From positions 1 through 43,748 of the forward strand of contig CANRDY010000009.1 in assembly GCA_947629515.1 (NCBI GenBank): a stretch of DNA of 43,748 nucleotides, read 5' to 3'. The notes beneath the pieces are model-generated. The model searched no databases. It saw only the letters and a list, made by a program, of their open reading frames with translations, and had not been told where the DNA came from. Within the stretch, counting starts at the first letter, position 1, and each line of letters begins with the position of its first letter. This DNA is from an uncultured Clostridia bacterium (GTDB lineage: Bacteria > Bacillota > Clostridia > Christensenellales > Borkfalkiaceae). This document shows positions 1 to 43,748 of the stretch, piece by piece. Position numbers and translations under genes: made by a program.

Positions 1-256
1 CGGCGGTCAGCCCGCCCTTGGCTACCGCGCCGTTGACTACGACCGCCGCGTAGTTGAAAGACTTGAACAGTCTGTTAAGGTCGTCCTGCTGCCTTTCGAA
101 AGGCTCTTCGGAGAGGACGAGGAAGTCGTAAATTTTTTGCAGTTTTTCGCCCGCGCCCTTCATTCCCGAAAGGGAGCGGACGGAGAGTATATTTTCCACC
201 GAAAGGCGGAATTTGCAGATCAGATCTTTTAACCTTAAATGTTCGAAATTCGGCAT
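1..256 (-). CDS. Partial unrecognised protein, N-terminal 85 residues
   Basis: An open minus-strand frame runs off the left edge of the window. The chosen ATG (254-256) begins MPNFEHLRLKDL and is preceded by AAGGTCA about 8-10 bases upstream, a modest ribosome binding site. The same frame stays open further upstream to another ATG at 358, inside the 23-bp repeat array, but that start has no Shine-Dalgarno sequence. The visible peptide is a soluble, charged, probably helical segment with no signal peptide. I do not recognise the family. It lies about 480 bases downstream of rpoC on the same strand, separated by a hairpin and the repeat array, so it probably has its own promoter. Confidence 0.55.
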   Translation of the reverse strand, partial: MPNFEHLRLKDLICKFRLSVENILSVRSLSGMKGAGEKLQKIYDFLVLSEEPFERQQDDLNRLFKSFNYAAVVVNGAVAKGGLTA

Positions 257-340
257 ATATATTGACCTTTTTGGGTTTTCGGGGAGATTTTTAACAGCAA
301 ATTCAAGCGATTTTCGAAAGCGTTTTTCGGACGGGTTTTT

Positions 341-524
341 ATGCGTGATTTTGCACATATTTTATGCGCCGTTTTGCACATATTTTATGCGCCGTTTCGC
401 ACATATTTTATGCGTGATTTTGCACATATTATACGCGCCTTTTTGCGCTTGCTTTATGCGTGATTTTGCACATATTATACGCGCCTTTTTGCGCTTGCTT
501 TATGCGTGATTTTGCATATGTTTT
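341..524. repeat. Eight tandem 23-bp repeats
   Basis: Eight direct units of exactly 23 bp begin at 341, 364, 387, 410, 433, 456, 479 and 502. Most start ATGCGTGATTTTGC or ATGCGCCGTTTTGC. Units 5 and 7 are a diverged form (ACGCGCCTTTTTGC) and are identical to each other, as are units 4 and 6, so a 46-bp higher-order pair was duplicated. The period is not a multiple of three, so the array does not encode a repeated peptide. There are no unique spacers, so it is not a CRISPR array. It fills the region between the rpoC terminator and the next gene. Confidence 0.93.
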
Positions 525-588
525 TGAGGGCTTTACCGCGGGTTTTCAAGCAAATTTCAGATAATTTTTTACATTGTTTCTTTGTTAA

Positions 589-620
589 ATGCGGTTCGGC
601 GCGACTGCGCCGAACCGCAT
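589..620 (-). terminator. Likely rpoBC operon terminator hairpin
   Basis: A perfect 14-bp inverted repeat (ATGCGGTTCGGCGC, loop of 4) lies about 120 bases past the rpoC stop. On the minus strand it is followed only by a short T tract (TTTAAC), so the stem is strong but the U-run is weak. Confidence 0.6.
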
Positions 621-740
621 ACGTTATGAGTTTTTACAGTTCCGACTGCCTTTCAAACGCATATGTTCTGCAATGCATATGCGACATATGCGCGCTTTTT
701 AAGCGGCGCGGCTCGTCGGATTTCACATATGTCTCACCGA

Positions 741-4415
<3,675 letters not shown>

Positions 4416-4430
4416 CTTACGCCTCCCTTA

Positions 4431-7400
4431 TTATTCCTCGTCTCCGCCGTCTTTGCCGTCTTTATCGTCGGTATCGGCTTCGTCGTCTTTGTCGTCGGCG
4501 TCAACGTCGGCTTCGTCGTCGGAGTTTTCTTCCTCGTCCTCGCCGTCGCCGAAGATATCGCCGAACCTCTCTTCGGGTCCGTCGTCCTCGTCGCTCTTTT
4601 CGCCGCTCTTTTCGTCGCCGAATATATCGTCCGGCTTGTCGTCGTCATCGTCCTCGTCGGAGTCGAACAGTCTGAACTCGCCTAAATCTTCGTCGTCCTC
4701 GTCGTCGTCGAATTCCTCGCCGTCGCCGAAGATCTCCTTGCTTGCAAAGTCGTCCTCGTCGGAGTCGAATATGGCGATGGGCTCTTCGTCCTCTTCGTCG
4801 ACTTCGTCCTTGCCGATGATGTCGATCTCCTCTTCGGGACGCGCGTCCTCGGCTTCCTGCTCCTCGCGCGCTCTGGCGGTGGGGATAGCGTCGTCATCGT
4901 CGTCGAGTTCGCGTATGATAAGCTCCTCGCCCGATTCGGTGAGTACTTTAACGTCGAGCGCGAGCGATTGAAGTTCTTTCAAGAGCACTTTGAATGCCTC
5001 GGGAACGCCCGGTTCGGAAATATTGTTGCCCTTTACTATGCTCTCGTAGGTCTTGACGCGTCCGACTATATCGTCCGATTTAACGGTCAGTATCTCCTGC
5101 AAGACGTGCGCCGCGCCGTAGGCTTCGAGCGCCCAAACTTCCATTTCGCCGAAACGCTGTCCGCCGAACTGCGCCTTGCCGCCGAGGGGCTGCTGGGTGA
5201 CTATGCTGTAAGGTCCTATCGAACGTGCGTGGATCTTGTCGTCGACGAGGTGAATGAGCTTTATCATGTACTGAACGCCCACGGTCACCCTGTTTTCGAA
5301 CGGTTCGCCCGTTCTGCCGTCGTACACCTGTATCTTGCCGTCGACCTTTCCTTCGGGGTTGACTATATTGTTTTCAAGGAATAACTGCTTTATATCCTGC
5401 TCGGTCGCGCCGTCGAATACGGGCGTGGCTATCTTCCAGCCGAGCTGTTTGCACACAAGCCCCAAGTGCACTTCGAGCACCTGTCCTATGTTCATACGCG
5501 AGGGAACGCCGAGGGGGTTCAGAACTATCTGCAAGGGAGTGCCGTCGGCAAGGAAAGGCATATCAGCCTGCGGAAGCACGCGCGAGATAACGCCCTTGTT
5601 TCCGTGACGTCCCGCCATTTTGTCGCCGACCTGTATCTTCCTCTTCTGCGCTATATAAACGCGCACGAGCTTGCTTACCCCGGGCGAAAGTTCGTCCTTG
5701 TTTTCGCGGGTGAACACCTTTACGTCGACTACTATGCCGCCCTCTCCGTGGGGAACTTTTAAGGAAGTATCCCTCACTTCGCGCGCCTTTTCGCCGAAGA
5801 TCGCGCGGAGAAGCCGCTCTTCGGGGGTGAGCTCCGTTTCGCCCTTGGGAGTTACCTTGCCGACGAGTATGTCGCCCGTCTGCACTTCCGCGCCTATTCT
5901 TATGATGCCGTTGGCGTCAAGGTCTTTAAGGGCGTCCTCCGATACGTTGGGGATATCCCTCGTTATTTCCTCCGCGCCGAGCTTGGTGTCCCTCGCCTCG
6001 GTCTCGTGTTCCTCTATATGAATGGAAGTGAACACATCGTCCTGAACGAGTTTTTCGGAGATGAGAATGGCGTCCTCGTAGTTGTAGCCCTCCCACTCCA
6101 TATAGCCTATCAGTATGTTCTTGCCGAGCGCGAGTTCGCCGTTGTTGGTCGCGGGACCGTCGGCGATTATCTCTCCCGCCTCAACTCTGTCGCCCGTGTT
6201 GATTATGGGGCGTTGGTTAAGGCAGGTGCATTGGTTGGAACGCTCGAATTTTTTGAGTTTGTATTCGGTTATGAACCCGCTGTCTTCCTGTATCTTTATC
6301 ATATCGGAAGCAACGCCCACGGCAACGCCCGCGTTCTTTGCGCGTACCATAACGCCGCTGTCGCGCGCGATCGCCGCCTCGATGCCCGTTGCGACTATCG
6401 CCGATTCGGTCTTCATAAGGGGAACCGCCTGCCTCTGCATGTTCGAACCCATGAGGGCGCGGTTGGTGTCGTCGTTTTCAAGGAAGGGTATGAGCGCGGT
6501 TGCTACCGAGACGAGCTGTTTGGGGCTTACGTCCATGTAGTCCATCTTCTCGGGGGGATACTGCGTTATGAGGTCGCGGTGACGGCAACCTATGTGCGAA
6601 TTGACGAAGTGGTTGTTCTCGTCGAGCGGCTCGTTTGCCTGCGCAACTATATACTTGTCCTCTTCGTCGGCGGTGAGGTAATCGACTTTGTCGGTTACCG
6701 TGGGCACGCCGTTTTCGTCCTTTATGACCCTTCTGTAAGGGCTCATTATAAAGCCGTATTCGTTTACCTTCGAGAAAGTCGCAAGCGAGGAGATAAGTCC
6801 TATGTTCTGACCTTCGGGGGTCTCGATGGGGCACAGTCTGCCGTAGTGCGAGTGGTGAACGTCGCGCACTTCGAATGTCGCCCTGTCGCGATTGAGTCCG
6901 CCCGGTCCGAGAGCGGAGAGCTTGCGCTTGTGGGTGAGTTCGGCGGCGGGGTTGGTCTGGTCCATGAACTGCGAGAGCTGTGAAGAACCGAAGAATTCGC
7001 GTATTACCGCCGAAACGGGGCGCACGTTTACAAGACCCGAGGGCGTAACTTCGTTCGAGTCCTGCGTTGCCATGCGCTCCTTTATGAGCTTTTCGAGCCT
7101 CGCTATGCCTATTCTGAGCTGGTTCTGCAACAGCTCGCCCACAGAGCGCACGCGGCGGTTGCCGAGGTGGTCGATGTTGTCCACCGTGCCTATTCCGTAG
7201 GGCAGATCGAGGTTTGTGGATACGGCGGCGACTATGTCGTCGACCGTTATGTGCTTGTGCGAAAGTTTTTCGACTATCGGGCGGATCTCTTTCTTCTGCT
7301 CGGCGTCGAGTTCGGTAACGTCGGAGTTCAGAAGAGCCGCAAACGCCTTGCACGCCTCGACGAATTTAACGCGCATGTCGCGGCGGCGTTCCCTGTTCTT

Positions 7401-8654
7401 CTTGTCCTCGGGCTTTTCGTCGTCGGCTTCCTCCGTTTCGGTAACGTAGTATATGGCGTTTATTTCGTCGATGTACTTTGCCGCAACTTCGTCGGAGCGC
7501 ATGCTCTCGCACTCCGCCGCAAGTTTTTGCATGAGCACGAAGTTGGGGTAATATATCATGGGCAAAAGCCCGAATACTTTGTGACTTTTATCCGATACCG
7601 CCGAGAAATTTACCGTGTTGTTGGCGATTATCTTGTGCCTTATCTCGCCCTGCTCGGGGTCGGAGACGAGCACGAACACCTCGTTTATGCCGCAGTCCTG
7701 CATTTCGACCGCCTGCGCCTCGGTGACTATATCGCCCGCGTGCGCGATGAGTTCGCCCGTTTCGGGGTTTACCGCGTCGTCGGCTAATTTGCAGCCGGGA
7801 AGCCTGTACGAAAGGCAGAGCTTTTTGTTGAACTTGTATCTGCCCACCTTTACCACGTCGTAGCGGCGGGGATCGAAAAAGAGGTTGTTGAGGTGCTGGC
7901 GAACCGAAGCCTCGGTGGGAACTTCGCCCGGGCGGAGCTTTCTGTACAGCTCGACAAGACCGTCGCTTTCGGAGTGGGTGGTGTCGACGCCTATCGTCGC
8001 CTGTATTATCTTGTCGTTGGCGAAAAGATCGTTCAACGAGGTATCCGAACCGAAGCCGAGCGCGCGGAGGAGCACGGTCACGGGTATTTTACGCTTTCTG
8101 TCGACGTGCACGCCCAGCGTTCCCTTTGCGTCCTGTTCGAGTTCGAGCCATGCGCCGCGGTTGGGAATGACGGTCGTCGCAAACATTTCCTTGCCCGATT
8201 TGTCGCGGCTGGAAGCGTTGTACACCCCGGGCGAGCGCACGAGCTGAGAGACTATTACGCGCTCTGCGCCGTTGATTATGAACGAACCCGACTCGGTCAT
8301 GAGGGGGAAGTCGCCCATAAAGACGTCCTGCTCCATTATGTCGCCGCGGAGCTTGTTGACAAGCCTCACCTTTACGTGAAGGGGAAGCGCGTACGTCGCG
8401 TCGCGGTTGCGACATTCCTTTTCGTCGTACTTGGGCTTGTCGTCGAACCAGTGGTCGAGGAAATAAAGCTCGTAGTGATCGGCGTAGTCGGTTATGGGCA
8501 TGAAGTCTTCGAACACTTCGCTTATGCCGTCTTTGATAAACGCCTCGTAACTCGACTTCTGGATCTCGACGAGGTCGGGGATATCGATGACCTCGTTGAT
8601 CTTGCCGAACTTACGCCTTTCGGTTTTGCCATACTTGTGAATTGGTAAATTCAT
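4431..8654 (-). CDS. rpoB: DNA-directed RNA polymerase subunit beta with a long acidic C-terminal tail
   Basis: This is the beta subunit of core RNA polymerase and holds the rifampicin pocket ([22 protein letters not shown]-type region, seen here as SQFMDQTNP and [13 protein letters not shown]). I place the start at the ATG 8652-8654 ([10 protein letters not shown]), which has AAAGGAG ten bases upstream; the longer frame would need a GTG at 8696 without a ribosome binding site. That gives 1407 residues. Family similarity ends near the usual [14 protein letters not shown] segment. About 157 more residues follow (DNA 4434-4905), almost entirely Asp/Glu with Gly and Ser, and with recurring FDSDEDD and IFGD motifs. 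The gene is first in an rpoB-rpoC operon. No rplJ/rplL lies upstream, which is atypical for this locus. Confidence 0.97.
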
Positions 8655-8803
8655 TAAAACAGAACTCCTTTGTGGCTTTGAGCCATATATTTTCACATTT
8701 CGGCGATTACACGTTTATATCTTTTCACCGTGAAAAATCAAAAATGCAAGATACTGATATTGAAAAATTTTTTTGAGGGCGGGGAAATTTTTGCCTTCCG
8801 CTC

Positions 8804-8832
8804 TTTACAAACGCCTTTTATTGGTGTATAAT
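8804..8832 (+). promoter_or_regulatory. Plus-strand promoter inside the rpoB leader, reading toward rqcP
   Basis: TTTACA (8804-8809), a 17-bp spacer and TATAAT (8827-8832) predict a start near 8839. It faces the rpoB promoter, so the two leaders overlap in antisense for roughly 97 bp. The perfect 16-bp palindrome AATATGCGCGCATATT (8841-8856) begins right after the predicted start. Confidence 0.65.
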
Positions 8833-8840
8833 CAAGCGGT

Positions 8841-8856
8841 AATATGCGCGCATATT
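8841..8856. promoter_or_regulatory. Perfect 16-bp palindrome between opposing promoters
   Basis: AATATGCGCGCATATT is fully self-complementary. It sits at about +3 to +18 of the rqcP-directed transcript and within the rpoB leader. It could be a protein-binding site; no regulator is identified. Confidence 0.4.
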
Positions 8857-8941
8857 TTAATATTTTGTGTTGAACGGGCGCGTTTTCGGGGGAGTGAAAA
8901 ACCCCGCAGGCGGATAAAATCCCATTTTAATACATTCTGTT

Positions 8942-8970
8942 ATTATATCGCCGAAATTCAACTATGTCAA
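8942..8970 (-). promoter_or_regulatory. Consensus promoter for rpoBC
   Basis: On the minus strand TTGACA (8965-8970), a 17-bp spacer and TATAAT (8942-8947) form a perfect sigma-A-type promoter. Transcription would start near 8935 and give an rpoB leader of about 280 nt. A weaker second candidate (TTGATT-16-TATAAA, 8714-8741) lies nearer the gene and has the palindrome TTTTCACCGTGAAAA in its spacer. Confidence 0.8.
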
Positions 8971-9011
8971 GCGTTTTCGGAAAAATTATTTTTTGAAAAA
9001 TTATTTTTAAA

Positions 9012-9260
9012 ATGAGAATAGACAAGTTTTTGAAAGTTTCGAGAATACTCAAAAGGCGCACGCTTGCCGAAGAGGCGTGCGACAAGGGCAAGGTGTATGT
9101 CTGCGGCAAGCCCGTGAAGCCCGGTCACAGGATAAAGGTCGGCGACGTCGTCGAGGTCTTTTTTGCGGGTGGTTCGGTAAAGTTCAGAATACTCGACGTG
9201 CGCGAGACGGTTAAAAAAGACGAAGCCTCTTCCCTTTACGAAATAATACAAGAGCAATAA
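9012..9260 (+). CDS. rqcP: S4-domain RNA-binding protein, RqcP/YabO family
   Basis: This 82-residue protein is a single S4 RNA-binding domain. Its opening MRIDKFLKVSRILKRRTLA closely matches Bacillus YabO (RqcP). In that family the protein binds stalled large ribosomal subunits and supports alanine tailing by RqcH in ribosome quality control. Both the length (about 80-90 residues) and the conserved KxxDEASxxYxII-like end fit. The ATG at 9012 has no clear Shine-Dalgarno sequence; it follows two near-identical AT-rich 14-mers (GAAAAATTATTTTT). A plus-strand promoter at 8804-8832 could transcribe it with a leader of about 170 nt. The YitT gene follows after 72 bases. The neighbourhood with rpoB is unusual. 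Identification is by sequence memory, not by a search. Confidence 0.88.
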   Translation: MRIDKFLKVSRILKRRTLAEEACDKGKVYVCGKPVKPGHRIKVGDVVEVFFAGGSVKFRILDVRETVKKDEASSLYEIIQEQ

Positions 9261-9332
9261 GCGGACAAGCCCAAAAGGTTCGCACCGTTTACGACCGCGG
9301 CGGGCGGCATTGGCGAAAGGAGCGGCAATGAA

Positions 9333-10382
9333 ATGAAGCATGTCAGATTCAAGGTAAAAAACTTTATACTTCTGTTTGTTGCGGGCGTTGTGAACGCCGT
9401 GGGCGTTACCCTTTTGCTGTTGCCCACAAACTTTTACGACAGCGGGCTTTCGGGCGTGTCGATGCTCATTATACAGCTCTTGCAGAACTACTGCCCGCAT
9501 ATTGCGACATATATCCAGCTGTGGATACCCCTCGTCCTTTTGAACCTGCCCGTCTTTTTGTTCGCGATGAAAAAGCAGGGCGTGGAGTTCACCCTCTATT
9601 CGCTGTTCGCCATTCTGGTGTATTCGCTCGCCTCGCTCGTGTTTGAGGAAGTTATCCCCCAATTCATTCCCGAGTTCTTTAAAAACGGCTCGCCAATAGG
9701 CGGCGGCGACAGCGGGAACAGAATAATCTGCGCCGTGTTCGGCGGGCTTTTGTCGGGCATAGGCAGCGGAATGGCGATACGCTACGGGGGGACTATGGAC
9801 GGAATGGAGAGCCTTGCCGTTATGTTCGCCAAAAAACTCAACCTCTCCGTGGGCAACTTCGTGCTCATATTCAACGTATTTTTGTACGTCGTCGTAGGCG
9901 TGCTTGCGTTCGCGGGGTGTATCCCCAACAACGGCGCGGCGGACTTCACTCCCGCCCTCTACTCCATAGTCGCCTACTTCGTCGCCTCGAAAGCCGTCGA
10001 CTTCATCTCGGACGGTCTCGATCAGGCTAAGGGCGCGCTTATAATAACCTCACGCTACAACACCGTCTGCCACGCCCTTTCGCAGGAATTCGGCAGAGGG
10101 CTGACCGTGATCGAGGGCAGGGGCTATTATTCGCAGTCCGAAAAGCAAGTTATATACTGCGTAATAAACCGCTTTCAGGTCGCAAAACTCAGGGAAGTCG
10201 TTTCGGCGCACGACCCCATGGCGTTCGTCACGCTTATGGACATAACCGACGTTATAGGCACGAGCATAAAGTACAGCAGAGTAAACGAAAAGTTTATAAA
10301 ACAGCGCAAGGACGTCGAGGCGGAGCTGCGCCCCGAAGAGCCCGAAAGGCGTTCGAAGTACGACAACGGCGAAGAACCTTAA
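9333..10382 (+). CDS. YitT-family integral membrane protein (DUF161 + DUF2179)
   Basis: The protein has 349 residues. The N-terminal two thirds has five to six hydrophobic segments (about residues 8-31, 58-76, 86-103, 130-150, 172-197 and 205-222) and the YGGTMDG motif typical of YitT proteins. A cytoplasmic C-terminal domain of about 85 residues (GRGLTVIEGRGYYSQSEKQ onward, ending near DVIGTSIKY) is the DUF2179 module. The start ATG has AAAGGAG nine bases upstream. Function in this family is poorly defined; membrane transport roles have been suggested. The charged tail (EAELRPEEPERRSKY) is ordinary. It follows rqcP closely and may be co-transcribed with it. Confidence 0.92.
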   Translation: MKHVRFKVKNFILLFVAGVVNAVGVTLLLLPTNFYDSGLSGVSMLIIQLLQNYCPHIATYIQLWIPLVLLNLPVFLFAMKKQGVEFTLYSLFAILVYSLASLVFEEVIPQFIPEFFKNGSPIGGGDSGNRIICAVFGGLLSGIGSGMAIRYGGTMDGMESLAVMFAKKLNLSVGNFVLIFNVFLYVVVGVLAFAGCIPNNGAADFTPALYSIVAYFVASKAVDFISDGLDQAKGALIITSRYNTVCHALSQEFGRGLTVIEGRGYYSQSEKQVIYCVINRFQVAKLREVVSAHDPMAFVTLMDITDVIGTSIKYSRVNEKFIKQRKDVEAELRPEEPERRSKYDNGEEP

Positions 10383-10430
10383 AGGCGGGAACGCAGACGT
10401 TACGCTGTTTTATTACGTTATTTTTTAACG

Positions 10431-10480
10431 CCACCCCCACCTTTATTTCCTCCCCCTCCGAGGAAGGGGAGGGGTATGAG
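10431..10480. repeat. Module D2 (inverted copy) between the YitT gene and ispDF
   Basis: CCCCCACCTTTATTTCCTCC and a following GAGGAAGGGGAGGGG are the reverse complement of the C-rich/G-rich module found at 13578, 20021, 38673 and 43370. This is a partial copy and the only one in the opposite orientation. Confidence 0.7.
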
Positions 10481-10532
10481 GTACGGTTCAACACACATTG
10501 AAATTAAAGATTTTATATACGGACTTTGAAGT

Positions 10533-11813
10533 ATGCTTACCAAAAAAAATCTTAAAATAAGCGCGATAATCTGCGCCGCGGGCAAGGGCGAAAGAGCGGG
10601 CTTTTGCAAGAACAAACTGCTCGCCCCACTCTACGGCGCGCCCGTCATCGCGCACACTTTGAAAAAATTTGACTTCCCCCTTATAGACGAAGTCATCATA
10701 GCTTCGTCGGCGGACGACTTCGGCGAAATAAGCGCGATCGCCAAGCCCTTCGGATATAAGGTTGTTTTGGGGGGAGAGACGCGCACGCAGAGCGTTAAAA
10801 ACGCCCTCGAAGCCGTGACGGGCGACATCGTGCTCATACACGACGGCGCGCGCCCCTTTGTCACGCGCGGGCTTATAGAGAAGTGCGTCGACAGCGTTGC
10901 GCGCTTCGGGAGCGGGATCTGCGCTCTGCCCGTGACCGAGACGGTCGCCGTTTCGGACTACGGCACTATAACCGACGTGCCCGACAGAAGCTATATGTAC
11001 AGTCTGCAAACGCCGCAGGGCTTTTTTGCCGACGACATTCGCCGCGCCTATTCCCTTACGGGCGGCAAGATATACACCGACGACTCTGCCGTGTTCAGAG
11101 AGTTCATAGGCTTCCCCCACCTCGTCGCGGGCGAAAAGGGCAACATAAAACTGACCTACCCCGAGGACTTCAATATTGAGTTGAAAGCGGCGGGAATCAT
11201 GGGAACGGCGGATATTATTGGAACGGCGGGCACTATGGGAACGGCGGATATAAAAGACGGCGGTTTTAACTATTCGTCGGGGGATATTGCGGGGGGAACG
11301 CCCGTGGGAGCGATCGCACGCCCCGCCCTTTTGAGAACGGGCTTGGGGATAGACGTTCACCCCTTTACCGAGGGTAAATACATAACGCTTGGTGGCGTTA
11401 AAATAGACTGCGGATTCTCGCTTGCCGCGCACAGCGACGGCGACGTTATATACCACGCGGTGACCGACGCGCTGCTTTCGGGCGCGGGGTTGAAGGACAT
11501 AGGGCACTACTTCCCCGCCGGCGACGAAAAATGGAAGAACGCCGACAGCGCGCATATGTGCGCGCTCGCGCTCGACGAGGTAAAAAAGGCGGGGTATGCG
11601 CCGTTAAACATATGTATCGCCGTGCAGGCGGAAAAACCGAGGCTTGCGCCTTACATAGACGAGATGAAAAAGAACATTGCCGCAACCCTTAAAATCGGCG
11701 TCGGTTCGGTGGGAATTTCCGCGGGCACGTGCGAAAAATTAGGGTTTGTAGGCGAGGGCTTGGGGATAGCCGCATATGCGAGCGCGCTCCTCAAAGGTGA
11801 AAAAGATGGCTAA
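10533..11813 (+). CDS. ispDF: Bifunctional IspD-IspF (MEP pathway)
   Basis: This 426-residue fusion carries two non-consecutive MEP-pathway enzymes. Residues about 9-222 are the 2-C-methyl-D-erythritol 4-phosphate cytidylyltransferase: AAGKGERAG, GGETRTQSV, HDGARPF, LQTPQGF and GNIKLTYPEDF are all present. Residues about 270-420 are 2-C-methyl-D-erythritol 2,4-cyclodiphosphate synthase, with GIDVHPF and AAHSDGDVIYHAVTDAL for metal and substrate and CEKLGFVGEGLGI near the end. Between them is a linker of about 45 residues, rich in Gly, with three copies of IMGTAD encoded by 18-bp DNA repeats. The start ATG has only a weak ribosome binding site (GAAGT). The last codons overlap radA by 8 bases. 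Confidence 0.95.
   Translation: MLTKKNLKISAIICAAGKGERAGFCKNKLLAPLYGAPVIAHTLKKFDFPLIDEVIIASSADDFGEISAIAKPFGYKVVLGGETRTQSVKNALEAVTGDIVLIHDGARPFVTRGLIEKCVDSVARFGSGICALPVTETVAVSDYGTITDVPDRSYMYSLQTPQGFFADDIRRAYSLTGGKIYTDDSAVFREFIGFPHLVAGEKGNIKLTYPEDFNIELKAAGIMGTADIIGTAGTMGTADIKDGGFNYSSGDIAGGTPVGAIARPALLRTGLGIDVHPFTEGKYITLGGVKIDCGFSLAAHSDGDVIYHAVTDALLSGAGLKDIGHYFPAGDEKWKNADSAHMCALALDEVKKAGYAPLNICIAVQAEKPRLAPYIDEMKKNIAATLKIGVGSVGISAGTCEKLGFVGEGLGIAAYASALLKGEKDG
11196..11249 (+). repeat. Three 18-bp tandem repeats in the IspDF linker
   Basis: Units start at 11196, 11214 and 11232. The first is ATCATGGGAACGGCGGAT; units 2 and 3 differ by a few bases. They stay in frame and lengthen the flexible linker between the two catalytic domains. 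Confidence 0.9.
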
Positions 11814-13173
11814 ACAGCTTACGCAGTTCGTGTGCTCGGAGTGCGGGAACATAAGCCCCAAATGGCTTGGGCGTTGCCCCGCCTGCGGCAAATTCAACAC
11901 ATTTTCGGAAGAGCCGACAGCTACCCCCGATACGGGCAAAACGGCGCACAGACCCGCGCCCGCAAAGGCGATACCCCTTGCGGCGGTCACTTCCGAAAGA
12001 TACGAGCGCACGGGCACGGGCGTTTCGGAGTTCGACAACGTGTTGGGCGGGGGGATAGTCGCGGGTTCTTTAATACTGCTCGGCGGCGACCCCGGCATCG
12101 GTAAATCGACCATACTCACGCAGATAGCCGCGCACCTTTCGACGGCGCACAAAGTGCTCTACCTCTCGGCGGAGGAGAGCTGTTCGCAGGTAAAAATGCG
12201 CGCGGAGAGACTGGGGTTGAAGTGCGGGAATTTACTTATACTCAACGAGACCTGTATAGACGGACTTGAAAACGAGCTTGACGGCGTGGAGTTCTGCGTT
12301 ATCGACTCCATACAGGCGGTTTACACCGACGCCCTCTCTTCCTCTTCGGGGAGCGTGGGGCAGGTGCGCGAATGCGCCTCGAAGCTCATGCGCATTGCAA
12401 AGAGCAGAAACATTACGTTTTTTATAATAGGACACGTCACCAAAGAGGGCGCGCTGGCAGGACCTAAGGTTCTTGAACACATAATGGACACCGTGCTCTA
12501 CTTCGAGGGCGAAACGCAGGAGAATTTCAGAATTTTAAGGGCGGTTAAAAACCGCTTCGGCAACGTTTCGGAAGTGGGCGTGTTCGAAATGACGGAAAGC
12601 GGAATTATTGCCGTGACCGATTACACGGGCATATTCCTCTCGGAACGCCGCGGCGAGGAAGCGGGGAGCGCGGTCACGCCCGCGCTGACGGGCGCGCGCT
12701 GTATGAATGTGGAAATTCAGACGCTGACGGCAAAGACGGCGTTCGGGCTTCCCCGCAGAATGTCGCTCGGGATAGATTACAACAAACTCGCTCTGCTTAT
12801 AGCCGTGCTCGAAAAGAGGTGCGGGATCGCGCTCGGGGGCTTCGACGTGTACGTCAACGTTATGGGCGGAATAAAGCTGAACGAACCCGCCTGCGACCTT
12901 GCTGTGTGCGCGGCGCTTGCCTCTTCCTCTTTGGGCGTTCCCGTCGATAAGTACACGGCGGTGTTCGGCGAAGTGGGGCTGACGGGAGAAGTGCGGGCGG
13001 TGAGCTCGTGCGAAAAGCGGGTGGCAGAGTGCGTGAAGATGGGCTTTAAGCGGGTGCTTCTGCCCGCAAAGAACATGAAGTCGGCGGTGAAGTACGCCGA
13101 TAAAATAAACATCGTGCCCGTACTTTACGTGAACACGATGATAAAAACGCTGTTTAAGGGTCAAACAGAATAA
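11806..13173 (+). CDS. radA: DNA repair protein RadA
   Basis: RadA is a RecA-like branch-migration ATPase used in recombinational repair. I start at the ATG 11806 (MAKQLTQFVCSECG), with AAAGGTGA just upstream and an 8-bp overlap with ispDF; this gives 455 residues, normal for the family. Visible in order are the C4 zinc finger (CSECGNISPKWLGRCPACG), Walker A (GGDPGIGKST), Walker B region (FCVIDSIQAV), the RadA-specific KNRFG motif, and a Lon-protease-like C-terminal domain (RRMSLGIDYNKLALLIAVLE onward). The overlap indicates translational coupling to ispDF. A strong hairpin at 13254-13288 follows. Confidence 0.97.
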   Translation: MAKQLTQFVCSECGNISPKWLGRCPACGKFNTFSEEPTATPDTGKTAHRPAPAKAIPLAAVTSERYERTGTGVSEFDNVLGGGIVAGSLILLGGDPGIGKSTILTQIAAHLSTAHKVLYLSAEESCSQVKMRAERLGLKCGNLLILNETCIDGLENELDGVEFCVIDSIQAVYTDALSSSSGSVGQVRECASKLMRIAKSRNITFFIIGHVTKEGALAGPKVLEHIMDTVLYFEGETQENFRILRAVKNRFGNVSEVGVFEMTESGIIAVTDYTGIFLSERRGEEAGSAVTPALTGARCMNVEIQTLTAKTAFGLPRRMSLGIDYNKLALLIAVLEKRCGIALGGFDVYVNVMGGIKLNEPACDLAVCAALASSSLGVPVDKYTAVFGEVGLTGEVRAVSSCEKRVAECVKMGFKRVLLPAKNMKSAVKYADKINIVPVLYVNTMIKTLFKGQTE

Positions 13174-13211
13174 GGCGGGGGTTTGAGCGGCGTATCGCCG
13201 CGGACGGGTGT

Positions 13212-13252
13212 CTTAACAACATTGAGCTAAAACAGAGTATAGGCTGTTCAAC
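13212..13252. repeat. Module A, copy 1
   Basis: CTTAACAACATTG followed by an A-rich stretch and GGCTGTTCAAC, with internal AACAG/CTGTT pairing. It matches the two tandem copies at 38229 and 38295 except for a few positions. As at locus 3, a GC-rich hairpin ending in ATTTTA comes right after it. Confidence 0.8.
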
Positions 13253-13253
13253 G

Positions 13254-13288
13254 AAATGCGGCGGTGCAGTATCTGCGCCGCCGCATTT
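13254..13288 (+). terminator. radA terminator hairpin
   Basis: AAATGCGGCGG (13254-13264) pairs with CCGCCGCATTT (13278-13288), and an inner GCAG/CTGC extends the stem. The T-run is short. Confidence 0.6.
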
Positions 13289-13300
13289 TAAAAATAATCT

Positions 13301-13480
13301 GTCACCCTGAGCAAGCGAAGCGCGTCGAACGGGTCTATTCCGCAGTATAGCGGAGCTTTTATAAGGCGGATATTATTTAGAAGTAGTAACGCGTTTCAAA
13401 GTGCAAGCACGGACCACGGGGGGATTCTCTCGGTCAATCGCCCGCTTCCGCGGGTCTCATATCCCTCGAAATGACAGTGC
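13301..13480. repeat. Module BC, copy 1
   Basis: The module begins GTCACCCTGAGCAAGCGAAG and ends CTCGAAATGACAGTG. The two ends are imperfect inverted repeats (CTGTCAcccTGAG against CTGTCAtttCGAG). Near-identical copies lie at 19942-20250 and 38387-38570. It has no open frame and looks like a small non-autonomous dispersed element. Confidence 0.85.
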
Positions 13481-13510
13481 CTTATTGTGCTCTGATATTA
13501 TTTGGGAAAC

Positions 13511-13562
13511 ACCCCCTCAGTCCGTAAACGGACAGCTCCCCCTCATAAATGAAGGGGAGCGA
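13511..13562. repeat. Module D1, copy 1 (paired-hairpin palindrome)
   Basis: ACCCCCTCAGTCCG-taaa-CGGACAGCTCCCC, then CCCCTC-ataaat-GAAGGGG. Compared with copy 3 (38601-38656) both stems differ in sequence but stay paired. From memory it resembles palindromic intergenic repeats frequent in gut Clostridia. Confidence 0.75.
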
Positions 13563-13577
13563 ATGTTTTTTTCTTTT

Positions 13578-13619
13578 CCTCTCCCCTTTTTCAAGGGGGA
13601 GGGTTAGGGTAGGGGTTGC
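13578..13619. repeat. Module D2, copy 1
   Basis: A C-rich arm (CTCTCCCC) and a G-rich arm (AAGGGGGAGGG) followed by AGGGTAGGGGTT. It is shared with 20021, 38673 and 43370. Confidence 0.75.
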
Positions 13620-13620
13620 T

Positions 13621-13650
13621 GTACGAAGTGAGAAAGGGTCGTTAACCCTT
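13621..13650. repeat. Shortened element E (left end with a mini-hairpin)
   Basis: GTACGAAGTGAGAAAGGGTC is the left end of element E. The body is missing and the stem is closed directly (AAGGGT, 5-base loop, ACCCTT). It reads as an internally deleted derivative. Confidence 0.6.
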
Positions 13651-13653
13651 GCC

Positions 13654-13796
13654 CGTACGAAGTTAGAAAGTCCGAAGAAGCAAGCAAGACAAGGCGAACG
13701 AGCGACGACCGAAGCGAGTGTACAATGAAGTACACGAACAAGGCGGAGCGATGTTCAACGCCGTATTGCGCCGCTTATTCGGGCTTTTCGGTAGCT
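13654..13796. repeat. Element E, copy 1 (structured repeat)
   Basis: The ends pair as stem P1: 13667-13681 (AAAGTCCGAAGAAGC) with 13773-13787 (GCTTATTCGGGCTTT), 14 of 15 positions including one GU. The central hairpin P2 is GTGTAC (13718-13723), loop AATGAA, GTACAC (13730-13735). It starts TACGAAGTTAGAAA and ends CTTTTCGGTAGC. Confidence 0.85.
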
Positions 13797-13937
13797 GTAC
13801 GAAGTTAGAAACTTCGGAGATGCGAGTTATGCAAGGAGCGCGCGCAAACGACGAAGGGAGCGTACAATGAAGTACGTGACCGAGGAGTGCGCAAGCGCGA
13901 CGCCGCAGAACGAAGCATATACGAAGTTTGCGGCAGT
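13797..13937. repeat. Element E, copy 2, abutting the GltD-like gene
   Basis: P1 pairs 13809-13823 (AAACTTCGGAGATGC) with 13915-13929 (GCATATACGAAGTTT), 13 of 15 positions, with both arms changed relative to copy 1. P2 is GCGTAC (13860-13865), loop AATGAA, GTACGT (13872-13877). It ends right beside the stop codon of the minus-strand flavoprotein gene. Confidence 0.85.
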
Positions 13938-15158
13938 TTAAGGAAGGGTTTTGAGATAGGCGTCCATAGCCCCCGCCACCCTCTTCGAGGTCTCAACGGC
14001 TTCGACCACCGTCTTTGCGCCGCGCACGACGTCGCCAGAGGCGAACAAACCGGGACGGCTCGTTTCGCCGTTCTCGCTTATCTTGGCAAGCCCGCGCTCG
14101 TTGACTTCAAGCCCGTAGGTATCCGAAAGTATGAGCTTCGAAGGTCTTTGCGAAATGCAGATCATAACCGTGTCGGCGGGCATAAGTTCGGCTTTTTCGG
14201 AAGCTCCGACAACTCTGTGTTCGTCGTCGTAAATTGTATCGGCAAACATCACGCCGTCGTCGGTTATTTCGACGGGCGTCTTGTTGTATACGAACTGCGC
14301 GCCCTCGATCTCGGCGTATTCAGCCTCTTCCTTGCTTGCCGAATACTTGTCGCTGCGAACGACTATCTTAACGTCTTTAACTCCCTTTCTGAGGGCGGTG
14401 CGCGCCACGTCCATTGCAACGTTGCCCGCGCCTATTATCGCCATACTGTTGCCCAAATCGTAGCTGTCGGGGCTTTCGAGGAAATGTATGCCGTAGTGCA
14501 CGTGCCCGAGCGTTTCACCCTTTATATTTAAGGATATGGGCCATGTAACGCCCGTGCCTATCGATATGGCTTGGAAGCCGTCGCGGAACAGCTCTTCGAC
14601 GCCGAACGCCTTGCCGATGGTTATGTTGGGCTTTATCTTTATGCCGAGCTTGCGCATGAGCACTTCGTACCTGTCGACTATGGTCTTGGGCAGACGGAAC
14701 TCGGGTATGCCGAAGCGCAGAACGCCGCCTATTTTTGCCTTTGATTCGAACACGGTCACGTCGTAACCGAGCTGCGCCATTTTTATTGAAATGGTAATTC
14801 CCGCGGGACCCGATCCTACCACCGCAACTTTTTTGCCGTTAGGCTCTGCCTTGGTGAGGGCGAGGCTGTCGAGGTAATGCGACGAAACGAAGTTTTCGAT
14901 CGTGCTTATTTCGACGGGTTCGCCCTTTATTCCGCGAACGCAGTGCCCCTGACATTGGTTGCCGTGGTTGCAGACTATCGAGCACACGACCGAAAGGGGG
15001 TTGTTGTCGAAGAGCATTTCTCCCGCCGATTTTATATCGCCGTTGAGAAAGGACGAGATCATCTGCGGTATGGGCGTGTTGACGGGGCAGCCCGTCCTGC
15101 ACATGGGTTTTTTGCAATTGAGGCATCTCTTTGCCTCGGCTATAACGTTATGCGCCAT
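13938..15158 (-). CDS. GltD-like NAD(P)-dependent FAD/Fe-S oxidoreductase
   Basis: The 406-residue protein belongs to the glutamate synthase small-subunit family. An N-terminal Fe-S region has CLNCKKPMCRTGCPVNTPIP and CSIVCNHGNQCQGHC. An FAD site (VVGSGPAGI) and an NAD(P) site (IIGAGNVAMD) follow, and the FAD-binding GDVVRGAKTVVEAV segment lies near the end. It is shorter than classical GltD (about 470 residues), and no GltB large subunit is present, so it may serve another electron-transfer partner (compare SudA/NfnB/SfrB-type enzymes); the substrate cannot be read. The ATG has AAGGAGGG six bases upstream. It starts 28 bases after the HIT gene stop, suggesting one transcript. Confidence 0.88.
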   Translation of the reverse strand: MAHNVIAEAKRCLNCKKPMCRTGCPVNTPIPQMISSFLNGDIKSAGEMLFDNNPLSVVCSIVCNHGNQCQGHCVRGIKGEPVEISTIENFVSSHYLDSLALTKAEPNGKKVAVVGSGPAGITISIKMAQLGYDVTVFESKAKIGGVLRFGIPEFRLPKTIVDRYEVLMRKLGIKIKPNITIGKAFGVEELFRDGFQAISIGTGVTWPISLNIKGETLGHVHYGIHFLESPDSYDLGNSMAIIGAGNVAMDVARTALRKGVKDVKIVVRSDKYSASKEEAEYAEIEGAQFVYNKTPVEITDDGVMFADTIYDDEHRVVGASEKAELMPADTVMICISQRPSKLILSDTYGLEVNERGLAKISENGETSRPGLFASGDVVRGAKTVVEAVETSKRVAGAMDAYLKTLP

Positions 15159-15186
15159 AAATTTCCCTCCTTACGCCTTTCGCCCC

Positions 15187-15606
15187 TCAGAGCGCGGCTT
15201 TTATATCCTCTATCATCTTTTTATATTCTTCGTCGGAAAGGTACACCTTTTGGGGGTTCATCTGGAAAGTCCCGCCCCACTCGTCGCCGTCTTTGTATTT
15301 GGGGCAAAGGTGCATGTGAAGGTGACAGCCCGTGTCGCCGTATGCGCCGTAGTTGAGCTTGTCGGGCTTAAAGACCTTGTGGATAGCCTTTGCGGCGCGG
15401 GTGACGTCGGCAAAAAAGGCGTTGCGTTCCTCTTCGGATATGTCGACTATCTCCGACACGTGGTCCTTATACGCCACAATACACCTGCCGCGCTTGGATT
15501 GTTCTTTGAAAAGTATGAGCGTGCTGACCGACAGATCGCAGATATATATGCCGAATTTGGCGAGAAGTTCGCCCCGCATACAGTAGCCGCAATTACAATC
15601 TTTCAT
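15187..15606 (-). CDS. HIT (histidine triad) family protein
   Basis: The 139-residue protein ends its catalytic domain with the histidine triad HLHMHLCPKY, the nucleotide-hydrolase/transferase signature of the HIT superfamily. The N-terminus carries CNCGYC, a likely metal site found in some bacterial HIT proteins. The ATG (15604-15606) is preceded by AGGGGAAC. It is the first gene of a likely two-gene transcript with the GltD-like oxidoreductase. Members hydrolyse nucleoside phosphoramidates or dinucleoside polyphosphates; the exact substrate here is unknown. Confidence 0.92.
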   Translation of the reverse strand: MKDCNCGYCMRGELLAKFGIYICDLSVSTLILFKEQSKRGRCIVAYKDHVSEIVDISEEERNAFFADVTRAAKAIHKVFKPDKLNYGAYGDTGCHLHMHLCPKYKDGDEWGGTFQMNPQKVYLSDEEYKKMIEDIKAAL

Positions 15607-15641
15607 TTGAGTTCCCCTTTTTTAAGATTTTACCATAGCTT

Positions 15642-15670
15642 ATTATATCACGCCGCGCTCCTTTTTGCAA
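15642..15670 (-). promoter_or_regulatory. Promoter of the HIT/GltD-like pair
   Basis: On the minus strand TTGCAA (15665-15670), a 17-bp spacer and TATAAT (15642-15647), with TG one base before the -10 hexamer (extended -10). Confidence 0.75.
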
Positions 15671-15806
15671 TACCCTTTGAAAATTTAAATTGATCAAAAA
15701 ATGATACGGAAAATATTTTTTTGGGGGAAGGATCGCGAGGAAGGGTTCGCACACAAAAACTGCCCTCGAAGCGGGTTTAATGTCGAGAAGCGGGTTTAAT
15801 GTCGAT

Positions 15807-16136
15807 TTATAATCTGTTCCTATCTCCCCATTCGCACATCATATCGAGAATGGGCATGAGCGATTTTCCGCGTTCGGAAAGGCTGTATTCCACTTTCGGC
15901 GGAATTTGCGGATATTCCTTGCGAATAATCAGCTTGTCCGCTTCGAGTTCTTTCAGCATTACGCTCAACGTCTTATAGGAAATCCCCTTGATATACCTTT
16001 GCAACTCATTAAAACGCACCACTGAAAACTCCATGAGCGTGTAGAGAATGGTCATCTTGTATTTTCCGTTGATGAGCGAAAGTGTGTACGAAAAGCCCGT
16101 GTCCGAAAGTTTTTCATTGGCAATGCAACGTTCCAT
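15807..16136 (-). CDS. HxlR-family transcriptional regulator
   Basis: The 109-residue protein is a winged helix-turn-helix of the HxlR/YodB type: a Cys near the N-terminus (MERCIANEK), then GKYKMTILYTLMEFSVVRFNEL, GISYKTLSVMLKELEADKLI as the recognition region, and VEYSLSERGKSLMPIL in the wing. HxlR proteins often respond to oxidative or electrophile stress, and the single N-terminal Cys matches the sensing position in YodB-like members (inference). It is divergent from the NTF2-like gene and shares a compact control region whose inverted repeat lies in its own 5' leader, so it probably controls itself and its neighbour. Confidence 0.93.
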   Translation of the reverse strand: MERCIANEKLSDTGFSYTLSLINGKYKMTILYTLMEFSVVRFNELQRYIKGISYKTLSVMLKELEADKLIIRKEYPQIPPKVEYSLSERGKSLMPILDMMCEWGDRNRL

Positions 16137-16164
16137 AATTTTCTCCTATACTTTCCAAACAGTA

Positions 16165-16189
16165 AGTACCGCACATAAATGTGCGTACT
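16165..16189. promoter_or_regulatory. Candidate HxlR operator
   Basis: AGTAC-c-GCACAT-aa-ATGTGC-GTACT is an 11-bp inverted repeat with one unpaired base. It touches the -35 of the NTF2-like promoter and lies downstream of the hxlR start, so a bound repressor could block both. Confidence 0.65.
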
Positions 16190-16217
16190 TGACAAAATAA
16201 TTATACGGTCATAAAAT
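16189..16217 (+). promoter_or_regulatory. Promoter of the NTF2-like gene
   Basis: TTGACA (16189-16194), a 17-bp spacer and TAAAAT (16212-16217). Its -35 shares a base with the inverted repeat. Confidence 0.75.
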
Positions 16218-16228
16218 CTACTTATCAA
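16200..16228 (-). promoter_or_regulatory. hxlR promoter, overlapping the divergent promoter
   Basis: On the minus strand TTGATA (16223-16228), a 17-bp spacer and TATAAT (16200-16205). It interleaves with the plus-strand promoter over the same 40 bp. Confidence 0.75.
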
Positions 16229-16252
16229 TAAATTTTTAAGGAGGCTCATCTT

Positions 16253-16636
16253 ATGAGAGCAACATTGAAAGACTATCGGGACGTGGAAAAAGCGGCTATG
16301 AACTTCGTCAAGAGCGTAGCCGAGGGCAACAGCAAATATGCAAAAGAACTTTTTACCGACGAAGCCGTTTTGTTCGGTATCCTCAACGGCGAGCTGGAAC
16401 ACGGTTCTATCGAACAGTTCTATAAAAATGTGGACACGGTCGGCGCGGACGAGAATTTCAAAGCAAGAATTGACGTTATTACCGTCGAGGAAACGCTTGC
16501 CGTCGTACGTGTTTTGGAAGAAAGCTGGGGCGGCAGTATTGATTTTACCGACTATTTGCTTCTTCTGAAACTGAACGGCGAATGGAAATGCGTTGCCAAA
16601 GCCTACAATCAAAATTCCAATACCATTAAAAAATAA
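16253..16636 (+). CDS. NTF2-like/SnoaL-fold small protein (lumazine-binding-like)
   Basis: The 127-residue protein has the cone-shaped NTF2-like fold pattern: an N-terminal helix (VEKAAMNFVKSVAEGN), FTDEAVLFGILNGELEHGSIEQFYKNVD, and a C-terminal sheet with FTDYLLLLKLNGEWKCVAKAY. This matches the Lumazine_bd_2/SnoaL-type families found next to HxlR or MarR regulators. It has no signal peptide and is likely cytosolic. The ATG has AAGGAGG seven to eight bases upstream. Activity is unknown; the divergent regulator suggests inducible expression, perhaps under redox or electrophile stress (inference). A good terminator follows. Confidence 0.85.
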   Translation: MRATLKDYRDVEKAAMNFVKSVAEGNSKYAKELFTDEAVLFGILNGELEHGSIEQFYKNVDTVGADENFKARIDVITVEETLAVVRVLEESWGGSIDFTDYLLLLKLNGEWKCVAKAYNQNSNTIKK

Positions 16637-16652
16637 TCTTTAACGATTGATT

Positions 16653-16683
16653 AAGGAAGTCCCGTAACGGGGCTTCCTTTTTG
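16653..16683 (+). terminator. Terminator of the NTF2-like gene
   Basis: AAGGAAG-T-CCCG, loop TAA, CGGG-G-CTTCCTT, then a T-run. The 12-position stem includes one GU pair. Confidence 0.85.
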
Positions 16684-16687
16684 CATT

Positions 16688-16753
16688 TTACTGTTTTAAA
16701 AATTCCACGGTGAAGGTGCTGCCGACGCCGAGGGTGCCGGTTACGCCTATTTC
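16688..16753 (-). pseudogene. C-terminal remnant of a sensor histidine kinase
   Basis: Read on the minus strand the segment gives EIGVTGTLGVGSTFTVEFLKQ-stop (written here as EIGVTGTLGVGSTF and TVEFLKQ). This resembles the last G-box of histidine kinase ATPase domains (GxGSTFTV). An in-frame TAG (16754-16756) lies directly upstream and no kinase precedes it, so only a relic of about 21 codons remains. Confidence 0.6.
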
Positions 16754-16772
16754 CTAGCCCGATTTTTGAAAG

Positions 16773-16880
16773 CCCTCAATAGCTTTGAATCCCGTCGCCT
16801 CGACCAAGCAACGCCCCGCGCGGTTTTTAACCGCGCGGGGCGTATTTTATGTTAAAGTGATAAGCGACGGGATTTGAGGG
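16773..16880. repeat. Nested inverted repeat with a 15-bp core hairpin
   Basis: The core is ACGCCCCGCGCGGTT (16811-16825), loop TTT, and its exact complement (16829-16843). Outside it AATCCCGTCGC (16788-16798) pairs with GCGACGGGATT (16864-16874), and CCCTCAA (16773-16779) with TTGAGGG (16874-16880). It could act as a bidirectional terminator for the facing genes. Confidence 0.7.
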
Positions 16881-16907
16881 TGAAGACGCCGCATTTTCCT
16901 TGTTATT

Positions 16908-17432
16908 TCATTTTTCCTCTTCTTGGCTCTTTTTATTTTTACCCAAAATATATGTCATCTTAATGCCGGCTATCGCACTAATAATTGTAGCGACAGATAT
17001 AAAACTCGTCATATGCATTTCATACATAATCTGATTTGTATTCTCAGGTCTTTCATCAGTTGTATATTGTAACATTATAGTTAAATACGAATTCATAAAA
17101 ACCAAAAAGATTATACTTATACCTATTACCAATGCGCACCAATATACATCGTCCTTTTTCACAATGAAATACAGGGCAAAACCGCTATATAAGATTATAA
17201 AAGAATACAGTAATATGTAATATAAAGTATAAGGAAAGTTCTTCTCACCTTTCGCATGTTTTGCAAATTGTTTTTCCATAAAATCGGATAAAAAATCACC
17301 GTCAAGCAGTTTATTATTTTCGAGAACAAAACCAATTATAATAGCAATTATAGTTATTAAAACTGTTCTTGCAAAAGCACCTTTTACGCTTTCGTCTATA
17401 AGAGCTTTACAAATTTTTTTAATAAACTTCAT
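16908..17432 (-). CDS. Hypothetical four-helix membrane protein
   Basis: The 174-residue protein is not recognised. It has four hydrophobic segments at about residues 20-39, 68-92, 96-120 and 142-165, a basic N-terminus (MKFIKKICK) and a Lys/Glu-rich C-terminus (KNKKSQEEEK). The ATG has AGGAG nine bases upstream. Codon use is A/T-rich compared with the surrounding housekeeping genes, which suggests acquisition. It lies 92 bases downstream of the lipoprotein gene on the same strand, and the two together with the divergent XRE regulator look like a small accessory cassette. Confidence 0.75.
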   Translation of the reverse strand: MKFIKKICKALIDESVKGAFARTVLITIIAIIIGFVLENNKLLDGDFLSDFMEKQFAKHAKGEKNFPYTLYYILLYSFIILYSGFALYFIVKKDDVYWCALVIGISIIFLVFMNSYLTIMLQYTTDERPENTNQIMYEMHMTSFISVATIISAIAGIKMTYILGKNKKSQEEEK

Positions 17433-17524
17433 AGTTTTTATCTCCTGTTTATTTTATATTGAAAAACAAAAGCAATACATTGGTCTGCCCTCCGGTTATT
17501 ATATATTCTTTTTTGTTTTGAAAA

Positions 17525-18049
17525 TTATTTAGAATTAGGGTTATCTTCGGCAAAAAGCATTTTTTTCATAAAATAATCGTTATTGTGAGAAATAAGTTGA
17601 TAATAATCATTTTCAATCATCCAATCTTCAAGAGTTTTGGCGAGAAGTTGGGTGTTCCAGCCGTTCGCCTTGGTGTAAATGTATTCGTCTTGCTTTTCCT
17701 CGGCGTCGCCAGTGTTGGGAGTATTGCCCGCGTCGGGGGATTCGGTTTTACCCGTTTCACCTGTATCGCTATCCGTACTGCCCGTATCGCCTTGCCCGTC
17801 GCCCTCGGGGGTGTTGGGAGTTGTAGGTTTTCCGTTGTCCTCGCCGCCGCCTTCGGGATTTTCAGGAGTTTCGGGCGTTTTGTAATTCTCCCCACTCCCG
17901 TCGTCATTTGAATCGCCCGTTTGGTCTGTAAAGCTTGAATTATTTACCGTATTATCAACGTTTCCCTTGTCGGCACAGGCGGAAAACATAGCCGCACAAT
18001 TAACCGCGCATACTATCGCAAGTAAAATAATCAAAAATTTACGTTTCAT
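17525..18049 (-). CDS. Small lipoprotein with a Pro/Glu/Gly/Asp/Thr-rich linker
   Basis: The 174-residue protein starts with a signal peptide and lipobox (MKRKFLIILLAIVCAVNCAA, then MFSAC, with Cys about residue 25 as the lipidation site). About 90 residues of low complexity follow (TPETPENPEGGGEDNGKP and similar), a surface-spanning linker. A compact C-terminal domain of about 55 residues (YIYTKANGWNTQLLAKTLEDW onward) has no family I recognise. A TTGACT-17-TATAAT promoter lies upstream, and a 10-bp inverted repeat falls between its start and the ribosome binding site. It is divergent from the XRE gene. Confidence 0.82.
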   Translation of the reverse strand: MKRKFLIILLAIVCAVNCAAMFSACADKGNVDNTVNNSSFTDQTGDSNDDGSGENYKTPETPENPEGGGEDNGKPTTPNTPEGDGQGDTGSTDSDTGETGKTESPDAGNTPNTGDAEEKQDEYIYTKANGWNTQLLAKTLEDWMIENDYYQLISHNNDYFMKKMLFAEDNPNSK

Positions 18050-18061
18050 AAATAATACCTC

Positions 18062-18101
18062 GAATTACCTTTTTGAATAAAAATATCTATTAAGGTAATT
18101 C
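18062..18101. promoter_or_regulatory. Inverted repeat in the lipoprotein leader
   Basis: GAATTACCTT (18062-18071) and AAGGTAATTC (18092-18101) are separated by 20 bases. In DNA this could bind the XRE protein; in RNA it could form a 10-bp stem just before the ribosome binding site. Confidence 0.6.
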
Positions 18102-18103
18102 TA

Positions 18104-18132
18104 ATTATAAATTATCTAAAAGGATAAGTCAA
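18104..18132 (-). promoter_or_regulatory. Lipoprotein gene promoter
   Basis: On the minus strand TTGACT (18127-18132), a 17-bp spacer and TATAAT (18104-18109). Confidence 0.78.
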
Positions 18133-18139
18133 CACCTGA

Positions 18140-18164
18140 TTAGATATTTTTTGTTAAAATCTAA
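18140..18164 (+). promoter_or_regulatory. xre extended -10 promoter within a TTAGAT/ATCTAA inverted repeat
   Basis: TGTTAAAAT (TG at 18152-18153, TAAAAT at 18155-18160) predicts a start at or next to the A of the xre ATG (18167). TTAGAT (18140-18145) and ATCTAA (18159-18164) flank the -10 region as a possible autoregulatory site. The -35 is poor. Confidence 0.55.
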
Positions 18165-18166
18165 AT

Positions 18167-18508
18167 ATGGAAAGTAACATATTTATTGAAACATTTAACG
18201 ACCTTTTGGCAGAGAAAGGTCTTAACAGAAAACAGTTTGCGGAAAGTAGCGGAATACCCTATACAACCATTATCGGGTGGACTAAACTTAACAGATTACC
18301 CGATTATTCTGCACTGATTAAGATTGCCGACTTTTTCCAATGTTCTATAGACTATCTTGTAGGCAGGCAAGACGAGTTTGGCAACGTCATGTATTCTTCT
18401 GAAAATTTACATTCGGAAATGCTGTTTTTAAAATATTTCCGCAATTTAAGTATGGAAAATAAGGAGTTAATTATTAAACTTACAAGGAATCTGTCAAAGA
18501 CAAGTTAG
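18167..18508 (+). CDS. XRE-family helix-turn-helix regulator
   Basis: The 113-residue protein opens with a Cro/C1-type HTH: FNDLLAEKGLNRKQFAESSG, then IPYTTIIGWTKLNRLPDYSA and LIKIADFFQCSIDYLVGR, which is the canonical five-helix pattern. The C-terminal 40 residues (NLHSEMLFLKYFRNLSMENKE) are helical and may dimerise. The ATG at 18167 has no Shine-Dalgarno sequence, and the -10 element ends six bases before it, so translation is probably leaderless. It is divergent from the lipoprotein/membrane protein pair and is the likely local repressor. A clear hairpin terminator (18548-18569) follows. Confidence 0.92.
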   Translation: MESNIFIETFNDLLAEKGLNRKQFAESSGIPYTTIIGWTKLNRLPDYSALIKIADFFQCSIDYLVGRQDEFGNVMYSSENLHSEMLFLKYFRNLSMENKELIIKLTRNLSKTS

Positions 18509-18547
18509 TAATAAAAATGTTGATATTTTATATGGTACAAAAATTAT

Positions 18548-18569
18548 ACGCCGCTCTCACGAGCGGCGT
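18548..18569 (+). terminator. xre terminator
   Basis: ACGCCGCTC, loop TCAC, GAGCGGCGT, then AGGTTTT. Confidence 0.7.
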
Positions 18570-18620
18570 AGGTTTTAACCGATAGGGGCTTTGCGCCTTA
18601 TGGTCTCAATGCCATACGCG

Positions 18621-18740
18621 CTATATTAAAAGGGTTCCCGAAAATCGCAGTGAAGCGAGATTTTTGGGAAAAGGAGAGGTAAACGGAGCGAAGTGTGCCC
18701 TTGCCGCAAGCATGATCTTTGCAATTCTTTTCTTTCTCAT
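18621..18740 (-). pseudogene. Broken gene start: ribosome binding site and signal-like N-terminus running into repeat sequence
   Basis: A minus-strand ATG (18738-18740) has AAAAGGAG well placed upstream and begins MRKKRIAKIMLAARA, like the start of an exported protein. After about 13 codons it runs into sequence resembling the dispersed intergenic repeats and stops after 39 codons. It is most likely a 5' gene fragment; a real short peptide is possible but unlikely. Confidence 0.35.
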
Positions 18741-18838
18741 TTTTATTACTCCTTTTGTTTTACTACCCCGATTTTACCCGAAAGAAGTAACAAACCTTTA
18801 CACAAAGTTGTAATAAAAAGGTAAAATAACGTTATGAA

Positions 18839-18869
18839 AGCGGTCGGGCAACGAGGTTGCCCGACCGCT
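18839..18869 (-). terminator. Hairpin after the sugar transferase gene
   Basis: AGCGGTCGGGCAAC, loop GAG, GTTGCCCGACCGCT: a perfect 14-bp stem about 60 bases past the minus-strand stop. The T tract is short. Confidence 0.6.
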
Positions 18870-18930
18870 ACGGTTGGATCGTTTTATTTTATTGCACGCT
18901 TTTTATTTTACGCCTTTTGTTTTGCGCCTT

Positions 18931-19707
18931 TTATTTTGCGCCGGTGCGTTTGAATACGCCCGCTATGCACTTGAAAATTATCTTTATGTCGAGCCATACG
19001 GAGCAGTGGTCGACGTAATAGAGTTCGAGTTTTTGCCTTTCGCCATGCTCGTAGGTGGTGTTGCTTCTGCCGTTCGCCGCCCACCAGCCTATCATTCCGG
19101 GCTTTACCGAAAGCAGTTTTTGCTTTGCCGCGCCGTACTTTTCGTCCGCCTCTTCCTCTATAAGGGGTCTCGGTCCTATGACCGAAATTCTGCCCGTGAA
19201 TATCGCCCACACGTTGGGGAGTTCGTCGAGGCTGGTCTTTCGCAAAAACTTGCCGAGGCGGGTAACGCGGGGGTCGTCGTCGAGCTTGTACTCTCTGCGG
19301 AATTTTTCGAGCTGCTCGGGGGTGAGCATGTATTCGAGCTTGTCGGCGTTTTTGACCATGCTGCGGAACTTGGGCAGATAAACGGGCTTGCCGTTTTTGC
19401 CCACGCGCTTATGTCTGAAAAAGACCGAGCCGCCGTCGCTGCACTTGACGACGAGCGCGAGGATCAGATACAGCCAGCTGAAAATTATCAGAAACAGACC
19501 GCTTGAAATTATGTCGAACGACCTTTTGAAAAATCTGTATGTTCCGTAGGCGAACGCGTTTCTTTTGGGAAGGGTGCAGTCCAGCCCGAACTGTACTTCG
19601 GGGGAGAGCTTTTCGACCACTTCTTCCTTTGCGCCGTTTGTTTGGGGCGCGGGCGCGACCTCTGCCGCGGGTTGCGCTACGCTTTCGGAATTGACCTGTT
19701 CGGACAT
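18931..19707 (-). CDS. Polyprenyl-phosphate sugar-1-phosphate transferase (initiating glycosyltransferase)
   Basis: This 258-residue bacterial sugar transferase transfers a sugar-1-phosphate from a UDP-sugar to undecaprenyl phosphate, starting assembly of a surface polysaccharide or glycan. It has an N-terminal disordered Ala/Pro/Glu segment (residues 1-45), then KRSFDIISSGLFLIIFSWLY (membrane re-entrant helix), GSVFFRHKRVGKNGKPVYLP, KFRSMVKNAD, TSLDELPN with the catalytic Asp-Glu pair, GPRPL and KPGMIGWWAANGR. I start at the ATG 19705-19707 with AAAAAGGAG upstream; a longer frame reaching 19770 would begin inside the promoter. The sugar cannot be told. No other glycan genes are adjacent. Confidence 0.93.
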   Translation of the reverse strand: MSEQVNSESVAQPAAEVAPAPQTNGAKEEVVEKLSPEVQFGLDCTLPKRNAFAYGTYRFFKRSFDIISSGLFLIIFSWLYLILALVVKCSDGGSVFFRHKRVGKNGKPVYLPKFRSMVKNADKLEYMLTPEQLEKFRREYKLDDDPRVTRLGKFLRKTSLDELPNVWAIFTGRISVIGPRPLIEEEADEKYGAAKQKLLSVKPGMIGWWAANGRSNTTYEHGERQKLELYYVDHCSVWLDIKIIFKCIAGVFKRTGAK

Positions 19708-19760
19708 TGCCGTCTCCTTTTTGGGGGAACGCAAGGGCAAAACTGACCTTGTTGGCAACA

Positions 19761-19789
19761 ATTTTATCATAACCCGACGTTTTTGTCAA
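19761..19789 (-). promoter_or_regulatory. Sugar transferase promoter
   Basis: On the minus strand TTGACA (19784-19789), a 17-bp spacer and TAAAAT (19761-19766), giving a leader of about 50 nt. Confidence 0.8.
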
Positions 19790-19886
19790 ACGCTTGACGT
19801 TGCGTTTATAATATTGCAAAAAGCGTGAAAATGCGACAATATTTGTGCGCGGGGAATAAGGGAATAATAGTAAATTAATGCGCATA

Positions 19887-19919
19887 AGCGCGCGGGAGTT
19901 GGAAAAACGCCCGCGCGCT
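19887..19919. terminator. GC-rich hairpin at the edge of repeat locus 2
   Basis: AGCGCGCGGG and CCCGCGCGCT form a 10-bp stem followed by ATTTTA. It resembles the hairpin at 20446-20480 and, like loci 1 and 3, sits immediately before a BC module. Confidence 0.5.
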
Positions 19920-19941
19920 ATTTTAAATAAGTCACCAATAA

Positions 19942-20250
19942 GTCACCCTGAGCAAGCGAAGCGCGTCGAACGGGTCTGTTCCGCAGTATAGCGAAGTTTT
20001 TATAAGGTAGATATTATAGAAAACCCCTACCCTCCCCTCCCCCTTGGAAAAGGGGAGGGAATAGGGGCGGAGAAATTACAAGGGGGAGGAATTAAAGGTG
20101 GGGGTTCACAGCAGTACCGCGCAAGAACGTTTAATTAAATGATTGCTTTTTTGTGTACGCGTTTCAAAGTGCAAGCACAGACCACGGGGGGATTATCTCA
20201 CTCAATCGAACCCGCTTCGCGGGATTCTTATATCGTTCGAAATGACAGTG
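19942..20250. repeat. Module BC, copy 2, interrupted by module D2
   Basis: It has the same ends as copy 1 (GTCACCCTGAGCAAGCGAAG and CGAAATGACAGTG). After GATATTATAGA it is interrupted by about 130 bp containing module D2 (20021-20106), then resumes at ACGCGTTTCAAAGTGCAAGC. Confidence 0.8.
20021..20106. repeat. Module D2, copy 2 (inside module BC)
   Basis: AAACCCCTACCCTCCCCTCC, then AAAAGGGGAGGG, and further on AAGGGGGAGGAATTAAAGG with GTGGGGGTT. The 3' half matches 43406-43435. Confidence 0.75.
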
Positions 20251-20301
20251 CCTTATTATGCTCCGATATTATTTAAAAGTGCTTGAACGGAGTAAATTGC
20301 A

Positions 20302-20440
20302 ATTACGAAGTGAGAAACTTCGGAGATGCGAGCAAGACAAGGCGAACGAGCGACGACCGCAAGGAGCGTACAATGAAGTACGTGACCAAGGCGGAGCGAT
20401 GTTCAACGCCGTATTGCGACGCATATACGAAGTTTAACGG
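20302..20440. repeat. Element E, copy 3
   Basis: P1 pairs 20315-20329 (AAACTTCGGAGATGC) with 20421-20435 (GCATATACGAAGTTT). P2 is GCGTAC (20366-20371), loop AATGAA, GTACGT (20378-20383). The ends match copy 2 while the middle matches copy 1, so copies appear to recombine. Confidence 0.85.
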
Positions 20441-20445
20441 GAGCA

Positions 20446-20480
20446 AAGCGCGCGGGCGTTTGAACAACGCCCGCGCGCTT
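20446..20480 (-). terminator. Hairpin downstream of the giant surface gene
   Basis: AAGCGCGCGGGCGTT (20446-20460), 5-base loop, AACGCCCGCGCGCTT (20466-20480): a perfect 15-bp stem 20 bases past the stop. Confidence 0.65.
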
Positions 20481-20500
20481 ATGCGGCAATAATTATTTTA

Positions 20501-23500
20501 TTAAAGTTTTTGCTTATTCTCGCCGCGGCTTACGTTGGCAAGCTCTGTGCCGTTGTACGAAGCCGTGAACGAGAGCGACCACTGATAGTAATTGTATTTA
20601 ATACTCAAATTGGGTTTTCTGGTCATGCTGTTGGTCGCCGTTACGGTTAGTATGTTGGTTGCGCCGTCGAATGAAGTTACGGGCGTTGCGCTCGAACTTA
20701 CATCGCCGTAACCCGTTCCGACGGAATCTTTGATTTTACCGTACATAGAGACTTCTGAGAACGCCCAGCCGCTTCCGTTCAACATTGAAGCCGCACCCGA
20801 GAAATTATACTTTACGTTAGCCGTAAAGGTAAAGTCCTTATTGGGTCTTACCGCGGTAATTTCCGCCTGCTCGCAGTAATACCACAGCGCGTGCACGGAG
20901 TACGAGGGTTCGTCGGGGTTATAGGCAAGCGTTTTGGAAACGTCCGAAAGGTCGAGCTGTACCCAGCTTTCGCCCGTGAAGTACCACCAGCCTTTGAATT
21001 CGTACAGGTTGCCGTCGTTGCTCTTTACGGGCGCGGCTATGGAGTAGCCGTCGTGCAAAACGACGTTGCTCATATACACCTTTGAACCGTATTCGCTTTG
21101 GGTGACCGTTCCCGCCTGCGCCGCCGTGAACCCGAACGTGCTGTAAAGGTTGATATCTATTTCGTTGTCTATCCAATAGATATATACTGTCATATCGTCG
21201 GTAACGGTGAAGCGTTCGACCTTGGTGCCGCCCGCAGAGCTTTCGTCCACGGTGTAGAACCCGCCGAAGTCGTAGTTTTCGATGTCGTACGAAAGGCTCG
21301 AAAGGTCTGCCGTTTCGCCGTATTTGAATACCTTTGAAACGGTCCACCTGCTTCCGCTCTTTTCAAAGCCCGCTACGGCGCGGTCGCTCGAAAGGGTGAC
21401 GGTGTACTCCTTGGGGGTGTAGTACGCAACTATCCTCAGATCGGAGTTGACGGTTATATACCTTTCGGTAATTGCCTCGTTACTTCCCTCGAATCGCCAT
21501 TCGCCCGTGTGCCCCGTCTTTGCGGGAACGGGAACGCCGTCAAGGTCGAGCACGCCGCCTTCCGTAAAGCCCTTGCTTATGGTCTTATCGCCGTCGCCAG
21601 TGTTATAGGTGAACACGACGCGGTGGGCGAACTGCTCCCACACGGCGGTGTACGTCGCGTCCGTCTTTTGGGTTATGAAGTCGATATAGTGTATAACGTT
21701 CCCCTCTTCGTCGCGGTAGCCGTTGAGAATGTGGGTATCGTTCCACGTCGCGCCCTCGGAGAGCACAAGGTGGTTTGCGGGCGAACCGAATTCGGCGTTG
21801 GTGTAGACTATTTCGCGGTAGTACTTGTCGCCGTCGGCGTGCCAGAACTCGTTTACGGGGTGGTCGCTGACGAAGTGCAGAACCCTTGAATAGGGCGTGT
21901 ACTGCGCCGTTACCGTCATATTGCCGTTGACGTACTCCGCGCCGCCCGAGATCTTCCAGCCCGCAAAGTCGTAGCCGACCTCGGCGACCTCTTCCGCGCT
22001 TATTCCCAGCTCTTCGCTGTCGAGCGAAATTTCGTCGCCGTAGTAAGCTGTGAGCTGTTTTATGACCTTGTCGGGACCGTCGCCCGAAATCACGTAGCTT
22101 ACTGTGTAGGGAATATTCTCCCATACCACCGTGAGCGAAATATCCGAGCTTATGCGCAATGCCGCAACCTGTTCGCGGGTGAGCTCTTCGCCGCTTTCGG
22201 TTACAAACGCCCTTATCCTTTTGCCCTCGACCACGACGTCGAGTTTAAGGTCGAGGCTCTTTTTGTAGCTGAGCGTAAAGGCGCGTACATAGCCGCCCGC
22301 GGGGGCTTCGACATAATTTTCGTTTATCTTGTAGTCGCTGAATATCTTTACTTCGTACTGCTGGGGAACGTACTGCGCCGTTATTTCGAGCGCGCCCGTG
22401 AAGTTATCCGCGCTGTATTCGCCCCATTCGAGCACGTAGTGGTCGATATTGTCGTAAGCCGAAATGTCGGGGAAGAGCACGGACGAGAGGAGCTTGTTCT
22501 GCTTTCTGTCGTAAAGCGCGTACTGCGTTGAGATGAACTCGCGCTCGCCGCTTTCGACGCCCTTCTGACGGTAGAACGACACCGTTCCGAAAGTTATGTC
22601 GCCCTTTGCCGCGGAGGCTTCCGATGAGTTGCCGCTGAACGACACCTCGACGTACTTGCCGCCGTTAGCCGCCGTCATTGCCGCCCAATCGTTGCGGGCG
22701 CAGATCTCCTCGAACGTCTCGCCGTTGAGCCATCTTCCGAAGTACACCGCGGGCGAATTGCCGAACACGTCGGCAGCCGTTGCGGCTACGTTGCCGTCCG
22801 CGGCGGTGTTGCGCCATTCGTTGCAGGGATTTGCGTAATAGAGCGTGCCGTCTATCGTAAGGTCTATATAGAGGTTGCCGACGAGCGTTACTCTGAGCGA
22901 AGTGTTTACGTCGAGTCCCGTTATGTAATAGACTTGCCTGCCGTTCTCCTCGCTCTTTTCCGCGCCGAACTCAACTACTATATCGCTCAAAGATATGGTG
23001 TTGTTCTGCAAAATGCCCGCGCCGTTGAGCACTATCTTCCACTTGCCCTGTTCGGCGTTGTACGCAAACTGTTTGAGGTAAGTGGCAAGCTGTGTGCCGT
23101 AGTCCTGCTTTATCGCCGCCTTTTTCTCGGTCGCGCCCGAATCGGTCTTTGCGAACTCGTCCGTAATTACCGAACCGAGGTTGAAGAGGAAACCTATCTG
23201 GTTGAGAGCGTCCTTTCCGAACTCCTCCACCGTCATTGCGCGGTATATGGTCTCGCCGCCCGATACGCGCTTCAAGTAGATCATTCCCTTTTTAAGGGTA
23301 ATGTCCGCAACGCCGTCTGCGTTGATTATATCCACAACGGCTTTGAATTTGGGATAGCTTATTCTCAGGTTCAACGCTATGTCGTTGGTGTCTTTGTCGA
23401 CGGTTACCGAAATCGCGTTCAAAGTTACCGTGAGGTCTGCAATGTTGTAGTTGAACACAAAGTGCAGAACGCCGTTAAGATTTATCTTGCCGTTTATGTA

Positions 23501-26500
23501 GAACACGTTGTTCAAGGCGTAGGAACTGCTCTCCGCTCCCTCTTCGCCCGAGATGACCTCTTTGTGGGTCGCCGAGTGCACGAGGGCTTTTAACAAGGTG
23601 TCGATGCCCGTGAGGTTGTAGTAGCCCGAAAGGGTCGCGCCGCTTTGGGATAAGGGCTTTTCGACGCCCTCGTAGGTTATGTTCATGGAGAGGTTCCCGA
23701 GCCGCTCTTTTGCGGTTGAGTCGCCCTTTGCGGGAAGCTCTACGTCGCCTATCGCAACGCCCGTTATGCGCGAGCCGCCCTCGTACGCCTCTTTGTCCAT
23801 GGTGAACCGCACGTCGCCCGCGCCCACGGTGAGACGGGATCTGCCGTCCTCTTCGTAGCTTACCGAAAGTTTATCTATAATTCCGAGGCGTTCGCCCTCT
23901 TCCCTCTGCGAAACCGAGGGGGTCGAGACCTGTTCGTCCGCCTTGTCGAGGGCTTTGCCGAGCGCGTCTATTATAGATTGCAGACCGCCGTCTATAAACT
24001 GATCTATAAGGCTCGAACCGAGCGAGACGAACTCGTCGCGCACGTCGGGTATCCACTGATCTATAAGAAGGTCGTCGGCGACGTGGGTGAGAGCCGAAAG
24101 CACTCTTGCTATCGTGGCGTTTTGACTTTCGAGCGAACCTAAATCGAGCATAGCCGCACCCGCCGAAATCACCGTCATTATCTCGCTTACGGGGGCGTAG
24201 ATTTTGACGGGTTCGTGCGAAATGACGTTGCCCGATGCGTCGGTCTCGCCCTTTAAGGGCACGCCCGATATCGACATGAACACGTCGAGCGAGGGTTCGC
24301 CCTCTGCGGTCGGGGAATATTCGCCCGTAGTCTTGCCGTCCTCGCCGAACGAGGGATCGGCGTCGAACACGTAGAAGTCGAAGAGCACGCTGTTGACTTC
24401 GGCTATCGTCGAATTCATATCAACGGTTATGTGCGCGTACATGTCGGGAGCGACCCAGAAGTTGATGTCGTCGCGCTTGTCGAAGGGAATATCGTTGCCC
24501 TCGGCGTCCTTTGCCGTGCCCGTGAAGAAGTGCAGAGGGAAGCCGCTTGCGCCCTGTACGTATTCGAAAGTGGCGTCTATGTCGTATTTTATTCCGCCCG
24601 TCTTTTCGTAGGCGGGGTCGTCGCTTGAAACGGTTGCGGAAAGGTCGATATCGAACTCGCTCTTCGAGAGCATTTCGAGGGAAGCCGCAACGTAGTCGAG
24701 CGCTTCGGCAAGGTCTGTCGCCGAAAGCAGTTCGCCGCCCTCGGAAAGTTCGGGAACTTTTGGAGCGTTGTATTGACTTATTTCGACGTTCGAAAGGTTC
24801 AATACCACTTCCGCCGTTTCGAGCTTAACTTCGAGGTCTGCGTTCATGCCCGCAAAGGCGTTCGTGCCCCTGCAAAGTTCGACCGCAAGCCCGCCGAGCT
24901 CTATTCTCAAAAGTCCGTTCTGCTCTATGGGGCGCACAAGGCGGACGGCGTTTATAAGGGCGGGTATGTCTGAAACGGGCGCGCCCGCCACCGCTTCGAC
25001 TATGCTCTCGATATCGAGAACGCTCTCCTTGCCGCCGTTTATAAGCGACATTATGTCCGAAAGGCTCTCGGCGCGTTTGAGCACGTCGTCGCCGTCGACT
25101 ATGTTGTTGACGACGCCCGCGATCCTGTTATACAGCTCTGTCGCCGCTCTCTCGAGAAGGGCGAGGTCGTCGGAGGGGGCTTTGCCGCCCTTGCCGTCGT
25201 CCTTTACCAGGGCTATCTCCGCGCCCATGCCGCCGTAGATGAATTTGAGGTTGGTTCCGTCGAACGAGGCGTATATGTCGTGCCGGGATTCGCCGAGCGC
25301 AAGGCGCGCGTCGAGCGCGAACGAAAGCCCGTTCTTCCAGCTTATCGAAAGATTTTCTATGCCGAGGGCAAGGCGGGCGGTATCAAGCCCGAGCACGAGC
25401 GTGCCCTTAACCGTAAGTCCGCCGTTTTCTATCGCCTCCGCAACGCCGTTCAATATGGTCGTTATCTCTTCGCCCCTGCAATAGTATGCGTCGGCGGGAA
25501 GTTCGCCCTTGGGAGCGTAGGGATCGACCGCAAGCGCGCCCGCGATTTTTACGCCCTTTACGGTGCAGTTTACTTCGGCGGTAACAAGATTGCCGTCGCC
25601 CGCCGCAAGCGCGAGAGCTATGCCGTTGTAATCTACCGCGAACTTGCCGTCCCTGCCGAAGAGCTGCAAGCCAGAAAGTATCTCGCCTATTTTTATGTCG
25701 CCCTTTACGCTGTCTTTTATTTTGTCTAAATCCAGCCCCGCAGCTTTGGCTATTTCCTTTATGTCGAGAGAGTTCAGTTCGGGAAGGTCTGCCTCGCGTG
25801 CGATCGCGTTATACATATTGAGAACGCTTGAAAGGAACGCGGAGTAATTGTCGGAGCCGTCCTCCGCCGTCTTGTCGAGGACGACGCCCACGCCGTCGTA
25901 GACCAGCGCAGACCTTTCGCCGCCGATCTGCGCGTACAAGCCGTGCACAACGCCGTTGACGCCAAGCTCGGCGTTCATAAAGAGGTTCAGGCCCTCTTTG
26001 AGGTTGAGCGAAAGTTCCTTTATGTTCAAGGTTATCGGAACGTTTTTAAGGGTAACGCTTACCGAACCGCTTGCCGTTATCCCGCCGTCGGCTATTATCT
26101 TCTGTACGCCCTCTATCAGGGGAATGAGCTTTGCGCCGTCGAATACCGTTACCTCTTCGGGGCAGGCGGCTATTCCCGCAAAGGGATACGCCGAGGCGTT
26201 CGCAAGCGAAAGCGAGAAGTCTTTGCCCGTATATGTAAGGTCCAATGCAAGTATCTCTTCGCCCTCGCCCGCGGAAATTCCGAGGGTAAGCCCGCCCGTC
26301 TGCAAGGTGATAAGGTCGTCGCCGCTCGCCGATATGCTGAGCGAATTTATGAGCTTGTATATGTCGTCCGCGGTGAAGTCCTTTTTGAGTTTGTCGAGGG
26401 ATATATCCAATTCAAAGGGCTTGCCCGTCGCTTCTTCGACCAATCCCGAAACGGCGTTGAGGAGCGCGGGGAAATCGGCTTGGGCAAGGCGCACGCCCGC

Positions 26501-29128
26501 TCTGTCGAACGCCGCCGTGACCTCGCCGTCTTTATACGAAACGTAAAGGGGCTTTGTCGCTCCGTCAATGGTGAGGTCGGCGATAAGGGAGAGCGACAAG
26601 CCGTCGGAAAACCGCACCGAAAGCTCCTTGACGTTCAAAAGCATATCCATACCCAACGCCGAGAGCGTCATTTCGCCCTTTATTGAAAGCCCGCCGTCGT
26701 CGACTACCGCGGCGATCTTGCGCGCCAGCGCGACTATATCCGAGGAAACGTAGCTTTGGCTGTCGAACTCAAAGGGTTGACACTGTTTAAGGCATATGTC
26801 CGAGCCGAGGGCGGAAAGGGTGACTTCGCCGTCCTTTATCCCGAGGAGCACTTCGCCGAGCTCGAAGTTCACTCCGAATTTACCCAAAAGCGACGTGCCG
26901 TCGATCGCTATAACGCCCTCTTTGGAGAGCGAGAAGTTCGACGCGAACTTTTCGTCGGCAAGCAGGGTGTTCACAAGGTCGCCGAGGTCGATTTTTGCTA
27001 TTATATCTTTGAGTTTTTGCGAAAGCTCGCCCTTGAGCTTTTCGGCTATGTCCACGCCGAGAAGGTCGCCTATGAGCTTTGTCGCCTCTTCAACGTCGGC
27101 ACAGACCTTTACGGGCGTTTGACCCTTCGAGGCTATTTCGGCGTAGATCTTGCCGCCGCTGTATATTACCGCAAGGCTCTTCGCCGCGGAAGTATCGCCG
27201 CCGAGCACAAGGTCGAGGTCCGCGCGAACGGCAAGCTCGCCGAGGTTTACGACTAAGTTGCCCTCAACGGCAATGTCGTCCTTTTCAAAGGATATTTCGG
27301 CGGAGAGCGCGTTCGCCGAGAGCATGGGTATTATGCTCTTTTCGAGCGCGAGGTCGCAGTACTTTTCCTCCTCTTCGGGGGTGAGGGCTTCCACTCCCTT
27401 CTCGCTGAAAGCGAGCGAAGCCGAAAGGTCCATTCCCAAAAGGGTGAGTTTTGTGCTCACGCCGCCGAGGGTAATTGTCTTGCCGCCGTCGGCTATGTTG
27501 AAGTTGAACACGAGGGGAACGGTGAGGGGTATTCCCAGCCCCGAGAGGTCGAGAACAGAGCTTAAAGTTGCCTTTGTCTTGGCTTCGTCGATTATAAACT
27601 CGCCGTCGGCAAGCTGGCTCAAAAGGGCGTTCGTGTCGAAGCCGCCCTCGCCCTCCTGCGCGTTTTGAGCGTTTTCTGCATTTTGCGAAGTTTCGCCGTC
27701 CTTCGAACCCTCGCCCGACTGCCCGTTTTCGGGAAGAACGTCGCCTATCGCCGCCGTCAGGTCGTCGAGGGCTATCTTTGCTTTAAGACCGTTGCCGTAG
27801 GAAATGAACAGATACTTCTTTTCATCCTCTTTTAAGTAGACCTTTATATTGCCTATCTCGGCGCGGATATCGCCCTTTGTTATGTCGAGCTGAAGTTCGC
27901 CGTGCACGGGATCGTTTGCGCCCGTTTGCAAATCGAGGGAGAGCTTAGCCTCGCCCGTGAGTATGCTTCCGAAAGCCGCCGAAAGACAGCCGCTTGGGGT
28001 TATGCTCTCCTCGGCGGGCGTGCCGAAGTTGTTTTCGTACTGCTTGAAATACTGCTCGTAGCGGTCGCTCCTGGCAAGGGCTTCGTCGTAGGTGTAGACC
28101 GTCTTGCTCGAAGAGGTCGCCCCCGCGTTGATAGGTCCCATCGTGGCGACGTAATTTTCGTTTATCTCCGACGAGAGCACTTCCCACTTTGAGTTGAATG
28201 TGTAAGTTACGTTTACCGACGAGAACGCGGGAAGAGCCGAAAGCCCGCCCGAGTTCTGCATCTGATACCTGTAATAGTAGACCGCCGAATTTTCGGCGGG
28301 CGAGTCGGCGTGATTGAGCACGAACGACTGGCTGTATGTTCCGTCGCCGTTGTCCACGACGTCGTCGCAGGAAATTATCGTGTCTTTGTTTATGACGTAA
28401 ACGGCGAACTCGTCCTGAACGCAACCGCGCGATCTTCTGAAATCGGCGCGGCTCATGCCCGAAGCCTCGCCCGTGCTCCACGCGGTGTTCAGTCCGTTAT
28501 AGGTGGCGGGGTTCTTGTCGGCGGAGTCGACCCAGAGCACGACGGCGGGGTTTTTGACCGCGCAGTACTGCCGCGCGCTGTTGACCATGGAGCTGGTGGT
28601 TATGTCGGTCGAAATGGTCACGCCCTCGTAGCTCTGCTTTACGGTGTTGACCTGCTGAACTATGTTTATGCCCACGGCGTTTATGCTGATGGTGCTCGAC
28701 ATCTCGGAGTACCAATAGGGGCGGTTCTGGAGCACGTAGTTCATGTAGCCTATGTTCTCTGCCCCCGTGTGCTCGGCGGGCGTTGTGCCGTCGGCGGGCA
28801 ATTCGAGGTATTCGGTGTAGAACTCGCCGTCGGCAACCCCCACGTTTGCGGGTGCGAAAAAGCCGTAGGCAAACACCGACACCGCGGCGATGCCCGCAGC
28901 CGAAAGGGCTACTCCCGCCTGTATCATGCGGCGTTTGTGCTTTAAGGCAAGGGGGCGGCGGCGTTTGACGCGGGCGACTCCCTCGGCGGCGCGCTCCTTT
29001 GCGTCAAGTCCCGCGCGGGTGTTTTCGGAAATTTTCAGGCTCTTTTTCTTGTGCCTGCCGAACCCCGCCGACCTGACCGTATTGAGATTTTTATCGGGCT
29101 TTATCAGCCCGTCTTTCTTTCTTGACAT
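20501..29128 (-). CDS. Giant N-terminally anchored repeat surface protein (2875 aa)
   Basis: Residues 1-67 are strongly basic and cytoplasmic (RHKKKSLK, VKRRRPLALKHKRR). Residues about 68-92 form one membrane helix (AGVALSAAGIAAVSVFAYGF). Everything after is extracellular. Residues about 500-1500 carry long beta-rich repeats: three clear copies begin near residues 797, 998 and 1219, each with a GGLT/GGLS/GGIT turn, an IKELSL-type strand, GLSL/GLNL and a LYA or IYA motif. Residues about 2250-2800 hold several Listeria-Bacteroides (InlB_B) repeats (for example YDFAGWKISGGAEY and FGGFYTV). There is no LPXTG or C-terminal helix, so it is held by the N-terminal helix. The ATG at 29128 has only a weak ribosome binding site, but a good promoter lies 200 bases upstream. 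It is possibly an adhesin or envelope scaffold; the function is unknown. Confidence 0.88.
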   Translation of the reverse strand: MSRKKDGLIKPDKNLNTVRSAGFGRHKKKSLKISENTRAGLDAKERAAEGVARVKRRRPLALKHKRRMIQAGVALSAAGIAAVSVFAYGFFAPANVGVADGEFYTEYLELPADGTTPAEHTGAENIGYMNYVLQNRPYWYSEMSSTISINAVGINIVQQVNTVKQSYEGVTISTDITTSSMVNSARQYCAVKNPAVVLWVDSADKNPATYNGLNTAWSTGEASGMSRADFRRSRGCVQDEFAVYVINKDTIISCDDVVDNGDGTYSQSFVLNHADSPAENSAVYYYRYQMQNSGGLSALPAFSSVNVTYTFNSKWEVLSSEINENYVATMGPINAGATSSSKTVYTYDEALARSDRYEQYFKQYENNFGTPAEESITPSGCLSAAFGSILTGEAKLSLDLQTGANDPVHGELQLDITKGDIRAEIGNIKVYLKEDEKKYLFISYGNGLKAKIALDDLTAAIGDVLPENGQSGEGSKDGETSQNAENAQNAQEGEGGFDTNALLSQLADGEFIIDEAKTKATLSSVLDLSGLGIPLTVPLVFNFNIADGGKTITLGGVSTKLTLLGMDLSASLAFSEKGVEALTPEEEEKYCDLALEKSIIPMLSANALSAEISFEKDDIAVEGNLVVNLGELAVRADLDLVLGGDTSAAKSLAVIYSGGKIYAEIASKGQTPVKVCADVEEATKLIGDLLGVDIAEKLKGELSQKLKDIIAKIDLGDLVNTLLADEKFASNFSLSKEGVIAIDGTSLLGKFGVNFELGEVLLGIKDGEVTLSALGSDICLKQCQPFEFDSQSYVSSDIVALARKIAAVVDDGGLSIKGEMTLSALGMDMLLNVKELSVRFSDGLSLSLIADLTIDGATKPLYVSYKDGEVTAAFDRAGVRLAQADFPALLNAVSGLVEEATGKPFELDISLDKLKKDFTADDIYKLINSLSISASGDDLITLQTGGLTLGISAGEGEEILALDLTYTGKDFSLSLANASAYPFAGIAACPEEVTVFDGAKLIPLIEGVQKIIADGGITASGSVSVTLKNVPITLNIKELSLNLKEGLNLFMNAELGVNGVVHGLYAQIGGERSALVYDGVGVVLDKTAEDGSDNYSAFLSSVLNMYNAIAREADLPELNSLDIKEIAKAAGLDLDKIKDSVKGDIKIGEILSGLQLFGRDGKFAVDYNGIALALAAGDGNLVTAEVNCTVKGVKIAGALAVDPYAPKGELPADAYYCRGEEITTILNGVAEAIENGGLTVKGTLVLGLDTARLALGIENLSISWKNGLSFALDARLALGESRHDIYASFDGTNLKFIYGGMGAEIALVKDDGKGGKAPSDDLALLERAATELYNRIAGVVNNIVDGDDVLKRAESLSDIMSLINGGKESVLDIESIVEAVAGAPVSDIPALINAVRLVRPIEQNGLLRIELGGLAVELCRGTNAFAGMNADLEVKLETAEVVLNLSNVEISQYNAPKVPELSEGGELLSATDLAEALDYVAASLEMLSKSEFDIDLSATVSSDDPAYEKTGGIKYDIDATFEYVQGASGFPLHFFTGTAKDAEGNDIPFDKRDDINFWVAPDMYAHITVDMNSTIAEVNSVLFDFYVFDADPSFGEDGKTTGEYSPTAEGEPSLDVFMSISGVPLKGETDASGNVISHEPVKIYAPVSEIMTVISAGAAMLDLGSLESQNATIARVLSALTHVADDLLIDQWIPDVRDEFVSLGSSLIDQFIDGGLQSIIDALGKALDKADEQVSTPSVSQREEGERLGIIDKLSVSYEEDGRSRLTVGAGDVRFTMDKEAYEGGSRITGVAIGDVELPAKGDSTAKERLGNLSMNITYEGVEKPLSQSGATLSGYYNLTGIDTLLKALVHSATHKEVISGEEGAESSSYALNNVFYINGKINLNGVLHFVFNYNIADLTVTLNAISVTVDKDTNDIALNLRISYPKFKAVVDIINADGVADITLKKGMIYLKRVSGGETIYRAMTVEEFGKDALNQIGFLFNLGSVITDEFAKTDSGATEKKAAIKQDYGTQLATYLKQFAYNAEQGKWKIVLNGAGILQNNTISLSDIVVEFGAEKSEENGRQVYYITGLDVNTSLRVTLVGNLYIDLTIDGTLYYANPCNEWRNTAADGNVAATAADVFGNSPAVYFGRWLNGETFEEICARNDWAAMTAANGGKYVEVSFSGNSSEASAAKGDITFGTVSFYRQKGVESGEREFISTQYALYDRKQNKLLSSVLFPDISAYDNIDHYVLEWGEYSADNFTGALEITAQYVPQQYEVKIFSDYKINENYVEAPAGGYVRAFTLSYKKSLDLKLDVVVEGKRIRAFVTESGEELTREQVAALRISSDISLTVVWENIPYTVSYVISGDGPDKVIKQLTAYYGDEISLDSEELGISAEEVAEVGYDFAGWKISGGAEYVNGNMTVTAQYTPYSRVLHFVSDHPVNEFWHADGDKYYREIVYTNAEFGSPANHLVLSEGATWNDTHILNGYRDEEGNVIHYIDFITQKTDATYTAVWEQFAHRVVFTYNTGDGDKTISKGFTEGGVLDLDGVPVPAKTGHTGEWRFEGSNEAITERYITVNSDLRIVAYYTPKEYTVTLSSDRAVAGFEKSGSRWTVSKVFKYGETADLSSLSYDIENYDFGGFYTVDESSAGGTKVERFTVTDDMTVYIYWIDNEIDINLYSTFGFTAAQAGTVTQSEYGSKVYMSNVVLHDGYSIAAPVKSNDGNLYEFKGWWYFTGESWVQLDLSDVSKTLAYNPDEPSYSVHALWYYCEQAEITAVRPNKDFTFTANVKYNFSGAASMLNGSGWAFSEVSMYGKIKDSVGTGYGDVSSSATPVTSFDGATNILTVTATNSMTRKPNLSIKYNYYQWSLSFTASYNGTELANVSRGENKQKL

Positions 29129-29323
29129 CTTTGTGTTTTCCGATAAAATTTTTATTTAAGGGCGGCGCGGCTTTTTTATCGCCTTTAAGCTCTTTTTTTA
29201 CGACCGCTCGTTTCGCCCTTTTTCAGGATTTTTCCTTTGTGTTTTTTTAACGCTTTTTTTCTCTCTTTTTTGCGGCGTTTTCCACGCGCCGACCATATTA
29301 TTATATATTCGCGTTATGATACG

Positions 29324-29352
29324 AGTATAATCTTTTTATGACAAAATGTCAA
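29324..29352 (-). promoter_or_regulatory. Promoter of the giant surface gene
   Basis: On the minus strand TTGACA (29347-29352), a 17-bp spacer and TATACT (29324-29329). The predicted leader is about 190 nt and A/G-rich on the transcribed-sense strand. Confidence 0.8.
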
Positions 29353-29560
29353 GTTTGTAATATAACTTTATTACTCTTTTTTAAGATTTTTTGATTTTTT
29401 ATGCGACACGCTGTCTATTAACTCACCTTTTCGGGGTTTTGTGGGAAGTTTACAGCCCCCGCCGCCCCTCAAAAATGTAATAATTTTATATTACAAAAGT
29501 AATGTCGCCTTTGCCGAAAAACCGCCCTTGAAAGCCCCCGAAAATCGGTTCGGAAACCGT

Positions 29561-29670
29561 CCCCGAAAAGCCATGAAAAACGACCCGAAAACGGCTAAAA
29601 AAAGCGCGAAAAAGAGCGCGAAAAAAGGGCTGAAAAGCCCCCCGAAAAGCCTTGAAAAACGACCCGAAAA
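29561..29670. repeat. 31-bp direct repeat pair in a T-depleted tract
   Basis: CCCCGAAAAGCC followed by GAAAAACGACCCGAAAA occurs at 29561-29591 and again at 29640-29670 with one mismatch. Confidence 0.85.
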
Positions 29671-29727
29671 TTACCCCCAAAACGGCTTGAAATAGGCGCG
29701 AAAAAGCGCGTAAAAAGACACAAAAAA

Positions 29728-29747
29728 AGGGGGCTTGAAAGCCCCCT
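29728..29747 (-). terminator. Terminator of the small membrane protein gene
   Basis: AGGGGGCTT, 2-base loop, AAGCCCCCT, followed on the minus strand by seven T residues. Confidence 0.85.
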
Positions 29748-29769
29748 CAAAAGCCCCCGAAAAATCGGC

Positions 29770-30078
29770 TTATCTGTCCGCGCTCTTGTTGCGGAACTCG
29801 TCGTCCCCGCCGCCGCTTTTGACCTCTTTTTTAGCCTCTTTTTTATCCTCTTTTTTAACTTCTTTCACGTCCTTTTTTCGGGCGTTCGCGCGGCTGTCGT
29901 AACCCCTTTTGAAAGCCGCAAAACGCCTTGCGGAAAGCACGGTAAACAGCGCGCCGAATATGCCGTAGACGACGGCGTTGACGGCGTTCTGCACGACCGC
30001 GTAGTACACGGCAAGCCCTAAAAGGGTCAGCCCGCACGCGCCGTAGGATACGGCGGTTATGATGTCGTATTTGTTCAT
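29770..30078 (-). CDS. Small membrane protein with a highly charged tail
   Basis: The 102-residue protein starts MNKYDIITAVSYGACGL at the ATG 30076-30078. It has two hydrophobic helices (about residues 7-25 and 31-50) and then a lysine/glutamate-rich tail (KKDVKEVKKEDKKEAKKE). The start is set by the promoter: TATAAT ends seven bases before the ATG, so the transcript would begin on the start codon. A longer frame reaching 30117 would start upstream of the transcript. No family is recognised. It is a single-gene unit with its own terminator. Confidence 0.75.
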   Translation of the reverse strand: MNKYDIITAVSYGACGLTLLGLAVYYAVVQNAVNAVVYGIFGALFTVLSARRFAAFKRGYDSRANARKKDVKEVKKEDKKEAKKEVKSGGGDDEFRNKSADR

Positions 30079-30085
30079 GGCAAGT

Positions 30086-30114
30086 ATTATAGCCCTTTCG
30101 GGCGGAACTGTCAA
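30086..30114 (-). promoter_or_regulatory. Perfect consensus promoter giving a leaderless mRNA
   Basis: On the minus strand TTGACA (30109-30114), a 17-bp spacer and TATAAT (30086-30091). The predicted start lies at the A of the ATG (30078). Confidence 0.82.
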
Positions 30115-30249
30115 CACTTTGGGGTCGCCCTCTTCGCCGCTTCCCCGAAAACAGCGCGGGAACTTTCCCGCGATCGCCGTAAATTTTCATACAAAAAACG
30201 CGCATAAATGAATAAGACGGCAGGTTATTTGCAAATTCGGGCAAAAAGG

Positions 30250-30278
30250 TTGACACGGGCGCGCTTTTCTATTAAAAT
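30250..30278 (+). promoter_or_regulatory. Promoter of the ilv-leu genes
   Basis: TTGACA (30250-30255), a 17-bp spacer and TAAAAT (30273-30278). The leader is only about 30 nt, leaving no room for a T-box or leader-peptide attenuator. Confidence 0.8.
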
Positions 30279-30313
30279 AGTGTGAATAAATCTTTTATAT
30301 GAGAGAGGTCGAG

Positions 30314-31984
30314 ATGAAACTCAAAGGAGCGGAGATTTTGATAAACTGTCTTGCCGAACAGGGCGTAGACACGGTTTTCGGCTATCCGGGGGGAGCGGTG
30401 CTCGATATTTACGACGCGCTCTACCGCGACGGCAGGATCGACCACGTGCTTACGGCGCACGAGCAGGGCGCGGCGCACGCCGCCGACGGCTACGCGCGCG
30501 TTACGGGCAAGACGGGCGTTTGCTTTGCGACTTCGGGTCCGGGAGCTACCAACCTTGTTACGGGCATCGCCACCGCCTATATGGACAGCGTGCCCCTTGT
30601 CGCCGTTACGGGCAACGTGGGAATTAACTTCCTCGGCAGGGATTCCTTTCAGGAGATAGATATCTGCGGCATAACCATTCCCATCACAAAGCACAACTTC
30701 ATAGTCAAAAACGTTGAAGAACTTGCCGACACCGTGCGCAAGGCGTTCTACATTGCGGGGAGCGGTCGCAAAGGACCGGTTCTTATAGACATTCTCAAAA
30801 ACGTGCAGGTGGCGGAGTGCGAGTACGAACCCAAGACGCCCGTACCCTACACCCCCGCCCCCGTTCCCGCCGAAAAGCTCAAGGACATAGCCGCGGCGAT
30901 AGACGCCTGCAAAAAGCCCCTTATAATTGCGGGGGGCGGCGTTATAGCCTCCGATTCGGCGGGGCTTTTATCCGAATTTGCCAAAAAACTCGACAGCCCC
31001 GTGGTTTACACCCTTATGGGAAAGGGCTGTATCGCCGAGAGCGATCCCCTCTGCCTCGGCATGATAGGCATGCACGGCACGATAGCCGCCGCAAAGGCTC
31101 TGCTTGCCGCAGACACTTTGATTGTTTTCGGTTCGCGCTTTTCCGACAGGGTCGCCCTCGACCGCGACAGGTTCGCCGAGGGAAAGACCGTAATTCAGAT
31201 AGACATCGACAACGCCGAATTGGACAAGAACGTAAAGACCGACCTGAGGCTTATGGCGGACATTAAGGAGACCTTGAAGAGCCTTATCCCCCTTGTGGCG
31301 GAAGGTCAGAGAAAGGATTGGCTTGTCAAAGTAGAGGGCTTCAAAAAGGAGAACGCCGCCAAAAAGGACGACTCCACCCGCGCCTATTCGATAATAAAAG
31401 CCGCCTCGGAGCTTGCACCCGAAGGCTCGGTTCTGGTGACCGACGTGGGACAGCATCAGATGTGGGCGGCTCAGCACTACGAGACGAACGAGCCGAGGAA
31501 GTTCTGTTCCTCGGGCGGGCTGGGGACTATGGGCTACGGAGTGGGCGCGGCGATAGGCGCGTACTTCGGCTCGAAAAAACTGCCCGTCTTGGTCACGGGC
31601 GACGGCTGTATAGGCATGAACATGAACGAAATCATGACCGCCGTCTCGCGAAATGTGCCCATGGTCATACTGCTCATGGACAACCGCGTGCTCGGAATGG
31701 TCCGCCAGTGGCAAAAGATATTCTACGAAAAGCGGTTTTCGGCTACCGTCCTCAACCGAAAGGTCGACTACGTTAAACTTGCGGAGAGCATGGGCGGCGT
31801 CGGAATGTGCCTTGCCGAAGAGGACGACCCGCGCGAGGTCATTAAAAAAGCGTTCTCGGAAGCGCAGGCAAAAAAACTGCCCGTGCTCGTAGACTGCAAA
31901 ATACCGCCCGACGACAACGTACTGCCCATGATAAAACCGGGGCACACCTACGACAGACAGCTCGAAAAAATGGAGGATAACTGA
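30314..31984 (+). CDS. ilvB: Acetolactate synthase large subunit
   Basis: This thiamine-diphosphate enzyme condenses pyruvate (or pyruvate with 2-oxobutyrate) in valine, leucine and isoleucine synthesis. It shows GYPGGAVLDIYDAL, the catalytic-Glu region AHEQGAAHAADGYAR, SGPGATNLVTG, the quinone-binding-like FLGRDSFQEID, and the ThDP motif GDGCIGMNMNEIMTA. I prefer the ATG at 30314 (MKLKGAEILI) because GAGAGAGG lies just before it; the in-frame ATG at 30299 has no ribosome binding site. This gives 556 residues, normal for the family. It is the first gene of the ilv-leu run, one base before ilvN. Confidence 0.97.
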   Translation: MKLKGAEILINCLAEQGVDTVFGYPGGAVLDIYDALYRDGRIDHVLTAHEQGAAHAADGYARVTGKTGVCFATSGPGATNLVTGIATAYMDSVPLVAVTGNVGINFLGRDSFQEIDICGITIPITKHNFIVKNVEELADTVRKAFYIAGSGRKGPVLIDILKNVQVAECEYEPKTPVPYTPAPVPAEKLKDIAAAIDACKKPLIIAGGGVIASDSAGLLSEFAKKLDSPVVYTLMGKGCIAESDPLCLGMIGMHGTIAAAKALLAADTLIVFGSRFSDRVALDRDRFAEGKTVIQIDIDNAELDKNVKTDLRLMADIKETLKSLIPLVAEGQRKDWLVKVEGFKKENAAKKDDSTRAYSIIKAASELAPEGSVLVTDVGQHQMWAAQHYETNEPRKFCSSGGLGTMGYGVGAAIGAYFGSKKLPVLVTGDGCIGMNMNEIMTAVSRNVPMVILLMDNRVLGMVRQWQKIFYEKRFSATVLNRKVDYVKLAESMGGVGMCLAEEDDPREVIKKAFSEAQAKKLPVLVDCKIPPDDNVLPMIKPGHTYDRQLEKMEDN

Positions 31985-31985
31985 T

Positions 31986-32516
31986 ATGTCCGAAGAAAGA
32001 AAGTATACGATAGGCGCGCTCGTCTCGAACAAAAGCGGCGTTTTAACGCGCATTTCGGGGCTGTTCGCGCGCAGGGGATACAACATCGAAAGCCTTTGCG
32101 TGTGCGAGACCGAAGACCCCGAAATTTCGAGAATGACTATTATTCTCAAGGGCGACGAATACGTCCTTTATCAGATGATAAAGCAGATGGACAAGCTCGA
32201 CGACGTAAAAAAAATAGGCTGCGCGAACGAGCTTGACTGCGTTTACCGCGAGCTGCTGCTCGTCAAAGTAAAGGCGCAGCCCAAGGATCGCAGTCAGATA
32301 ATCGAGATAAACGAAATTTACAAGGCAAAGACCGTCGACCTTTCGCCCGATACGATGATACTCGAACTGACGGGCGACCCCGAAAAACTCGACGCGTTCT
32401 TAAAAGTCATAAGCCCCTACGGCATACTCGAAATGCAGCGCACGGGCGTTACCGTGCTTGCGCGCGGCGGACATACCCTTAAAGACAGGGACTGTTACAG
32501 CGACCATATTTTCTGA
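31986..32516 (+). CDS. ilvN: Acetolactate synthase small (regulatory) subunit
   Basis: The 176-residue protein has an N-terminal ACT domain ([20 protein letters not shown], then [20 protein letters not shown]) that binds valine for feedback control, and the C-terminal small-subunit domain ([18 protein letters not shown] to [16 protein letters not shown]). Its length is typical of short IlvH/IlvN proteins. The ATG is one base past the ilvB stop and uses GGAGG in the ilvB 3' end, so the two are translationally coupled, consistent with a stoichiometric complex. Confidence 0.96.
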
Positions 32517-32679
32517 AATAAATATGTTGCCGAAAACATATGCAGGACGAACAATCGCGGAGCTTAAAGTTAACCGTTGCGGGGAGCGAGGCGACCTTAA
32601 AAAAACGCCTTTTTGCATATGCGGGCGATCGCACGCGACCGCGTTCGACGAAAAAATAGCGATATATATTGAGGTTTTT

Positions 32680-34341
32680 ATGAAAAATGTTTTTTCGGAA
32701 AGCACGGACATGAGTTCGCAACGCTCGCTTTTGAGGGCGTTGGGCTGGTCCGACAGCGACATTAATAAGCCCATCGTGGGCGTCATATGCGCCCAGAGCG
32801 AAATTATCCCCGGTCATATGCACCTTGACGCAATTGCAAGGGCGGCGGCCGAGGGCGTTATAGCGGCGGGCGGCAAGCCCGTCATTATGCCCTCCATAGG
32901 CGTGTGCGACGGCATAGCGATGGGGCACGCGGGAATGAGGTATTCCCTCCCCTCCCGCGAAATCATTGCCGACAGCGCGGAAATACTTCTGCGCGCCCAC
33001 GCCGTTCAGGCGGCGATATTCATAGGCAACTGCGACAAGATAATCCCCGGCATGCTGATGGCGTGCGCAAGGGTGAATATACCCTCAATCTTCGTCTCGG
33101 GCGGACCTATGCTCGCGGGGAGAGTGCGCGGCAGAAAGACCTCGCTTTCGACCATGTTCGAGGAAGTGGGCGCGTACAACGCGGGCAGAGCCGACGAAGC
33201 CGAATTAAAGGACTTCGAGTGCGGCGCGTGCCCCACATGCGGTTCGTGTTCGGGTATGTTCACGGCGAACAGCTTAAACTGCCTTACCGAAGCCCTCGGC
33301 ATGGCTCTTCCCGGCAACGGCACTCTGCCCATGGTCTACTCCCAAAGGCTTGCGCTTGCGCGCGACTCGGGCGAGGCGGTTATGAAGTTGCTTGAAAACA
33401 ACGTGCGCCCGCTCGACATTCTCACCGAAAAGGCGTTCAAAAACGCCGAGACCGTCGACATGGCGATAGGCGCTTCGACCAACACCGTGCTCCACCTTTT
33501 GGCGGTGGCGAACGAGGCGAAAGTTAAAGGCGTTTCGATAGACATTATGAACGGCATTTCCGAACGCACGCCCAACTTGTGCCGTCTTGCGCCCGCGGGG
33601 GAGCACTACATCGAGGAACTGCACGAGGCGGGCGGAATTTCCGCCGTGATAAAGGAGCTGTACGGCGCGGGACTTATCGAGGGCGACGCGCTCACCGTGG
33701 GACTTAAAACCATGAAAGAGATAGCCGAGGGCGCGCACAACCGCGATACCTCGATAATAAGACCCGTTTCCAACCCCTGCTCGAAGAGCGGCGGGCTGGT
33801 CATTCTGAAGGGCAACCTCGCAAAGGACGGGTGCGTCGTAAAAAAATCGGCGGTCGACGAAGCCATGCTGAAACACAGCGGTCCCGCAAGGTGTTTTGAC
33901 AGCGAAGAAGAGGCTATGCAGGCTATTTCTTCGGGGAAAATAGTAAAGGGCGACGTGGTGGTCATACGCTACGAAGGACCCGTGGGCGGACCGGGCATGC
34001 GCGAGATGCTCACCCCCACCTCCGCCATTGTCGGCGCGGGGCTGGGAGCGGACGTCGCGCTCATAACCGACGGCAGGTTTTCGGGAGCGACACGCGGCGC
34101 GGCGATAGGGCACGTTTGTCCCGAGGCGGCGGCGGGCGGAGTTATAGGCGTCGTAAAGGATGGGGATATTATAGAAATAAACATTCCCGAAGGAAAGCTC
34201 GAACTTAAAGTTCCCCAAGCCGAAATAGAAAAAAGACTGCGCGAATTCACTCCACTCAAAAAGCAGGTCACGGGCTATCTTAAAAGATACCGCGAGAGCG
34301 TTTCCTCTGCTTCCGAGGGCGCGGTACTTAAAGACAAATAA
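32680..34341 (+). CDS. ilvD: Dihydroxy-acid dehydratase
   Basis: This Fe-S enzyme dehydrates 2,3-dihydroxyisovalerate (and the methylvalerate) to the 2-keto acid. The 553-residue protein has [12 protein letters not shown], the cluster-binding [19 protein letters not shown] segment (read as [14 protein letters not shown]), and [11 protein letters not shown] near the end. I place the start at the ATG 32680 ([14 protein letters not shown]) with GAGG six bases upstream; the frame is open back to 32458 but overlaps ilvN and lacks a better start. A 163-base gap separates it from ilvN; I could not find a convincing promoter or terminator in that gap, so read-through from ilvBN is likely. Confidence 0.96.
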
Positions 34342-34394
34342 AGTTCAAAAATTTAAAAAATATCAATATATATGCAAAAAAAGGAGCAAATTTT

Positions 34395-35768
34395 ATGGGA
34401 ATGAGCATGTCGCAAAAGATACTTGCGGCACACGCGGGACTTAAAGAAGTGCGGGCGGGACAGCTTATCAACGCGCGCGTAGACCTTGCGCTCGCAAACG
34501 ACATAACCGGTCCCGTCGCCATTAAGGAGTTTGTAAGATCGGGGGCGAAAAAGACGGCGGACAGCTCGAAAATAGCCCTCGTTATGGATCACTTTGCGCC
34601 CAACAAAGATATAAAGAGCGCGCAACAGTGCAAGATCTGCCGCGAGTTTGCCGCAGAGCAGAACGTGCAAAACTTCTTCGACGTGGGACAGATGGGCATC
34701 GAACACGCCCTCCTCCCCGAAAAAGGGCTTGTGGGCGCGGGCGACCTTGTGATAGGCGCGGACAGTCACACCTGCACTTACGGGGCTTTGGGCGCGTTTT
34801 CCACGGGCGTAGGTTCTACCGATATGTGCGCCGCGATGATGAGCGGGGAGTGCTGGTTCAAAGTTCCCGCCGCAATCAAGTTCACCCTTATCGGAAAGCC
34901 CCGCAGATATGTGTGCGGAAAGGACGTTATTTTACATATAATAGGGCTTATCGGCGTGGATGGCGCGCTCTATAAATCGATGGAATTTACGGGCGACGGC
35001 GTTGCAAATTTGGGCATAGACGATCGCTTTACCATATGCAATATGGCGATAGAGGCGGGCGCGAAGAACGGCATTTTCCCCGTGGACGACATAACCCGCG
35101 AATACCTTAAAAACCACTTCAAGCGCGAGGTAAGGGAGTTTGCCGCCGACCCCGACGCCGAGTACGAGAGGGAATACGTTATAGACCTTTCGAAGATAGA
35201 ACCGACGGTAGCCTTCCCCCACCTTCCCGAAAACGCAAGAACGCCCGAAAGCTGGGGAAAAGTCAAAATCGATCAGGCGGTGATTGGCTCGTGCACAAAC
35301 GGGCACATAACCGACCTGAGAATGGCGGCGGAAGTTCTAAAAGGCAGAAAGGTGGCAAAGGGCGTGCGCGCGATAGTCATTCCCGCGACCAACGAGATAT
35401 ACCTTCAGGCCCTTAAAGAGGGGCTTATAGAGACGTTTATCGAGGCGGGGGCGATAGTCTCCACCCCCACCTGCGGTCCCTGCCTCGGCGGTTATATGGG
35501 CATACTCGCCGAGAACGAGCGCGCCGTTTCGACCACAAACCGCAACTTTGTGGGAAGAATGGGGCACAGCTCTTCGGAAGTCTATCTTGCCTCGCCCTAC
35601 GTTGCGGCGGCAAGCGCGGTGGCGGGCTATTTGACTACCCCCGACGCTCTGGCGGGCGATACCTTAACGGGCGACGGTTCCGAAAACGCAACAAACGCGG
35701 CGAACGGCACAAAAAACGGCGCAAGCGGCGGCGCAACAAACGCGGCTGAAAACGAGGTGAAGAGATGA
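34395..35768 (+). CDS. leuC: 3-isopropylmalate dehydratase large subunit
   Basis: LeuC with LeuD isomerises 2-isopropylmalate to 3-isopropylmalate in leucine synthesis. It is an aconitase-type [4Fe-4S] protein. Seen are [20 protein letters not shown], the cluster cysteines in [11 protein letters not shown] and TCGPCLGG, and [17 protein letters not shown]. The length, 457 residues, exceeds the usual about 420. The extra is a C-terminal low-complexity tail of about 30 residues rich in Asn, Ala, Gly and Thr ([16 protein letters not shown]), in which a 14-base DNA word (GCAACAAACGCGGC) occurs twice. The ATG has AAAGGAG upstream. The stop overlaps leuD by 4 bases (ATGA). Confidence 0.96.
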
Positions 35769-36256
35769 AAGTTAAAGGCAGAGTTTTCCGTTACGGGAAC
35801 GACGTAGACACCGACGTGATAATCCCCGCGAGGTATCTTAACACCACGTCCGAAAGCGAGCTTGCCGCTCACTGCATGGAAGATATCGACGGCGAGTTCA
35901 TTAAAAAAGTGCAAAAGGGCGACATAATAGTCGCGGGCGACAACTTCGGCTGCGGCTCTTCGCGCGAGCACGCGCCCATTGCAATAAAGGCGAGCGGCGT
36001 CAGCCTTGTAATCGCCAACTCCTTTGCGCGCATATTCTACCGCAACTCGATAAACATCGGCTTGCCCATTCTGGAATGTCCCGAGGCGGTAAAGGAAATA
36101 AACGCGGGGGATACGGTAAGCTGCGATCTTTCGTCGGGAAAAATAACCAACGAGAGCACGGGCAAGAGCTTCACCGCCCAGCCCTTCCCCCCCTTCATTC
36201 AGGAGATAATAGCCGACGGCGGGCTTATAAAACACCTTAAAAAGGAGAACAGATGA
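35765..36256 (+). CDS. leuD: 3-isopropylmalate dehydratase small subunit
   Basis: The 163-residue protein is the swivelling-domain subunit of isopropylmalate isomerase. It shows the family start [19 protein letters not shown], the substrate-binding [14 protein letters not shown] loop and [17 protein letters not shown]. It overlaps leuC by ATGA and leuB by ATGA, so leuC-leuD-leuB are translationally coupled. Length is normal for the short bacterial LeuD type. Confidence 0.97.
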
Positions 36257-37329
36257 AGTACGAAATAGCCGTTCTCGACGGCGACGGCATAGGTCCCGAG
36301 ATATGCGCGGGCGCGCTCCGCGTTTTGGAGAAAATCGGGCAAAAATATCAACATATATTCAATTTTACCCACTTTGACATAGGCGGTTGCGCCATCGATA
36401 AATGGGGCGAACCGCTCCCGCGGAAAACCGTGGACGGCTGTCTTAAAAGCGACAGCGTGCTCCTCGGCGCGGTGGGCGGATACAAGTGGGACAGCCTTTC
36501 GGGAGACAAGCGACCCGAAAAGGGGCTTTTGGGCATAAGAAAGGCGATGGGGCTTTACTCCAACGTCCGCCCCGCAAAGCTGTGGAAGAGCCTTGCCGAG
36601 GCTTCCCCCTTAAAGCGCGAGCTTGTTAAAGACGGCGTTGAAATTATTATAGTGCGCGAGCTTACGGGCGGAATATACTTCGGCAAGCGCGAAAGCGGCG
36701 TTGACGAGACGGGCGCGGAGTTCGCCTCCGACACCGAGAAATACACCGTGCCCGAGATAGAGCGCATAATGAAGATAGCCTGCGAGCTCGCCTTAAAGCG
36801 CGGTAAAAAGGTGGTTTCCGTAGACAAGGCGAACGTGCTCGAAAGCTCGCGGCTGTGGCGGCGCACGGTGCACGCCTACGCGCAAAAATATTACCCCGAA
36901 ATAACAGTCGAGGACGTGCTCGTCGACAACATGGCGATGCAGATAGTAAAAAACCCCGCGCAGTTCGACGTGGTCGTAACTTCAAACATATTCGGCGACA
37001 TACTCTCCGACGAAGCGGCGCAGGTGACGGGTTCTATCGGCATGCTCGCCTCCTCCTCCCTCGGCGACGGCACGCGCGGGCTTTACGAGCCTATCCACGG
37101 CTCGGCGCCCGACATAGCGGGCAAGGATATTGCCAACCCCATCGCAACCATACTTGCGGCGGCAATGATGCTGCGCGACAGCTTTGGGCTGACAGAGGAG
37201 TACGCTGCAATCGAAAACGCCGTTCAGAAAACGCTCGACGGCGGCTGGCGCACGGCGGATATCTTCAAAGAGGGCGACAAAAAAGTCGGCTGTGCGAAGA
37301 TGGCGGAGCTTATCGCCGAAAATATCTGA
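36253..37329 (+). CDS. leuB: 3-isopropylmalate dehydrogenase
   Basis: This 358-residue NAD-dependent enzyme oxidatively decarboxylates 3-isopropylmalate. It shows the metal/substrate residues [12 protein letters not shown] and, later, [31 protein letters not shown] (read as DNMAMQIV and [13 protein letters not shown]). [14 protein letters not shown] and [14 protein letters not shown] for NAD binding follow. It is the last gene of the coupled leuC-leuD-leuB block. leuA, ilvC and ilvE are not in the window. No strong terminator is seen right after it. Confidence 0.97.
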
Positions 37330-37339
37330 CTTCGAGTTT

Positions 37340-37396
37340 ATTGCCCGCGTAAGAACGGCGGTCTTTTGCCCCTTGTAAGAACGGCAGTTTTTTGCG
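37340..37396. repeat. Two short degenerate direct repeats after leuB
   Basis: GTAAGAACGGC(G/A)GT(C/T)TTTTGC occurs twice, near 37350 and 37377. GGGCGAACGC also recurs near 37409 and 37516. The 225-base gap between leuB and the YggS gene holds nothing else I can support. Confidence 0.55.
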
Positions 37397-37554
37397 ATCC
37401 TTCCGTCGGGCGAACGCTTCAAAAAGAGCACAACCATTAAAAAGGGCTGAATCTTTTAACACGGGCGGGCAACGTTAACACACAAAAACGGTTCGACGGG
37501 CTGAACCTTTCTGCGGGCGAACGCGTGCAAAAGCCCGTTAAATTAAGGATAAAT

Positions 37555-38220
37555 ATGATAACAGAAAACGTTAAAAGGCTATTGGAAGAGATACCCGCGA
37601 CCAACCCGCAGGGCGAGAGAGTGCGGCTTGTGGCGGCGGTTAAAACGCAGACCGTAGAGGCGATAAACGAGGCGGTGGCGGCGGGTATAACCGACATAGG
37701 CGACAACCACGTGCAGGAATTCCGCGACAAGTACGCGGGCATTACGGGCGACGTTCGGCGGCATTTTATAGGGCATTTGCAGACAAACAAAATTAAGTAC
37801 CTGTTGGGCAAGTGCTTTTTATACCACTCCATCGACCGACTTAACCTTGCCGAAGAGCTTTCGAAAAAGAGCGCGGAACGGGGGATAACTTCCGACATTT
37901 TAGTGCAGGTGAACGCTGGCAACGAGGAAACAAAAGGCGGCTTTGCGTTCGAGGAGCTCGGCGGGGCTTTGGAGCAAATAACGGCACTGCCCGCGCTGAG
38001 GGTAAAGGGGCTTATGGCTATGCTGCCCTTTTCGGACGACCAAATTCTTTTGCGGGAGCTCGCCGCGCGCATGCGCGGGGAATACGACCGCTTCAACGCG
38101 CTTTTCGGCGGGTTCGAGTATCTGTCGATGGGCATGAGCGGCGACTGGAAACTGTGCGTGGAGTGCGGAAGCAATCTTATCCGCCTCGGCACAAGCATTT
38201 TCGGCAAGCGTTCCGCTTGA
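37555..38220 (+). CDS. YggS/PLPBP-family pyridoxal phosphate homeostasis protein
   Basis: The 221-residue protein is the small single-domain PLP-binding TIM-barrel family (YggS, YlmE, PROSC). Visible are the PLP-lysine strand RLVAAVKTQT, IGDNHVQEFRDKY, HFIGHLQTNKIKYL, the VQVNAGNEETKGG segment, and LSMGMSGDW with the phosphate-binding C-terminus GSNLIRLGTSIFG. I start at the ATG 37555 (MITENVKRLL), which has AAGGA six bases upstream; the frame is open further upstream without a better start. The family buffers PLP rather than catalysing a reaction. Its last codons are included in a 66-bp tandem duplication that continues past the stop. Confidence 0.93.
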   Translation: MITENVKRLLEEIPATNPQGERVRLVAAVKTQTVEAINEAVAAGITDIGDNHVQEFRDKYAGITGDVRRHFIGHLQTNKIKYLLGKCFLYHSIDRLNLAEELSKKSAERGITSDILVQVNAGNEETKGGFAFEELGGALEQITALPALRVKGLMAMLPFSDDQILLRELAARMRGEYDRFNALFGGFEYLSMGMSGDWKLCVECGSNLIRLGTSIFGKRSA

Positions 38221-38335
38221 CCTTGTGTCTTAACAACATTGCGGTAAAACAGCGTTTAGGCTGTTCAACGCAAGCGTTCCGCTTGATCAAGATTCTTAAC
38301 AACATTGCGGTAAAACAGCGTTTAGGCTGTTCAAC
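38204..38335. repeat. 66-bp tandem duplication across the yggS stop codon (module A, copies 2 and 3)
   Basis: GCAAGCGTTCCGCTTGA, the last codons and stop of the gene, starts at 38204 and again at 38270. Each is followed by module A (38229-38269 and 38295-38335), which contains an AACAGC/GCTGTT hairpin. Confidence 0.9.
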
Positions 38336-38340
38336 TGGAA

Positions 38341-38370
38341 GCGGCGGGCGCGTGGCAACGCGCCCGCCGC
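38341..38370 (+). terminator. Terminator-like hairpin after the YggS gene
   Basis: GCGGCGGGCGCG, 6-base loop, CGCGCCCGCCGC: a perfect 12-bp stem followed by ATTTTA. Confidence 0.65.
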
Positions 38371-38386
38371 ATTTTAAATAATAACT

Positions 38387-38570
38387 GTCACCCTGAGCAA
38401 GCGAAGCGCGTCGAACGGGTCTATTCCGCAGTATAGCGGAGCTTAATGTTGTGATTACTTTTTAGAAATGGGAAACGCGTTTCAAAGAGCAAGCACGGAC
38501 CACGGGGGGATTCTCTCACTCAATCGAACCCGCTATCGCGGGATTCTTATGTCGTTCGAAATGACAGTGC
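38387..38570. repeat. Module BC, copy 3
   Basis: Same ends and order as copy 1 (GTCACCCTGAGCAAGCGAAG to CGAAATGACAGTG), uninterrupted. Confidence 0.85.
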
Positions 38571-38600
38571 CTTATGTTGCTCCGATAATATTTAGAACAC

Positions 38601-38656
38601 ACCCCCTCAGTCCGCGTTCGCGGACAGCTCCCCCTCGTCTTTGACGAAGGGGAGCG
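38601..38656. repeat. Module D1, copy 3
   Basis: CAGTCCGCG-ttcg-CGGACAG and CCCCTCGTC-ttt-GACGAAGGGG: both stems are longer than in copy 1 but stay complementary. Confidence 0.75.
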
Positions 38657-38672
38657 AATATTTTTTTCATTA

Positions 38673-38716
38673 TTCCCTCCCCCTTGGCAAGGGGGAGGAA
38701 TTGAAGGTGGGGGTTG
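38673..38716. repeat. Module D2, copy 3
   Basis: TTCCCTCCCCCTTGGCAAGG, then GGGAGGAATTGAAGGTGGGG. Confidence 0.75.
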
Positions 38717-38718
38717 CC

Positions 38719-38859
38719 CGTACGAAGTGAGAAAGTTCGAAAAAGCAAGTTATGCAAGGAAAGCGAGGAAAACCCGAAGGAGCTTACAATGACGTAAGTG
38801 ACTGAGGGTTGCCGCAGCTTGACACAGCAGAACGTAGCTTATTCGGGCTTTTCGGTAGC
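38719..38859. repeat. Element E, copy 4
   Basis: P1 pairs 38732-38746 (AAAGTTCGAAAAAGC) with 38837-38851 (GCTTATTCGGGCTTT), 14 of 15 with two GU pairs. P2 is CTTAC (38783-38787), loop AATGAC, GTAAG (38794-38798). An outer helix P3 pairs AACCC (38771-38775) with GGGTT (38806-38810). Confidence 0.85.
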
Positions 38860-38893
38860 AAAAGCGCGTGGGCGCGTTCGCCCACGCGCTTTT
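38860..38893. terminator. Strong hairpin right after element E copy 4
   Basis: AAAAGCGCGTGGGCG, loop CGTT, CGCCCACGCGCTTTT: 15 paired positions, A- and T-flanked, so it could stop transcription from either side. Confidence 0.75.
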
Positions 38894-38969
38894 GCTTTTG
38901 TGCACTTTGCACATATTTTTATTATAATTAATAGTGTAAAATAAAATTGTATGACAGGAGGGAATGATC

Positions 38970-41900
38970 ATGCGAATTTTTAAAAGGGTGTGCACACCCT
39001 TCATCGCCTGCTTGCTGGCGATGCTCCTGCTCTTTTCGGTGACAGCCTGCTCCCCCGTTTCGGGCGGCAAATACAGGATCACCTATCACGAGAGCATTAA
39101 CGAACTATACCTTGTACAGACTTACGACGCGGGTGAAAACTCTGTTGAACCGCCCGCGCCCTCTAAGGCAAACAACACCTTTGCGGGTTGGTACGAGGAC
39201 TCCACGGGCGCAGGCTCGGCTTTTGTGTTCGGTCAGAAAGTGACCGCCGATATCGACCTCTACGCCAAATGGACTCCCGATTCCACCGACCCCGGAACGG
39301 GCGGCGGTACGGGCGGTCAAACCCCCGGCGGCAACCAACCCGGAACGGGCGGCGAGACCGACCCCGAAACGGGCGGCGGCTCGGGCGGACAGACTCCCGA
39401 AGTTCAAAAGGTGACCGTTCACTTTAACACGCACGGCGGCGCGAGCATGAGCGACGTTCAGATCGACAAAGGCACGTCGTTCAACCCCGGCGAAGCTACG
39501 GGCAAGTTAGGTTACACCTTCGAGGGCTGGTACACCGACAGCGCGTGCACCCAAAGGTTCATACCCAACGTCACCGTGATAAACGAGGAGACCACCCTTC
39601 ACGCCAAGTGGATAGAAACCGAGCACAGCGGCGGCACTCAGACCACCTATTTCACGGTTACGTTCAAGGTGGACGGCGAGACCTACGGCGAAGTGCAGAG
39701 CGTTGCGCAGTACTCCAAGGCAACCAAGCCCATCACCCCTCAAAAGGACGGGCATGCGTTTGTCGCATGGTACGAAGAAAGCTCGTTCGATAACGTTTAC
39801 GACTTCACCAAGCCCGTAACCGCCAACATCACGCTCTTTGCGAAATTCGAAGAGATAGCCGCGAACCTCATCAGCGTGGGCGCGTATAACGAGAGCATTT
39901 ACGCAACGTGGAAAGAGGGTGCGCCCGCCTCGGCAAAGGTCGAGTTTAAGCTCGCAAGCGAGGCAGACACGGCTTACAGAGAAGTTGAAAAGCCCCTTAT
40001 CCGCCTCACCGACGATACAAGCGTTTCGCGCGTGGACGTTGTAGGGCTTTCGAAAGGTTCGTACATCTTCAGAATAACCCCGTCGAGCGGCGACGCGATA
40101 GTGACCCCCGCGGTGGAAGTTCAGGAATACGACCGTTCGGGCTATGCGCACTTCCAATACACCGACGGCGTGGGCGCGTATAAAGACAACGGCGAACTGA
40201 AAGACGGCGCGCTGGTAATTTACGTGACCGAGGCGAACAAGAACTCCGTTCTCGACAACGCCGCCCAGAGCGCGAATATATTTGTATATCACGCGAATAG
40301 CCACAGCTATACGCCCGTTGATACTTCGGACGCAACTTTCAGAAACTACTTCACGACGACCACAACTTCGGCGGGAGTAACTCCGGGAGTTCAGACGGGC
40401 ATAGGCGAAATTCTCAACAACCGCCGTTACAGCGGCAACGACAGAATGGGCGTGGGAATCGCCAAGCTGTGCTCTGTTTACGGCGCGGTTGCGGTAAGAT
40501 TTATAGGTAAAATAACCTCTACCCTCAATTCCGACGGTAAAACCACCTCTATCCGCGGTCTCACCGATTACGACTCCACCGACAACGGCGGCTCGAAAGG
40601 CGACAACGGACAGATGGCGAGAATGGTAAACGCCCACGACCTCACCTTAGAGGGCATAGGCGAAGATTCGATGATCGAGGGCTTCGGCTTCCACTTCATC
40701 TCTTCCGTACTCGGTCGCACAAACGACAGTAACAGCAATAAAATGGGCAAGAGCTTCGAGGCGAGAAACCTCACCTTCCAGAACTATCCCGAGGACGCGC
40801 TCGGAATGGAAGGCGAACAGGGCATTTTGAACAACAGCGGTTCGATAAGCGATTCTTCGCGCGCGGAGAGCGACCTCTGCTCGCCCGTTGAAAGGTGCTG
40901 GGTACACCACTGCTCGTTCCTGCCCGGTCATGCCAGCCCCACTACGGACAGCGACAAGTCGGAAGGCGACGGCAGCTGCGACTTCAAGCGCGGACAGTAC
41001 TACACCATGTCGTACTGCTACTACGAGAACTGCCATAAGACCAACCTTATAGGTTCGGGCGACACCTCGTTGCAGTACAACATAACCTTCCACCACAGCT
41101 ATTGGAAGCAGTGCGAATCGCGTATGCCTCTTCTGCGCAGAGCGAATATACACTTCTACAATAACTTTATATCGGGCGACCAGAACGACTCGAAGCATAA
41201 GCTCAGCTATGTAACGAGCGCGAGAGCAAACTGCTTCATGTTCTCGGAAGCCAACTACTACGACGGTTGCAAGACGACGGTCGAAATCGACAGCGGCGGC
41301 GTTGTTAAATCGTACAATAACGAAATATACGCCGACTTTAAGGGAAGCGCGGCTACGAAGGTAACGAGCCGTACCGCGACGGTTGCCAACAGCTGCAAGT
41401 TCATATACAGAAATATAGACTATTCGCACTTCGATACAGACTCCACTCTCTTCTACTATGACAGCGTCAACCACGTGAGCGATTGCTTGCTCGACGACGC
41501 GGTGACGGCAAGGAGAAAGTGCATAATGTACGCGGGCGCAAACGGCAGAGGCACGGACGATACTTCGATGATGCAGTACACGCCCACCACGCCCGTCACG
41601 CTCGACAATAACAACGACGTTGCGATAACCCTTCCCACGTCGACCTCGGAGAGCTACTCCAATAACGGCGTGCTCTTCCGCAACCTCACGGGTGCAAGCA
41701 GCGAAACGATAAAGTTCAAGGGGCAAGGCATATTCTTCACGCTCAACGCCACCGCGACTCTCACCGTTACCACTACGAGCACGGGCGACGACGCACCCGA
41801 ACTTGTAAGGTCCGACGCGAAGATAATGAGCCATGCGTTCACGGGCACTCTTAAAATAGAGCTTGCGGCGGGAAGTTACTTCATTGCTTCGGGTCAAAAG

Positions 41901-43163
41901 GATAAACAATGCGTAATTTCGGCGATTTCGTTCAACGGCAAGCAGATCTCCAAGGAAGAGAAGTTTAATACGCTGAAAGACGCGGTTGACGAGCTTCCCG
42001 ATGCTGCGGACGTCCCCGAGGCGACGGCGGCTCTGGGCGAAAAGCTCGACGCGGTTGCGGCGGCGGCGGGCGCGTTGACGGCGACGGAGATCGAGGAGTT
42101 CAAGACGGCTAACCCCGGCTATTCCGAGAAGTATCAGGAGGTACTTGCAAAGTACAGCGAGCTGAGGGTCAACGCGGTCAAAGAGCTGATAGACGATATC
42201 GGCACGGTCGACGAGAACGCGGGCGACAGAATTTCCGCGGCGAGAAAGGCTTACGCCGAACTTACCGCCACCGAACAGGCACAGGTCGACAACTACAAGA
42301 CGTTGACCGACGCCGAAGCGGCGTTCGAACAGTACAGAGTAACTTCGCTCATCAAGCGCATCGAGGCGTTCCAGACCGAAGTCAACGGGCTGACAAGCGA
42401 CACGGCGACGGCGGAGAAAGTCAAAGAGCTTGCCGATAAGGGCGACGACCTGACGGGCGAGTACGACGCAATGGGCGTTGGCGAAATGGACGACGGCACG
42501 GATAAGACCAACCTTGAAGAAGCTAAGGAAAAGCTCGACGCGGCGTTGGAGAAGCTGGCGGGATACGAGAACCTGCACGAGTTCCTCGATGTGTTACAGC
42601 ACTTCAAAGACTACGACCACGACGCCGACGGCAACAACAACCTGTTGCAGTGCCCCGAATACGGCAAGCTGGTTGCGGCTTACGGCAAGCTGACACCCGA
42701 GCAAGTAAGCGGGCTTACACAAAGCGATAAGCAGTTGTATGACGACACCGTGGCGGCGCATGATGCACTTATGGCTGACGTCGTAGAGTTCCACTTCAAC
42801 AACGGTGTTCCTACCATAGTTGACCCCGACGGAAGCAAGACCAATGTATTTGAAGGTACTGTAACGCACGTAAAGAGTACTAAGGTCGATGTATTCGGTT
42901 TGAACGTTTCTGGTTTCAAGTTGGATAGTAACGGAACTCTCAAAATAACCCTAACGCAGAAAACGCGTATTACGTTCTATGTACTGACCACCAAGACATT
43001 TAAGTTCACGGGTGGAACGACTGCACCGAAGATTTCAGCTTTCAGAGAAAACGCAGAGGGTGTTCTCTATGCGGTAGACGTCGAGTTTGAAGCCGGTACC
43101 TATGACATGGTAAAAGACGGCGGCGAAAACGATATTTACTACGCAGTAGTGCAAGCATTGTAA
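38970..43163 (+). CDS. Pectate-lyase-like (PL1) lipoprotein with InlB_B repeats
   Basis: The start is the ATG 38970 (MRIFKRVCTPF), seven bases after AGGAGGG; the ATG at 38964 is too close to it. The 1397-residue product has a signal peptide with lipobox (SVTAC). Three Listeria-Bacteroides repeats follow (about residues 38-103, 145-214, 227-292; for example TFEGWYTDSACTQRF) with Gly/Thr/Pro linkers. After a fibronectin-like segment comes a right-handed beta-helix typical of polysaccharide lyase family 1, at about residues 450-830: VHHCSFLPGHAS, CDFKRGQYYTMSYCYYENC, HKTNLIGSGDTS and FHHSYWKQCESRMPLLR, with RMPLLR at residues 718-723 as the lyase RxPxxR signature. A beta-sandwich, a helical region (about 1010-1250) and a final beta domain complete it. 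It likely cleaves pectic or related polyuronides outside the cell. Confidence 0.92.
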   Translation: MRIFKRVCTPFIACLLAMLLLFSVTACSPVSGGKYRITYHESINELYLVQTYDAGENSVEPPAPSKANNTFAGWYEDSTGAGSAFVFGQKVTADIDLYAKWTPDSTDPGTGGGTGGQTPGGNQPGTGGETDPETGGGSGGQTPEVQKVTVHFNTHGGASMSDVQIDKGTSFNPGEATGKLGYTFEGWYTDSACTQRFIPNVTVINEETTLHAKWIETEHSGGTQTTYFTVTFKVDGETYGEVQSVAQYSKATKPITPQKDGHAFVAWYEESSFDNVYDFTKPVTANITLFAKFEEIAANLISVGAYNESIYATWKEGAPASAKVEFKLASEADTAYREVEKPLIRLTDDTSVSRVDVVGLSKGSYIFRITPSSGDAIVTPAVEVQEYDRSGYAHFQYTDGVGAYKDNGELKDGALVIYVTEANKNSVLDNAAQSANIFVYHANSHSYTPVDTSDATFRNYFTTTTTSAGVTPGVQTGIGEILNNRRYSGNDRMGVGIAKLCSVYGAVAVRFIGKITSTLNSDGKTTSIRGLTDYDSTDNGGSKGDNGQMARMVNAHDLTLEGIGEDSMIEGFGFHFISSVLGRTNDSNSNKMGKSFEARNLTFQNYPEDALGMEGEQGILNNSGSISDSSRAESDLCSPVERCWVHHCSFLPGHASPTTDSDKSEGDGSCDFKRGQYYTMSYCYYENCHKTNLIGSGDTSLQYNITFHHSYWKQCESRMPLLRRANIHFYNNFISGDQNDSKHKLSYVTSARANCFMFSEANYYDGCKTTVEIDSGGVVKSYNNEIYADFKGSAATKVTSRTATVANSCKFIYRNIDYSHFDTDSTLFYYDSVNHVSDCLLDDAVTARRKCIMYAGANGRGTDDTSMMQYTPTTPVTLDNNNDVAITLPTSTSESYSNNGVLFRNLTGASSETIKFKGQGIFFTLNATATLTVTTTSTGDDAPELVRSDAKIMSHAFTGTLKIELAAGSYFIASGQKDKQCVISAISFNGKQISKEEKFNTLKDAVDELPDAADVPEATAALGEKLDAVAAAAGALTATEIEEFKTANPGYSEKYQEVLAKYSELRVNAVKELIDDIGTVDENAGDRISAARKAYAELTATEQAQVDNYKTLTDAEAAFEQYRVTSLIKRIEAFQTEVNGLTSDTATAEKVKELADKGDDLTGEYDAMGVGEMDDGTDKTNLEEAKEKLDAALEKLAGYENLHEFLDVLQHFKDYDHDADGNNNLLQCPEYGKLVAAYGKLTPEQVSGLTQSDKQLYDDTVAAHDALMADVVEFHFNNGVPTIVDPDGSKTNVFEGTVTHVKSTKVDVFGLNVSGFKLDSNGTLKITLTQKTRITFYVLTTKTFKFTGGTTAPKISAFRENAEGVLYAVDVEFEAGTYDMVKDGGENDIYYAVVQAL

Positions 43164-43180
43164 TTCGCAATAAAAAAGCG

Positions 43181-43210
43181 GCGGCGACGGTTTTCAACCG
43201 TCGCCGCTTT
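43181..43210 (+). terminator. Terminator of the PL1 lipoprotein gene
   Basis: GCGGCGACGGTT, loop TTC, AACCGTCGCCGC, then TTTGCTT. Confidence 0.8.
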
Positions 43211-43369
43211 GCTTGCTCCTTGACCGCTAACGATACCGCTACCCCTACCCTTTCTCGTCGGTTGTAAGGACAACAACCGCCTCGGGCATCGTTCGCGCAT
43301 ACATTTGCGCGAACTCATCTCGTGCGGCAAAACAGCACACTGTGCTGTTTTGCGAAGTCCGCACTCGAC

Positions 43370-43436
43370 CCTTGAAAAAGGGGAGGGAATAGAGAGAGGG
43401 CAATTATAAGGGGGAGGAATTAAAGGTGGGGGTTTT
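43370..43436. repeat. Module D2, copy 4
   Basis: CCCTTGAAAAAGGGGAGGG, then AAGGGGGAGGAATTAAAGG and TGGGGGTT. Confidence 0.7.
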
Positions 43437-43508
43437 AATCGGGGCGCGAATGGGCGAGGGCGGGGCGGGAGCGAATGGGAAGTTTAATGGGTTCGGTCGC
43501 CCTTGCAA

Positions 43509-43650
43509 TTACGAAGTGAGAAAGCCCGCAAGAAGCAAGCAGAGCGAGGCGCGCGAGGCTTTCCGACAGGCGCGTACAAAGACGTACGCAACTGAGGAAA
43601 ACGTAGCGCAACAATGCTATGCGCCGCTTATTCGGGCTTTGCGGTAGCTA
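43509..43650. repeat. Element E, copy 5
   Basis: P1 pairs 43521-43536 (AAAGCCCGCAAGAAGC, one bulged C) with 43626-43640 (GCTTATTCGGGCTTT). P2 is GCGTAC (43572-43577), loop AAAGAC, GTACGC (43584-43589), a full 6-bp stem. P3 pairs TTTCC (43560-43564) with GGAAA (43596-43600). Confidence 0.85.
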
Positions 43651-43748
43651 ATTAAAAAAAAGGCGGGTCAAAAAGCGCACTTCCCATAGGGAACAAAAAC
43701 AAAATTTTTAGAATTGTGCTTTCAAGCGATGACAAAAACTCTCGGATA

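Follow-up and report, generated by a model that had tools for sequence, protein, structure and literature searches.

Element E, which occurs five times in the window (the whole 43,748-nt stretch of DNA analysed, from an uncultured Clostridia bacterium), is most probably a small non-autonomous mobile hairpin of Clostridia, similar in kind to the REP and ERIC sequences and with a fold that has been selected; we put the probability of this reading at roughly 0.6. The copies belong to a mosaic and mobile family, which is apparently unnamed and large in gut Clostridia, and no description of it was found in the literature searched.

Copies of element E in the window

All five copies start within 2 nt of where the original prediction had placed them and share a common head, TACGAAGT[GT]AGAAA, found at 13656, 13798, 20304, 38721 and 43510. 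A sixth, shorter unit precedes copy 1 (Table 1), and this arrangement of a 34-nt head unit followed by a full copy is repeated at other sites of the source genome, where the copies of E measure 138-141 nt, typically about 139 nt. The view that all copies lie beside gene 3' ends was borne out for copy 2, with 1 nt between its end and the stop codon of the antisense ORF 13938-15158 (minus strand), and for copy 3, which is separated from the ORF 20501-29128 stop (minus strand) by 57 nt. However, ORF 38964-43163 (plus strand) has copy 4 at 105 nt 5' of its start and copy 5 at 346 nt beyond its stop (all window ORFs were called mechanically). A GC-rich inverted repeat separates copy 3 from the 3' end of ORF 20501-29128.

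Table 1. Element E copies and the additional head unit in the window.
Feature	Position	Strand	Description
E copy 1	13656..13794	+	139 nt; helix-1 arms 13667-13674 / 13780-13787; tail 13788-13794
E copy 2	13798..13936	+	helix-1 arms 13809-13816 / 13922-13929; tandem to copy 1
E copy 3	20304..20443	+	helix-1 arms 20315-20322 / 20428-20435
E copy 4	38721..38858	+	helix-1 arms 38732-38739 / 38844-38851
E copy 5	43510..43647	+	helix-1 arms 43521-43528 / 43633-43640
34-nt head unit	13622..13655	+	sixth in window; head TACGAAGTGAGAAA and short hairpin; immediately 5' of copy 1

Distribution of the family

The description of E as a five-copy repeat applies to the window but not to the genome, in which at least 79 matches were found. 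The 1.70-Mb genome contains 95 exact matches to the head 14-mer (0 when it is read backwards as a control), a dispersed set with roughly one head match every 18 kb. Integron attC sites, which form arrays beside an integron integrase, were considered as a candidate in view of this spacing. The proposed search of this and related genomes with a covariance model, which was built from 55 copies of the source genome, revealed a family that extends beyond the window across the order and, patchily, the class: matches were obtained in the genus (38 of 41 genomes), the order (82 of 248) and the class (36 of 392). Copy numbers within the genus (41 genomes) run from 0 to at least 79 per genome. The proposed Rfam search named no family at the E copies scanned. 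Specifically, Rfam 15 gave 0 matches for the whole window, only a nematode snoRNA for copies 1 and 2 (E-value 3.8, under the gathering score), and 0 matches up to an E-value of 1 for a 5S-side copy of genome G462. A scan of genome contigs with a 23-nt pattern returned 0 matches. As for viral carriage, the exact M2-core pattern was present in 0 contigs and a looser pattern in 3, one of which (L375) holds a convincing copy (40.4 bits) docked on an antisense ORF.

Fold and covariation

Each of the five window copies folds into a long imperfect hairpin with a folding z-score between -3.0 and -6.1, and shuffled sequences that folded as well numbered 0, 0, 0, 0 and 2 of 200 for copies 1 to 5, respectively. 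The predicted architecture is a rod-shaped hairpin of about 120 nt with a short head and a short tail, the upper strand of which would consist of six stacked helices with conserved purine-rich loops between them. The ends of the element do pair, but not over 15 positions as one helix, as had been proposed; instead, an 8-bp helix is followed by an internal loop or mismatch and a 4-bp helix. The compensatory changes among copies were as stated, with double-sided changes in 14 of the 30 RNAalifold pairs across the 55 copies of the source genome. In the matches from relatives (93 matches, 92 distinct rows), 97.8% of 2679 pair cells were paired; it should be noted that this alignment was fitted to the structure and that well-paired copies are over-represented in it because they were chosen as the best hits of the model. 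Pairing fell to 24-45% when the partners were slid out of register. Double changes were seen in 28 of the 30 pairs over the 92 distinct rows, and none of 500 shuffles, which do not preserve the relatedness of the rows, reached an equally high value. As in structured RNA families, the covariation of E therefore exceeds that of the controls.

The unpaired positions are also conserved. In the alignment of relatives, 20 unpaired columns are at least 90% conserved, and of the 92 distinct rows, 91 have letters beside the apical helix, 83 of which show a tandem GA/GA at this place. The two central pairs of helix 3 contain exactly one G.A or A.G mismatch in 89 of 91 copies, and this mismatch is kept yet movable, as it may occupy either of the two positions. 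The strand that had been read as the folded one is indeed the better-folding strand in 54 of the 55 source-genome copies (-50.2 kcal/mol as RNA, versus -38.6 kcal/mol for the reverse complement), and G.T cells outnumber A.C cells by 106 to 15. Lastly, private variants in the source-genome copies fall in stem columns less often than in unpaired columns (2 in 60 versus 14 in 83; Fisher p-value of 0.014), which hints at selection after insertion. The pairing, the double changes, the conserved unpaired bases, the kept mismatch and the strand preference strongly support the proposal that the fold of E is under selection, be it as RNA or as single-stranded DNA.

Mosaic structure

The covariation had been read as a series of changes in individual pairs. 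While compensation is seen, part of it arises from swaps of whole nested modules rather than point by point. For 54 of the 55 source-genome copies, the nearest sister differs by 2 to 13 alignment columns, and the middle module of copy 5 forms a singleton cluster among the 55. The largest module type of the source genome is clearly trans-species, its nearest relative scoring 0.79 versus 0.66 for the nearest other type of the same genome. A second type shows a slight signal of this sort (0.79 versus 0.76), and none was seen for the remaining five module clusters. As the copies are present or absent at comparable sites, dispersed and mosaic, we conclude that the element is mobile.

Placement at protein and stable RNA genes

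Copies of E sit at the edges of functional sequences: they either follow the stop codon of a gene on the opposite strand or precede the 5' end of a stable RNA. Among 88 distinct copies in relatives, the gene on the 3' side was antisense in 71, and in 54 of these 71 its stop lay within 30 nt, which is the position just downstream of coding regions that is typical of REP/RAYT sequences. The genes on the 5' side of the same copies were at median distances of 210 nt (antisense) and 146 nt (sense). Across many gut Clostridia, the neighbours of E include queA, prfA, prfB, secY and rRNA genes. In the order, three families have E at the 3' end of queA, with 3 of 30 queA loci occupied, and a divergent copy (76.5 bits) is located at the queA 3' end of the source genome. 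Downstream of radA (30 loci, 27 of them long enough to tell and 3 with less than 60 nt downstream), E was found only in the source genome and in one relative, the latter match being weak (58.6 bits).

In some Clostridia, E abuts the 5' end of 16S, 23S, 5S or tRNA genes in the transcribed orientation. At all 6 complete 23S hits, no more than 4 nt separate the end of E from the 23S start, and at 5 of 7 5S hits the gap to the 5S start is at most 1 nt. A further scan, of 20 sources, showed E ending 25 nt or less from the start of a stable RNA in 7 of them (19 sites). Five rRNA operons of G462 comprise one with E before 5S, two with an internally deleted copy and two without E. The order to which the source genome belongs showed no E flush with 5S at 30 loci, 6 of which have less than 25 nt upstream and cannot tell; rRNA spacers were accordingly rejected as the source of E in this order. 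Two order genomes (L282 and L286) carry E about 20 nt before 23S, and no tRNA was seen beside E in the order among 60 loci scanned (two, L283 and L284, from outside it). Two weak hits on the opposite strand were noted at the 5S loci of L316.

These placements bear on the view that E is a conserved functional structured RNA, acting in cis or as a small RNA, for instance as a processing or mRNA-end element kept by selection at each locus. The deep covariation, the conserved loops, the depletion of private variants in stems and the transcribed orientation at rRNA and tRNA 5' ends would all fit this view, and the recurrence at queA 3' ends in three families could reflect long retention and hence a cellular function. 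However, the copy number varies from none to at least 79 within one genus, occupancy is low (2 of 30 radA and 3 of 30 queA loci), the source-genome copies are dispersed and nearly all close to a sister, and some operons of one genome lack E. Moreover, most copies beside protein genes are antisense to the gene. We therefore regard a locus-by-locus function as rather unlikely to account for E.

Template switching as a possible source of covariation

Replication template switching at quasi-palindromes, whereby one arm is copied onto the other, reportedly gives rise to hairpins with multibase compensatory changes and maintains them (PMC8794818), and would produce covariation with no need for selection on the fold. 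The outer helix of E fits this idea, since it is site-specific and in some copies reaches into the adjacent coding sequence: two copies have 21-pair stems, and the pairing into the last codons is about 0.5, versus 0.4 in the control. The core does not. Internal mismatches are left unhealed there, both central pairs of helix 3 being canonical in 0 of 91 copies with the G.A mismatch at either position, and the conserved unpaired columns and the excess of G.T over A.C are likewise unexpected. Since helix 3 keeps its single mismatch in nearly all copies, healing by template switching is insufficient on its own to explain the covariation. It was rejected as the sole source for the core, a rejection that does not extend to the outer helix, and as an account of E it is improbable.

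Orientation and the search for a mobiliser

The orientation of E is uniform in 18 of 19 multi-site contigs of the source genome, in which the sites flanked by convergent or divergent genes match the orientation of their contig (26 of 26), and in 12 of 14 multi-site contigs of four relatives. In genome G266, 18 of 19 copies on the left arm of contig C1 and on C12 are on the plus strand, with negative GC skew in 10 of 10 sampled stretches. To the right of dnaA in this genome, the skew is positive in the three stretches sampled, but no more than 2 of 5 copies there follow the skew rule, and no flip of orientation across dnaA was found in G017, G233 or G000. Sites in sense between tandem genes of the source genome differ from the contig orientation in 2 of 7 cases. 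The evidence on replication strand as the sole cause of the orientation thus points both ways. The per-contig GC skew of the source genome was too weak for orienting contigs.

REP sequences mobilised by RAYT proteins are palindromes of 20-40 nt with a GTAG or CGTC tag at one end. The possibility that E is an element of this type, moved at replication forks by a Y1 (RAYT/TnpA-REP) transposase acting on single-stranded DNA, would agree with its uniform orientation. REPs are also described as high-copy extragenic palindromes near gene 3' ends that are able to supply a stop codon (PMC3733652), which E resembles in all these respects. However, E is longer, the 55 source-genome copies end in GGAG (27), GTAG (13), GCAG (13) or GAAG (2), and the GTAG-like tail lies 3' of the hairpin and is not retained in relatives. 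Furthermore, three genomes show no flip of orientation across dnaA, and the Y1 transposase family PF01797 was not found in the source genome (92.6% complete), while the control search was positive in 5 of 14 named genomes. A RAYT/IS200 mobiliser was consequently rejected, and this origin is quite improbable.

A SINE-like retroposon, reverse-transcribed from RNA with template jumping at RNA ends, could explain why E directly abuts mature RNA 5' ends with its own 3' end and why no target-site duplication was evident at the one site where an empty and an occupied state were compared, but the antisense placement after gene stops is not simply predicted and the reverse transcriptase family PF00078 (RVT_1) is absent from the source genome as searched (92.6% complete) and from five E-rich genomes (G000, G006, G030, G017 and G266), although it is present in the E-rich G014 and G024 and in G404, G462 and G600; spread by reverse transcriptase was thus rejected as very improbable.

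MITEs have conserved terminal inverted repeats in common with a parent transposon. The terminal helix of E is an inverted repeat, yet its sequence varies by site, unlike that of a MITE; a parent transposon was sought as PF01797 and PF00078, neither of which was found in the source genome.

A probable mobile hairpin with a selected fold

For the mobile hairpin that we favour, we propose that the fold, formed by RNA or by single-stranded DNA, is recognised by a protein of the host or of a mobile element, and that this recognition would drive the spread of E. Insertions would survive mainly where genes stay unbroken, in part because the gene-facing end can supply a stop codon. Where E is transcribed, in rRNA and tRNA operons, it is probably a processing hairpin of the RNase III type, by analogy with the NEMIS of Neisseria, the transcripts of which are proposed RNase III substrates (PMC2229807). 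Several observations weigh against this reading: neither Y1 nor RVT_1 was found in the source genome (92.6% complete), the copies at queA 3' ends and the scarcity of private variants in stems hint at a function or at selection after insertion, and at protein genes the folded strand mostly runs opposite to the adjacent gene, which leaves no obvious route for its transcription.

E shares features with several known systems. REP and BIME sequences, with GTAG or CGTC tags, have a comparable copy number, palindromic nature and extragenic siting (PMC3733652), whereas E is about 139 nt long, has conserved purine loops between its six helices, retains the fold class-wide, had no Y1 transposase found in its own genome and also occurs before rRNA and tRNA genes. 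ERIC/IRU, NEMIS (Correia) and the RPE of Rickettsia are described as palindromic mobile sequences of similar size (about 105-155 nt) that fold as RNA, with orientation-dependent effects for ERIC and with RPE also inside RNA genes (PMC2229807). These are described for Proteobacteria, whereas E belongs to Clostridia and its fold is kept across genera by both block and point covariation. The BOX elements of pneumococcus are likewise small modular repeats (PMC3049150), but the modules of E are concentric, since exchange involves entire nested pairs of arms. At the 5' ends of 16S, 23S and 5S in some Clostridia, E on the transcribed strand is reminiscent of pre-rRNA spacer hairpins, from which it differs in being located at protein-gene loci too and before 5S in only some operons of one genome.

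More tentatively, E may be a class-wide mobile element under selection as a folded rod of nucleic acid, with helices that are freely exchangeable and a G.A mismatch that is conserved but movable. It would be spread by machinery that is neither Y1 nor RVT_1 and would dock after stop codons in one direction and before stable RNAs in the other. E represents a bacterial case of a small repeat with a preserved fold, the arms of which are swapped as modules. Rfam 15 appears not to include this structured element, of which some genomes carry tens of copies, and the family offers a single setting in which ideas on the spread of palindromes, the upkeep of hairpin pairing and the processing of rRNA spacers can be tested.

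Copies of element E in the genome and its relatives

A sequence search bore out the positions of the five copies of E, a hairpin repeat of about 139 nt, that had been predicted in the window (see Table), and each of the five folded into a long imperfect hairpin, as had been claimed. The head TACGAAGT[GT]AGAAA has 95 matches in the 1.70-Mb genome of the organism, compared with 0 for a backwards control. 94 of these matches were extracted for analysis, the match on contig C54 being left out, and a recognisable 3' end was found within 260 nt of the head in 84 of them. 55 copies are 138-141 nt long; the rest are longer, because they contain inserted modules or because their head is part of a 34-nt unit directly before E. 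Since heads sometimes belong to this unit, the head count does not equal the element count. The covariance model built from the 55 copies (R1) matched 79 of 79 scored candidates, giving at least 79 copies, a lower bound as only the best 79 candidates were scored.

R1 matches were present in 38 of 41 genomes of the genus, in 82 of 248 genomes (32 of 115 genera) of the order, and in 36 of 392 genomes of the class, 28 of these 36 being outside the order; the order and class searches scored only a handful of candidates in each genome, which makes their copy numbers lower bounds, and their weakest matches may be due to chance. R1 was quiet in control stretches: 123 kb surrounding 30 radA genes returned the two copies of the window plus two more, and 67 kb surrounding 30 5S genes returned two weak matches. 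The 23-nt pattern of the organism's own E subfamily was absent from every other genome in the genome contig collection searched. Judged by the best 80 LeuC matches in named records, of which the nearest are Clostridia MAGs and which include Candidatus Coproplasma, Borkfalkia and Pumilibacter, the organism is a gut member of the Clostridia from this circle. Rfam contained no family matching E at the copies scanned, and targeted paper searches, with subscription papers outside their reach, returned no paper whose listing describes it.

Coordinates of E and of other repeats. Positions refer to the window unless a contig (C) or locus (L) is named.
Feature	Position	Strand	Remark
E, copy 1	13656	+
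E, copy 2	13798	+
E, copy 3	20304	+
E, copy 4	38721	+
E, copy 5	43510	+
E copy	C43:7836		mismatched outer arms
E copy	C31:12109		new compensated pair block
E-like match	L281:1501-1637		before rplB
E-like match	L285:1755-1894		before rplB
Second interspersed repeat (GTCACCCTGAGCAAGCGAAGCGCGTCGAACGGGTCT...)	13278-13510		intergenic, before E
Second interspersed repeat	19919-20280		intergenic, before E
Second interspersed repeat	38364-38600		intergenic, before E
66-nt repeat (reverse complement GTTGAACAGCC...GTTAAGACAC...GGTCAAGCGG...)	13187-13252		standing alone
66-nt repeat	38204-38335		standing alone
Tandem array, 23-nt spacing (TTTTATGCG..TTTTGCACATA)	314-543		about 200 nt past rpoC 3' end
Low-complexity CCCCGAAAAGCC-like units	29517-29763		intergenic, upstream of acetolactate synthase gene

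A stretch related to the second interspersed repeat (CTCAGAATGACA) also precedes E in the viral contig L375.

Fold and covariation

The compensatory changes noticed in the original prediction recur in larger sets of copies. The fold comprises 30 pairs in six stacked helices, and RNAalifold on the 55 copies of the organism found 14 of them changed on both sides. Among relatives, 93 R1 matches with E-values of at most 1e-6, from 76 loci, gave 92 distinct rows with double changes at 28 of the 30 pairs; 97.8% of the 2679 cells were paired, in an alignment that was fitted to the structure and whose copies were selected by R1 itself, so that decayed copies are under-represented. None of 500 shuffles matched the observed value on any of five measures, and sliding the partners out of register lowered pairing to 24-45%.

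In helix 3, the two central pairs are both canonical in none of 91 copies, exactly one is canonical in 83 and neither in 8. Exactly one of them is G.A or A.G in 89 of the 91, the mismatch being found at either position. Of the 92 distinct rows, 91 have letters beside the apical helix, and in 83 of these it is flanked by tandem GA/GA. Conservation reaches at least 90% in 20 unpaired columns. Private variants of the organism's copies fall in the stems less often than in unpaired columns (2 in 60 versus 14 in 83; Fisher p 0.014).

Folding models identify the upper strand, on which E was originally read, as the folded one. Its predicted RNA energy is -50.2 versus -38.6 kcal/mol for the other strand, being lower in 54 of 55 copies, and with DNA parameters it is lower in all 55. 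There are 106 G.T cells against 15 A.C cells, or 40 against 15 once the pair at the base of the apical helix is excluded. This evidence bears on the strand and fits RNA and DNA alike.

Exchange of modules

The outer arms, middle arms and apical hairpins of E each occur as few recurring types that are swapped as matched pairs, with a mismatch of the outer arms in at least one copy of the organism. The middle modules of the 55 copies form clusters of 19, 14, 10, 6, 3, 2 and 1. The largest type resembles copies in other species of the genus (0.79) more than it does the nearest other own type (0.66), and the second is slightly nearer a relative (0.79 versus 0.76 to another own type); the other five clusters show no greater closeness to relatives than to own types.

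The 66-nt repeat is also inserted inside longer E copies, for example L006, L009 and L024. Copies L005, L008, L041 and L042 carry an additional domain (GGCGAGCGGGGATTTCTCAAAACAGCGGACACCCGCTGTTTTG...) that separates the outer from the middle modules and looks like a further hairpin domain appended to E.

Placement at protein genes and stable RNAs

Placement was sampled in 88 distinct copies of relatives, mostly the best match per genome plus stretches of genomes G266 and G017. In 81 of the 88, an antisense ORF (80 aa or more) ended near the 3' side of E, and in 68 its stop codon lay -3 to +30 nt from helix 2. With a stricter gene call, the 3'-side gene was antisense in 71 of 88, with the stop at most 30 nt away in 54. 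On the 5' side, the median distance was 210 nt for antisense and 146 nt for sense genes. Outer-stem pairing in 70 docked copies was 0.6-0.9 outside the gene and about 0.5 in the last codons (other-locus control 0.4), the drop being located at the stop codon.

Recurrent neighbours, with names checked against NCBIfam for one or two members per group, were QueA (8 copies), the release factors PrfA/PrfB (4), DegV (3, including a tandem pair at a single gene), SecY (2), NrdD (2) and ribosomal protein S9 (2, more than 60 nt from the stop). E occupied the queA 3' end in 3 of 30 QueA loci of the order, namely in the organism itself (a divergent copy) and in members of two other families. Two genera within a single family (L281, L285) have an E-like match in sense upstream of rplB (ribosomal protein L2), ending 11 nt short of its start codon.

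Outside the order, E borders stable RNAs on their 5' side and lies on the transcribed strand. In seven loci (L290, L291, L294, L295, L296, L299, L300), it ended at most 4 nt from the 23S start in 6 of 6 complete 23S matches (all loci except L300) and at most 1 nt from the 5S start in 5 of 7 5S matches (L291, L295, L296, L299, L300); L290 and L294 have no E before 5S, and L296 has one about 210 nt before 16S. A further scan placed the end of E within 25 nt of a 16S, 23S, 5S or tRNA start at 19 sites in 7 of 20 sources (L266, L271, L276, L278, L279, L282, L286), of which L282 and L286 are members of the order. By eye, a T-arm-like stretch (L277, L288) or an internal 5S-like stretch (L279) apparently follows an E-like match, as if a stable RNA gene had been interrupted.

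Mobility and orientation

Among 30 radA loci of the genus, just two have E on the 3' side of the gene, those of the organism and, weakly (58.6 bits), of G013, while G030 has it on the 5' side; L246, L258 and L264 extend less than 60 nt downstream and are uninformative, and the set left out other genomes with a radA match, e.g. G002, G012, G018, G028, G029, G031 and G063. Of the five rRNA operons of G462, two have no E in the 23S-5S spacer (L290, L294), one has E (L291) and two have an internally deleted E (L292, L293). No target-site duplication was evident between these empty and filled spacers. Neither Y1 transposase (PF01797) nor RVT_1 reverse transcriptase (PF00078) was found in the organism's genome.

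The orientation of E was uniform in 18 of 19 multi-site contigs of the organism (62 sites) and in 12 of 14 such contigs of four relatives. With genes taken as mechanical ORFs, orientation agreed with the rest of the contig at 19 of 19 convergent and 7 of 7 divergent sites of the organism, and the immediate genes are therefore not the explanation; at tandem-gene sites, agreement was 24 of 24 for antisense and 5 of 7 for sense copies. In G266, which has two DnaA-family matches, the sampled GC skew changes sign from negative to positive near the stronger one, and of the 19 copies in the part with negative skew, 18 are on the + strand. On the other side of the turn, only 2 of 5 copies follow the rule, and no flip of orientation occurs across dnaA in G017, G233 or the organism. 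A link with replication is thus no more than suggested.

Relation to known elements and a possible mechanism

The nearest kinds to E are the REP, ERIC, NEMIS, RPE and BOX elements. PMC3733652 describes REPs as sited near gene 3' ends, a placement shared by E, and as able to supply stop codons; PMC2229807 reports orientation-dependent effects of ERIC and proposes NEMIS transcripts as RNase III substrates. E differs in its size, in a fold that is constant across the class, in modules exchanged concentrically, in its siting before stable RNAs, and in having no known mobiliser in the organism's genome.

We propose that copying may require recognition of the upper-strand fold by some factor, and that insertions would survive at sites that leave genes unbroken. 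The covariation would then reflect selection on copies able to move, to which the exchange of inner parts between copies would add, as perhaps would template switching (PMC8794818) in the outer helix. Because of the placement of E and the NEMIS precedent, its hairpin, when inside transcripts, is likely to be cut or bypassed like other spacer hairpins.
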